Source: Apostichopus japonicus
Lineage: Eukaryota; Echinodermata; Holothuroidea; Aspidochirotida; Stichopodidae
DNA length: 64,000 bases
NCBI RefSeq assembly: GCF_037975245.1
Contig: NC_092572.1
Coordinates: 9,878,001-9,942,000 of the forward strand
Direction: 5' to 3'
Shown here one piece after another: positions 1-64,000 of this stretch (positions within the stretch are counted from its first letter, which is position 1; the number at the start of each line of letters is the position of its first letter). The translations under genes were made by a program, and so were the position numbers. The notes beneath the pieces are model-generated. The model had not been told where the DNA came from, did not search any database, and was given only the letters and a program-made list of their open reading frames with translations.

Positions 1-353
1 GTTTGACATGTTATCTCTCAGTATTATGTATTATTCCAAAAGTATAATATTTATTTCCACGATTGCGACCTTTCGTCGAAGTTATGATTTGAGATATTCA
101 CTTATTACGGTTTTACTCTTCAACAATTTGGCTTAATAGTGTTTCCTAAATATTGTAATAATTAATGTCAAGTGGTGATGATACTATGATAGCTTCAAAC
201 ATTAATCATATAAAACCATAAAATATAGTTTCATTGTGATTGTTCAACTTTGAAATGTTCACGATCACATTCTTTCATTTTCAAGTATCCAGTGGACATG
301 GTGACACATTGAAACAGGTTTGAGCAGAAGTCAATATTCACTTTAACAGCATT
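1..353 (+). promoter_or_regulatory. Upstream region of gene 1, no defined promoter
   Basis: This is non-coding AT-rich sequence ahead of the first coding exon of gene 1. A TATA-like string (atataaaacc) lies near 207-217, about 140 bases before the ATG. In such AT-rich DNA this is weak evidence. The transcription start and any upstream exons may lie outside the window. Confidence 0.2.
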
Positions 354-370
354 ATGACGGCTTGGAAAAG
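354..370 (+). CDS. Gene 1 exon 1: start codon and first residues
   Basis: ATG at 354 opens a 17-base coding exon (MTAWK plus two bases of an Arg codon) ending at gtaggaatgtaac. Gene 2 has an equivalent 17-base exon at 18989-19005 followed by a very similar donor and intron start. That conservation is why this start was chosen rather than the internal ATG at 3400. Joined to exon 2 it gives a basic start followed by a hydrophobic stretch, a normal signal peptide. Confidence 0.6.
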
Positions 371-3300
371 GTAGGAATGTAACTATATAACCTATTATAT
401 CTAGCACAGTGGTTATCTGCCAACGGCCTTTGATCCTTAACGTAACATTGATGTGTTTGGTACTGTGAAATAGATGACAATTAGTGTAGTAATGGTACTT
501 GTTACGTACTTTATATTCTCAAATTGTATGTTTGGATTAGCTAAAAAATATAGTGTTAAGTTATAAAATTATCAAATGATTAAATGTAAAAGCAGTGAAA
601 GCAGGTTGACTCAAATGCGTTTATGAATGTCGTAACAAACAAATATGACTGTTTCCATTATAGCATACTTCTGGTCTGTTATTAATAATACGGCAAAATA
701 CGTGTCCCGGAGGCGTTTAAAACAAAAGAGTCTGGAAATGGCATGGCACTGAATAGACACTGAACAGAAATGTTGCTATCATGTGATAGTAAATCAATGA
801 AGTAATGAATGTCTGTGACTACCTTTTCAATCTAAATGATTACGGCGAATCGGCGTGCGGGGATCACCAGTGACTGTAAACAGCAACTATTGACACGATT
901 ACCACTGTGTGTTTCTTTCCGTTGTTTATGCATGTACTGTGATGCTTGGAAAAGTTCAATGCAGAGGAATACAGAGTTAATAATACTTGTCCAATTCATC
1001 ATTTGAAGTAAAGTTGTAAATATTTTCAATTACTAACTATTCGCAAAACCAAAATTGTGTACAGTAAACAAAGCAAAAGAAAGGATGCGTTTTATCTTAA
1101 ATTTTGTTGATAACTGTCAAATAAATAATGTCACTGTTTTTTTTTTTTAAATTATTATTAGATTTTGAAAAGGCGTTTGAATGGAACTTAATTTTTGATT
1201 GCTTATTTAAAAAAAATGTTAACAACAGTTTCATTAGATGGATCCGAACGTTTTATTCTAACTCCTCAGCTTGTGTAATTAATATTGGCTTTTCTTCTCC
1301 ATCCTTCAGAATTTCTAAGGGGGTACGTCAAGGCTGCCCTCTTAGTCCATATATTTTTACCATTTGTGTAAAGGCACTTGCTATTAAAATTAATTCTTCT
1401 CGTATATTAAAATGTATTTCTATTGTAGGTACTGAGTGTAGACTTATTCAATAGGGTGATGACACCTGTATTGTATTAGTATTAACATTTTGGAGCTTTC
1501 TTCTGGTTTAAGAGTAAACTATGACAAGTCTAATATTTTCCCGTTAGGTCCCCTTGCTTCTAAGATGCCCTATTTCTTAAGGAATTTCTCTTTGTGTGGA
1601 CCTAAGGTCATGTCACGGTCTTGGAAATTGCCTTTGATAACTGTCAAAATATTCTTTTTCGCCTTTATCATCCCCAAATTTATCACGTCTAAAATATATT
1701 TTAACCCTATGGTCCGCTCGTGACCTTACCCAAGAGGCAAGTTTACAATCTTCAAATATTTGAGTATTTCTCAGTTTGTCTTCTCGTTCCAGATCCTCCC
1801 TGATCCCCCGCTCTCTTCATCAAAGAGTTAGAGAACTCAGTTTTTCGCTTCCTTTGGGGTGGTAAACCAGATAAAATAAGCGTTATACGCTCTCTGCCAC
1901 TACTAGTTTGGGTGGCCTAAGGGCCATCCATATTCTTTCTTTTTATCCGTAGCTTGAAATGTGTGTGCCACTGGGTGAAATGGTACACTGAAGCGGTAAA
2001 TGCTGATTGGAAACTTTATTTTGACCTTTATTAGAACAAATATGGAAAGGATCTTCTTTTTAAATTTAACTATTCTTGTAAGGATATTGCTATTCCTAAT
2101 TCATGTATTAATGATGTACACTTTGCTTGGGCTAATTATAATTTTAAACTTGTGGAAGATAAAGGTTGTATAACCATCAATGATCTGTTAGATGACGGTT
2201 ATATAGCTTTAAACTTTATTAACTTTAAACGTATTCATTTTATAGAGGATTTCCCTTTCACCTTATTTTATGGCCTTATTTCTGCTCTCCCCAGGCACTG
2301 GAAGAATATTAGGACCCCACTGTTTCCCATGTTTCGCATACGACCCACGTTGAAAAGATTCAGTGTACTCCTTTCCTCTCCAGGTGTATTTACAAGAAGT
2401 TAGTTAACTCCTATATTTCTCCCCCTACTTGATCCAATAACTGGACCCGCTCCGGTGATTTAGATTTAAGTGATGATCAGTGGCGAAATATTTTTCTCAT
2501 TTCCTTTCTCTTCTGATGAAAGTTAAAGGTTCAGTATTTCCAGTATTTTTTTATCTATCGCATCATTGGCACTAGTTACCTTCTTCACCGTATGCAAATT
2601 AAGACTAATGCTCTATGCACTTTTTGTTACAGATGTGAATAGACCATTGATCATTTTTTTCTGGGATCGTGAGATAACCTCCAGCTTTATTTTAGGGGAA
2701 CAGTTTGTTTTCTCAAAGCAGAATCTTGTTTATGGTTATAAATTAATTCAACAGCAACCACATAATTTGTTAATCTTGCACCTGAGGTATTATATCTTTA
2801 GTAAAAAGTTGATTTATGAGCCTCATAGTTTATATAAGTTTATGTACAAGTTTAAGTTCTACATGCAAGCTCAAAAGAACATCGCCAGCGGTGGTAGCAC
2901 TCAGCAGTTTTCTTTCAATGACTATGATATAGCTTGTAAGAACGGTCCCTTTCTGTGTAATTAATTGGCTCCTTCTATTATTCCATTCAGTTATGTTCAT
3001 TACATTCAGATACAAATTATATGTATTGTGTTGAAGTAAGAAAAAAGAGTACTATGGGTGTCACATATGTTTGTATTATTATTACAACATTGACAGAATA
3101 GAAACGAAATATGATTGTTACGTTAAGAGAAGTATTATGTTCATTATGTCACATTAAGAGATATGTAAATATTGTAGTATAAAATTAACAAACGAATCAT
3201 AAACGAGTTGAGGACTAAAAACAAAACAAAAAACTATGAAATGCCTGGCCGGCCTATGGAATGCTGTAAACTGATAGTTCCGGCACTGGCAGCAAGATTA

Positions 3301-6300
3301 TAATCGTCATTGAAGTATTGTTTGGTAATGAAAATGCGAAAAAGCTGCAAGAAGGTTTACCGGTAGTGTTATTTCTTTTATCTGTTATCTATTAGAACCA
3401 TGTCGACAACCATATTGCTGCTACTTGCAACAATATCAAATAAAGGTAGGTAATAAACTTTCAATGAAAAGCTTTAAGTTTGAAGCTGTTATGGATTAAT
3501 ACGTCCTTGCTTTGAATCATAAACGTAAACTAACTTTAAGCACTGTAACTAATAATGTATTTACTTCGTTTATATTTTGAATTCATTGAGACTGCTCAGA
3601 AACAGTATGTCAATAAATTGACCTTTATATCTAATCCTGTAAATTATTATTGTTCTAGTGCATGCAGATATTACTAAGACTCCATCGAGTGGTGTCTTCC
3701 TGGAAGGTAGTGATGTTACATTGACATGCGTTGTTGAAGGAAATGAAAACGTTATTTGGGAAGATTTCAGTGATGCTACATCGATTTTCGTTGGCAAGGA
3801 AAAGAACACAGTAAAGAAGAAATATGACAACTTTGAGATAAGTTCAGTTGATGGAGATTTCAGTTTAATTATAAAAGACGTCCATTCATCAGATGAAGGG
3901 ACCTATATATGCAAAGACAGAGACAGACTTGCAAATGCCACAGTGTCAATCGGAGGTAAAGCATTTCAAAGCAATGAAACCTATTATAAACTAAAACAAT
4001 CTGGAATAGGGTTCACATTTCTAGCAATTGAGGAAAACAAAACAAACGAGGGAACAATCATTCCCTTTTGTTTACGGAACATGATTAACTTTATTGTCGT
4101 TTTTTATTGTTTCAGTTATCTGACAATTATATAAATAAATGAAAAATATGCTCAATCATGTATTCCGACAAAGATAAATACGTTTTTAACTGTTACAATC
4201 AGAATCGAGGTAATAACCAATAGGAATATAGTTTGCAGTTGATATTCGAAAATCATGACACCCAGAGAGGCAATTATATATAATGCAATAGTTTATGTTT
4301 AACTTGTGTAACTTTTATTGCGTTCAAGCTGGGGCCTATAATATATGTTAATCTGTCGAAAACGTATCTAATTTGACAGTATTACCGTACGTGTACCTCT
4401 CTGTAAAGCAGTCAGAAGCTACACAAGCATCACAGACTAGTACAGAGGTAAACATTACGTGTTCTGCATACAACGCTAGACCTGCAGTGTCTGTGTTCGA
4501 GCTAAGTGTCATTGGCAGTGAGAAGACGGTGATTATTACAGACGATAAATCCAATCTAAACGAAGATGGGAATACCTATAATTCATCAGCTTCTCTTCCT
4601 TACATCATGTCATCGGAAGAAATGTCGGTATGCTGCCGAATATTTAGAGACGGACTGTCTCTCAACCACATTGAAAATTTCAGTAAGTTATGTGTACCGT
4701 TAATACATTCATATAAATCAATGGAAGATGAGATTTTTTAAGGTGGTTGAGGATGACTTGGTGCAACTACAAACAATTGCTGGAAACAGGATGGAACATA
4801 GGAAACAATTAAAGAAACGTAAAATGCAGAATCGTTAAATCTATGAGCAATCACAACATTTTTGAAATAATATATCAATGTGGAAATGCTGGTTAATGTT
4901 ACATTTGATCCAAGTATCTAATTGGTACCTTCTCATGTAAAATTGTTCTCACATACGTTTTAGCACAACATAATTGTAAATGTTTTAGGAGTTTTGTTCG
5001 CAGAATTGATGATTAGAAATTCAATTTTCTTCAACATCTGCACTAATTTGATAAATAAAACGCTTTGATTTCAACACTACAGATCTACCGAGATGTAACA
5101 TAGCAATCACTGGTCAAGAAGTTAGATGCGCATGTCAAGGTTATCCACCGGTGGACACATATTGCATGGATTTTAACGGACATATACACGAAGGAGTTTT
5201 GGATATTAAAAAAAGCAACTTGGCGAATATAACATGCTTTGGCAGAAACGGAATTGGAACCGGACGGTCCGATCTTTTGCTTCCTGGTGACAAGACTAGT
5301 AAGTACAGGGATTGTTATAGAGGAATGGATCATGTATGGAAGAAATATAAGGCTTACGTTAATTCTCATCATAGAATTTGATATATACGTGCTTAAGAAG
5401 TAGTTTCTCACCAAGAATTATCGGGTTTAATTTTAAATGTGCTTATTAATTTTATGTTGTTCTAAAAAGGATAATTCTTTTTCTTTGTTGAGACAGCTCT
5501 AACCATTGCTGCCATATTCGTTACGACTGCACTTGTTCTCACGGTTATTGTTGTTGCTGTTATATACATAATTCATCGAATCGGCTCTAGGAAAAAGGAG
5601 TCATGTGGTATGTAATATATCTACTGATAGATGGGTAAATGGATGGGTTGGTGGATGGATGAGAGGATGGATGTTTGTATATAGACCTACACAGAAAAAA
5701 TGATTTGTGGAATGAAACTGGGATGTGAGTTGTGGTTCACGATGTACAAACTACCATGACATTTATGATTGTTTTACCAAAGCTGCTAATAAACAAAACA
5801 GCCCGGTGAGGTTGGGCCTGTATTTTGTTAAACAAGTCAGATAATATGTGCCTGTTTTTGGAATTAAATTACCATTGTGTCACGAGCTAGTTCTGTTACT
5901 GTTCTTTGGTTGAGAGATTTCTGGGCTTTGGGCAGCTAATTCGAAGCTTCCCCTATGTTGAATTTTGAAAGAATATGTTCAGACTTAATAGAGCACCCTA
6001 AATTGTATGGATGACGGTAAATTAGAATAAGAATGGTCCAGTTACATTTATGAACAAGAGTGGCTGACAGGAGTCAGCACCAATTCTCAGTGCAAAGTAT
6101 ATATCAAAATGAATGATATTTTAACCGAAATGGTAAAATTAAAAGGTAATACAGAAACGTTGACTTCAATTATGTCTTCATTAAAAGACAAATTAATAAT
6201 ATTTGTTTAAATACATATATAAAGTAGTGTTTATCAGGACAATGCCCCGTCAACAATATCGAAAATCTAAGCTATGACTACTATTTTTCAATATGCTGCC

Positions 6301-9300
6301 GATATTTAACATGGGTAGAAAATGGTATTTTTCGAATATTAATTTTTGATGATATGTATAAGTTGTTGATCTAACATCACCTTTACACTACATTTGTTCA
6401 TAAACCACTGACGAACAGAACACTGACTTATTTGGATAAATATATAAAGCTAGTTTTACCCTGACATGTGTCATATTCATATTAGGATACTTTGACTTTC
6501 TCAGCTGCTGTTAAACTTTACAACAAAATGAATTTAACAAACATAATGTATTATTATCAATATTTTTATTATGAATATACAAGTGCCGCTAAGGTACGTT
6601 TTGGTTACGTAGATTAACAGTTTCAACTAAAAAACCAATCATATGATAGATGATGGTTTGACTATTCGCGCATTATTCGCGCACTTTGCAACGTTTGCTG
6701 TCATAGTTAGAGTTTGTTAAGCTAGTCGATCTCCCACATTATCAACACTGGCTTTCAAATCAAATTTACCTCTACAGTACCTTATGAATTTTATCATCAA
6801 CAGCTCCAGTAAAATGGCGCAAAAGGGAAAAGTAAGTTATAGAATTCTCTCAACAACGAGAAATAGACGCAGATGCCTTCACAGGAAGTTCCTGCAATCT
6901 AAACATCAATAAGCGTATGCAGTTATAGTTAAGACACTATCTAACACTAAATGACATGTCCTTACTTACAAAAAAAATTTAAAAAATACAAAGTAATGTG
7001 AAAAAGAAAAAAATGGAAAAAGAGAACAAGTGATGGGCCGCAAGACTGTACTTTTCAATTATAATATGTATTACTTGCGGTTAAACTGTTGTTACGTTAA
7101 AGTAGTTACATACGTGATAAATTAAGCAATGTGAAAGTGTGTACGCTTATTTCGTCTTTATTTAAGGAAAGTTTAGTACTTTCAAATCAAATCAAAGTCA
7201 TAATCCTCAGCCTGTCTCCTCAGATATTCTTCCGCCACTTGCCTTTGGTTCATTATTGTTTGCTGCTACAAAGTTTGACTGTTAAATTTCTAATTTTTGT
7301 CTAGAAATGAAAATACAACAAAGCATCAAATAAACATACAGAACAACGACGTTCTAGAAACTGACGAGCTAAGTACGTTTTGTTTTAATTTTATTCCTTT
7401 CGACAGAATTTCAAAACATTAGTTGATAAGTTTCAAACAATATCGTTGTGCATGCTGATATGCGAAGGCAACTGATTGCCAGACAATGTTGTTCATTATG
7501 ATTATTAGTGTTAACAATTCCTTTAACAACAGCGCATCAAGGGGATTTTCACTTAGAACAAAAGTTGAAGGGTTGAGGGCAGAAAAGTCGAAATTTCCTT
7601 ACACTGTGTTAAAAGTTCGTGACTTTTTATCGACTAAGAAACATTATGTATAGTTTCTGCATGTTTAGTAAATTGTTCAAATTGCCTGTAAATGGCTAAC
7701 ACTTTTGAAACAGCAGTCTAGCAGTCAATATCTGCCTGCGATTTGGGTTTTTACTTTTCGGGCAGATATATACCTTCCCATGTCATTGTATCAAACAATT
7801 CTCTCACAGATTACTATTCTGCAGCTGATGTAAAAGAAGGAAGAAGCCCAGTTATTGTCGATGAGAAAGACATCTCCATCATAAATAGTATGAAGATGGG
7901 GAATATATACAACAGATGGTTGGGGACCGTCAATCTCCCTAGTAGATCTAATACTTGTGTCGTAATAACGAGCATCACAGGTTAGTGGAATAAAAACACA
8001 AAATTAAGTTGCGGCGATCACAATATCAATACCGTAACTCAATAAAATAACAGTTTTTGACAAATGATGTGAACATAATGTAGTTCATAAATATTTAAAT
8101 AGATGGTGGAGTCTGTAAACATGTCATTGTGGCCAAATTTAATTATTCATTGCGGGAAGAATGAAACCTGGAAACAAAATATAATATCTCCGACACGATT
8201 GCTGATTTCTTAATGTAAATGTTGTAACAACAGTTCCTGGTATTGTATCTTGGTGAGATTTGGTGACACGGAAAAATAACCATTTTTATATCATCTTAGC
8301 AATTAATTTAACCGCTTTCAGCAATTTCTATATCGATACAAATTGTAATACCACTGTTAGTGTTATATGTCACATGAAGTATGAATCTATGAAAAACACG
8401 CGTAAATGGTCTGTTTTGGTATTGTGTATAATTGCAGAAATAGTTAGGAGAACCGACAACATCCATTGGGAAGCTTTTCTGAGAAAATGTCTTCAGTTGC
8501 CGGAATCGAAGAATCTTACGAACATCGAAGCAATATCTATTCAAAGTAGTGAGTTTTAATTTTAAATGATTAACTGTGAAAACTGTGAATACTGAGGATT
8601 TCGATATTCTTTCCATAAAAAACATAACAGCGCAGCAAAGTCAAATTGGTTTCAATACTATCCCAACGTTAGTCACTTTAAAATATTGTGTTTATTCGCA
8701 TTCATTAATCTGATTTCCTCCTCTCTTTTAGATAACCTGTATCTCGTGAGCGAGCATCTTGTATGTGAAACTTTACATTGTTTGTTGACTCGAGAAACAG
8801 TAGAAAAAAGGAATGTATATTGTTGCAGTTCTCTGCCTGACGTCATTAAACACGTCACTGGTCTTTTGGAAGGGATGCATATCATAAATACGTATGGGGT
8901 AAGTTATGAAAATCTTTCAATTTTATTTTTATTTAGAGGTTTATGGTTGCTTAACGTAGCATTCTTTTTATCTTCTTTGAAATGTTAAAAATTAAAATAT
9001 TTTAACTTAAACGTCAAGCAAGCGTAAATACTACACACAACCATATCTTTCTTGTGAATTGTTGATAGGTAATTTATATCATAATGTTGTTATAAAATAA
9101 ATTTGCAAACGAAAGTGTCGAAATAATTATATTTTTTATTACTTTGTTACTGTTATTATAACCAGTTCCTTCATCCCGGCTTAACGACCAGGAAACTTTT
9201 GGTCACCACAGATGGACAACTTAAATTGTACGACTTCTGTCTCGATGGCGACGCACCAAGCATAGCTGCTCTGAAGAGATCAACGGTTATTCTACATTTT

Positions 9301-12300
9301 TTCTCAAATAATTGAACATAGTAGCATTATCAATCCCTGTTTCTGTCCGTTAGTATTAGTTAGCCCAAAATAACCCACAATGTGCTTTGCATATACTCTA
9401 TAAGCAACGTTGCAATGATTAAAGCGTAGATTGATATATTATGACCACAAACTACGTTATAACTTTGATTAACAATCTTGAGGTGTGACCACTTAATAGT
9501 TCGTTACCTCAAGGTTCTCTCGGGACTTGAAAGAACCTCAACTTAAAGTTGGGTACTAGATAAGGCTGTGACTAACTTTACTGTTTTTTGTATTTATGTT
9601 CATATTTCCTTGGTGAAAGTTAATCGTGGAAGTATTTAATTCATTGAAAATTGTTAGGTGTTTTTAAGAACGTCAATATTTTCGATTTGGTCATTTAAAG
9701 AAACTCATTATTATTATAAATAAGCAAACAACATAAACATTGAGACACATGTGGCTCGATGGTGTTTATTAATAGCTTTCTTTAATATTTGTTCACGTCA
9801 TCGATCTCATGTGAGAGTGGTTATTCAACTTGTGATATCTTCCAAAATGTCGGAATTTGTCTGGGACTAATGCATTTACTCAACCCTCACAGTAACAACA
9901 ACCAAAACTGCACTTACAATGGAAATTTACCCTCTATTTATATTATTATCCTTCCACAATAGATGATTTCAGCTACTTTGAATCAATTTTCACCAGAAAC
10001 GTTGATTTCCAGCGAATACACAGAGTCAAGTGACGTGTGGTCTCTGGCAGTAACGATATGGGAAATCATGTCCAATGGTAAAACAAAAACGTACTGTTAT
10101 TCTTCCATGGATGTGAAAGAGCATATCCAGATTGGGTGTTGTGAATAGTTTGAAACTTAGTCAAGCAGGACTTGTTTACTGATCAAGGGGATTTGTGTAC
10201 AGTTAGTCAATAGCTCTTCATGCATAATATGATATCATTCACATGATAAGTGTCATTGAACAATAACCAGGAAACGAAATACGAATCTAAACTTGTTAAG
10301 TACTTAATAGCATACGATCAATTCGCTGAATATGTCGAGGAATGTTATAACACGGATCCTCTTTTTCCTACATCAGAATGTTACAAAAGCTCATAAGGTT
10401 TGTAAATACTATGTTATGTCATTGAATTTAATTACAGGAAAGTCACCTTTCCCTGGTGATACAGAAATTACGTCGCATAAAGAATTGTTTGAACCATCAT
10501 TACCTTGGCCGGAGAAATGCATCCAGATAAAGTAATTATAAATTCCATTAATATGGATATTGTTTTACTTTGATGGAGGTTATGTATATGATTGTTGTAT
10601 TTATCTTTTGACATAAATATTTTAATATGGATGAAAGGATAATTCATTATTATGATTATGATGATAACCCGCAATTAATGTGATGACGTGGAACTTGAAA
10701 ATACGATGACTAGGATATCCTTGAAAGAAAAGTTGATCATGAAATGTTCCTTTGAAATAATTTCCGCAGACTGGTTTGCTCCATATAACTTAAGCAAAAG
10801 GCAAATTGGTAATGGTGCGGTCCCAGTGCCGACCTTGCGCTACTCGACCTACTCGACCTGAAGGTCGAGTTGGAGGTCGAGTTGGTCGAGTTTGAGATCG
10901 AGTTAGGTCGAGTCAGGTCGAGTTAGGTCTAGTCAAGTCTACTAAGTTTTTGAAAATTTTTTGACATGTCAAAAATTTTGGCCGATTTCCTCATCGACCT
11001 TGTGTCGGAGATGGGGTCGAGGTAGGTCGAGAATAGGTCGAGGTAGGTCGAGAATAGGTCGAAAATAGGTCGAGGTAGGTCGATTAGAGGTCGGGTTCGA
11101 GGTCGAGCTGGCCTGACATGCCGATCTGTGTTCGCCTCTGAATCGATCTGTACAGACTTGTTCTCGACCTTAACTCGACCTGGGCTCGACCAGAAGTCGA
11201 CCAACTCGACCTGAAGCCGACGTATCTCGACCTCAGCTCGACCAGAAGTCGACCAACTCGACCTAAAGCGGACGTATCTCGACCTCAACTCGACCTAATC
11301 GAGTCCGCGCCGTACTGCAAGTCAGCGTGTGATGCCCCTGTTGCCAAGTGACGTAGCGTTACCGCCAGCTTCAGTCCAGGCTCCAAAGGAAACCTACAAA
11401 TACAGATAATTTTAATAAACATCCTGAATAACAATCAGACTTGTAGTGTGAGTACAATAGCTGAGTACGAGTACAGGACCTATTTGCTGATCGTGAGTAC
11501 GAATACGAGTACATAGCCCAGATTACGAGTACGAGTTGCACTAGCGTCAAGTTCCAAAAATCCTGAGTACGAGTACGGGAACATTTTAAAATTCACGAGT
11601 ATGAGTACAGCATTACTTCGTTGCATGTGTACTCGAGTACGGACTCACTACAAATCTGATAACAATCATAAGTAACAATTCCATACAACATTTCATAACA
11701 TCTATTTAAACAAACAACATGCATAAGTATGGTAGGTTTTTGTACTCACATAAAGTTGGTGGTCTTCTTGGTGATAGCTGGAGATATCCTGTCGAGTATG
11801 TACCCAAACGTGTCAGCATCTACTCTCAGGAAATTACGGCAACATCTGGAGTCCTCTCTGTTGAGCTCGACCAATAGATGCTCGTACTGCCCAAAGAGGG
11901 GTCGTCTGGCCAGCCAGTCTCTGACCACAAGTCTTCGCCTCCTGGCCCTCCGACGTCGGCGGCCCTGCTGGGAATGATGTGCTTGCGGCTGAGGAGGAGG
12001 GTTGGCATGCTCAAGTTCATCCGCCAGTTCAAGCAGGTGCCAGGCAGTCTGCACCCACATTGTAAGCAGTCTGCGCTTCTCTGGGCTCAACAGGTTTACG
12101 TCAAGGTTCATGATGGTGATGTTACTACTTTGCAGTCCCCAAATTTAATGGGTACCTGGTGAAAATTGCCGCTGTAATTTATACAATTTGGAAACCAAGG
12201 GGATTCTCGGCAGACAAATCGAATTTCCGTCGCGAACCAGTCGCCCGGGTCGAGCTCAGGTCGAGTAGAGGTCGGGTCGGTCGACTTAGGTCGATATAGG

Positions 12301-13944
12301 TCGAGTTTAAATCGAGATTTGGTCGAAATTAGGTCGAGAAACAGGTCGAGTTGGTCGAGTATAGGTCGAGTACAGGTCTATCCAACTTGGCCGACCTGAG
12401 TCGAGACAGGTCGACTACGTCGAACTAAAATCGAACTAAGGTCGTTATAGGTCGTTGTGAGGTCGTTATGAGGTCGGCTCAGGTCGAGATATCCCCCAGG
12501 TCGAGACAGGCCAAGTAGTTTGTGGGGTCGCGTCGGTCGAGTTCCCGAGATCGCCACTGGGACTGCACCATAATATATCCAGGTTCACACCTTGCTATTA
12601 CCTTTCCAGGTACTAATGAGAATATCTTGGAAAAGAATTGAACATTTTTTTTTCTTCAATATCATGATTGATGATACATAACCTGGAAGTCACGCTACAC
12701 AGTAGGAAAATGTACCAAACCACAGAGGGTCGTGTGGCATGCTCCCATGTGCTACGAACGTATCGTACACAAAATTGTCAGTTCGAAGTGCAAAAGTTGC
12801 CTGGACAACAAAACGCCACTAAAACGGGGTATTCAGGTACACTTGCTAATTATTGCTTAGGTTTGAATGATAATGATGTTGAGATTTACCCATTTGTATC
12901 GATATATGCAGTCAGCGCCTTACTGATTCAGCGTGGCGGTATCATGTTACGCACTTGTTTCTTGCAGATACGGCCATAATAATTGTATTGCTAAGGAACA
13001 GCGAATCCGAATCCTATCGTTTGCTGATTATGTCTTTGTACATTGCGTGTAGCCATAATGTAGTAGATGCGTCCTTTCTGTAGTTCGATTGTTTGCAAGA
13101 ACATTTTTGAAATTGAAAGTTGCGGTGAAAATTGAAAAAAAATCTACCACTTGGCTAGGTTTCTTGTTCACGTAGCTTTACTGGGAATGTGAAAGCCATG
13201 AGATCATGACGTTAGTTGTTATAACGTACACAGTCAAGAAGTATTATGAGAGTTCAGTGCTACAGGAAGCACGTCACATGACCCTCCATTCCACGCTTCT
13301 CCAAGTTGACGTAAAGAAAATCATATTATGTATACTTCAATGAATTAACTTGATTGTATTGCACTGGGTTCATCTGCAGAAATACACTACTGTACAAATG
13401 TTGGAGCAATAACTGTTCTTGTCGACCATCCATCCATCGTTTGAAAGGAACTTTCATGGAAGTAAGAGAACCGTTCTTCATTCTATAACTGCAATAACGT
13501 TTCTTATGATAAGGATATATATCTCGCATAACTGAATGAGGCATATCACCAATGATACTTAATTAAATGATTAAATGATTAAATTAAATGCTATTAAATT
13601 ATATTACAATATGATATACAATATATCTGGAAATTATAAAATAGCAATAAAGAAAAACAGCAAAGAAGGTTCTTTTAAATGGCTTTAAAATATCAATTAA
13701 AATTGCGCCCAAGCAGTTAATGAAACATAAAGCAACACGAAATTTGTTGGAAAATAATGGTTGCATGTACTTTTTTTACATTATTTTCATTTCATATAAT
13801 TTACTTAATAAGTGAATAATATGTCCAAATAACTCTCAACAGATATTTCAGAAGTTATTAGATGACAGTTCTTATGAGATACCGATGTCAACGACGTATG
13901 TGGCTATGGGATCAGCGAATATTGCTGAAGATACCTACTCATAA
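354..13944 (+). CDS. Gene 1: three-Ig, single-pass receptor with a tyrosine-kinase-like pseudokinase domain (multi-exon span)
   Basis: Proposed exons: 354-370, 3396-3445, 3659-3955, 4380-4682, 5083-5298, 5497-5607, 6804-6831, 7305-7372, 7810-7980, 8438-8548, 8732-8898, 9166-9285, 9963-10077, 10438-10531 and a tail exon 13843-13944. Apart from the last join, all junctions keep one frame with AG acceptors and GT donors. Order: signal peptide, three Ig-like domains, transmembrane helix, basic juxtamembrane segment, kinase N-lobe, alpha-C, hinge/alpha-E, catalytic-loop segment, P+1/alpha-F segment, partial C-lobe. The fold signatures of a receptor tyrosine kinase are clear (LYLVSEHL hinge, HPGLTTRKLLV loop, SPETL, SSDVWSLAVTIWEI). 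VAIK Lys is Thr, HRD is HPG, the loop Asn is Lys, and DFG is DFC, so phosphotransfer is not expected. A scaffold or co-receptor role is inferred. The exon carrying the C-lobe CW...RP motif was not found, so the join to the tail exon is unresolved. A read-through stop at 10533-10535 is the alternative end. No ligand can be named. Confidence 0.78.
371..3395 (+). other. Gene 1 intron 1, enlarged by a LINE fragment
   Basis: The intron between the start exon and the signal-peptide exon is about 3.0 kb, whereas the matching intron of gene 2 (19006-19611) is about 0.6 kb. Most of the extra length is the LINE fragment at about 1128-2964. I see nothing else coding in it. Confidence 0.55.
1128..2964 (+). 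mobile_element. Degraded L1/Tx1-like non-LTR retrotransposon fragment (reverse transcriptase and 3' part)
   Basis: Frames between these positions carry pieces of a LINE reverse transcriptase: LLDFEKAFEW, then GVRQGCPLSPYIFT (the conserved QGCPLSP block), then a decayed catalytic motif in which the usual Q-Y/F-A-D-D-T reads Q-stop-G-D-D-T near 1450-1465, then SGLRVNYDKSNIFPLG. Farther on there are pieces typical of the L1/Tx1 C-terminal region (VEDKGCITINDLL, a Cys-rich stretch with H-F-F-W, and NLLILHLRYYIFSKKL near 2765-2815). Stops and frameshifts break it repeatedly and no endonuclease domain is present. It is a 5'-truncated dead copy lying in the sense direction inside intron 1 of gene 1. 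The clade assignment is tentative and the exact ends were not defined. Confidence 0.75.
3396..3445 (+). CDS. Gene 1 exon 2: hydrophobic core of the signal peptide
   Basis: A 50-base exon between attag and gtaggt encoding TMSTTILLLLATISNK. With exon 1 it forms the signal peptide. The homologous exon of gene 2 is at 19612-19661, also 50 bases. It ends in phase 1, matching the next exon. Confidence 0.65.
3659..3955 (+). CDS. Gene 1 exon 3: Ig-like domain 1 (V-type)
   Basis: A 297-base phase 1-1 exon encoding one Ig domain of about 99 residues. The first cysteine is in [10 protein letters not shown], the core tryptophan in NVIWEDF, and the second cysteine in SSDEGTYICKDRD, the classic D-x-G-x-Y-x-C signature. 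It is bounded by tgttctag and gtaaag. By eye about four-fifths of its residues match the gene 2 domain at 19846-20142. Confidence 0.85.
4380..4682 (+). CDS. Gene 1 exon 4: Ig-like domain 2
   Basis: A 303-base phase 1-1 exon. It starts at [13 protein letters not shown], has the first cysteine in [13 protein letters not shown] and a second in EEMSVCCRIF. The doubled cysteine is Ser-Cys in gene 2. Several N-x-S/T sites suggest glycosylation. It ends at gtaagt. About four-fifths of its residues match the gene 2 domain at 20540-20842. Confidence 0.8.
5083..5298 (+). CDS. Gene 1 exon 5: short Ig-like domain 3
   Basis: A 216-base phase 1-1 exon encoding a compact membrane-proximal domain (LPRCNIAITGQEVRCACQGYPP, then LANITCFGRNGIGTGRSD). 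It is clearly more diverged from the gene 2 equivalent (21389-21607) than domains 1 and 2 are. The spacing of CxC and a later C fits a small C2/I-type Ig fold. Confidence 0.7.
5497..5607 (+). CDS. Gene 1 exon 6: transmembrane helix
   Basis: A 111-base phase 1-1 exon encoding about 23 hydrophobic residues (starting LTIAAIFVTTALVLTVIVV) followed by a basic stop-transfer stretch, HRIGSRKKES. It ends at gtatgt. The gene 2 counterpart at 22092-22202 has the same length but a different hydrophobic sequence. Confidence 0.8.
5608..6803 (+). other. Gene 1 intron after the transmembrane exon, with a GGAT-type microsatellite
   Basis: Contains a short (GGAT)-type repeat at about 5628-5675. A longer version lies at the same place after the gene 2 transmembrane exon (about 22260-22510). 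From about 5796 onward the sequence aligns with 42.3-44.5 kb, marking the start of the downstream duplicated block. No exon seen. Confidence 0.5.
6804..6831 (+). CDS. Gene 1 exon 7: juxtamembrane micro-exon
   Basis: A 28-base exon (phase 1 to 2) reading APVKWRKRE, with acceptor caacag and donor gtaagt. Its counterpart at 44549-44576 has the same length and phases and reads APVKWHRRE. The basic residues fit a position just under the membrane. Confidence 0.6.
7305..7372 (+). CDS. Gene 1 exon 8: juxtamembrane segment
   Basis: A 68-base exon (phase 2 to 1) reading NENTTKHQINIQNNDVLETD, between ctag and gtacgt. The counterpart at 45074-45144 is one codon longer and otherwise very similar. It links the micro-exon to the kinase N-lobe. 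Confidence 0.6.
7810..7980 (+). CDS. Gene 1 exon 9: pseudokinase N-lobe (degenerate glycine loop, no VAIK lysine)
   Basis: A 171-base phase 1-1 exon that starts after ctctcacag and ends at gttagt. The glycine loop reads MGNIYNRWLGTV, lacking the GxGxxG pattern. The beta-3 strand reads CVVITSIT, with threonine where VAIK has the ATP-anchoring lysine. The downstream copy 46039-46209 is nearly identical here. The fold is recognisable but nucleotide binding in the normal way is unlikely. Confidence 0.75.
8438..8548 (+). CDS. Gene 1 exon 10: pseudokinase alpha-C region
   Basis: A 111-base phase 1-1 exon. The helix reads IHWEAFLRKCLQLPESKNL and is followed by IEAISIQ, the usual alpha-C to beta-4 arrangement of receptor tyrosine kinases. 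The donor is gtgagt. The counterpart 46691-46801 has the same length. Confidence 0.7.
8732..8898 (+). CDS. Gene 1 exon 11: pseudokinase hinge, alpha-D and alpha-E
   Basis: A 167-base exon (phase 1 to 0). NLYLVSEHLVCETLHCLL matches the beta-5/hinge of tyrosine kinases (lyLV.E....G.L...L), and VIKHVTGLLEGMHII matches alpha-E ahead of the catalytic loop. The donor is gtaagt. The counterpart is 47003-47169. Confidence 0.8.
9166..9285 (+). CDS. Gene 1 exon 12: dead catalytic loop and DFG segment
   Basis: A 120-base phase 0-0 exon. FLHPGLTTRKLLV aligns residue for residue with VHRDLAARNVLV of tyrosine kinases: Arg-Asp becomes Pro-Gly and the Mg-binding Asn becomes Lys. QLKLYDFCL replaces VKI.DFGL, so the DFG glycine is Cys. 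The donor here is a weak gttatt. The downstream copy has AAG|gtgtac, and relative to it about 13 bases around the donor are missing. Confidence 0.75.
9963..10077 (+). CDS. Gene 1 exon 13: pseudokinase P+1 loop and alpha-F (DVWS)
   Basis: A 115-base exon (phase 0 to 1). LNQFSPETLISSEYTESSDV followed by WSLAVTIWEIMSNG corresponds to the APE motif and the DVWSfGvllWEi.t.G block, with SPE for APE and Ala for the usual Gly after DVWS-x. The activation segment between exon 12 and this motif is short and has no tyrosine. Confidence 0.8.
10438..10531 (+). CDS. Gene 1 exon 14: pseudokinase C-lobe fragment
   Basis: A 94-base exon starting in phase 1. KSPFPGDTEITSHKELFEP matches G.tPyPg....el of kinase subdomain X, and PWPEKC the following P..CP. 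It either ends at ATAAA|gtaatt (phase 2) or reads through to TAA at 10533-10535. The expected next helix with CW and RP is not visible, so the C-lobe may be truncated. Confidence 0.65.
10840..11310 (+). repeat. GGTCGAG/CTCGACC satellite, left array
   Basis: Dense degenerate repeats of a GGTCGAG(N) unit in direct orientation from about 10850 to 11110. The inverse CTCGACC predominates from about 11160 to 11300. The array therefore folds on itself, and it lies wholly within the Harbinger element. Confidence 0.8.
11450..11645 (+). repeat. GAGTACGAGTAC short tandem array
   Basis: Scattered runs of GAGTACGAGTAC-type hexamers inside the Harbinger element, between the left satellite and the transposase fragment. 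GTACTCGAGTAC near its right end is self-complementary. Confidence 0.6.
11746..12111 (-). pseudogene. Harbinger transposase N-terminal fragment (HARBI1-like)
   Basis: A 121-residue frame on the minus strand. RDWLARRPLFGQYEHLLVEL, then EDSRCCRNFLRVDADTFGYI and LDRISPAITKKTTNF, match the N-terminal region of PIF/Harbinger nucleases (W...R...G.y..L..EL...D...f.nflRm....f..lL..v.p.i.k.dT). A run of arginines (GRRRRRARRRR) precedes it. It stops at ATG-TGA, and a gtgagt donor overlaps the end, so this may be a first exon whose partner exons were deleted. The catalytic part of the family is missing. Confidence 0.8.
12240..12545 (+). repeat. GGTCGAG satellite, right array
   Basis: A second degenerate array of GGTCGAG and GGTCGTTA/GGTCGTTG units, ending just before the right terminal inverted repeat of the Harbinger element. 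Confidence 0.75.
13396..13558 (-). other. Conserved minus-strand exon-like block X2, copy A
   Basis: On the minus strand this interval is open and reads DMPHSVMRDIYPYHKKRY, then LTSMKVPFKRWMDGRQEQ. The same block at 49930-50092 is also open, with mostly conservative changes. Both copies have an AG at the 5' edge and gtacag at the 3' edge. The AG is shifted by one base in this copy, so the splice phase differs between copies. I do not recognise the family. It resembles the activation loop of receptor kinases only loosely. It lies antisense within the last intron of gene 1. Confidence 0.35.
13843..13944 (+). CDS. Gene 1 terminal exon: cytoplasmic tail with YEIP and YVAM motifs
   Basis: After ctctcaacag the exon reads IFQKLLDDSSYEIPMSTTYV and continues with AMGSANIAEDTYS and a stop (13942-13944). 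It starts in phase 0. IFQKLL fits the last helix of a tyrosine kinase domain (RP.F..i...L). The tail has three tyrosines. YVAM matches YxxM, the consensus for p85/PI3-kinase SH2 binding, and YEIP is another SH2-type context. The copy at 50483-50584 differs by one residue. The preceding exon ends in phase 2, so a linking exon is missing from the model. Confidence 0.6.
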   Translation: MFQKLLDDSSYEIPMSTTYVAMGSANIAEDTYS

Positions 13945-15337
13945 GATATATATCATGCCGGAAAGTAAGACTGAACTGAACGAGAACTAAAGAGCGATGT
14001 GCTGATTTATTCATGATTACATATATCATTCCGTAAAGTAGGACTTTGTAAGAATGAAATGATTTCGCAGTATGTGAACTGTACGAGAACTAAAGAGAGA
14101 TATGTTAGTTTATTTATTATTTCTGCTGCACAGTTTTACCTGTCATAACTTTTGTTTTGGAAAGACCATGTTCAAGTGTAAACAAGCTATTTTTGTAGAC
14201 CAGTTGAATGCAGTAAAATTTAAACTTACATGTGTTATATCTTGTGTATTGTATATGCTTGGTAGTGGATAACTAGAACTTGAACGTGATTTAGAATGTA
14301 GTACTATGTGGCTATGCAACCACTTTTCCAAGTAATATATTTATTGGGTGACATTCTTAATGATAACCGTTGTGATTTTATGTTTGGCACACTTAAAAAA
14401 AATGATTAAAACCTTTGTTATTGTTAATAATGCAACAAAAGTATTTACATGTTTTGGATTTAAAGAATCAATTTCCAGCTTCAATTCGTAAAGCTATTTT
14501 CATATGTTTAAGAGATAACGACTTGTAATATACGGTATACAATAACGTGGAAAGCCTTGCAATAAGAATACATTAACTAAATTATTTGACTCAGTATGTA
14601 CTGATATTTGTGACAAATTTCAAATGTTGAAAGCTGAATAAGGTATTGTATATATAAGATATTCAGTTTCATGTAGATCAATTGTCGATTATTTTATGAA
14701 AATGCCGCAATTGGCAATAGAATAAAAAACTATTGCTTGATGATGTATATACAAATGCTTTGAAAAGAACTTTCACCTAATGTGCATGTATTTTATTTAT
14801 CAAGGTTTAATAAAATTGTGTCTTTGTATAATCGAGAGCGAGAGTGAGGTGCTCGTAAAAGGGAGATTTAAAGAGTTCTACGTGAGTCATCCACATGGTC
14901 TGAGTGCTATAAAAAGCATTGTCCTTGTAATTATATAGGAGTATCAGAAGTTAACGCATTGTAGTTGAAACAAGTAAACAGTTTGAGTATGTATCATAAA
15001 AGAGTGTCTGGTTCTCTATATCCTTTATTCTGATTAGGTTTCGAATTTTCATTCACTTTAGATATGAGCAAGCTAACAGCTAACGAATAGCGGGTAGAAA
15101 ATATGAGAAGTGAAAGGGTCTCAATTCTTAAATTATATGGTCATACGAAAGATTTTTTTCCGCCATTAAACTGTTTCAATCAATATTGCTCCCCACTAAT
15201 TATAGGTTACCACAACACGAGAACACTTATCTGTTTGTCTTATGTTATATGCATGGAGTATTTTCTGTAAACTAGCCCAAGCTCATTCAAACTGCTGCAT
15301 GAGTTATAACAAAACGACGTCGTTCTCAAACACTGAC

Positions 15338-15511
15338 ATAAAAATCCTTGAGCTGAACGAGAAAGTCAGCAATGCTCGATAGCTTTCTAGAAACTGAACC
15401 AAATATTGACGTCGCGTGATCATAATTCGACGAATAGCATACAGTACTCGTCTCGTAACATGGCCAGTAAACGGTATACCGTTGGATAACTGCATCGATC
15501 CTTCCATCTTT
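15338..15511 (-). other. Conserved minus-strand exon-like block X1, copy A
   Basis: A 174-base minus-strand block from gtctttag to gtcagt that is open in the frame KDGRIDAVIQRYTVYWPC, continuing to SRKLSSIADFLVQLKDFY. The copy at 51915-52088 has the same length, an AG and a GT at the same edges, and is open in the same frame (KDGRIDEVFKRYIVYWPC). Equal length, shared frame and shared splice edges in two diverged copies suggest a real exon of an unrecognised minus-strand gene. Another frame is also open in this copy but is broken by a stop in the other one. Confidence 0.4.
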
Positions 15512-16164
15512 CTAAAGACAAATTTTTTGATAGAATTCACTCTATCTTCGACGTTTTGAAAGTAACTACAGTGCATCATAACAACATTCTCGCAACATAA
15601 ATCAAGTAAAAGTTAAATATATCCCCTGCCACAAGGCAAACTAAACTATACAGGAAATACAGCTTCTCACTACAACAGATAGATTCACGCTATGAATGGT
15701 TATACCACCCAGGGATATTTGATATCATTATGCATAACCTAGAAAATGCACTACACGAAAGCATGTGAGCTGAAACCGGTATTAATGTGTTAAAGAATAA
15801 ACGGGGAAGGGTTGGTTGCTATTACAAAGCAGACTCAATAGCTTTTGGATCAAACAAGATCAGACTATACCATTCAACACAGGCAAGTTTAACATGTCAT
15901 ATTTATTTTGTTTTAGGTCACTTATGATGACATGGCGTTCTTTTAAAATCAACAGAGTTCTCCCACAGTTAACGTCAGAATGTAGCACCGCCTACTCCAC
16001 TCTTCAGTTGAATTATCAATATTTAAAGTACCATTTTTATCACTTTGTTTAGATCAAGACAAGCCATTATCATACATTGCAACTTATGAAACGCCAAAAG
16101 AACCACAACTGATGATGAGAATGTAATTTTATATGATTAAATAGTCATTTTATAGGATGTTATA

Positions 16165-16880
16165 ATGAGTGTATACTATAATATACAAATTAAACTCGAT
16201 AATATACACAATGTACACGATGATAAGAAACTTCATGGTGATAATATGAATCTACACGATGATAATATGAAAAAGTACATGATAATACTACGAAACTATA
16301 CGTCTATAATAAGAAATTACACAATTACAATAAGACGCACTGTGTCTGCATATGTATGATATTCGGACATCTGTATAATGTATAAAGTATATGTAGATAT
16401 CCTATAACTTGTCAGCAAAATACACGGTATGATGTTGCCGCCGTGGACTGGACAATACAAACTTATGTATCGTAAGTAATTGGTCATACGATTAAAAAAG
16501 TCACACACACACGCACACACAACAACATTCTACAACTGTGAAAACATAACAATAAGCTAACCTTTATGCGAGTCGTGAAGTTTACCTTATGAATTATATG
16601 CACACGAATTTGCGTATACGTACAGATATGCATACGCCAGTGTTTTATATCATAAGCAGTTTTAATAGTATCGTGTATTCGATTGTTATCATCGTGCGGT
16701 TCTTATTATTATCTTGATCATTATTATTATCATCGTGTAAACTCAGTATATTATGGTGTATTTTAAGTATATTATTATATAAATTTATATTATTATCATA
16801 TAGTATCACATTATCATCAGTTGTGATCATTTTGGCGTTCATAACAATATGGTGTATTGCTAATAATTTAGATCTTGAAC
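16165..16880 (+). repeat. AT-rich imperfect inverted repeat (GATGATAA / TTATCATC)
   Basis: The left part (about 16190-16340) is made of CACGATGATAA- and GATAATATGA-like units. The right part (about 16670-16800) carries the complementary TTATTATTATC and ATCATCGTG units. The same arrangement, more decayed, is present at about 53940-54400 in the downstream copy. Confidence 0.5.
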
Positions 16881-18121
16881 TCTCTAATTCCTCCTTGTGC
16901 AAGCGTATAGTGCTTCATTTGCTAACCGTTGAATTATAGGCAGAACACAACATCTTTTGTATTACGGGTTAGGAACGCTACGTTAGTACGTATTCTGTAC
17001 ATGGTAGCATAGTATTCCCGGTCATGAAATTAGCGGGGACATCAGCCTAAGCAACGATACAGTAAGCGAAGGATGATCAACTGTTGTATCCTTTGTTTGA
17101 ACAGCGATAACGTAACAAATTCTTCATTCTATTTCATATAATTTCTATCATATAATTGTAGCGACATCAAAACTGTGGTAAGGCAAAGGATTCATACAAA
17201 CAATTATTGTTAATAATCCACCCTAAATTTTTAAACTAAAAAAAAAACAGTATGTATGTGTACTTTGTCTACATTGCAACTGATATCCATTGTTTCAATA
17301 TTCTTTGCATGAAAAATATGCCTTCATTTGTAGCATTTCTAGCTCTCTAATGTTGAAAGAGATTGACCAATAAGGATTAGTTTTCAGCACACGATGGTGA
17401 CGGAACAGAAATCAACCTTTGAGAATGCAAGTGCTTAATATGATATTTTCCAATACTTATTGTTAATACTAATAATTGTTTTTCGAGTTTTAGAAATATT
17501 ACCGCTTAATATTATCGTAACTTACCAATGCTTCTTAGATAATCGTTTAGTTTAACGAACGGTATACGTATCATAATGTAGGAAAAACAATTATAGCAAG
17601 TACGATTTTAATTTATAATTTGCATAAACTCTTCCATTTTGTCTTTTGCTTAGCAAGCTACGTTAATGCTTCTGTTTCTAGCGAATGCCAATAATTTTAG
17701 TTTAATAGGACGGCTCAAGAATTTTTACAAATAAGAGCGTTATCATCCAATTATCATAGAATTATCAGACGCTGTTTGGCTGTCGGTAGAAAATTGTTAC
17801 ACATGCTACAGCTGTTACAATAAGAACTGTAGTACAGCTGTGTAACTCTTGTAAAGCTCAGAAAATTAATAAAAAAACGACCGGTGATTGGATACTATAA
17901 TGTGTTCATTTTAAAGAGAGGAAAGCACGCAATGATGATAGAGAAATTGAAAAACAGTCAATACTATTAACAACAATATAACCATAACAATAGCCGAGGA
18001 AATCATTTATGCTGTTAATTTAGGAAAAACAGGATGCCGATAGACGAAACATAACGCATGACGAACCAAGACATCATGTGTTATTTTTTACTTATATATC
18101 TGAGAACAATATAATTGAACC

Positions 18122-18663
18122 TTTCTAGACCTTTTTATCTAACGATGTTAGTCCATCTGTTTCCCATACATGCTATTTAAGTAACAATAGTGGTAGTAAC
18201 GCGATTATACGATTGAGACATTGTATATTATTTCGTATAATTTAAGTCAGATAAACCCACTTTTATCCCGTTTGATTGATAGTAAGTGTTGCATTTATAT
18301 CTTTAATGTGAATCCTTGGCTTAGGGTAATATGTTGCTTGCATACACAAAGCAATAATATATATAGTTTAAGAGCAACTATAATTTATTATTTAAAAGTA
18401 TTATTGAACTATCTAGACCTTTTTATCCAATGACGTTAGGCCGGCTGTTTCTCATACATGCTAGTTAAGTAGCAAGAGTGGTAGTAACACGATTATACAA
18501 TTGAGTAATTGTAGAGTATTTCGTATAATTTAAGTCATATTTGACTGTTTGATTGGTAGTAAGTGTTGCATTTATATCTTTAATGTGTATCTTTGGCTTA
18601 AAAGAATATGTCGCTTGCATACACAAAGCAATAATAAATATAGTCTAAGAGCAACTATAATTT
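18122..18663 (+). repeat. Two-copy tandem repeat, unit about 290 bp
   Basis: The segment starting ctagacctttttatctaacg near 18126 recurs from about 18414 (ctagacctttttatccaatg). Both run through a shared ATTTCGTATAATTTAAGTCA and TTGCATTTATATCTTTAATG and end at GAGCAACTATAATTTATTA. Diverged by scattered substitutions. Non-coding. Confidence 0.75.
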
Positions 18664-18988
18664 ATTAATTTCCAAACATTTGCCCACATGTTGCGAAAAA
18701 AACGCTACATACTGTACCGCATAATTCCTGATATGTAGGTACGCTCTTAAATGACAAAAAAAGCCTCGAAGATATTGTTTTTATCTTATCTTGGGGTGAA
18801 TTATTTGGGTACAGCGTATAAATGTGAATAACCCATGATAGTCGTTCCATGACGTGACGGCAGGTAATCTGTCTATGTAATTATCACCATTAGACCTTGA
18901 ACTTTGTCAAGGCTTTTATTCAACTTTCGTTTTGCAGTTTTTATTGTACTGTGAAGTACCGCCATCGTTGACTTACATACATACCGCT

Positions 18989-19005
18989 ATGGAGCCTTTG
19001 AAACG
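18989..19005 (+). CDS. Gene 2 exon 1: start codon and first residues
   Basis: ATG at 18989 encodes MEPLK plus two bases of an Arg codon, then gtaggaatataac. It was chosen because exon 2 has no ATG in frame (the base triplet matching the internal ATG of gene 1 is ATT) and because gene 1 has the same-sized exon with a similar donor. Confidence 0.6.
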
Positions 19006-22000
19006 GTAGGAATATAACTTAATACCTTATGACATTGTTCAACATTAATTTACAAATAATTATGACAAAGGATAAAATTAAATTTATTTGTTCGAGTTTG
19101 GTGTTGCATTGCATTTACTTACAATTTCTACACTTTAATGAATGCTCACGTAAGAATTCAACATGAGCTATAATATTGCAATAGCATATATTAAATGTTG
19201 GAGTAATATATAGGATATAGAACTCTTGTAAGCTGAAGTAAATAGTAAGATAAATGCTATATAAGCACGTGACATAGGTACGTTTAACCATTCCGTAAGA
19301 AACAAACAGTGAAATAGAGGTTGAACACAGCTTAACGTAGCAATGTAGCAGTGGCTAGCAATACGTCCCAGGCTAATATCCATTTTTGTGGTTCCACGAG
19401 GAAGTTACCATTGTTTGTTGTGGATACCTGCTGCAATTAATCATTAGTAGTATTTGTTAAAACCAGTAAAATAGTATATTACTGCAACTGCCGACTGATC
19501 TGACATTCAGATTGATTTTATTAATAGCTATCTGATACTATCTGATATAAGTTTAGTTCATTTCAACATTGGCTTACTCTTCATCTTCTCTTTAATCTCG
19601 TTCGCTGTAAGGACCATTCTGACAATCGTATTACTGCTACTTGGATTAATATCAACCAACGGTAAGTTAAACATATCTATGATAAAGTGTTCAATATTTG
19701 GTGGGTATTCGTTTCATGCTTAGGAGATGACGCAAGAACGAACTAAAATTTCTCTATTTATGATTCAGATTAATTGTGAGTATACAGAACCGAAATCGCA
19801 ACATGTTGACTTTAATACCCACTCATTATGTGCATCTTGTTCTAGTGCATGCATATATTACTAAGGCTCCATCGAGTGGTGTCTTCCTGGAAGGTAGTGA
19901 TGTTACATTGACTTGCGTTGTTGAAGGCAATGACAACGTTGTATGGGAAGATTTCAGTGATGCGACAGAGATTTTCATTGGCAAGGACAAGAACACAGGA
20001 AGGAAGAAGTATGACAACTTTGAGATAAGTTCAGTTGATGGAGATTTCAGTTTAACTGTAAAAGACGTCCAGATATCAGATGAAGGGAACTATGTATGCA
20101 AAGACAGAGACAGACTCGCAAAAGCCACAGTGACAATCGAAGGTAATACATTTCAAAGCTCTACAACCTATTTAAAGCTAAAAAAGCATTAAAGTCCTCA
20201 GTTTCAAGGCAATAAGGAAAACAAAGCTCACTAGACAAAAATCATCGTATTGGAGCATGATCAACCTTTATGTCTCTGTTATTATTTTAGTCATCTGTCA
20301 ATCATATCAAAAATATTATGTTCAACCATATATTCCCACAAAGGTATTAACATATTGAGCTGTTACCATCTGAATCAAGGTAATATTCAATATGAATATA
20401 GATTGCAGTTGGAATTCGAAATTATGATGCCCAGAGAGGATACTGTATTGCAGTAGTTTTAACTTGTGTAACTTTAATGCGTCAAAACTAGGGCCTATCA
20501 TATATGTTAATCTGTCGAATACGTATCTTACATTGACAGTATTACCATACGTGTACCTCTCTGTAAAGCAATCAGAAGCTACACAAGCACCACATACAAG
20601 TACAGAAGTAAACATTACGTGTTCTGCATACAACGCTAGACCTGCTGTGTCTGTGTTCGAGCTAAATGTCGTTGGTAGTGAGAAGACGGTGAATATAACA
20701 AACGATAAATCCAATCAAAACGAAGATGGAAATACCTATAATTCATCAGTTACCGTTCCATACATCATGTCATCGGAAGAAATGTCTGTATCTTGTCGAG
20801 TATTTACCGCTGGACGGTCGCTCAATCTCACTGAAAACTTCAGTAAGTTATTTGTCATGTTAATCAATGGTATATATTTAAGCTGAAAATGGCGTGAGGG
20901 AAAAATGAATAGAATGAAAAATGAAATGAATAGAAAACAGCATCAGAAGGCCTAGGAATGGAGCTCGATGGAAAATCTACCACAAACTATCAATCTGTCA
21001 AGTACTCTTCTATCAATTGACTACAAGAACCTAATGCACAATTCTTTTAAGCCTGTCGTTGATAACATTTTCAATTCACAGGTTACTAGTTTCAATAAAA
21101 TCGATGTAGGCTGGTTTAACTATGGCGTAATTCAAAAGTAAATGGCTTAAAGTTAAAAACAAATTACAAATTGTAAACTTAATTTTAACCTTTAATTCAC
21201 TTTTGATGTAGGACCTTATAAGTACCATATTGGGCCATTCATATTCATTCTGTAAGACAAACTGAAGGATTGTCGCGTCAGTAGTACAACAACGGACATG
21301 AAACTGGTGTCAATGATTAGTTAATAATAGTTCTCCACGAACCTTGTCCTGATCAATGACAAAAAGCTTTAAACTTTAACACAAACAGATATACCGAGAT
21401 GTAACATCACAATCTCTGGTAACGAGGTTAGGTGTTCATGCCAAGCTAATCCACCAGTGACCACGTATTACATGGATGTTAATGGATATAAACATGATGG
21501 GGATGTTTTGTCTCTTGAAGAAGTCGAACCGATGAATATTAGATGTTTTGCTACAAACGAATTAGGAACCGGGCAGTCCGATCTTCTGTTTCCTGACGAC
21601 ATGCATAGTAAGTGTATGTGTTTCAATAGAGGCATGGACCCTATATGGAAAGTATAATGGGCAGTGCTTCTTAATTATTTGTTGAAAAAAGAAAGAAAAT
21701 AAGCTAGGACCAGAAACTCATACTGTTAATCACTTTTCATGATAGTGTCCTAATACCAAAATGTATGTACAACTTGCATTTTGTTTCCTTAATGAGGGTT
21801 TTTGGTCAAAAGGAATAAGTCTAATCATCTCACATGTTTTGCTCTATGCTCCTTATCTAATGGGAAATTATTCAGAAACCGAAACTCATTTTTCAGTAGA
21901 CAGAAAGAAGATGGCCCTAAACAGATGCTTCATTTTTTTTTAAACTAATCGTAAACTTTTGAATTTTTATGATATGGTTTATAAACATTTCTAAATTGTT

Positions 22001-25000
22001 CTCATAAATCTTTATACCAGGACTTTAGGTCAATACTCTGTTATGTGAAGAAACGAAAAACCATCTTTTTCAACTTTTCTCCCTGAAAAAGGTTTCAGTT
22101 TAGTCCCAGTAACAGTGATCGTGTCAGTTGTTATCTTTCTGGTGGTTCTAACAGTTATTTACATCAGATGTCGACCCGGTCCGAGGGAAAAAAAATCAGA
22201 CGGTAATTTTGTATCTTTGTACATATAATCGGATGTAATTATATGAATTCATGGACACAATATTTTATGGAAGGATGAATGGATAGATTGGTAGGTGGGT
22301 GGGTGTTTGAGTGGGTCACTGTCTGCGTGTTGATATTATGCATGCCTGGCTGGATGTAATCATGCAGGTGTGAATGTGGTTTCCTTGATCGATAAGTGAG
22401 CGGCTGGGTACAAGAACATATGTGTGAATGAATGGATTGATAGATGAATGGATGGCTGGTCGATCGGATTGCAACATAAATGGATGGATGTGTTGATGGA
22501 AGAATATATATCCATTTATAATTGAATGATTAAATGTATGGAAGAGATGCATATTTGATATGGTATATAATTAATATTCTATTTTACTGAAAAATTATAT
22601 TTTCTGTCAATGAAATATATCAACAGCAGTACTCGACCTTCATGTGATACGATGGCAACAAATACCTCTGATGTGAATGTCTCTGAATAGAGAGTTTTAC
22701 TTACGTTGCAAAGCAAAACCATATTTTCGTTAATATGAACTAACAAATGGTTCACGAAGTCGAAACATTAATCTTTAGTGCCATCAACAGTGGTCAAGTC
22801 TTTTAATCTGTAGACGAAAGCTGCTAGCTGACGCTACAGTTTTATAATAATCTTGAATGCGTAAATTATCTGGCCTGATAAAACAATGATTTCCAGATTT
22901 TGAGGAAGAAAACATTCCGCGGTTGATACTTTTGCTACAATTGGCTCGCGTGTTCTACACCCGGCTTTGAAAATGAACAACTTTCGTAACTCTAAGTCTG
23001 AAAGCGGACTGCTAATTCGAAAACGCACCGTTCAAATTATTTTGCACAATAATTAACACTACAAATAATTACTTCTTAAACACAAACTACAACTGCTTAA
23101 ATACCCTTAAATCGTTAAGTCGTATGATATGCAATAAAAGCATTTATAATCTACTACTGATCATTCTAACTGGATACCCATCAATTAGTTTCGCATGGAG
23201 TGTAGTTTGTAATTTTGATGTATATATTTTTCAATTTAAACAAATAGTATTGACATTGCTATGATTAACTACATAATGTTACACAGGCCTTAGAAGCATA
23301 CAAAGAAAATTCCTAGTTAGATATATATATTCGTAAGGCCAGCAAGTTCTAACTAATAGTATTACACTACATAAGCCTATATTATACATGTTTGTGACAT
23401 TCATCAATATTACATTGAGGTGAATATTCTTTGTCCCACGAGATAAGTTAATTCTCAAATTAGTTGCATACCTATTAGAGGTTTTCCTTTGAGAATTATG
23501 AAAACAAAATAGGTGAGGCAATTTGTATTGCTGGTGCTTTTCTTAGTTACTTACAATGATATCCACGATATGGTAGGAATGTTGGTTAGACGAAAAAAAT
23601 TGTATTAAATCAACTGTTTAATTGATTTAGAACTTATAAATCCTGTTGGTACCGAAAGTCCTTTCGGTACTGTAGTAGCAGAGCTCGATTCAACTTGGAT
23701 AAATACGTCCAACAACAGGTGTGGTACTTAGATACTCATATTGTAAAAAAAGAAAACACTCTTTGTCTAATTTTCAGATCTAATAAGGTCATGAGAATAA
23801 GTTTGGAAATCTTAACTCAATATTTTCGAGTCACGATAGTACAATGTATGTAACATTTTATGCATCTGATCTAGTAGAATGCATGAATGAAGATATCATT
23901 CATTACACCGAGCTTGTAATAATTACATTAGTATTCATTGCCTTTTTTTTATTAGGAATGTCGTATTCAAAATGTTTCGTTTTGATAGAGATAATATTGA
24001 TGATTTTCTTCCCACAGAAGAGCAACGTCAAGAACATGGTGCTAACAAAGAAGAAAGTGTCAATCTAATCCTTAAGTCGTGAGTAACTTGAAACAGTGCA
24101 GAGCGCAATATTTAGTACAATTTTTTAAATGGCATTTGTTACTTTAACCTATCTCTACATTCGTCCCTTTGTTACTTTTGCATAATATACATTCTTACGT
24201 CTGTTCTTACTATCTAGATGTGATTTGTATAACAGTACTCCACATCAGCTGGAAGTTTTGTTAAACATTGATACTAACCTGTTTGCTTTTTCCTGTTTTC
24301 TTAGAGAACACAAACCACCTGGCAACGAAGGTAATTATAATATAAAGTATATAAAACAACATTTCATCTGCTTCTAGCATATAACTTTGACTAAGATATA
24401 AGAAATGTTGGTATCGTCGCACGTTTCTTTTTGATAGAGATAATATTGATGATTTTCTTCCCACAGAAGAGCAACCTTCAGTACATGGTGCTAAAGAGGA
24501 GGAAAGTGTCAAACAACCCTCTCAGACGTGAGTCACTCGAAACAGTGCAGAGCGCAATATTTAATACAATTTTCGAAATGGCATTTGTTACATTAAAATA
24601 ACTCTACATTCTTGTATTTGTTACTTTTGCATAAGTATACATTCTTATGTGTGTTCTTGCTAACTAAATATGATTTTGATAATAGTTCCACATCAGCTGG
24701 AAGTTTTGTTAGACATTGATACTAACCTGTTTGCGTTTTTCTTCCGTTATATTAGTGAACAAATACCACATGGCAACGAAGGTAATTATAATGTGAAGTA
24801 TATAAAGCAACATTGCATCTGCTTCTAGCAAATAACTTTGACTAAGATATAAGAAATTGTTGCATGGCCGCACGATGAAAAGTAAAATTGTTGATGGACA
24901 TTAATTATTGTACGTAAAACGATGCATAACACAAACTCTTCACAATCCTGTGTGACCACTACATACTTTTTGCACAAATGGATATTAAGAACATTGTGTT

Positions 25001-28000
25001 GCTAAGAGTACGCCTACATTTCTTCTTTTCTTCTATAGAAATGTCCGATAGAAAAAATACAGACGATGAGGAAGCTTCAAGTATTTCCCCTAATCTGGGA
25101 GTACTGGACTGTTCTATCACAATTAACAAAAGTATAATATTCAATCATTCACTTCGAGAAAAACAAATGCATCGTAATTTAACAATGAGAGCACACTTGT
25201 TTCTGCTTGTTATTTCCTTCAGTGACTCGTCATTTCCACAAACGGATCTAACCAGCGACTCCAAAGGTACATATTTATGATTTTACTTCATACCTCACAT
25301 GACCTATGTTAACAAGACAATACCATTAACACTCCACCATACAATAATTACTACGTACTCTAGTACTAGGAACTGTTTTTTTGTTAACAAACTTGATAAT
25401 GGTAAATCCAAAATTGAGCTTGGTTGTCTTGAAAGCATACCAATAGGAACAACAGATTAGACCATGGTATTTCAGTAAAATATCTCATAGTTTCCTCTAC
25501 AACCAAAGACAAAGCTGTCGTCACTCGTAGTTCTTAGAATGCACTTGCCAGTTACACACTTTGCCTAACAATAATTACTCATTCAGGGTTACAGTAACTT
25601 AACACTTTCTGATATTGGAGACGTGAATGTAATAATTGTTTTCAACGTTTTATCATCTCTTGATCTGAAACAATGCTATGTGGACAAACATTTTTTTCAA
25701 ATGAAAACGCTTACATTTTAGTTTCTAAATTTGTCTTTAAATCTGTCTTCAGAGGTAACAATATGGTATGATAGACAAATTCATAAGAAACAAAAATAAA
25801 GTTGGCATTTTAGGCAGTTGTGTTTGATCAAATTACACAAACTTAACTCATTGTCTTCAAGATACATGTATTCATTTGTTGGAGAGTATTGGCTAGGTAC
25901 TCATCTTCAAGAAAACTATCGAGGATATAATATAAATAATTCAACATATATTTCCACCCATAAAGATTTTCAGCCCCCAAAAATACTGTACTTGTGGGGT
26001 TATTTAATTTATTGTTATCACAACATAAGTATGACATATGACATAGAATGAGATAAGAAACAAAACTTATACAAATACTATATTTGTGGGGTTATTACAA
26101 ATATCTTTTCAGAATGAGATGTCACACAATAGCTTATATATGTCTAACTAACAAGAACACGTGGATGACACAGAATCAGTTCCTCAAAATAAAGAAAGCC
26201 TGTCAAATGTAGACGTCTTTCTACGTTATGACAACACCTATAGTACCATAATTAAGTAGTAAAACAAGTTAGTAAAAGCATACGTTTGGAGTTGCCCTGA
26301 CCTAAGCCTTTCATCCCTAAGAAATTAATGATATATTATGACTATTTTCATCAAAACATTGTGTGACATTTAATAAAGCCCGGTCAAAAAATATGGCAAA
26401 TATTGTTTGTTTATTATGTCCATTTAATTTCATAGATCCAGAGAAGTTCATAAGTAAAATTCTATTGCAAGTCAATAAAGACTGGGAAATTTTCGCCGTT
26501 GACACTTTAAACATATCAGAAAGAGTTGTGAAAGAAGCAGTGATGAAAAATAACAACTTAGAAGGTGAGAATTTCATTATTTTGATTAAGAATTGGTATA
26601 GACGCTAACTGGCAAATAATATAAGAAAATTATCTATTAAATTGTTTTGGATTTCACCAGAATTTTTTTATAAAATTAATCGTCCGCATGATTCTAGATT
26701 ATATTCAATTAGATTGTACCTTGCATAGAAATAATTCTTGCCATTGAATTCATCGCAGACCAAATAAACGCAGCTACTAAAAATATGACATCTGATCACA
26801 TCGAGGTATTAGACAAAAATGCAGAATTGTGGAAGAAATTTGGCTTTGAATACGTTAAGGGAGAAAACGGATGCTTCTTACAACACATTACCAACACACA
26901 AGCTGGTAAGTGTATTAGTTAATTTGCTCTTTTGTTGAGAGCAACCATTTAATTTGAGTTTGTGGAAACCTAAGATCTTAGTAACAGGTTATTTTTACTA
27001 GTGTCTGCAATGTCTCTGCAAATTTATTTCTTACCAAACTACTTGTAGTGGGTGGGTAAATATTCCCTTTACCACCGCCCGGCTTCGAAGCCAATTAAAA
27101 GAGTTCATCATGTAACTAGTTTTATTCTAAATCACTCATTTCTTATTGTTTAATTATTACTCTGCATGTAAGTCTGGACGTGTCGTGTAATTATGTATTA
27201 TCATGAGTATGTTATGCAATATTGCTATAATACTCTTCCCATCTCCCTTTTTGAATTGCAAGGGGCTCTACAAACATATTAACTCTGATTTTATTTTGTC
27301 TTTAATATCTAAACATGAAGTGCAACTCGTTAACATCCCGCTTCCTCTCCGCTTTAGACTACATTTATCGTGTTTTTTTATAAACACAATTGGATGTGGT
27401 AGTAGATTTCTGCTACTTTTATAATGTGCAAGTTTTTAACGATATTTGTGCTTTCGTGGTTTATTTTCTTACAAACGCCTTTTTCTAAAGTATTTATTAT
27501 TGATAAATTCAATTTTAAATTTCAAGAAATTTTTCATTTTAGACTTAATGCTAGAAGCATCCCAGGAGAATGCTGTTACGAATATTTCAAGTAGGTTCGT
27601 TTGACTTTTTCTCTTTAGTTGAAATAAGTCTTAAAAGTAAAACATCATACGATGACTGAGAGGAACGAAATAATCCAATCAATATTACATGACATAATGT
27701 AGTCATTGAAACAAGACAGTTCCAATTGAAAAAAAATGTCTACACATTTTTCTACTGCTACTTTTAGTCCCGGAAGTGACGACATATTAGTCTCATGCGG
27801 AATCAGAATTGGTAAAATTGGAATGAAAAATCTTTTGAAAGCATTCGGCGAAAAGTATACTGGAAGTGAGGATGGTGCCACTATCTTGAAAATGTTAGAG
27901 CATACGAATGTGATAAGGAAACCGTATGTCAATCTTTTGCGAAAACTTACAAAGTGCAAAATCTATGGAGCGAGGAAAATACTACTTTTCAAATTCGAAA

Positions 28001-31000
28001 CAGGTTGGTGAATTATGATATTGCAAAGTAACCTACGACATTGTCAAGGTCGCACAAATTTACAACTTGTTTTTAGTTCTAACTTATATTTCTACAAGGT
28101 CACAGTTTTTGAATGTCAATGTGAAGCTTTTGTATGTTAAAAGCAATTAATATGATATGTGTTAATATTATTTGATAAGTGAGAATATATTTCGATTTAA
28201 TATCTCACTTGAAAATAATATCACGGTATCAGCGCTATTGTTTAAGTTTGTAATAAGAAATAAAGGAACTAGTTCGAAACGCATTCCTATGACAGTACAT
28301 AGTTTTACGGGTATTCAAATATCTTAATTCGTAAACATTTACTATATTGTGATCCATAATTTACTATATAATGTAGTTTGCTCTTTGAAGTCATTGTTTC
28401 CTTCCGTAGCTTTGGTTGCCTTTGTAAGAAATTGAGATTAAAGTGGATTGTATGAATGACACGGTAATATGGTTGCAACATCACCATCACAACAATGACA
28501 TGTCCAAGTTACGTTACTACCTTTTCAAATTATGTATTAGATTTACAGCAACTAAAAGCCACCATACGAAACTATGTGAAGAATGACTGGGAAATATTTG
28601 CAATCGAAATTTTAGACATACCAAAAAAACTTGTAGAGGATGCGGTTATAAACTACGACACTTACAAAGGTGAGATGTACTATTTTGTTCTTATTGTATA
28701 TATATATATCGATGTTAATTATTAAATATATACAACCTAATAAGTAAAATGGAAGAATCATCTGAAAGAAGAATTTGTCTTGAATCTGAGTTCCAGTACC
28801 GCAATCATAGATTCTTTAGTGTTAAATCCTCAATATTATCCGGAAATGACAAATATTTCCTACGATTGTTTGTAGATCAAATTGAGGTAGTTATAAGAGA
28901 AATAACAGCGGAGCATATTGGAATGATGGATGACATCAACACGCATAACAAGTTGGAGAAAAAAAGGATACTGTCGGAGTTTAACCTTCAATCTGTTGAG
29001 AAAGATGGTAGATATAACTTCAGAAACCTGGACAGCACACAATCTGGTAAGACTGTTTGATGTGTTTCCCACTATTAAAAGACTTTATTTTTAAGCAATT
29101 ACGAGTTTTTATCTACATATGAGAGTTAGTAAAACCAAAACCGACCAGATCATATAAGATGGCTTTTGAAATGTTTGTATACTCCACTCCAGAAGTGGTT
29201 ACGTGTCAACAACATGCATGTATACATTGTATGTGTGTTTGACCGTACAAGTAAGTCGTTAAGCTCAAGTCATCACCATTCACCTCGCACGAATTGAATT
29301 ACACTGTGAAGGTGGCATTGTGTCCGGTAGACAATTGAGTCCCGTTTGGGTGAGTTTCAAACAAGTGTACACGTAGCTTTGTCGTTGGATTAATATTTAC
29401 AAGTAGCACTAGTATATAATATACTAGGGTCTTACTCTCATACTGCAATTATCGACATTTCTTTGATTTTCAGAGGCTAACTTAGTATCTTATAAACAAT
29501 AATTGCGAACAATATCATGTGTATGTTACTGAACTTATTTAAACTTCAGAAAAGTCGTCAAACGAAGATATCATCTGCAAACAAGATCCACCAACGATCG
29601 AGAGCAGGTCTGTTAACTTTCTCTATTTGTCCTATTATGTGTATTATATGAACTTTACGTTTATGTCTTCATGTGGCCGCAATGTATACGCACTAGCAAT
29701 GTAATAAATGCAAAAGCTAGCACATGTTTCAAAACGACATTTTGTGTTTAATTTTCTATTCTCATTTCTTATTCTATTAACCATCGACTTTGGTAACAAA
29801 AGAGACGATATGTTAAAATTATGCAGAGAAAGAATTGGGAAAGTTGGGATTCGTAGACTTTTGGCAGCATTGACAAAAGGCGATATTGAAACTGAAGATG
29901 AAACCAACGTCTTGGAGAAGCTGCATAAAGATGGAACAATAAAAAAAGACTGTGCAAATTTGCTCTCAAACCTTTCAGACTGCAAACTGTTTCGAGCAAG
30001 AAAGATAGTGATTGCTTATTTAGAAGCAGGTTTGTTATAATTTTTAAATTTAAATGATATGAAGATATGTGATACAAAGTCTCAATAAAATATCTTGAAA
30101 ATTCTAAAATTGCTCATTTTTTTAACATATTGCGTTGATGGGATATGTATTGGTAATACTGATATATTTATAATTATCATAATATCATTATTGGTTCGTT
30201 TTGATTTCAATTTGGTAATCTGACTATTTTTAACATACTGCTCCATAATTGTAGAATTGTACCATTCGTGCTACCAAATAAAGCTATTTTGGTATAACTG
30301 TTGCCATTCGTACCATCAAAAGTTATTGCGAATGTGTTCCTTGACTTGTTTGAAATGCCCGTCTCCGTAAGTATGTACGCGTACATTTGGAATGATGTAA
30401 ATGTAATATAAAATACTGGAAAATTATCAAAGTCCATATTATTAGAGCTGATGCCCTGTAACTAAAGTTAACCACTCCGGATCTGATATATTGGTGCTAA
30501 TACGTTACCTTCGAAACATATGTTAACTCTCACTCATAAAAATGACTATTTCACCACAGACCTTTGGAATTACATCACCGATAGCATCTGTCCACAAATA
30601 TCTTTGGACTGGGAAATTTTTGCAGTCGATGTCCTGAAGTTGCCTCCTAGAAAAGTTGTGGATATAATTGAACACACTAAGGACGAGAATGGTAAATCTC
30701 ACTTGAAAAGCGCTTTGTCGTTATGTTTATTGAAATGTAGCACAATTATATGTATGTCTAGAGTATTAAATCTAAGTTGAGGGGGCACAGAAGTTCATTA
30801 CCAATAGTAAATATGATTTTGATTTGATAGTTTATCACCAAAATAACTGCCCGGTATAATGCATATTTAATGCACTCAACAGCACAATGAATTATTCCAG
30901 TTTGAATGTTTTAAATTGAAACCGCACTGTTTTTACAAACACTCCCTCTTTACTCATCTAAAAAATGTTTTATTCAATGTTTGGCAAATGACGCGATTCT

Positions 31001-34000
31001 TAAAATAATTAATTTTAATAAAACAGAGAGCTAAACTGTAAATTTTTCATTAACCTAAAGGTCTACTAGTAGTTCCTACACTGGGTAGCTTGATGTTCCG
31101 GTACCCGGAATCACCCAAACCTCTGCCTCGCCCCCCCCCCCCCTACCACGACTAAGTACTTTAATACCCTGTTCTCATACAAATAGACTCGCTACCAATA
31201 ATTCATCCAGAAAAACATACCAAACGATCACAAAGGAGTTTGGATTTCTATTTTAAGTTGTTGTAAATCTACGTGGATAGAGCACAGAAGTCCAAGGGCA
31301 GGAAGAATGTGATATTAAACGAAATCTATAGAAATAACTTAAATAACCGCTAAGCACAGTGGATCATCGGTGCTTTTTTTCAACAAATGACAACAAATTT
31401 TTGGTTCTAGGTTTAATGGATTCCCACACATGGCACTTTGTGTTCTAATTGTTGACTTGTTATCAATATCTCCAAGAAATGTCTGAATTAAAAAAGAAAA
31501 GAAAAAAAAAAGCACTTTTACAAGAATCAAACAGAGAACAAACGGGTATTGTTTAATGTTTAAGGAAAAGGGTAACTTACAGTTGATGTAAAGATCACTG
31601 GACCCCGACACCCTTAATATCTTGGCTCTCCGCCCCTGGCCGATTATGTTAATATATGTGTTCTCGCACATAAACTCAATACTCCAATTATTTGTTTGTA
31701 TCAATGTTATTTCGACGACAATGAAACAAATGATTCACACTGTATTCCATTATGAAATTTTGACTATGTATTATATATATGTATATAAAGTAAAGGTTTA
31801 GTGACATAACATTGAGTAATGAACAGTTGAAATAAGCTGTAAAAATTATACAAAAAAAAAAACATTTAAACGGCTGCAACTGAGTCTTAATTTATCATAA
31901 ACAGTTTAAGGATAATGTTTTCTTCATAAATGTTAACTAACAAATTATTCAGTGAGCAAAATGATGCTAGTTTGTTGTATAGCAACTTCCTATTTCGGGA
32001 AATGCGTTCTTGAATTCTCGAAAACCTGCCTTAATTCAAATAGGGAACCATTTCTTATGTAAAAGATCAGACGATATAAATCAATATATTTGATTTTCTG
32101 TTAACTTTTCAGGGCAGGTGCTGAGCATGTTTAGAAAATGGAGGCATGCGTGCGGTCATGAGACGGGAATTTCGAAGCAGTTTCTGCAAGATCTCATCAA
32201 CGCCAGAGAAATCAGCAGTAAAACACTGTCAAAAGACAACAGACCAAACAATTCAAAAGGTACAAAAAAAGACTTAAATTGTATTATCAGCCTGATTCAT
32301 TGTAGAAAATTGTAATCAAGTATGAATTTAACATAAGTTCTGATAAGTAGATACCAGAAAGTAAATTGTCTTGACGCAATGTGTAAGTTTACTTTTGGAA
32401 GTCACAAACTGCCAGTAAGTTAATTTACGTATTTGCTTCGGATAACAGGTTTGAAATATTTAGCTTCTTGAAAACTTGCTTCGCTTAATCAGTTTATTAG
32501 CTACATTAAGCGATGCAATAAATGTGTTATGAAATAATAATTTTCTAGATGCGGGTCTATGGCATTAGCACCTGGCATATGAATTCACAACGGCTTGTAT
32601 TTGTATTAAAATGGGGAGAGGATAAAAGGAACTGATTAGAAGAACTTTTGGGGGAAAATGTTCTTATATATAATATAGGCACATTATTACTATTACTTGA
32701 CTTGCACAAGGAATTTCCTAAAGATTTACGTTTGAAAAAAAAAGTGATAAGTATACACAAAATCGTGTCTAGCAAATCCAACACATCTTTCAGCCGAAAT
32801 ACTAAATTACTCAGGTCACGTTTTACTTGATATACTCAACGGAATAAAATGAATGCCATCAGAAATAATTGCATATTGAATAACGTGTATTGTTTTACAT
32901 ATAACTGTCAGGAAAATATGGGGGCAGCCAATTAGACCTGCAGAGTGCAGAATATTTGTATCTTAATTTATTACTTTTTATGTCTCAGACCTCACTTTGC
33001 ATCAAAGCTATTATCACTTTGAGCATTATAATTTCAGAGACTTTAACATTTTGAATTATTCTCAACATAAACCATAAAATTATCAGTTGTTGTGATACGT
33101 TTCTCATTTTTAATCAGTATGTTTGTTGTTTTATTTTCTTTTATAGGGAAACCCACCAACGGAGGTGATTGCAGGTATTCATTTTCACAATATTTATAAC
33201 TGTGTTTATTCTTTTTATTTGCTGTGATCAAATGTTCCTCGCTATTTAGTTGAACCTAATACAATGTTAAAGGATATATACCTGTATTACATGGGGTTCC
33301 TAAAATTCAATGTATTATAACCGTGTTTTGTTTTTATTGACAGTGAAGAGTTTTCGAAGATGTTAACACATTTAAGCAAGAGAATTGGTGTTTTTGGAAG
33401 AAAACGATTGGAAGAAATCAACTCTAAGGGTGTAAAAGTCAGAATTTTTGGACCACCAGAGGAGTTTCCAGTCAATGAAAGCTTTAACTCTCTAGGACAA
33501 TTGTGCTTTATGTTGTATGAAGCAAACCTATTTACAGCAAGAGATGTAGTCATAACCTACATTGAGAAACGTATGATACTTTTTCATTTTAAATTAAATT
33601 ATCTTGGTTGATGCATTATCAATAATGGAATCTTCTATAGTTTACACTTTTTGCTGTATGGGCAACTTTTAGTGTATTGTTTTCTTAATTAATATCTACA
33701 TTTGCCCCTAAACATGAAGGTGAAGGGAATATAATAACATGGTAAGTCGGCCATATTAAAACTAACTGCATTACCATTCTAATATGTGTGTTATGCTAAG
33801 GATTTAAGAGTAATTCTTGGTAGAAATTCAATCTCGCCATTTGCTCAGATGGATTAAGGTGAATCAGTCATTGTTAAATAGTGTCGACATTATTCCATCA
33901 GGAAAATCTTCTCAACCCCTTAAGAGCCTGGGGTATTTGTCCTCCTAATTTTATGACAATCCACACCAGTGCTCATATCATATTTACATGTGCTACTTCA

Positions 34001-34817
34001 GATTGAAAAAGTACCATCCATATATTCGTAAAATGTGTCCTTTCCGCATTAAATTGACATTTATTTTCTTCAAACATTTCTCATTTACATCAAAGTCACA
34101 TGTTCACCTACAAATTGCACGCTCTTCACGACCCATTTGTTTGGTATGATCCAATATAAATGTCATGAGGTCTATCCTTTTTCAATCTCATTCATATACT
34201 TAGAACTACATGAGGTAATAGAAACCATTTCGAAGAAAAGAGCATCTGATTGGGACGAATTAGCATTGTATGGCTTATCCCTATCCGGTAATGATGTTGC
34301 TTACCTAGAGAGAGCAGCCGAGTCAAACGAAGGCAAGTAGTTTGTGATTCATGAACGTTGAATATGTCAACATCATCTATAATCGGTACACTTTAAGTTT
34401 GGCATTGACCTTGCTTTAGACTGAACTTGTTCTTTTTAAAATAAGAGGTTTACTCTTGTGTTATGTAAAGTACCTCACTGCAATTAAGTGCACACTTCTT
34501 ATGTGATACATGTGACATAATTGTCATGAACTGAAAAAGTACAATGGGAAACTATTCTTGTTGCCATCAGTATTTGTTTTATATCCTCAAGGGGACTGTC
34601 AAGAGTATGTTATAGGATTATATGTTGATAAAAAGAGTCCAATATTAACATTAACTTCATTCAACAGTATTTATTTACGTAGTTTTTACTTGTCTATTAC
34701 TTAGCACGAGTACTCATGGCTATCTGCAAGTGGATGAGAACAAAGAAAATCAATAAAGATGTTCAGAAGACCTTGCAACAAAAAGCCTCTGATACTATAT
34801 CTAAGATTAGGTACTGA
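18989..34817 (+). CDS. Gene 2: three-Ig, single-pass receptor with four death domains and a repeated helical module (multi-exon span)
   Basis: Proposed exons: 18989-19005, 19612-19661, 19846-20142, 20540-20842, 21389-21607, 22092-22202, 24018-24078, 24305-24330, 24467-24527, 24756-24781, (25039 onward), 25223-25266, 26436-26564, 26759-26905, 27543-27594, 27768-28003, 28541-28669, 28876-29046, 29550-29607, 29803-30029, 30560-30691, 32113-32259, 33147-33174, 33344-33570, 34204-34332, 34705-34817. The ectodomain is a close paralogue of gene 1. Inside the cell come acidic low-complexity exons, then a repeating exon set: A and B (the two halves of a death domain), a linker, and C (a second helical module). 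The set occurs three times, followed by a final A+B with a stop. Phases repeat as 1-1, 1-1, 1-2, 2-1 in each set. Death domains bind other death domains, so assembly of a signalling complex at the membrane is expected. Apoptotic or NF-kB-type output is inference. Expression of the whole array as one transcript is not proven. Confidence 0.75.
19612..19661 (+). CDS. Gene 2 exon 2: signal-peptide core
   Basis: A 50-base exon between ctgtaag and gtaagt reading [16 protein letters not shown]. With MEPLKR it makes a typical signal peptide. It ends in phase 1. Confidence 0.65.
19846..20142 (+). CDS. Gene 2 exon 3: Ig-like domain 1 (V-type)
   Basis: A 297-base phase 1-1 exon. Cysteine in [10 protein letters not shown], tryptophan in NVVWEDF, second cysteine in [13 protein letters not shown]. 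Same length and boundaries as the gene 1 exon at 3659-3955, with mainly conservative differences. Confidence 0.85.
20540..20842 (+). CDS. Gene 2 exon 4: Ig-like domain 2
   Basis: A 303-base phase 1-1 exon ([36 protein letters not shown]). It keeps a single second cysteine where gene 1 has two. There are several N-x-S/T sites. The donor is gtaagt. Confidence 0.82.
21389..21607 (+). CDS. Gene 2 exon 5: short Ig-like domain 3
   Basis: A 219-base phase 1-1 exon ([35 protein letters not shown]), one codon longer than in gene 1. This membrane-proximal domain is distinctly less conserved than domains 1 and 2. Confidence 0.72.
22092..22202 (+). CDS. Gene 2 exon 6: transmembrane helix
   Basis: A 111-base phase 1-1 exon. 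A hydrophobic run ([20 protein letters not shown]) is followed by the basic stop-transfer stretch CRPGPREKK. It ends in phase 1 at gtaatt, which is compatible with both the acidic/death-domain exons and the pseudokinase juxtamembrane exon at 44549. Confidence 0.8.
22260..22510 (+). repeat. GGAT-type degenerate microsatellite
   Basis: Repeated GGATGGAT, GGTGGGTG and AATGGATGG-like units in the same intron position as the shorter repeat of gene 1 (about 5628-5675). Confidence 0.6.
23649..23670 (+). repeat. Perfect 10-bp hairpin
   Basis: GTACCGAAAG, a two-base spacer TC, then CTTTCGGTAC. Intronic. No terminator or regulatory role can be claimed. Confidence 0.5.
24018..24078 (+). CDS. Gene 2 acidic exon A
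   Basis: A 61-base exon (phase 1 to 2) after cttcccacag, reading [16 protein letters not shown] and ending LILKS at gtgagt. Charged, low complexity, cytoplasmic. Confidence 0.55.
24305..24330 (+). CDS. Gene 2 acidic exon B
   Basis: A 26-base exon (phase 2 to 1) reading EHKPPGNE, between tcttag and gtaatt. Tandem copy at 24756-24781. Confidence 0.5.
24467..24527 (+). CDS. Gene 2 acidic exon A' (tandem copy of A)
   Basis: A 61-base exon (phase 1 to 2) reading [20 protein letters not shown]. Same length, phase and splice sites as exon A. Confidence 0.55.
24756..24781 (+). CDS. Gene 2 acidic exon B' (tandem copy of B)
   Basis: A 26-base exon (phase 2 to 1) reading EQIPHGNE, between atattag and gtaatt. 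Confidence 0.5.
25039..25094 (+). CDS. Gene 2 possible acidic exon, 3' end unresolved
   Basis: After ttctatag the phase-1 frame reads [20 protein letters not shown]. No donor in phase 2 (needed for the exon at 25223) was found. Phase-1 donors occur after AGCTTCA-A and farther on, so it may splice directly to the first death-domain exon. The end given is only where similarity of character stops. Confidence 0.35.
25223..25266 (+). CDS. Gene 2 possible acidic exon
   Basis: A 44-base exon (phase 2 to 1) after tccttcag, reading [14 protein letters not shown], donor gtacat. Its phases fit splicing from exon A' (phase 2) and onward to the first death domain (phase 1), making it an alternative to exon B'. 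Confidence 0.45.
25267..26435 (+). other. Intron ahead of the death-domain array
   Basis: AT-rich sequence of about 1.2 kb. I see no exon, RNA gene or recognisable element in it. Confidence 0.4.
26436..26564 (+). CDS. Gene 2 death domain 1, first half
   Basis: A 129-base phase 1-1 exon. [20 protein letters not shown] then [15 protein letters not shown] fits helices 1-3 of a death domain (l...ia...W..lA..L.l....v..ie). Same length as the first-half exons at 28541 and 34204. Confidence 0.7.
26759..26905 (+). CDS. Gene 2 death domain 1, second half (diverged)
   Basis: A 147-base phase 1-1 exon ([18 protein letters not shown], then [12 protein letters not shown]). Same length as the second-half exon at 32113 and homologous by position and start to the one at 28876. 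The usual mL..W....g motif of helix 4-5 is weak. Confidence 0.55.
27543..27594 (+). CDS. Gene 2 linker exon 1
   Basis: A 52-base exon (phase 1 to 2) reading [17 protein letters not shown], from ttttag to gttcgt. Equivalent linkers are at 29550 and 33147. Confidence 0.45.
27768..28003 (+). CDS. Gene 2 module C1 (DED-like helical domain, tentative)
   Basis: A 236-base exon (phase 2 to 1). [16 protein letters not shown], later [18 protein letters not shown] and [15 protein letters not shown]. All three C modules share RIG..G.+.L near the start and L...L..c.l..AR.++...+E near the end. The second half recalls death-effector domains (L...g.i...n...L..L....r.dl...i). This assignment is a guess. Confidence 0.55.
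28541..28669 (+). CDS. Gene 2 death domain 2, first half
   Basis: A 129-base phase 1-1 exon after tgtattag. [20 protein letters not shown] then [16 protein letters not shown]. The core DWEIFA is shared with domains 1 and 3. The acceptor at 28540 was chosen over the AG eight bases later because only it keeps phase 1. Confidence 0.7.
28876..29046 (+). CDS. Gene 2 death domain 2, second half (diverged)
   Basis: A 171-base phase 1-1 exon ([18 protein letters not shown], then [15 protein letters not shown]), from gtag to gtaaga. It starts like the exon at 26759 (DQI...). Homology with the death-domain consensus is weaker than in domain 3. Confidence 0.5.
29550..29607 (+). CDS. Gene 2 linker exon 2
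   Basis: A 58-base exon (phase 1 to 2) reading [19 protein letters not shown], from cttcag to gtctgt. Confidence 0.45.
29803..30029 (+). CDS. Gene 2 module C2 (DED-like helical domain, tentative)
   Basis: A 227-base exon (phase 2 to 1). [16 protein letters not shown], later [20 protein letters not shown] and [16 protein letters not shown]. The acceptor (acaaaag) has a poor pyrimidine tract but is the only one keeping the frame. Same length as C3. Confidence 0.6.
30560..30691 (+). CDS. Gene 2 death domain 3, first half
   Basis: A 132-base phase 1-1 exon. [20 protein letters not shown] then [20 protein letters not shown] matches helices 1-3 of a death domain well. It ends at gtaaat. Confidence 0.72.
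30692..32112 (+). other. Intron inside death domain 3
   Basis: A 1.4-kb intron with a poly-C tract near 31130-31143 and A-rich stretches. No exon or complete element recognised. Confidence 0.4.
32113..32259 (+). CDS. Gene 2 death domain 3, second half
   Basis: A 147-base phase 1-1 exon. [20 protein letters not shown], then [12 protein letters not shown] is the clearest match in the array to helices 4-6 of a death domain (a..mL..W....g...t...L...L.....). Joined to 30560-30691 it completes a canonical domain. Confidence 0.75.
33147..33174 (+). CDS. Gene 2 linker exon 3
   Basis: A 28-base exon (phase 1 to 2) reading GKPTNGGDC, from tttatag to gtattc. Same phases as the other linkers, shorter. 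Confidence 0.4.
33344..33570 (+). CDS. Gene 2 module C3 (DED-like helical domain, tentative)
   Basis: A 227-base exon (phase 2 to 1). [16 protein letters not shown], later [20 protein letters not shown] and ITYIEK. It shares RIG..G.+.L and A.LF.AR..+.Y+E with C2. The middle part is the most diverged. Confidence 0.58.
34204..34332 (+). CDS. Gene 2 death domain 4, first half, with a GC donor
   Basis: A 129-base phase 1-1 exon. [20 protein letters not shown] then [17 protein letters not shown], a standard death-domain first half. The donor reads AAG|gcaagt, a GC-AG intron. No GT donor in the right phase is nearby. Confidence 0.68.
34705..34817 (+). CDS. Gene 2 death domain 4, second half, and stop
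   Basis: Terminal exon after ttacttag. [20 protein letters not shown] matches helix 4-5 of death domains (.L..W), then the protein ends IRY-stop at 34815-34817. AATAAA overlaps the stop codon (34817-34822) and repeats at 34821, so the 3' end would fall in the adjoining (TA)n repeat. Confidence 0.7.
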
Positions 34818-34824
34818 ATAAATA

Positions 34825-35016
<192 letters not shown>

Positions 35017-35039
35017 GGAGAATGAGAGAGATGTGGAGC

Positions 35040-35570
35040 CCCTTTTGGAGTTGCTTACGTAGAACTTGTTATCTTGGGATTCTTGGCGGCACTTTTATAT
35101 GAGTTCCAGACGTTTGTTAAGGTGGGATCGTTTAGCTGCGATGATGGGGTTTTTTTTTGTTAGGCAAATGTACCACCGCTTCAATTCGTTGTTGTAGGCT
35201 TGTGATATGCTGGCGATCGACCACTTGATGGTGAATGGCTTGCTGGTTTGCTTCAGCTGCCCATCATGTTATAGAGTTCCGTAGGGTTTTGTTGTTTTTG
35301 GTGGTTGAATAACTGCTTGCGGTTGTCATATCTAAGCTTGAAAGGAGTTTCAGTTAGACCTATTTGGGTCATAGAGATGTAGTTTTGTTTGGCTTTGGCT
35401 TCAAAGATGGTGTTAGCTGCCTGACAATTTCCTTTTAGTGAGCAAATGTCCTTTTGTCGGCAGTTGCTAGCTTCCTTTAAGTTCTTAGTGTTAGTGGCTG
35501 AAATGTATTTGTTGTGTCCTTTTATTATGTTGGCGATGTTGGGCATGCAGCTATAGCTGATCTTTACCAT
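35040..35570 (-). mobile_element. Fragment of a Penelope-like (or similar) retroelement, C-terminal part
   Basis: On the minus strand, 35570-35253 reads VKISYSCMPNIANIIKGHN, then ASNCRQKDICSLKGNCQAAN and ISMTQIGLTETPFKLRYDN. It continues, after a stop, as FTIKWSIASISQAYNNELKR and LNKRLELI. The series (SYSCmpN.a.iI..HN, CNCR...CpL.g.C, Y.GlTe..FK.Ry, W.i...a..Y....K, LNKR.El) is one I know from the C-terminal nuclease-like part of Penelope-type elements in marine invertebrates. It is broken by a stop and incomplete. The superfamily label is tentative. Confidence 0.55.
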
Positions 35571-37175
35571 GTTTCTGTTGAATATCTTGTTAAGTACTGA
35601 CGTTTTGGGTGAAATGTTTGTTGAAATTATATTTCTACATATTTCGGATCGCTAGCGTTATCATGCACATTTACAAAATTCACTTCAGACAATTCGAACC
35701 TTCATCATTGATAGAATCGACAATGATGCTGAAATTATATATCGAATAGTGCTTGATTTAGCAAGGACATTATTGCAGAACACGCATGACTCATGTTGTT
35801 GTTTTCCTTCTTCATCCAATGTATTTTACTGGTTATTTTTTCGATGGTCTTTTTAGTCGTAGACTATTCAGAAAATCTGATTTTTATAAGTGAAAATAAA
35901 GGGAGCGATTGGAATAGGTTTACATATCAACTGTTTTTTTTTTTCATCAGGAACTGATGCTTGGCAACTTTTATCAGTTAACAAGTGAGTGGACAGACAT
36001 ATGGTGATCGACATAAAAAATGTCCGCTTCAGCTGCTTGTTTTTTTTTTCACTTTGTGACCGCTAAAATCAAGTGACATGATATTAGAGTTGCTTGAAAT
36101 GGAAGAACAGAATTGACAACAGATATACTGATGTCAGTTGTGGGTTCACTCCAGAGCTGGTAGAGACGTTATCACTTAGTTATGTAACGCACTTACACCT
36201 CTATTTGTTGATATTAATCATGTATTAAGCTTTTTTGCAAAGGAACTTAATTCTTCTTTGAACATAATGTTTACAATTTTGTTTACCTTTACAAAAGTCA
36301 GTTGCTTCCTGATACGCTATCGTAAAAATGCTTTGTTTATTCACCAGAGCTTGTGAACACATTTTCACTGTATATACTCATTGTATATATGAACCGATGC
36401 ATTGTATATATTAACCGCCTAACGATCATTTTTTTAATTATTTGTTATCACACTGTCCAGTTTCTCTCATATGTGTTTTCAATTTGTGCTATCTCAGACG
36501 AAATAAATTATCAAACAATGTTTTTTCTAGATATCATTCCCCCACCCCGTATTTAAAGTGTTCTTACTTCTTAAAAAACACAGAGTAGTGTAAACTCGTT
36601 AATAGTAACGTGGTTTATTTTGTGTATATACATTTAAATTGAGAAGGCACTGATCTATCCGTTCACTGCGCGTACATAATTGTCATGTTGAAACTAAATA
36701 TCAAACAATTGACGACACAACACAAAGCATGTACCTCTCTATGAAAATTGTATAAAGCTTTGTGTTTTGGGTAACCATTCAATCACATCTCAAGTTGATA
36801 TAACGCCTATAAAGACGAATACTGACAGCAATAGGACTATTCCTTAAATTACTTCAGAACCGATTAAGACTAATTATTCATTCATTTTTGAGTAAATTAA
36901 ACATTTCTTTTGTGATTCTAATATGACGACTTATTTTATCGGTATCACAACTATAAGTTAACCGTTAAAACGGGATTTCCAAGGAACTGTCCTAAATTAC
37001 CCAACAGGAGCAATTTTGAGCAGAACTGCTCATTAATAGAAAATACGTGTTGCTAACGGTAAGGAAGTACTTTTGAACAAATTCATTGTTTAACTGAGAA
37101 GTATTCGTAGAGATATTAAATTTCCTGCTAATGACTTTATGAATATTAACTTTCCCTTTGCTAACGGTAGTAAAG
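35571..37175 (+). other. Unassigned sequence between gene 2 and the hAT element
   Basis: AT-rich DNA of 1.6 kb. I see no exon, RNA gene or intact element. Short frames here have no family signature. Confidence 0.35.
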
Positions 37176-38071
37176 CATGGGCGTCAGCAGGTTTCAGAAA
37201 GTGAGGGGGGAACTATACTATCTAAGCGGAGCGCCACCATTGGTTGGCGCGTAGCGTACCAGAAAATTTTGGGTACATAAGACCCCCTAGATCGCAGGAG
37301 ACGGCCTTCCTGAGTCGTTTTTAGTTACATCAGAACCAGATCTGTGAGGAGAAATTTTGTCTCACAAAACTAAATTCCGACAGAAAGTACTGGTAGAAAG
37401 ATGCCGTTCTGACACCAAGGGAGACGAATTACACAGCGTCCATCTCAAACGAAATATTGAAAAAGTGGCGCCGTCACCTCCGGGATGAGTGGAGTGGTAT
37501 ATATAATACATGCATGTAGGTGCGAGACGTCAGTTGTTATGTGCCTAGGTACTTTAATAATAATAATCAGAAAAAAGGCACCGCGCGCAGAGCGTGTGTA
37601 GCGCCTAGCCGGCACTCAACAATAAAGATCTACCATATCCGGCGAATACATGTAGCCTTAATTACTTAACCCCTACACCCCTATTCGTCCGTCCAGTCCA
37701 AGGGACTGGAGGTAGTGATATGAACATAGTAACTCATCACCATCTACCTGTATGGCTTACCTAATCCCTTGGAACCCATACAAACAACATGTGTGCAAGA
37801 TTCAATACACTTTCGAATGGTCTCTCCCCCCCCCCCCGAACGAATTAAATGGGCAGATTTAGGATATTGGGAGATAAATGACGGTGCAAGTGATAGATAG
37901 CAGGGGCCCAGGGAGTCCAGATTTCTTGACCTTAAATAGAAAATCGCGCATATGCATGTGATTTTTTTTAATAACTACTCTGAAAAGTGGGGGGGACAAA
38001 TGATATGATATCCCCTCCACTTTTGAAAGTGGGGGACATGTCCCCCCGTCCCCCACCTGTTGACGCCTATG
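37176..38071 (+). mobile_element. Nonautonomous hAT-type DNA transposon, 896 bp
   Basis: Terminal inverted repeats CATGGGCGTCAGCAGG (left) and CCTGTTGACGCCTATG (right) match at 14 of 16 positions. They are flanked by an identical 8-base direct repeat, TAGTAAAG, at 37168-37175 and 38072-38079. An 8-bp target duplication with C-A-x-G-G-G-C-G-type ends is typical of hAT elements. There is no transposase frame. The interior is more GC-rich than its surroundings. Confidence 0.85.
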
Positions 38072-38079
38072 TAGTAAAG

Positions 38080-41000
38080 TACTGTTGTAAAAAATAATCT
38101 TCTTACTAAAAGTATGCCTAGAGATTATATCGCAATAATTGGTTTCCAGCTGATAAATCTAAGAATATTATTTTCTCTTTACCGCATTCCAAAATTGGAC
38201 ATGTTCATCACTATGTGACCTATCATTAAGTCTGTTACATCGTTAATGTTGTTTGTTACAAAAGATCCGAATGGATTTTATATTTTTTCTACAAAACAAC
38301 GACATTGCAAATGAAAAAGAGATTGATCACGGGCTTCTGTAAATTGAATAGTACCCTACAATTGATTCTTTCAATGGAATCACTAAGATCTGCTTATTAT
38401 TTGCCTTCAACTAGGTGTTTGTTGAAAAATGAACTGATGTAAACCCTAATACCATAAAGCTGTTTTCGTATATAAATATCAGGATATCATGTTACAATGC
38501 TTAGTAAGTATAGTCCCAAGATAACGGACTGATTTGCATCGTATAACACAAACGACTTTCAACGAATTTTAAAATTAACAAAAAATGTAATATAGTAGTG
38601 GTGTTTACGTCTAGCACACACATATACAGTATATGCTATAAATTTACAACATTCAGTCCAGTTAACAATTGATATAGCAATAAAATGTCATATAGAATGA
38701 TAAAGTCGATTTTCTGTTGCTTATAACATAGTTTAGTGTACCAGTACTTAATTTTATCGATCTGCCACCCAAAATATATGTTGAAATCATGTTCTCTCTG
38801 CATAGAGCTACATCAAATGTGACATTTGAAAGTCATGGGGTAGTTAAATACACCGATTCTTTGAGAAGAGCGGTGTGTTTAATACAATTTCTGTAAAGAA
38901 TCTGATTAATTAGCTATAATTATCTTATCGCACAGCTGTTGCTATCTTTTTAATGCCGTACACAAGCAACAGGATACACGTTTGACACCATGCACCAACT
39001 GACAACCTAAATATATGTTGAAAACCTTCTTCTCTTTGTGCAAATACAAATTATCTAGAGATTCTTAATTATAAGCTTGAACTATTTTAATGCACAGATG
39101 TTGCTAATTTGTATCAAAATGCCGTGAAACAGCAACAATATACACCTTTTAGCACCATTCTCACTTACATGACATAGCGACATCCGAACACCAGCAACAA
39201 TTACCACATTCTATCTGGATGCCCATTTACAAGACCTGACGACGTTTTCGATTCTAGAAGTATCTTCGTTGAAAGCAACAACAGAGGGCCTGCATGGATC
39301 GACACGCCTGGCTCTTCTCACTCTTTCGCAATGAAAAACATATATATTGCAAAAGATCATTATTGTCAACTTTATTATAGTTCTTCCTTTTCTGAATACA
39401 GCATATGTGTATATGATGGTATACAATTCTGCACGCAAGCTAAATATTTCATTTAGTTAATGGATATTCCCGTAGCTGGAATGCTTCTTATGTTTTTTTG
39501 TTGTTGTTATTTTTAATTATTTTTAGGCAATGATATTCATACATAATTAATAAAGAGAGAAAGGGTAACGTTTTCACATTAGGACAATACAGCTTTTAGA
39601 GAAAAATGTCATGATGACGTCATAGAACACCTGATAAGATCCACTACCAAGAGTAAGGAAAAGTAATCTGCTAGAAATATTGCACATTAAAAATGATCAA
39701 ATATGGTGTTAAGAAGGATTTAGTATGCTGTTTTCAGAACATTTCCCTATCCACTTTGGCACCGAGTTGTGTGCCACCAGAATATCCCTTGCAGAAACTA
39801 GTCACTTGCACATGGGTGATGCAAAGCACTTGAATCAATTATGCGTAGTTCACTGATTGGTACATTTTTTATTCCGAAAAAAATCAAGCTTACTCAGAAA
39901 CCATTCCTATCTTAAAATATATAAATCATGTGTATGGAATCATACAAAAGTAGGGTGTACACCAACGGATACTTCAAGAAGAAATAGTAAACCAAGCTAT
40001 GTTCTGTATTTCATTGGAAGCTTCTGCTGCAGATGTACACATACTTACGAGGGTTACTCTACGACGATGTTTTACGGGTTTAGTGCATGTTTAGCATCGG
40101 TCATTGCATACTACTTTATAAATAGGTGATGTTCAAATAAAGTACCACCATGTCTGCATCATCGAACCAAAACAAAACTTGATGATTGTCCACTTTACAT
40201 TAATGGACTATCGTTCAAATGTAATTGCTTTACTTGATTATTGCCAATACAATTACATTTCTAAATGTTAAAATAGCAAATAGCTCATTCACTTTCCTTT
40301 CAAAAGTCAGCAATATTTATTGTAATAACAAGGATTAAGTTATTACAAATTGCACAAAATTATGACTAATGTTTTCTTACTCCCATATTTTACACAATGT
40401 TTAAAAAATGTGAGTGTAAGAAGTGTTCTGCTTCACTTAATTAACACATAACCTTAGAGACAATAATGTCACGATTGTAATAAAGTTAAAATACTGGTAA
40501 TGTATTTTATACCGAAACAGTTCTGAACGGCCAAGGTATTTTTTTAATATATTTTGTTACATGTTTATTACGAATGTATTTGGAAGTGACACTGCACTAA
40601 TTATTACAAATCGTGGAACACTTATCTCAGTCGTAATCATTTTTTTTCTTTAGAAATAAACAATTAACGAGTTCACCTTAGTGTGACTTGTGAATTATCA
40701 ACAGAGTAAAGGACCCCAAATTCTAAGTTTGATGCTTTTTGATGAGACTATTACAATAAGTAAAACTTATAAGAAGAGGCAATATTCTATGAAACGTTTA
40801 GTGTTGTATTTCTGCGACGTTGTAATAACCGCTTATCTTACACTAAAAAGTCTGCACGATTGACTATATCGTGTGAAAATTGCGTTTGCCAATGAATTTG
40901 CTCATTTTAATGTCACTCGTGACTTATTAACAGAGCCAAAAGAAATATCGATTAATCTGTTGCTTGCTAATGGGGCTGTAACAAGAAGTGTACTGATACG

Positions 41001-42182
41001 AGTACTGAACATTAGTCTATAGAACGTGTCGTGTTGTATAGCTTCGACCCCTTGATTACGCTTATCTAACACCTAAGAAAACTCACATTTACACTGCCGT
41101 TGATTGATGCAGGATGCAAAAAAAAAGCTGTCCTTTTGCATACGTTGTCGATTCTTTAGTCTTTCAAATATTGCATATAAATGAAATATATTAACTTTTG
41201 TATTGTACGAACGGTGTTGCCTACTTTCAAATGTCTTTCTACATTTACCACATCAAATACCATTGCACTTTAAATTTGACGACGACACTTAGAACCAATC
41301 ATGTACTCTACTTTGTTTTGTCGCTGGCCGCCACCCCACTGTACATCAACATTTCGTTGCAACTAATGGAGGTATGATCGTCGTTCTCGGTTTTGGAAAA
41401 TGTTCGAATTGGAAACTACAGCAATTCAACAAGAGACTACAAATCTTCAAGTTTCCTACTGTCTGACAAGTAGCTCAATTCTAGTAGAAGAAACGTTGCC
41501 TTTATATTGTTATGTTACAGAGAAAACTTAACGGGCTGCAGTTAATTGATATTGATCACGAAGGTAGCAAGAATGGTTCATCGTATGAATAAAATTGACA
41601 ATGTGCGCGAGTTAACTACTATTGTTGGAACTACGCCTTCAAATGTCACTTCTCAGAGACAATTGAATGTGTATGAACAAAGCGTAACAAAATGTTGATA
41701 TATCAAGAAGATTCACAACAGGGCAGCAAGCTCAAAAAACGAGTTCTAGTGTTTGCTACCGTTTGAATTTGGTCAAAGTGTTTTCCATGTCCTTGATTAC
41801 ACAGGAAATATTTTTTAAACAAGTTTCGTCTCAGGAACTTAAACAAATTCCTTTGATGTTCCTTTTTCAACGATCTTTCTTTTTTTTCATTTCAATAAAG
41901 AACATGTTCTTTCGACCTTGCATAGTTAGCGTTACTTTCTTTTCTGCTACAGATTTATTTAGTTAAGATAGTTTTTTGGTTCATTTTCTATAAATACTCT
42001 CGCAGTAATTCATATTCCAAATATAGGCGTACTGAACAGTAACAACAGTAACTCTAATAACGTATTAACTAGTAAATTTCAATCCAATGTACCATGGCTT
42101 TTCATTGGCTCCCCATCAAAGAAATGCAGCAGAAATAGGAATCGCAACCATATATTTTGCACGCTATATGAAGATGCAAATT
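38080..42182 (+). other. Unassigned 4-kb stretch
   Basis: No Ig, transmembrane or kinase exon could be recognised here, which matters because the pseudokinase cassette downstream lacks an ectodomain. The longest frame (39857-40129, a small hydrophobic C-terminal stretch) shows no known family. Confidence 0.35.
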
Positions 42183-43070
42183 ATTGTTTTGTCAATATGG
42201 AAGACAAATGACTGTATTCACTGTAACGTAGGAAAACAAGGTAATAATCTTCAACCAGACCTTTGTTTCATTATTCATTCGTTGGTTAACCGAAGTGGTT
42301 TATAAGCAGAACAACCAGGTAATACTGGGCCAGTATTGTGCTAAAGAAGTCATATAACATTTGTCTTCCTTTGGATATAACCTACAATTATGTCACCAGT
42401 TAGTTTTCTGTAGGTTTCTTCGGTTGAGCTATTTCTGGGCGTTAGGCAGCTTGTTCAAAGCATCCCAACGTTGAATTGTGGAAGAAAATATTCAGACTTA
42501 ACAGAACATCCTAAGTTGTATGGATTGTGGTGAATCAGAATGTCACAAAATATTAAATACAAATGACTGGCGTAGTAAGTTATTAATGGTACGGTTATAT
42601 TTATGAACCAGAGTGACCATTAATCTAATTCGTTGTTTTATTCACATTACTGTGCCCATTTCTTATGTATATTATATTTGTATGTTCTTTATAATCCTTT
42701 CTTATATCATTTTGTACTTTTATTGCTGTTGTTATTACTTTTAGGTTTTCTTAAGTTTGGTAATTTTATTTTCCAGGTTTTGGTTCTTTTGTACAGTGCT
42801 CTTGAGCATGCTTTATTTCTTGATAACAGCACTTTAATATATGGTATTTATTATTTATTATACTAGCAGGAGTAAGCAAACGTTCTCAGTGCAAAGTATG
42901 TCTCATCATTAATCATAGTCTAACAGATAAATTAAAATGGTCACATGGATACGTTGACTTAAATTATGTCTTCAAAAAAGACACATTTATAAATATTTGT
43001 TGGAATACATATATAAACTACTGTATAACATGAAATTGCCCTGTCACTAATATCGAAAATCTAAACTATG
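42183..43070 (+). repeat. 888-bp tandem duplication, unit 1
   Basis: Starts ATTGTTTTGTCAATATGG and is followed immediately by a nearly identical second unit. The only difference I noticed is gtgaaTcag against gtgaaAcag (near 42534 and 43422). Confidence 0.9.
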
Positions 43071-43958
43071 ATTGTTTTGTCAATATGGAAGACAAATGAC
43101 TGTATTCACTGTAACGTAGGAAAACAAGGTAATAATCTTCAACCAGACCTTTGTTTCATTATTCATTCGTTGGTTAACCGAAGTGGTTTATAAGCAGAAC
43201 AACCAGGTAATACTGGGCCAGTATTGTGCTAAAGAAGTCATATAACATTTGTCTTCCTTTGGATATAACCTACAATTATGTCACCAGTTAGTTTTCTGTA
43301 GGTTTCTTCGGTTGAGCTATTTCTGGGCGTTAGGCAGCTTGTTCAAAGCATCCCAACGTTGAATTGTGGAAGAAAATATTCAGACTTAACAGAACATCCT
43401 AAGTTGTATGGATTGTGGTGAAACAGAATGTCACAAAATATTAAATACAAATGACTGGCGTAGTAAGTTATTAATGGTACGGTTATATTTATGAACCAGA
43501 GTGACCATTAATCTAATTCGTTGTTTTATTCACATTACTGTGCCCATTTCTTATGTATATTATATTTGTATGTTCTTTATAATCCTTTCTTATATCATTT
43601 TGTACTTTTATTGCTGTTGTTATTACTTTTAGGTTTTCTTAAGTTTGGTAATTTTATTTTCCAGGTTTTGGTTCTTTTGTACAGTGCTCTTGAGCATGCT
43701 TTATTTCTTGATAACAGCACTTTAATATATGGTATTTATTATTTATTATACTAGCAGGAGTAAGCAAACGTTCTCAGTGCAAAGTATGTCTCATCATTAA
43801 TCATAGTCTAACAGATAAATTAAAATGGTCACATGGATACGTTGACTTAAATTATGTCTTCAAAAAAGACACATTTATAAATATTTGTTGGAATACATAT
43901 ATAAACTACTGTATAACATGAAATTGCCCTGTCACTAATATCGAAAATCTAAACTATG
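43071..43958 (+). repeat. 888-bp tandem duplication, unit 2
   Basis: Second unit of the duplication. It ends ATCTAAACTATG, after which the sequence diverges (ATTGTTATTTTTC). Most of the unit belongs to the intron upstream of the pseudokinase juxtamembrane exon. Confidence 0.9.
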
Positions 43959-44548
43959 ATTGTTATTTTTCAAATTGCTGCCGATATTTACCAAGGGTAT
44001 AAAAGGGTATACATAGGGAAAATAAAGGGGAAAAAATTCGTTTTTATGGTGTGTATACGTTGTTGATAGGATATCCCTCCTTCATAACAAGAAAATTAAC
44101 AGACCACTTATTTATATAAATATTCATTTACTTTTGCGTGTATCATATTCAAATAAGGATATTATGACTTTCTCAGCTGCTGTTATGAGATACTCTACAA
44201 CATATTGAATTTGACTAAAATAATGTATTATTATCAATATTTTTATTTCGTTTTATAATTTCGAGAATTTTCAGTAATCGGAAAAATGATATCACATGTG
44301 ATATTACATGAACTGTTATAACTGTCATAACTGCCGCTAGGGTACGTTAAGGTTACGTAGATAACAGTTTCAACGGTCCAACCAATCATATGATGATGGT
44401 TTGACTATTCGGGCATTATTCGCGCATTTTGCAACGTTTTCTGTCATAGTCAGATTTTATTAGACTAGTCTATCTCCCATATATATCAACATTGCATTTC
44501 AAATCAAATTTAACTCTTAAGCACTCTGTTCATCCTTTTTATCAGCAG

Positions 44549-44576
44549 CCCCAGTAAAATGGCACAGAAGAGAAAG
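44549..44576 (+). CDS. Cassette exon 1: juxtamembrane micro-exon
   Basis: A 28-base exon (phase 1 to 2) reading APVKWHRRE, from atcagcag to gtaagt. Starting in phase 1 it can accept the gene 2 transmembrane exon. Confidence 0.6.
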
Positions 44577-47500
44577 GTAAGTTATAGAAATCACGTGGCG
44601 ATAAGAAACCGACGCAGTTTGCTTCATAATATGTTCCTGCAGTCCAAATGTCAATTAGTTCATTACAGCGACAACACAGTTATAGTTTATACGATATCTA
44701 AGACAAATTGACAATTGTCGTTTACAACAACAACAAAGAAACGAACAAACAGAAATGTGAAAAAGAAAGAAGTGGAAAGGGGAAAATTAAACTTCATTAC
44801 CTACTGTGCACTAGAAGACGAAACTTCACAAGACTAATATGTTTTTTTTTTGCGGTTAAATGGTTGTAACGCTAAAGAAATTACGTACATACTAGAGTTC
44901 GCAAAGTTATTTCGTGCACAAAGTCTTTTTTAGGAAAGTTTACTTTTTTAAACATCAAATCAAAATCACAATCTATTTCCCCTGCCTATTTATATATACA
45001 TCCGCCGCTTTAGCATTATATCATAGATTTATATATTTATATAAGATCTGACTGTTTAATTCCTATTTTTTAGAAATAAAAGTATCACTACAAAGCATCA
45101 AAAGAACATACAAAACAACGACGTTCTCGAAACTGACGAACCAAGTACGTCTCATTTTAATGGTATTGCCTTCGAAAGAATTGCATTATATAAGTATTAT
45201 GTTACAGACAATGTCGTTATTCATTGTCATATACGAAAGCAGTTTACTATCTGAAGCTAGTCTAACTGTTAGTGTTAAATATTCAGTAACTGACTGTGTT
45301 CAGCGTTAGTGACTTTTTATCAAATAAGAAACAAAATGTATAGTTTCTGCAACTTTGGGAATGCTCGATCTACTCATTGGTACATGCAGGTAAAGTGTTT
45401 AAATTGCCTGTAGGCTTTCTGCAGCGATTTTGACTTCACACCAGAAATGGGGAGACAAAACAACCCCACTCTGCCAGGAGCTGTATTATGTTTTATAAAG
45501 ATAACATTTTACTGATAATGCATGTTGTGTATATATATTTGCAGATTTATCAGAATTTCAGCAAAACGATGCCTGTACTAAGTTGTTTGTTTCATAGCAT
45601 GTGTAATTAGGTTGGGTATCGTTGGTGTAACCTGCATATATAATTCACATTATGACGTTTCAGTTTAAAAAATAACTGAATCTACTGCTTTTCAAGCTAT
45701 GTTGTTACAATCAGCAAAAGTTTTCAAGATCATCTTCATGAATTACGCAAATAGCAATCCACTAATACTTCGTAAAGTGAAGGAAAACTGAATTCAATTT
45801 CATTAGCGTGGATCTTCATACCCATACACTCAACTCTAAGCCTTCTATATACATCTTTTCAATTATTTTTAAAAGATGCATACAATGGCTGCCATAAATT
45901 GTTCTTAATCTACTGCAATCCAGGCTTCAGGCTTTGTCTTTGATATAGCATTCTAGCAGTCAATATGTGCATGCGATTTGGGTTTTCGCTTTCCGGCCAG
46001 AATTATACCTTCCCATTGTATAATCAATTCTCTCACAGATTACTATTCTACCGCTGATGTAACAGAAGGAAGAAGCCAAATTATTGTCTATGAGAAAGAC
46101 ATCTCCATCATAAATAGCATAAAGATGGGGAACATATACAACAGGTGGTTGGGGACCGTCAATCTCCCTAGTAGATCCAACACTTGTGTTGTAATAACAA
46201 GCATCACAGGTTAGTGGAATAACAACACAAAGTTAAGTTGCGTCGATCACATCATCAACACCGTATCACAATAAAATAACAGGTTGGTGGCATTAAACGA
46301 TGTAGTTAATAAACATGTAAAAGGACAGTGGAGTTTATAAACAATGTCATTGTAGCCAAATTTCAGTTTTGTTGAAAAAAAATGTAATTTGCCGAACGTT
46401 TGTCTGTAATTGCATGCACAAGAAAACCTGGAAACAAACTATAACATCTCTAAAACGACCGCTGATTTTCGAATAGTAGATGTTTTACCAACAGTAATGG
46501 TATTGTTTGTTAGTCAAATTTGGTGTCACTGAAGTAGAACCATTTTTTTTATATCATCTCAGCTTTCATCGATATCGATCTTCAGCCAACACATTTATAC
46601 CACGGTTAATGTTACCTATGTCATATAAGGTATGACTCTATCAAGACACATGTGTACATGGTGCGTTCTTGGAATTGTGTATATTTGCAGAAACAGTTTG
46701 GAGAACGAACGAAATCCATTGGGAAGCATTTCTGAGAAATTGTCTTCAATTGCCGGAATCGAAGAATCTTACGAAAATCGAAGCAATATCTATTGAAAGT
46801 AGTGAGTTTTAATTTTAAATGATTAACTGTGAAATTTTGCTGTGAATACTGTGGAATTCGAGAATCTGTTCATAAAGAGCATAACAGCGTAGCAAAGTCA
46901 AATTGGATTGCAATACTTTCCCAATGTTAGTCACTTATAAATATATGACTTCTTTGTTTGTATAGTTGCATTCATTGATCTGACTTTATCCTCTGTTTTT
47001 AGATAACTTGTATCTCGTGAGCGAACATCTTGTATGTGGAACTTTACATTGTTTGTTGACTCAAGAAGCAGTAGAAAAAAGGAATGTCTATTGTTGCAGT
47101 TCTCTTCCTGACGTCATTAAACACGTCACTGGTCTTTTGGAAGGGATGCATATCATAAATACGTATGGGGTAATATAAGAAAATCATTCTATTTATTTTC
47201 ATTCAGAAGTTTATGTTTGCTTTGTGTTGTATTATTCTGTCTTCTTTCTTGTGGTAATTTCAGAACCAAGCACATACAGAAAATGTTCATTTTTAAAGCT
47301 TAAATGTTACGGCAAACACGCAATCGTAAATACTACACCCAACCATAGTTTCTTACGACTTGCTGTTAGGTATTATATATCATAATACTTGTAACTAAAG
47401 AATTAAATATTATATATTACATTTTATTATTACTGTTATTATGAACAGTTTCTTCATCCCGGCCTATCGACCAGGAAACTTTTGGTAACCACAGATGGAC

Positions 47501-50500
47501 AACTTAAATTGTACAACTTCTGTCTCGCTGGCCACGCATCCAGGATAGCCACTCTGCAGAGATCAAAGGTGTACTATTAACGGTTAATTCTACATTTTTT
47601 TCTTCAAATAATTGAAAATAGTAGCATTAGCAATGTCTGTATCTGCCCGTTAGTATTAGTGAGCTCAAAATAACCCACAAGTGCTTTTAATATACTCTAT
47701 ATGCAACATGGTAATGATTAAAGCGTTGGTTGATCTATTATTACCACCAATTACGTTATAAATTCTTATTCTCATTCTAGTGTTACAACTAAATTGTTTG
47801 TAACCTCAAGTTCTCTCGGGACTTGAAAGAACCTTAACTTATATTTGGATACTAAAAAAGCTGTGACTCATTTTACTGCCTGTTGTATTTCTGTTCATAT
47901 TTCCTAGGTGAAGGTTGATAGTAAAAAGTACTAAATTCATTGCCAGTATTAGGTGTTGTTAAGAACTTAATTATTTGAAGTTCCTTCATTTCACAAAATA
48001 AATATTGTTATAAATAAGCATACAACATTAAAAACAACATTAAAACTTGAAATTGTTTGCTCATTTATAACAATATCAATTTTATGAGACACATAGGGCT
48101 CGATGGTGTTTATTAGTAGTGTTAGTAGTTGTTCACGTCATCGACCTAGTGTGATAATTTGTATTCAACTTGCAATATGTCCCAACATTTCGAATGCTGT
48201 CTGGGACTTAATGCATTTACGTAATTCAACCTCCCAGTTAGTAACAAAAACCAAACGGGCACTTACAATTGAAATTACCCTCTATTTATACTATTTTTTA
48301 CTCATAGATGTTTTCAGCAACTTTGAATCAATATCCACCAGAAATGTTGATTTCCAGCGAATACACAGAGTCAAGTGATGTGTGGTCTATAGCAATAACG
48401 ATATGGGAAATCATGTCCAATGGTAAAAAATAATGTTTTATTCTACTATGGATGTGAAAGTGAAAGATCCAGATTGGGTGTTGTGAATAGTTTGAGTCAA
48501 TTAGGACATCACTGATCAAGTGGATTTGTGTACAGTTATTCAATAGCTCTTCATGCATGATATGATCTTAATCACATGATAAGTGCCATTGAACAATTAC
48601 CAGGAAACGAAATACGAATCTAAACTTGTTAAACAGTTCATTGCTCGGTTTCTTTTGTCCCTACGTCAGAATGTACATGATGTCATTGATTTTTTTCTAC
48701 AGGAATGTCACCTTTCCCTGATGATACAGAAATTACGTCGCATAAAGAATTGTTTGAACCATCATTCCCATGGCCAGAGAAATATTTTCAGATAAAGTAA
48801 TAATTATTACATTCAAAGTTCATATGTATACTGTTTTGTTTTCATAAATGCTGTATCTTTGATTGTTGTATTTATCTTTCGATATAAAATACCTTAATAT
48901 GGTAGATATGATCATTATTTAATATTCTTGTGATCAATTATAACCCGCAATTACTATGACGACGGTGGACTTGTTCTATAAAACTAAAGCAAAGTTAAGT
49001 TAGTAATACATCCAGGTTCATAACTTACAATACCTTTCCAGGTATCTTGACTACACAATGACTATGATGACGGTGAACTTAAAAAATAGCATAACGAGGA
49101 TATCCTTGTAAGAAACGTTTATGATCAAGCTTGCCTTTGAAACAACATCCACTGTTCCATATGTTTTTTCCATATGTTTGTACCATATAACAAGCCAAGT
49201 AAAGTTACTAATTAATCCAGGTTGGAAACATCTTATAGGTACTACTAAAAATGTCTTGGAAATAATTACTTGTGTTTCCATATCATAATTAACTGATCGA
49301 AATATAAATAATATGGAAGTCCGAAGTCATAAAAGTGCCTGAACAAGAAACCCTATTATAAAGGGGCATTCAGGTACACTTGGCAGAGATTGCTTAGGTC
49401 TGAATGATAATGATGTTGAGGTTTACCCATCTGTCTCGAACATACGCAGTCTGTGCATTAAATATGGAAGGTGGCGTTATCATGTTACGCGTTTACTTCG
49501 TGTAGATACAGCTGTGATACTTGTTATGATAAGAAACAGCGAATCCGGTCGTCTGCTGATCATGTCTTTGCACATTGCGTGTAGTCATGATGTGGTAAAT
49601 GTTTTCTATCTGCAGTTCGATTGTTATAAAGGAACTAGCAATTCTTGGAATTGAAAATTGTGGTAAACATTGAAAACATCCTCCACTTAGCTAGGTTTCG
49701 TGTTCGGGTAGCTCTACGAGGAATGTCATAGCTATGAGATCATGACTTTAGTTGTCGTAGCATACACAGTCAAGGGGTACAATAAGAGTTCAGTGCAACA
49801 TGAAGAACGTCACATGACCCTCCATTCCGGGCGTCTCCACATTGACGTAATCGGCCCAGATTATGTATACGTTAACGGATTTATTTGATTTTATTGCACT
49901 GGTTCATCTGCAGAGATAAAATCCTGTACAATTGTTGGAGCCAAAACTGTGCTTGTCGACCATCCATCCATCGTTTGAAAGGAACTTTCATGGAAGTAAG
50001 AGAACAGTTTTTCTTTCTAAAATTGTCATAACGTTTCTTATGATAAGGATAAATATCGCGCATAACTGACTGAGGCATATCACCAATGTTATCTAAGATA
50101 CAGACCGGTACGACACGCCACACTCATTGTACAACAGAGGCTCAGCGAGAGAAGAAGAAACATGTTGAAACATGCAACCTAAATGTCTGAAACATATGGC
50201 TGTGAAATTGTGATTACATCTTTATACCTTCTTAATTGAAATGAAATATACATAAATTATATTACAATATGACATGGATCATGTAAAATAGTATCATGAA
50301 GAAAGGCACATAAAGATCGTTTAAATGACTTGAAAATATCAATTAAAATTGCGCAAAAAAGCAGTTCATGAAACTGTTCAAGATAATGCAACATGATATT
50401 TGTTGGAAAATAATGGTTGCATGTACTTGTTTACATTATTTTCTTACGTTAGAGTGTAATATGTTCAATTAACTCTCAACAGATATTTCAGAAATTACTA

Positions 50501-50584
50501 GATGACAGTTCTTACGAGATACCGTTATCAACGACGTATGTGGCTATGGGATCAGCGAATATTGCTGAAGATACCTACTCATAA
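44549..50584 (+). CDS. Gene 3 / alternative tail of gene 2: pseudokinase cytoplasmic cassette without its own ectodomain (multi-exon span)
   Basis: Proposed exons: 44549-44576, 45074-45144, 46039-46209, 46691-46801, 47003-47169, 47449-47568, 48308-48422, 48703-48796 and a tail exon 50483-50584. Sizes and phases equal those of gene 1 exons 7-14 and its tail, apart from one extra codon in the second exon. All frames are open and all splice sites canonical. Kinase residues are missing as in gene 1 and further decayed: VVIT for VAIK, HPG for HRD, K for the loop Asn, NFC for DFG. There is no signal peptide, Ig or transmembrane exon in the 22 kb between gene 2's transmembrane exon and this cassette. 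Either it is an orphan fragment, or it is spliced to the gene 2 ectodomain by skipping the death-domain exons (phases allow this). As in gene 1, the exon bearing CW...RP was not found. Confidence 0.68.
45074..45144 (+). CDS. Cassette exon 2: juxtamembrane segment
   Basis: A 71-base exon (phase 2 to 1) reading NKSITTKHQKNIQNNDVLET, from ttttag to gtacgt. Confidence 0.6.
46039..46209 (+). CDS. Cassette exon 3: pseudokinase N-lobe
   Basis: A 171-base phase 1-1 exon. MGNIYNRWLGTVNLPSRS and CVVITSIT are identical to gene 1. Differences cluster before the glycine loop (EGRSQIIVYEKD). Confidence 0.75.
46691..46801 (+). CDS. Cassette exon 4: alpha-C region
   Basis: A 111-base phase 1-1 exon reading IHWEAFLRNCLQLPESKNL, then IEAISIES. 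Donor gtgagt. Confidence 0.7.
47003..47169 (+). CDS. Cassette exon 5: hinge and alpha-E
   Basis: A 167-base exon (phase 1 to 0). NLYLVSEHLVCGTLHCLL even has the G of the usual hinge pattern G.L...L, which gene 1 has lost (Glu). Then VIKHVTGLLEGMHII. Confidence 0.78.
47449..47568 (+). CDS. Cassette exon 6: dead catalytic loop, NFC for DFG
   Basis: A 120-base phase 0-0 exon. FLHPGLSTRKLLV, then QLKLYNFCLAGHA. The Mg-binding Asp of DFG is Asn here, in addition to the losses shared with gene 1. The donor AAG|gtgtac is intact, unlike gene 1. Confidence 0.76.
48308..48422 (+). CDS. Cassette exon 7: P+1 loop and alpha-F
   Basis: A 115-base exon (phase 0 to 1). LNQYPPEMLISSEYTESSDV, then WSIAITIWEIMSNG. 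Confidence 0.78.
48703..48796 (+). CDS. Cassette exon 8: C-lobe fragment
   Basis: A 94-base exon reading MSPFPDDTEITSHKELFEPS, then PWPEKYFQI. It ends at ATAAA|gtaata, or reads through to TAA at 48798-48800, exactly as in gene 1. Confidence 0.62.
49930..50092 (-). other. Conserved minus-strand exon-like block X2, copy B
   Basis: Minus-strand frame reading DNIGDMPQSVMRDIYPYHKK, then LTSMKVPFKRWMDGRQAQFW, between cttag and gtacag. The frame is open and close to copy A (13396-13558). Not recognised. RDIYPYHKKRY and VPFKRWM faintly recall a receptor-kinase activation loop. Confidence 0.38.
50483..50584 (+). CDS. Cassette terminal exon: tail with YEIP and YVAM
   Basis: A 102-base exon from ctcaacag, reading IFQKLLDDSSYEIPLSTTYV, then AMGSANIAEDTYS and a stop (50582-50584). 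One residue differs from gene 1 although surrounding intron DNA has diverged noticeably. This suggests purifying selection on the tail. Confidence 0.6.
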   Translation: MFQKLLDDSSYEIPLSTTYVAMGSANIAEDTYS

Positions 50585-51914
50585 GATATATATCATGCCG
50601 GAAAGTAGGACTGTGTAAAAATGAACTGATTTTGTAGTACGTGTACTGTAAGAGAACTGAAGACCGATGTGTTGATTATTTATTATTTTGGCTGGACAGT
50701 TTTACCTGGCATATTGTTTTTTGCAAATATCATGTTTTCAAAAAAGTAACAAAACATTTATGTAGACCTGTGCAATACAGTTCACTTCAAACTGCTATGT
50801 TTTATATGGTGTATATTTTACATGCTTGCCAATGGATAACAAAACTTGAACGTGATTTGGAAGGTACTACTATGTGGCTATACAACCACTTTTTAAGTAT
50901 TATATTTATTAGGTGACATTCTTTATATGATAACCGTTTTGATTTTGTTTTGTTTTGCACACATACCGTAGAAATGATTAGACATGAAACAAAATTATGC
51001 ACATGTTTTGGATTTACGGAATGGATTTGTAACTTTATAGCTATTTTCATTTAAAGGCAAATATTTGCAGAAATAAAGAATTTTTAATATATACACTTAA
51101 GTGGGAGCCTGATCATAAGAATGCACTACCTAAATAGAAGGCAACACATTTTACCCATTATGCACTGATACGTTTGTGACTAGAGGTGATTACCAATATT
51201 GAAAGCTATATAAGTTTTCTATCCAAAATAATAGGTTGAATGTTGACCAATAGTCGACCATTTTATTAACAGGCAGCAACTAGCAATTGAAAAAGCTATT
51301 GCTTAATGATGTATATCAAAATGCTTTGAGAAGAACTAACCACTAAGTATTTTATTCTGAAAGGTTTAATGAAATTCTGTCTTTGTATCAAATTTACAAT
51401 ATGTATATATAGAGAGAGAGAGAGAGAGATGCACGTAAAAGGGGCTTTAAAGAGTTTCATGTAAGTCACCCACATGGTCTGAGTGCTAGAGAAAGCATTG
51501 ACCTTGTGATTATATAGGAGTGACAAAACTAAACTCATTATGGTAGTTGAAACCAGTAACCAGTTTTATTATGTATATAGCAAACAAGTGACTGATTCTA
51601 TATGTTTTGTTTTTATAAGCTTTCAAAAGTACTTCGTCCACTCTAGATATGAGCACAGCTAACACAAGTGCAGCGGTAATGAAAATGAGGAGGGTGTTTA
51701 ATGTTAAACTAATTTGTTACACGAAAGATAATTTTCTCCTTCAAACTGTTTTAACCGAATTAGCTTCTCAAATGTTAAAGGTAAGCACAAAACGAAACTA
51801 CTTAATTGTCTGTATAGTGTTATAAGCATGAAGTACTTTCTGTGAACAAGCTCAAAATTATTCACAATGCTGCATGCATTATACCAAAACGCTGTTGTTC
51901 TTGATTCCAGTGAC

Positions 51915-52088
51915 AAATAAATCCTTGAGCTGAATGAGAGAGTTAGCAATGCTATGAAGCATTTTAGAAACTGACGCAAAGATTGTCGTCACTTGATCAG
52001 AATTCCACGAATACGATACTGTACTGGTCTTGTTGCATGGCCAGTATACAATATACCGTTTGAATACTTCATCGATCCTCCCATCTTT
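51915..52088 (-). other. Conserved minus-strand exon-like block X1, copy B
   Basis: A 174-base open block reading KDGRIDEVFKRYIVYWPC, then SKMLHSIANSLIQLKDLF, between cttaag and gtcact. Same length, frame and edges as copy A at 15338-15511. Identity unknown. Confidence 0.4.
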
Positions 52089-52614
52089 CTTAAGACAACT
52101 GACGTTAATTTTCTTATAAAACTCGCGCAACACGGAATGTGAACTAGTACTCTTGCAGTCCACAACACAGTCATATAGATTAGTAGTTAAATATATCCCC
52201 TACCGCCAGTCGCACCATGGTAAAACTAAACCGTACAGGGAAACCGCTTGTCCCAAAGGTTACCAAATGAGTTGCGTTATATTTTAGTAACCACCCAAAA
52301 TCAATATACGATATTTATAACCCAGCAAGCTTATAAATGCAATTGAAGAATTATAATTTACTCAAATTAACTGTGAATAATTTCAACCTTATACGACAAC
52401 ATTAAATGAAGATCCACTTTCTCGAATCATGTGATCAGAAACCGGTATAACTTTTCAAAGAACAAACGGGGAGATAGTGGTTGTTATTACAAAGTGGAAT
52501 CATTTGTTTGAACAAAAGATCATGCTATATTCATTTACTTTGAAGTTATTTCTGATGACTTGGCGTTCTGCTTAAATGCAACACAGATCCCAACAACGTT
52601 AAAGACGTCAGACA

Positions 52615-53840
52615 ATATAATTTAAGGGGCGTACATGTGTAAAGGGGTTCTAGTCTATGCTCATCTGTGAGAGCTGTCCTACTGAGCGATGCGTAAAGAT
52701 AAAAAGGACACACACACGATGTGCTTCGTACATTAAGTACATATATTGACGATCTGTCTCACTCCAAACTCGGCACTTGAATGCCCTCCAAATTACTAAC
52801 AATTACGATTGCTCCTGCAAATAATATACAAACAAATAACAGAAATACCATTGACCAACACAGGGATCTATATACTTTCAATATGCAAATGATCTTTACT
52901 TGACAATATAAACAATTTAAATCACTTAACGTGCACTCTTACATCACTCCCCCGCCCGCCCTGCCCCAACGTTTATGTTTGGTTTAACCTGCTTGTGAAA
53001 GTGAATGTGTTATTCCACTATCCTCATGATACATTTAACACTTTAACCAAGCGCACACATGACGGCATTAAATACATATACATACAGTTACCCATGCCTT
53101 ACACCTGGCATTTACTACAGCATCGTCACAATTATTTCTAGCAAACAACTACAGAATTGTCCAGCTGCTACTTACACGATTATGTAGATAACTATTTTAA
53201 AGGCAAAGTTCAATTAAGGGTGATATCAATAGAAATCTTTCAAACGAGCAAGGGTCGCCGTCGTGTTGTTCATTGTGCCGGGTACTCAACCTGCGGGGCA
53301 TTTGCATTAGGATATGTAACATTCTGTATTGCCGTACCAGCCCCAGAAGATTGACTACAGACTAACGGAAGGGGTCCTGATTAAGCGGACTGGGATAGTT
53401 TTGATAGTCCTGTCCATTCTTTGAAAACGATTTCAACTCGACTGACCATTTGTACGGTATTTAGGACCTGAAGGGCTATCGCCTGTTATAATGTGCTGTA
53501 CGGAGGGGTTTCAAGAGATTTCCCAAATCGCAAGCGTGATATGCTACAGGGCTTTCGACTTCATTCTGAATTACTTTCATTACCACTAACGGGCCTTCCC
53601 GATTTCATTCGGCTTTTCCTAGGGAGATCGATTCACACCTTGTCCGTACGGGAGTAACCCTTAAAGTTGACTTTCCTTTCATAATTAGACTTTTGAAGGT
53701 TCTTTAAGTTCGAATTGAATTCTCCCGCTTCCTTAAAAGTTTGTCTCAGATTTTGGTGTGATGACACAACATAATCTGATGGATTAACCGATGGAGAAAC
53801 ACTTGTCACATGTATATAATAACACATGTATATAATAAGA
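52615..53840 (+). other. Extra 1.2-kb segment in copy B, possible insertion
   Basis: Absent from the matching place in copy A (about 16000-16070). Mostly unrecognised. It has a C-rich patch near 52955-52970. I could not find terminal repeats or a target duplication, so a mobile element is only a possibility. Confidence 0.35.
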
Positions 53841-55379
53841 AATACCTGTACTTTGTACTAAGAAAAGCCATTACAATACATTGCAACGTATGGAAAGAAC
53901 GTATGGAACAAAATGACCCGACTGATGAAACACAAAAATATACAGAAGATACATGATGACAATTATAATCTACACGATTATCATAATTAAGTACATGATG
54001 ATCATCTAAACTGATTACTATACGAAGTGCTGCGTCTCCATATGAGTATGCATTTGCATGATAGTTTTGACATTTGCATTATTTATATAGGTTATAGAAT
54101 TCCTCTTAATCGCTTTCAGCACAAATGTGTACCCATAATATTCTGTTGCCATCGTGGACTGGATAATAAGAATATCTGTATTGTAATTTGTGAGTGGTTT
54201 TACGACTAAACTCATGAATATTTGCATATGCATACGAGTATTCATACGAATATGCATTAGCGCGTTTTTATATTGTAAGTAGTATCGTGTTTTTTACTAT
54301 CATCGTCGTGTACAATAGTATGATCAACGTGTATATTATAGTGTCTTTTCTGAATATAACCATACAAATACATATGTTATTATCATATATTACCATCAGT
54401 TGTGGTCATTTTGGCGTTCCATAGCAACATAGTTTATTGCTTACCATTTAGACTTTGTACTGTGTAAGTGCGAATTGTACAAGCGTAGTGCTTCAGTTAC
54501 TCACCTTTGATTTATTGGCAGAAGACGACACCCTTTGTCTTAATGAACGGTACGTAAGTACGTTATATGCACATGGTACATGGTGCTGTTACGTTATGCT
54601 TTTGTTTTGGCAGAATAAGATGAAGACATCAGGAAATTAGCGAGGTTGTTGAATTAGCCTCAACAACGATAAGGTATGCAAAGGGTATTCAACTGTGAAT
54701 TCGTGTTCACGCCGACTATCTCTTCCTTCTAGTTTTTTCAGAAACCGATGTAGCTATAAACCCTGACAAAGGTAATGAACATGGCTATCGTTTGTCTGAA
54801 AATCAATAACGTAACCGATTGTTCATTGTATTTCTATCATATCATTTTAGCTTCATGAAAACTGCGGTTAAACAAATGATTCATACAATCATATATAAGT
54901 AGTAATTGACCCTTAATTTGTAAACTAGAAATCAGTATGCACGTTGTTTAATTTGATTTCCATTGTTCCAATATTCTTTGCATGAAATACAAAAATATGC
55001 CTTCATTCGTAGCTCTCTCTCTTGTTGACTGTGATTTACCGATACATATTCAGTGCATGCTGTCAATGGAACAGAAATAAACTTTGCGTCTCTCCTGCCT
55101 TGTTTATTAACCCTTTTTGTAAATTATTTTACATACCGTTCCCGTTTGTAGTGCTGGTCAATCTTGATAGTTTAGTACCAATACTTTCTTCTTAGAAACT
55201 TGATTAGTCTATATGCATCATAATGTAACGTGTATCATTTAAACTCATAATTTGCATAAACTCGTTCATTTTGTTTTGGTTTCGCTATCTCCGTTACTGC
55301 TTCTGTTGCATGCCAATATTTTTAGTTTAATAGTCAGGCTCAAAAAATGAGAAAGTTAATATTTAACTGCGATTATAGG

Positions 55380-56100
55380 CGTAGGAGCCCAATTTGATTT
55401 GGGGTAGCTGTAACTACTTGACCGATACATAATACCAACATTTTTTGTTATTACATCGCATGCCATGTACATACAATCATTTGCCGTGTTATTCCCTTCC
55501 ATATCGGTTAGAATTTTGGGAGGTCCTTACAATGATAATGCTAATAATAAGAGAGGTTTAACCATTGAACAACACATTCCAATTTATTTTGCTTTCAGTA
55601 GGTGCCCGAAAAACTCTCAGCATAGTGCTCGAATGATGCAACATGGGCTCAACATTCAGGAAGGACATGACTAACATTTCTCCTGCCCCCTCCTTCTCCC
55701 CTTGTTCCCCCTCCCACCACTCCTCTACTCATAGCTCTCTTCTTTTTTTCTCCACATCTTTCTGTCCTTGTCCTTCTCCAGTTTATTCCCTCCCCTTCCC
55801 TTAACCCTCTCTCTGTCCCTTCACTGTTTATCTCCTACCTCTCCTCTTTCCTTGTTGGTTTCTTTCTTTCTCCTCTTTATCCCTTGTCTACTAATTCCCT
55901 TACATACATCTCTTAGTGTTCACCATGCTCATTAACCTGTCTGTATTATGTGCGTGTTTTTTGTCCCTTCTGTTACTGTTACTTGTCATTTAGCCTTTGA
56001 CGAAGATCCTGCTAGGATCGAAACGTCATGCCAACTTACTTTTACACATTCTCTTACACGGGCTCTCTAGTGGATAAGCAAATTTGCTTACAGTTTTATT
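55380..56100 (+). mobile_element. Possible Penelope-like element remnant with a pyrimidine-rich tract and hammerhead-like motif
   Basis: After the duplicated block ends there is a short frame (CPKNSQHSARMMQHGLNI near 55600-55650), a 300-base C/T-rich tract (about 55675-55975), and the motif described at 55996-56028. The motif TGACGAAGATCC...GGATCGAAACGTCA is familiar from Penelope-like repeats of marine invertebrates. No reverse transcriptase was seen. Confidence 0.4.
55996..56028 (+). ncRNA. Hammerhead-ribozyme-like hairpin
   Basis: Read 5' to 3': TTTGACGA, then A, then GATCC-TGCTA-GGATC (perfect 5-bp stem, 5-base loop), then GAAA, then CGTCA. The hammerhead core is CUGANGA, stem II, GAAA. 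Here the first core base is U instead of C. TGACG and CGTCA are also complementary. Minimal hammerheads are known from Penelope-like retroelements. The changed core base and the short stem III make activity doubtful. Confidence 0.35.
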
Positions 56101-59100
56101 TAATTTAATATTAATTTTTATTTTGATTCAATATTCAAGCAGTACAAGAAATTATAATGACTCATAAACGCCCAACAAAGTCACAAAGTTACTTCAATCG
56201 GTCAATTTAGGAATATTTACATAGGCGGACGAATACTGCATTAATTGTGGTAACCATGGTTCTTTACTTTGTAAATATGGTCAGAAATATTACCGATGAC
56301 GAACCATGTTGCAGTTCGTCCTATGCGAATTGCTTGTAATCTCTGTTATGTACAGTAATGGTAGGTCAGTGAATCTAGCATTTGAAGTGCATTTAATTAA
56401 CCGTCTTCCCTGTCCCCCCCCCTCCTTGATAATACTGCAGTCACAAGCTCTTTCGTTTTCATGGTAATTGTAACCACACTGTCACGATTTGCTTGATTGC
56501 TTCTTTCGTTTTTATGACCTAGAAAAGGGCGTTTCAGTCATTAGGTATTCAAAATTGCAAGTACTTAAAGATGTAGTATTACTGACTAACGTTTGAAGTG
56601 CGGTAACATGTATTGTACTGAAAACCATTGCGAGAGGTACAAATTACCAAATAGAAGAGTTTGAGCAGTTTTAATTGAAAGCAATCAAGCGATAAGTACC
56701 TTCTTAATGTAAATCAAATTCAGAGTAAACACCGGTTACGTATAGTGTAATTAGGTTTTGAAATATCCATAATGCTACAGTAGATGACAAGTTTAAATCG
56801 ATGGCTACGGGAAAGCCGGAAAATTCTTCTAATGGAGCAATTAAATATTTTCGTTGTATCATGATGTGTGAAGAATTTTCGATGCACATATTAGTCCAAA
56901 TGCTTACATGTTGGTTCTGTTGATGTGATATATAATTTCGATATTACAAAAAATATTCATTTACTTTTCTTAAGTTAAGTGAATATCTGTGCGATCATGG
57001 TTTATCTAGTTCCCGTAATGGTATTCCACGTTAGATACCTTAATATATGTTTCGAAACTTTTTTTATAACGGTTCCATGATATTGGGATTTGCAAGGTAT
57101 TATTTTGTAATGTGGAATGGCCGAGGCCGGAAGGGTTCGATTTGAGTGTAGTGGACCATTTATCATTAATTACTGAAATTAAAAAAAAAAATCTTTGGAA
57201 AATGTTGCAATTTCGTCATATATATAACACTTCACAGGATTACAAACAACCCTGTAAACTTTGCAATACGCCGACCAGGAAATCACTTTAAACTAATATC
57301 CTTTTGTTGAGAATTATAGCAGATAGAAGTAGCTTTCAGTATTAGCTTTCCTTTGTGAGTGCTTTTCAAAAGAACATCCAAACATTTCCTCATACTAAAT
57401 TACTCTGTTGTTAAGCTGTGTAATAATTAACACAATGAGGGAAGGGTATGAAACTCTTTGTAAGAAAATGTTATTGTTATGAAGAAGATTGTAAACTAGA
57501 TTACTTTCTGTGTGAGTCTTTTAAGTTCAATCAGAAATGGATTTTGTTAGCCGATCAATTGTTTTACTCCGCCATCTTCATTTGTTTGAAACTATGATCA
57601 TGCAACAACACACCTATTACCAATTCATAAATGTAATGACATTGAAGGGGAAATATTTCGGTCAGTTGGCTGTTGCAGCTTGTAAGTGCTCTATCGGTTA
57701 TCATAGAACGGTTGCCATATAATGGATTTGACAAGTACCGGGACTAGCTAGGAATTCTGTCATGCATGGTGAAATATGAATCAATGCTGTGGGTTCCACT
57801 GGTGGATGTGGTGACGAAAAGTGTCCGGTTTGTCTATATGCGTTTGGGTGTTGTGTAAGCGCTTAAAAAAGTGTTTCCATACGCCGCCAACCTGTCACGC
57901 CGATTGACTTCAAACTTGTGGGTATATGCCTGGTCATGAGGCGAACTGTCTCTTTGACCTTTTAATAGGATTAAGATTATACCAAAATGCCAAATAACCC
58001 CCAAACAGCATTTTGGTCATCAAGCGCCAAAACGACTGAAACTCTCAAAACCATGTTAAATATCAGCCTTGACAGTTGCTAACTATGCATCAATAAACGT
58101 GAAATACCAAATGGTGCACGGTCAGTATAATAATAATCAAACATCAAATAGGGCCAAAATTGTACAGAAAGGGGTTTATATCCCATCTACAGAGGAGAAG
58201 GGGTAATGTCTGCTTTGATTAAAAAAATACAAGCATTAACTTCGACAGTTAAATGATGGAATGAAACTCTCGGAATTAGCCTTCGTGATAAGAATAAAAT
58301 GAACATTATATATTTTTCCCTAGGAAATGTGGGGCAAAAGTTGGCCAAACTAGGTAACACCAATACCCTCTCATATCCTCCACTGTACCAGCCATCACAA
58401 TTAACTATGTGGGCTTTCCCCCTGTTAACCACAATATTAATTCTTCAGTTACATTTGCTTGCTATTGTAAGGAATCAATGAAGTGTAAATCAATTGTTGA
58501 CTTGATGCATTGTAGCGGAATGTACACGCAGTCAGTAAACATTAAATGTTCACAGAGTTATGCTACTGTACGTGTACAATTATGATATCGTAAGATACTG
58601 CAAGGGTGATCTGACGATGTTTTATAAAATCAGGATAGAAAGGCACATTCCATTCTCCACCTTTATGTTTCGTGTAATGCTGGATAACGGCAACTAAGTA
58701 TTGGATGTAATTTTGGACTTACATTCTTCTCTTGGTAATGAGTATTTAACAGTTTCACGTTTGTTAGTCACGGCCATATTTTTAACAAGTTGGTAAGGCA
58801 ATTCATTACAGGACTCGAAAAATATTTCGAAAAGTGGCAGCCCGTAGGGTTTTTACTTTCGACATTTTTGTTGCCCGACGACTTTTTGTAGGAGCCTGAA
58901 ATTTATGTATGCACTTAGGACCGATATAGGTAAAGGAACACAATCATTCTCTTCACAGGTGTAAAGTTAGGGTCTCCGATTTTCCGCGACTTTGCTTTTG
59001 TTTGCCGCGGGATAGCACACAAAAAGAGAGGGGAAGAAAACGTACTGACTATTTTTATCAAGAAAACACAAGAAATGAGTAGACAGCGGGAGCAGGAGGT

Positions 59101-61860
59101 TAAGTTCTCAACACTTAGCTACATCATCGTTGTTAAACTTCATTTCTACAAAAAGTTGCCCACTAATATCGACCAGATAAAGCATAAAACTGCCGAGTTG
59201 GTAAGCCTACAGTTTGGAATACTCTAACAACGTTAGGGTATTATTAGGATGTTAACAAACAAACAGACGTGAGGATAAAAAACGCTACGTGTCAGAATAC
59301 CAATACACTTAAGGAAGCCAAGAACCTCCTAGACTACTCATTGAGGCATTGTCTACATGTCATCGGACATAATTTGCAAAATATATCAAAATGTAAGGAT
59401 TAATGAGATACGTTTGCTGTCATTCGCTGCCATGCGTTTTGCGAGGGGAATATTTTCATTGCGTAAAAGATCACTTTTATTTAGTTCATTTGGCTAGCGT
59501 TTTCAACAGAGTTAATAAATAGTTTGCGACCAGCCTAGCAAACCGAAAATAACCGAAAATATATTGAAAAAAAGCCGTACCAAATGTGTTAACGTGGTTT
59601 TATCTTCCTTGCCCATATACAAAAAAAATACACTATCGAAATCTGCTTTCAGGCGGCCTTACTCTAGGTTCTAAAATCATTTGTACCCAACATTACGTGA
59701 CTGTGCACAAAACAAATCTTCGTCACAATATACATCACGAAACATTTCTGACATTTCAGGTGATTATTATGGATAGAAGCCAATGTTTAATTCAGGTTAT
59801 TAACATTCAAATCACCGACAAATTGGTGTGTGCTAGCAATTGGAAAACCACTAGCATGTCATTAACTTCTGTTGTATGATTCGTTACTCGGTTTGACGAA
59901 CTACCTTCGACACTTAGACATTAAGTATTATAACACATGTAATCGAAGTGAATCACGAACTTGTTCGTAAAAATTTTAAATATAACATTATATGATAAAT
60001 AAAACTAATTTCATGTAGAAAAGACATTAGCGTATCCTAAATAAGAATTTTAACTACTCCTTGTGTTTACCAGCATGGCCAAAGTAGCAAGTATTTTTTT
60101 TAAATCTCGTAAACAAACGGGTAAAATATACGCCAACTTTATTACAATCCCTTTATCATTCATTGATGCATTCATGATATTTGCAGCAGTTCAAATGATA
60201 CCCACGTTTTGGAGTCATTTAGAAAGGATTTTCCTTGTCATGTCACTTTTTATAAACTAGGTCTATACAGTTCAAAAGGGGTGCTAGCATTGTCTTTGTA
60301 CGTATGTAAAGGTTGCATACATTGCAGCACAGAACAGAGAACTCCAATGGACTTCCATGACCCCACGACGTCATATCTATTGGCCGATACACGGTGCAGA
60401 ATTATCTCTGCCAAATCGAACGTGCAAATGTTAGCTAATCCAGACAGGACGAAATATTTTTAGACGGTGTATCTAATATGTTTGGACTTGACTGCTTAGG
60501 CATATATGGTCGGGTTTAACGTGTGCCACATTACTGTAGGGCAAAAAATACCATATGCTAAAACATAAGTAGATAAAACAACCAAATACAAAATACAACC
60601 AAATACAAATTGTAAAGGTTGTCATGAATCTTAACTGCAACTTTATTCAAATGATACACTTTATCTTAACATGCCTACTCTAGGAAATTATCCATAAAAA
60701 GTAGAATCTCCCCAGACATAGCAAGTTCAAAAATGAATTTTCAGATTTTCAAATGACGAAATGAAAATAACAGAAATGCGCAACGTTTCGCAATGATTTC
60801 AATGATATTATGAACAGTTTCAGTGGATACGCTTCTGTTTTATCTTGATTCTGTTATTTGCAGTTAGATATTGTCATCAAGAATGCTGGGAATATGTTTC
60901 GTCTGAGGAGTTTTCCACATCTGGTCTCGTTATCTCTCTATGCAGTATATTTAGCAGAGGTACGCGATATTTGGCAGTAACGAACTATACCCTTAAACAA
61001 AGCCCCAATACTATATTTATAATAGTCCAATACTTTATCGAGCCAATCTCAAAACCTCTATACTAACGTTGGAAAAGTACGATATGACTGTTTGATTGTA
61101 TACTAAGTTTGTACTTTGTACTCAATGAATGCTTAGTTTTTTATGGCGTGACTGTTTGTATTGATTCGGTTGAAAAGGACTTTATTCGTAACTTGCCTAT
61201 CGCACGGATTACATATTATAGACTATATATTGCTATATGCAGACTTCCCAGATCAGTATCGTATGACTACAAGATCGTTTAATTTATGACTCGTCATATC
61301 GTGACTTTTAGTGTCGGTTCTTAGCACAATCGGTAAACACTCAGAGTAGTATAGGTTATTCCATTGCATATTTGGGTTGCATTCTATTAATCCATGAGCA
61401 GATCATTTGAGATACATGGTCATGATATCCATGTTGCTTGATAAGCTGAAATCAATTGATCAAGAAGGAAGGCGCCGTGTTTCAACCTTCATTTTGTCCA
61501 TCCCATGTTTTTGTAAGTTGTTATCTTGCTATGAAAAGGATTTTAATCACAAAAGTCATGTGTGAGATTAACCTTTAACTATTCATTGAAAGAAGCCCGT
61601 AGCATGGTTTTCATCACTCGTTACATTCACCACAACAATTACTCCACACTGAGTCATGTGTCGTGTTCACGTTGCGTCTCACCTTAAAACGTATTAACTC
61701 AATAACTCACGATAATCTTATGACTAATAATGATAATGGTACAACAGTACACATTTTATTCTGCACCTTTCAGAAGTGAACACTACTGTCAATGTCATAA
61801 ATTAATGCCCATTCGTTTTTTTGTTCAAGTATGTTTTAGATATGTCAATGTTTTCTTCTA
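56101..61860 (+). other. Unassigned 5.8-kb stretch
   Basis: AT-rich DNA with only short frames lacking family signatures. A poly-C patch lies near 56415-56425. No exon, RNA gene or transposon with defined ends could be supported. A stretch at about 57800-58080 (cgccgattgacttcaaacttg) has the look of an interspersed repeat, but no second copy is in the window. Confidence 0.3.
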
Positions 61861-61894
61861 TAAACCGTTTATAATAAACACAACTTCGTTAACT

Positions 61895-61969
61895 GTGGTA
61901 AGTGTTGGCCACTTTAAAGTGACTCAAAGTGAAAGCAATATTACATTAGCATGCACAAGAGGGACTTAG
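61895..61969 (+). pseudogene. Possible fragment of an Ig-like domain
   Basis: The frame VGHFKVTQSESNITLACTRG before a stop resembles the first beta strands of an Ig domain (v.v.e...v.L.C). No second half in register was found and a convincing acceptor is lacking. This may be chance. Confidence 0.15.
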
Positions 61970-62077
61970 GCGGCTTTCTGGTTACTGTTACCATGGACGT
62001 AAAAACAGAGTTCCATGGTGTTACCTACGTCATATACGCCAATGATGATTTCTTTGGCGGCGACCAGTGTAAATAAT

Positions 62078-62168
62078 GTTGTTTACAAAACACGTCCAGA
62101 GGAGAAGAGAGTTTATAAATAATTGTTGTTTACAAAAACACGTCCAGAGGAGACAAGAGTTTATAAAT
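62078..62168 (+). repeat. Two-copy tandem repeat, unit about 45 bp
   Basis: GTTGTTTACAAAACACGTCC followed by AGAGGAGAAGAGAGTTTATAA occurs twice in a row with small changes (AGACAAGAG in the second). Confidence 0.85.
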
Positions 62169-62637
62169 CGTAAGCGTTAGCTTTTCATGTGGATGATACA
62201 AGTGTGGAGTAGGTAGTGACGTCTACTCTACGACGAATGTTACAAAAGAGGGGATGTGAAAGTCTTGTTTTATCATTACTATTATTATTATTCTAAATTG
62301 AGCAAGATCTATAACAAGAAGAAAACCCATATTTCAAACTGCTACAGCTTGGGTGGGTTTCGCCATCCTGCAACATCTCAAGAGCTTATGTACACTATGA
62401 TAACAAAAAAATTGACATGAATTTTCGTCCCTTAAATTCGCTACAGGAGAAGAATAAGTCTCACAAACGTTTCAGCGTACGGGTGAGTTGCCCCCTGGAC
62501 AAGGCTCGAAATTATATTCCGGAGCCATTATTCCTCTTTGCAGCTTTTGGGAACCTCGCAGAACCCTTTCACTCTCAGCTAATTATTGTGGAACAATCGC
62601 AAATATTTCTCAAACGACTGACAATGCAACTCTTACC

Positions 62638-62664
62638 CTCCCCCCCCCCCCGCCCCCCCCCCCC
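62638..62664 (+). repeat. Poly-C tract
   Basis: Nearly pure run of C (one G) of about 27 bases. It makes an artificial polyproline stretch in two reading frames. Confidence 0.9.
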
Positions 62665-64000
62665 AAAACAAAACATATCAACAGAGATAGGCCCAACTAT
62701 ATCAAAAAGATTAAAGTATCTTTCGTTGCCAACAAAAATGGGAATTCATAAAGAAAGCCTGTCATACACATGTAAAGTCTCAGACTACCATAACCGGGCT
62801 TTTTGAGGTGCCATATTTGATAATAATTTCACAAAAGCCCAAACCAAGCTTGGTGAATTTGGAATCTTCTTTGGAAGTCCAATTATATTGCTGCATAGTT
62901 AAGTTTTAAGCAAATTCTCCAGCTGACACAGTTCTTTTTACTGTTAATCACTTAATTTATTTTATGATAAAACATATCTTGAATTTGAACACTCAATTTC
63001 TGCAAGTAAAACAGAGACGGACTGGAGATATTTTGTCAGACATATGTTCCAAATGTTATCAAAAGCGTGACAACATGTAAGTTAATTGTATATCATAAGT
63101 GTATATTTAACCTTCGCAGAATACCCTTGTGTCTATTTTGTTCTTACAGAGTTCTTACAGAAAATTATGTTCAATAAGTTCCAGGTAAAATTTATCACTA
63201 TGTTTGTATAATTACATATTGTGTTATTTTCATATATTTAAATGATAATATTTTAATAGCTGTTATCAACTTCTTATGCTCTGTATTTCTCGGCAGAATG
63301 TAATAATTGACAAAACATATCATCTTAACCAAATATGTAATAAATTTCCCTGCTAAATGTAATCTTAACGGAAATGTACCTTTTGGCACAAAATTTAAAA
63401 ATCTCTTAACGAGTTTAATTATAATTTTTTTACCCAAAAATGTAATAAGAAATAGCGAGAAATTCTAAAAGCAAAATGTACTCACAAAATGTAGAACACT
63501 TTGTATAGATAGACGTCATAAGTCACGTGATCATTTTAATAATCCAGCTATAGCCCATTGCTTAATTTCTGTCCCTATTTCCATCCAATTGCACCCTCGA
63601 ATATCAAATCATTGCTCTGAATGGGAATAACACACTGTAGCCCATGGTCTCAACAGACACTGAAACAGGCAAAGTAGTCAAAAAATAGTATTTTGTTAGG
63701 TTTCTTTATTACAGCCGTTTGTTGTGCTGTCTATGTGAAACGGCACATGTTACAAGTATATATTGTACAATGTTTTTACGCTAAAAATATTTCATGATGT
63801 CGCTACTGTTTTTATGGAATAAGACTTACATTACATTTTTATTTATTATTTGGCATAACGGACCTGATCAAATTAACCTGTTTAGACTTTGAACTTCAGC
63901 TCCAATATCCTCTTTCGTTTTGGTTCTTTCGATTTACATACTAATCTATATTGTAGAAGTTAATCGTTGGCAAAATGGCGTCAGATATGCAGATCATTGT
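62665..64000 (+). other. Right end of the window, unassigned
   Basis: AT-rich sequence with no recognisable gene. An ATG at 63975 (ATGGCGTCAGATATGCAG) is open to the window edge but only nine codons are visible. Confidence 0.25.

Follow-up and report, generated by a model that had tools for sequence, protein, structure and literature searches.

A probable tandem receptor family in Apostichopus japonicus that pairs a shared immunoglobulin ectodomain with death-fold or pseudokinase tails

In the sea cucumber Apostichopus japonicus, two neighbouring genes on chromosome C12 raise the question of whether a single receptor ectodomain can be wired to two different signalling tails. Both lie in the window, the 64,000-nucleotide stretch of that chromosome analysed here (gene 1, 354-13,944; gene 2, 18,989-34,817), and both are members of a tandem family spanning ~0.38 Mb. 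In the parts of C12 read (up to 10.258 Mb, apart from 10.142-10.238 Mb), its loci came in three layouts, with the kinase tail alone, the death tail alone, or both. A sequence-only reading had proposed that gene 1 continues from three immunoglobulin (Ig) domains into a receptor tyrosine kinase (RTK) fold, and gene 2 from a matching ectodomain into four death domains (DDs). Start, signal-peptide, three Ig and transmembrane (TM) exons are common to the two genes, with lengths of 17, 50, 297, 303, 216 (gene 1) or 219 (gene 2) and 111 nt and the same exit phases in both (2, 1, 1, 1, 1, 1). Because the lengths otherwise match and the exit phases are identical, the proposed equality of all these exons except for one codon in Ig3 (216 versus 219 nt) proved exact. 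DNA identity between the genes was 83% across the Ig1-Ig2 stretch, intron counted, and 73% across Ig3.

Public protein models from this chromosome connect the Ig exons with each tail, with death-domain exons in P0013, P0014 and P0021 and with pseudokinase exons in P0019, P0020 and P0002; therefore both receptors exist at the level of annotation, and a division of the Ig and death-domain exons into separate genes was not seen in these models. P0019 (Ig-TM-pseudokinase) was rebuilt letter for letter from gene 1, and P0013 (Ig-TM-death array with the first three DDs) from gene 2, each by canonical splicing (Table 1). P0013 stops before DD4, reading through after D3 to 32,312; P0014, from a sister locus, continues through DD4.

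The kinase of gene 1 did prove to be an RTK fold without its catalytic residues. Residues 401-645 of P0019 matched the tyrosine kinase family PF07714 (9.1e-28), and relative to FGFR3 the motifs were changed from HRD to HPG, from the loop Asn to Lys and from DFG to DFC. HPG was present in 11 of the 11 family proteins having the K4 exon (14 examined), and a C-terminal YxxM in all 11 pseudokinase proteins reaching the C terminus (14 examined; counted without a chance control). The Ig-TM-kinase order is that of FGFR-type RTKs, and FGFR1-3 formed the majority among the best 60 of 1066 PDB matches, where EGFR, one chain with two matched stretches, ranked ahead of them. ErbB3 is a dead kinase with a C-terminal YxxM, and by analogy a kinase of this type serves as our working model for the pseudokinase tail. 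Unlike in FGFR-type RTKs and ErbB3, the HRD Asp, the loop Asn and the DFG Gly are all changed here, and the ectodomain family is common to a death-tail receptor.

Table 1. Positions (window coordinates) of the exons and domains of gene 1, gene 2 and the second pseudokinase.
Feature	Position	Strand	Evidence or remark
Gene 1 exon 1, start codon, 17 nt	354..370	+	exact splice model of P0019
Gene 1 signal-peptide exon	3396..3445	+	P0019 splice model
Gene 1 Ig1 exon	3659..3955	+	Pfam Ig_3/V-set/I-set; P0019 splice model
Gene 1 Ig2 exon	4380..4682	+	C2-set_2 20.1 bits, just below cut-off 21; splice model
Gene 1 Ig3 exon	5083..5298	+	paralogue alignment; without own Pfam match
Gene 1 TM exon	5497..5607	+	hydropathy; P0019 splice model
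Gene 1 juxtamembrane exons	JK1 6804-6831, JK2 7305-7372	+	P0019 splice model
Gene 1 K1 to K3	K1 7810-7980, K2 8438-8548, K3 8732-8898	+	PF07714; exact P0019 model
Gene 1 K4 (HPG, DFC) to K6	K4 9166-9285, K5 9963-10077, K6 10438-10531	+	PF07714; exact model
Gene 1 K7, K8 (YEIP, YVAM tail)	K7 13380-13461, K8 13843-13941	+	PF07714; exact model
Gene 1 stop codon	13942-13944	+	
Gene 2 start exon	18989-19005	+	exact splice model of P0013
Gene 2 signal-peptide exon	19612-19661	+	exact splice model of P0013
Gene 2 Ig1	19846-20142	+	Pfam, paralogue alignment, splice model
Gene 2 Ig2	20540-20842	+	Pfam, paralogue alignment, splice model
Gene 2 Ig3	21389-21607	+	paralogue alignment, splice model
Gene 2 TM exon	22092-22202	+	hydropathy; P0013 splice model
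~20-kb stretch (death tail and flanks)	22203..42281	+	in gene 2 locus, missing from unit 1
Gene 2 juxtamembrane duplicated pair	24018-24078+24305-24330, 24467-24527+24756-24781	+	P0013 splice model
Gene 2 juxtamembrane exon	25039-25266	+	annotated as single exon
DD1	A1 26436-26564, B1 26759-26905	+	hhalign homology to DD3/4; in P0013
C1, probable DED-like domain	27768..28003	+	microexon 27543-27594 before it
DD2	A2 28541-28669, B2 28876-29046	+	hhalign homology to DD3/4; P0013 model
C2, probable DED-like domain	29803..30029	+	microexon 29550-29607 before it
DD3	A3 30560-30691, D3 32113-32259	+	Death profile; CRADD/FADD top PDB relatives
C3, putative DED-like, third, most divergent	33344..33570	+	aligns with C1/C2; microexon 33147-33174 before it
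DD4	A4 34204-34332 (GC donor), D4 34705-34814	+	Death profile
Death tail stop TGA after DD4	34815-34817	+	
P0001 annotated alternative first exon (MLGNFYQLT..)	35957..35984	+	P0001 model
Second kinase juxtamembrane exons	JK1 44549-44576, JK2 45074-45144	+	P0001 model
Second kinase K1 to K4	K1 46039-46209, K2 46691-46801, K3 47003-47169, K4 47449-47568	+	P0001 model
Second kinase K5 to K8	K5 48308-48422, K6 48703-48796, K7 49914-49995, K8 50483-50581	+	P0001 model

Gene 2 leads into its death tail through two juxtamembrane exon pairs that are tandem duplicates of each other; comparison with P0014 suggests that the exon annotated behind them retains an intron. The end point proposed for the gene, 34,817, coincides with the TGA after DD4. 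The joined tail scored 24.7 bits against the Death profile PF00531 (cut-off 22.6; 2.6e-5), from a query in which two linker microexons were placed slightly wrong, and a failure of domain searches to place 26.4-34.8 kb in the death-fold superfamily was not seen. The paralogue P0022 (32.9 bits, 7e-8) and P0014 (22.9) also passed, P0016-P0018 (18.1-21.5) and P0023 (13.1) fell below the cut-off, and no Death match was listed in the Pfam scan for P0013 or P0015 or obtained from ten single ORFs of the gene 2 tail. Of the four DDs proposed, DD3 and DD4 are supported by the Death profile, and 12 of the 14 PDB matches of a profile built from DD3/DD4 were CRADD or FADD. DD1 and DD2 are supported by homology to DD3/DD4 only (hhalign 96%, E 4e-9), their own profile having matched no death domain in a PDB sequence search.

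The four-domain description was also incomplete, as three further helical domains (C1, C2 and C3) lie between the DDs. These are probably DED-like, which would make the tail (DD-DED)x3-DD. The best rows for the C-domain model were the DEDs of caspase-8, cFLIP and PEA-15; the isolated C2 model returned no DED row, and the DED family did not appear among the Pfam matches of 14 C domains, a search that may overlook divergent members. On this reading the tail would alternate the fold types known from FADD, a DED-DD adaptor, and from the tandem DEDs of caspase-8 and cFLIP, but in repeated form and built into a transmembrane receptor.

The two-receptor reading stood as far as it went, and fell short in leaving out the additional death-tail domains, the three-layout family and a second intact pseudokinase exon set 3' of gene 2 (44.5-50.6 kb). 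The gene 2 locus has one ectodomain with two tails downstream. Its TM exon exits in phase 1, compatible with death-tail and kinase-tail acceptors alike, and when joined to JK1 of the second kinase it gives an open frame of 685 aa. The genomic exon order might be taken to mean that 'both' loci encode one giant receptor, with Ig, TM, death array and kinase in a single chain; we regard this as highly implausible, since D4 is closed by a TGA and a join of death and kinase exons was seen in none of the 23 returned proteins. Another account holds that gene 2 is an Ig-death receptor only, and that the second pseudokinase is an independent Ig-less gene, driven by a separate promoter near 35.9 kb, with a soluble product. 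P0001 is indeed annotated as its own protein without Ig, with a first exon 1.1 kb past the DD4 stop, and P0013 takes the death tail. Yet P0001 is labelled 'isoform X2', which suggests further isoforms, and the open, phase-compatible frame also argues against separation. In the second 'both' locus, P0002 runs from the TM exon to the kinase over a 25.6-kb intron (C12 10,009,182 to 10,034,807), skipping the death array, and a canonical splice model leading from Ig3-TM into the kinase matched it exactly. For this sister locus the separate-gene account would need a chained prediction, or a copy that lost its death form, and the death array there is without a recognisable A2 exon. We consider separate genes unlikely overall. 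At the level of rebuilt gene models, the ectodomain of a 'both' locus joins the death tail in gene 2 (P0013) and the kinase tail in the sister locus (P0002).

The paired tails could also be leftovers of birth-and-death evolution, in which repeated tandem duplication left kinase or death exons in 'both' loci as fusion or deletion remnants, still open because young. Some of the cluster duplicated very recently (97.9% identity between 100.8-109.4 and 207.2-215.9 kb), kinase dN/dS between 'both' copies was 0.65-0.86, and a third 'both' locus showed no Ig exons within the sequence read, as the second showed no A2. Against this, comparison of the 'both' loci gave 0 gaps in the kinase exons versus 56 and 41 in the kinase introns, and splice sites were intact in the copies solved. 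Under simulated neutral drift (substitutions only, one start sequence), sequences stayed free of stops in 3% of runs when divergence was 8% and in 0.1% when it was 15%. Remnants are thus an improbable explanation, and the exon comparison places the kinase exons of the 'both' loci under constraint.

We therefore favour, as the probable explanation, a tandem receptor family with a shared ectodomain whose tail is either a death-fold array or a phosphotyrosine-docking pseudokinase. The shared ectodomain, both tails and the three layouts are established from the genomic sequence; the choice of tail in 'both' loci is probably made by alternative splicing, and we infer that a single such locus could make both receptor forms in this way. 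The ectodomain (signal peptide, three Ig, TM) would be wired to either tail via interchangeable phase-1 introns. The pseudokinase tail is probably a catalytically dead, RTK-like phosphotyrosine scaffold: as K8 YEIP and YxxM are kept across the family, phosphorylation by a partner kinase and docking of SH2 proteins such as PI3K would follow. Ligand clustering would allow the death array to nucleate FADD/caspase- or NF-kB-type adaptors. The receptors may serve immunity or self/non-self sensing, and their ligand and signalling outputs are likewise putative. Whether one gene in the 'both' loci yields two opposite receptors, by acceptor choice after the TM exon between a death/DED array (death or NF-kB) and a YxxM pseudokinase (survival or phagocytic), we rate at close to even chances. 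If so, the sea cucumber would possess a repertoire of tandemly arranged, ligand-specific death/survival switches, and kinase-only and death-only copies would derive from losing one tail module.

To our knowledge, the ectodomain of a receptor family normally goes with a single signalling logic. The ectodomain family described here would be coupled both to a death-fold scaffold and to a tyrosine-docking pseudokinase, with the two encoded at the same locus in some copies, a natural case of one input rewired to opposite outputs. The cluster further points to receptors in which adaptor-like DD/DED alternation is built in. Sea cucumbers eviscerate and regenerate and, as far as we know, are without antibodies, so how their cells choose between death and survival on a surface cue is a question of interest, which the cluster makes testable.

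UNC5 netrin receptors resemble the death-tail form in having an Ig ectodomain, one TM and an intracellular death domain. They also carry thrombospondin, ZU5 and UPA domains and a single DD, whereas the present tail combines four DDs with intervening, probably DED-like domains. UNC5 membership was ruled out, as none of the three extra domains was listed in Pfam scans of P0013-P0017 and P0019-P0021 (E up to 1 for P0013-P0017). IL-1R/IgTIR receptors were ruled out with no TIR listed by Pfam in P0013-P0017, P0019 and P0020, and identity with the Ig-NACHT receptor AjNLRC4 with no NACHT listed in the proteins scanned (P0013-P0020 and further family proteins). In the portions of the reports cited, AjNLRC4 and AjNLR-new of A. 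japonicus are membrane proteins with Ig fused to NACHT, and AjNLRC4 is reported to bind bacteria through its extracellular Ig part (PMC8699970, PMC13133943); they share with the present family an Ig region and a signalling domain in an A. japonicus membrane protein, and are set apart by the NACHT partner. The cited part of the work on amphioxus hybrid immune genes describes domain shuffling that yields DD/DED receptors in an invertebrate chordate, and chimeric DED-SH2/PTB adaptors that can divert tyrosine-kinase signals to apoptosis; the combinations it describes involve LRR, TNFR, NACHT and TIR, not Ig with a death array or pseudokinase (PMC2575513).

The homology of unit 1 to the gene 2 locus, broken by the ~20-kb stretch that unit 1 is missing, picks up again ~160 bp past the TM exon. 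A GC donor was found at the A4 exon, and all other introns solved were GT-AG.

Splice models were solved on the window DNA (C12:9878001-9942000) against public proteins annotated on the same chromosome, allowing GT or GC donors and AG acceptors. Gene 1, encoding an Ig-transmembrane (TM) pseudokinase, reproduced P0019 (683 aa) letter for letter from 16 exons, and gene 2, which carries a death tail, did the same for P0013 (960 aa) from 21 exons. Their ectodomain exons have lengths of 17, 50, 297, 303, 216/219 and 111 with matching phases, as had been read from the sequence alone. Gene 1 is laid out as Ig-Ig-Ig-TM-kinase; Pfam PF07714 matches its kinase at 9.1e-28, and its PDB relatives are mostly FGFR1-3 among the best 60 of 1066 matched sequences, although a single EGFR chain, matched over two segments, ranks above the best FGFR (E 5e-18). 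This kinase indeed lacks the catalytic residues, carrying HPG for HRD, Lys for the loop Asn and DFC for DFG. The first intron of gene 1 holds a reverse transcriptase fragment (1125-1451, + strand; RVT_1, 4.4e-8), and a GC-richer insert between kinase exons K6 and K7 (~10.7-12.7 kb; 42% in 10001-12000), absent from the second kinase copy, appears transposon-like by eye, without sound Pfam support. In gene 2, a 450-bp tandem duplication (87%; 23974-24423 and 24423-24874) doubles a pair of juxtamembrane exons and keeps the frame, and a long TA and GA microsatellite (34822-35062) lies immediately 3' of the stop codon after the fourth death domain (DD4).

The sequence-only reading described two genes; the pair stood, but a second kinase at 42.3-55.3 kb, where a window self-comparison repeats the kinase half of gene 1, had been overlooked. 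All eight of its kinase exons were found, and 361 of the 362 residues of its annotated protein, P0001, were recovered, the last exon of the solved model being one residue short. An 888-bp tandem duplication in the preceding intron (42180-43076 and 43068-43964; 99.8% identical) is either a recent event or an assembly effect.

Further units of the family were mapped by exon class in the window, in the 200 kb that follow it and in another 20 kb farther along; 'both' units carry a death array followed by kinase exons.

Units of the receptor cluster and an alternative first exon (region coordinates continue those of the window downstream)
Feature	Position	Basis or remark
Kinase-only units	3.6, 107, 213 kb (region)	mapped exon classes
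'Both' unit, first	19.8-50.6 kb (region)	mapped exon classes
'Both' unit, second	128.9-162.4 kb (region)	mapped exon classes
'Both' unit, third	death 239.7-251 kb, kinase from 260 kb (region)	mapped exon classes; no Ig found
Death-only units	68.7-91, 173.8-188 kb (region)	mapped exon classes
Death-only unit, further	C12 10.242-10.258 Mb	layout assigned without its downstream side
Alternative first exon of second pseudokinase	35957-35984 (window)	annotated (P0001); 1.1 kb past DD4 stop; product without Ig

In the death array of the second 'both' unit (region 135.5-149.6 kb, C12 10.0135-10.0276 Mb) the A3-D3-C3-A4-D4 block is doubled and exon mapping found no recognisable A2 exon, so the number of death domains differs between copies. 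No kinase remnant was found after the two death-only units that lie within the first 264 kb (window included). A search of the A. japonicus genome (671.58 Mb, 35 contigs) placed death exons at six places, all at C12 9.90-10.26 Mb, and gave at least nine Ig1 matches, all those listed lying at C12 9.88-10.25 Mb; of 784 candidates from the first look, 67 were scored. One of the nine, at 10.17 Mb, falls outside the sequence read for layout. HPG/DFC pseudokinase relatives occur outside the cluster (C12 0.33-2.0, 7.18 and 21.4-21.7 Mb; C13 15.78 Mb), with no Ig of the cluster family at these places among the matches listed. Away from the cluster, single-exon matches to the Death domain are very numerous across the genome, many of them on C12 (19.4-34.2 Mb) and others on further contigs; 150 of the 204 candidates were scored.

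Among the kinase copies of the three 'both' units (DK1-DK3), DK1 differs from DK2 by 5.6% mismatch in exons (0 gaps in 959 nt) and 9.5% in introns (56 gaps in 3336 nt), and from DK3 by 6.0% (0 gaps in 778 nt) and 10.2% (41 gaps in 2328 nt). Gene 1 differs from the three by 8.0, 9.2 and 9.4% in kinase exons (one gap each, that in DK1 at an exon edge) and by 16.8, 16.1 and 15.9% in introns and flanks (93, 89 and 63 gaps). None of the codons mapped in the eight units is a stop; the mapping covered 316 to 320 of the 320 kinase codons, and 258 in DK3, which runs past the end of the sequence read. Kinase dN/dS among the 'both' copies is 0.65-0.86, which points to moderate constraint. Unit 1 becomes homologous again to the intron upstream of the second kinase ~160 bp past its TM exon; the ~20-kb death stretch is therefore absent there. 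Some duplications are recent, for example 100.8-109.4 versus 207.2-215.9 kb (97.9% identical). In a FastTree kinase tree of six sequences, a well-supported branch separates kinase-only from 'both' units; an Ig1-Ig2 tree of seven sequences shows no sorting by tail. Between the DK2 and DK3 units, dS is 0.03 in kinase exons but reaches 0.35 in death exons, counted without A2, and 0.26 in the C exons, which encode probably DED-like domains; the modules thus differ in history.

The individual parts are already known. The searches made turned up no other Ig-TM ectodomain family that is paired with a pseudokinase as well as with a (DD-DED-like)x3-DD tail, the two tails lying side by side in some loci. 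P0013 joins the gene 2 Ig-TM to the death tail as far as DD3, and P0014, from the 10.24-Mb locus, runs from Ig-TM through DD4 (pieces mapped in order, no base-level splice solution). For P0002, joining part of Ig2, Ig3, TM (131072-131182), juxtamembrane exon JK1 (156807-156834) and kinase exons of the second 'both' locus gives the exact protein; all its introns are GT-AG, and the death array and exon K4 are skipped. From P0013 and P0002, both joins are thus annotated for the 'both' class, each in a different copy, in models that may rest partly on prediction. The gene 2 TM exon is itself compatible in frame with the second kinase of the window, and splicing the two together would give 685 aa. 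That one gene yields two opposite receptors is about an even call. K4, with the catalytic-loop and DFG positions, is missing from annotated P0002 and P0020 and open in genome copies, possibly because this dead catalytic loop is alternatively spliced. In the annotated death-only receptor P0017 (region 68.5-91 kb), a long repeat of TNNQAPRTDA type separates DD1 from C1; the C-terminus of this protein, which we take by eye to be reverse-transcriptase-like, is perhaps annotation run-on.

The pseudokinase tail ends in ..YEIP..YxxM.., and YxxM is present in all 11 proteins reaching the C terminus (14 examined, three ending before the motif), which are relatives and not independent cases. PI3K p85 binds pYxxM, as in ErbB3, likewise a pseudokinase with this C-terminal motif; the death tail probably alternates the fold types of FADD, which couple receptors to caspases. 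On these parallels, our working model is that the same kind of cue would be routed either to a phosphotyrosine scaffold, through the pseudokinase tail, or to a death-fold scaffold. A membrane Ig-NACHT receptor of A. japonicus is reported to bind bacteria through its Ig part (PMC8699970), which makes an immune role here plausible but no more than that. Tyrosine-protein kinase receptors appear, in a 2026 preprint, among gene families reported as expanded by earlier work (PMC13228809).
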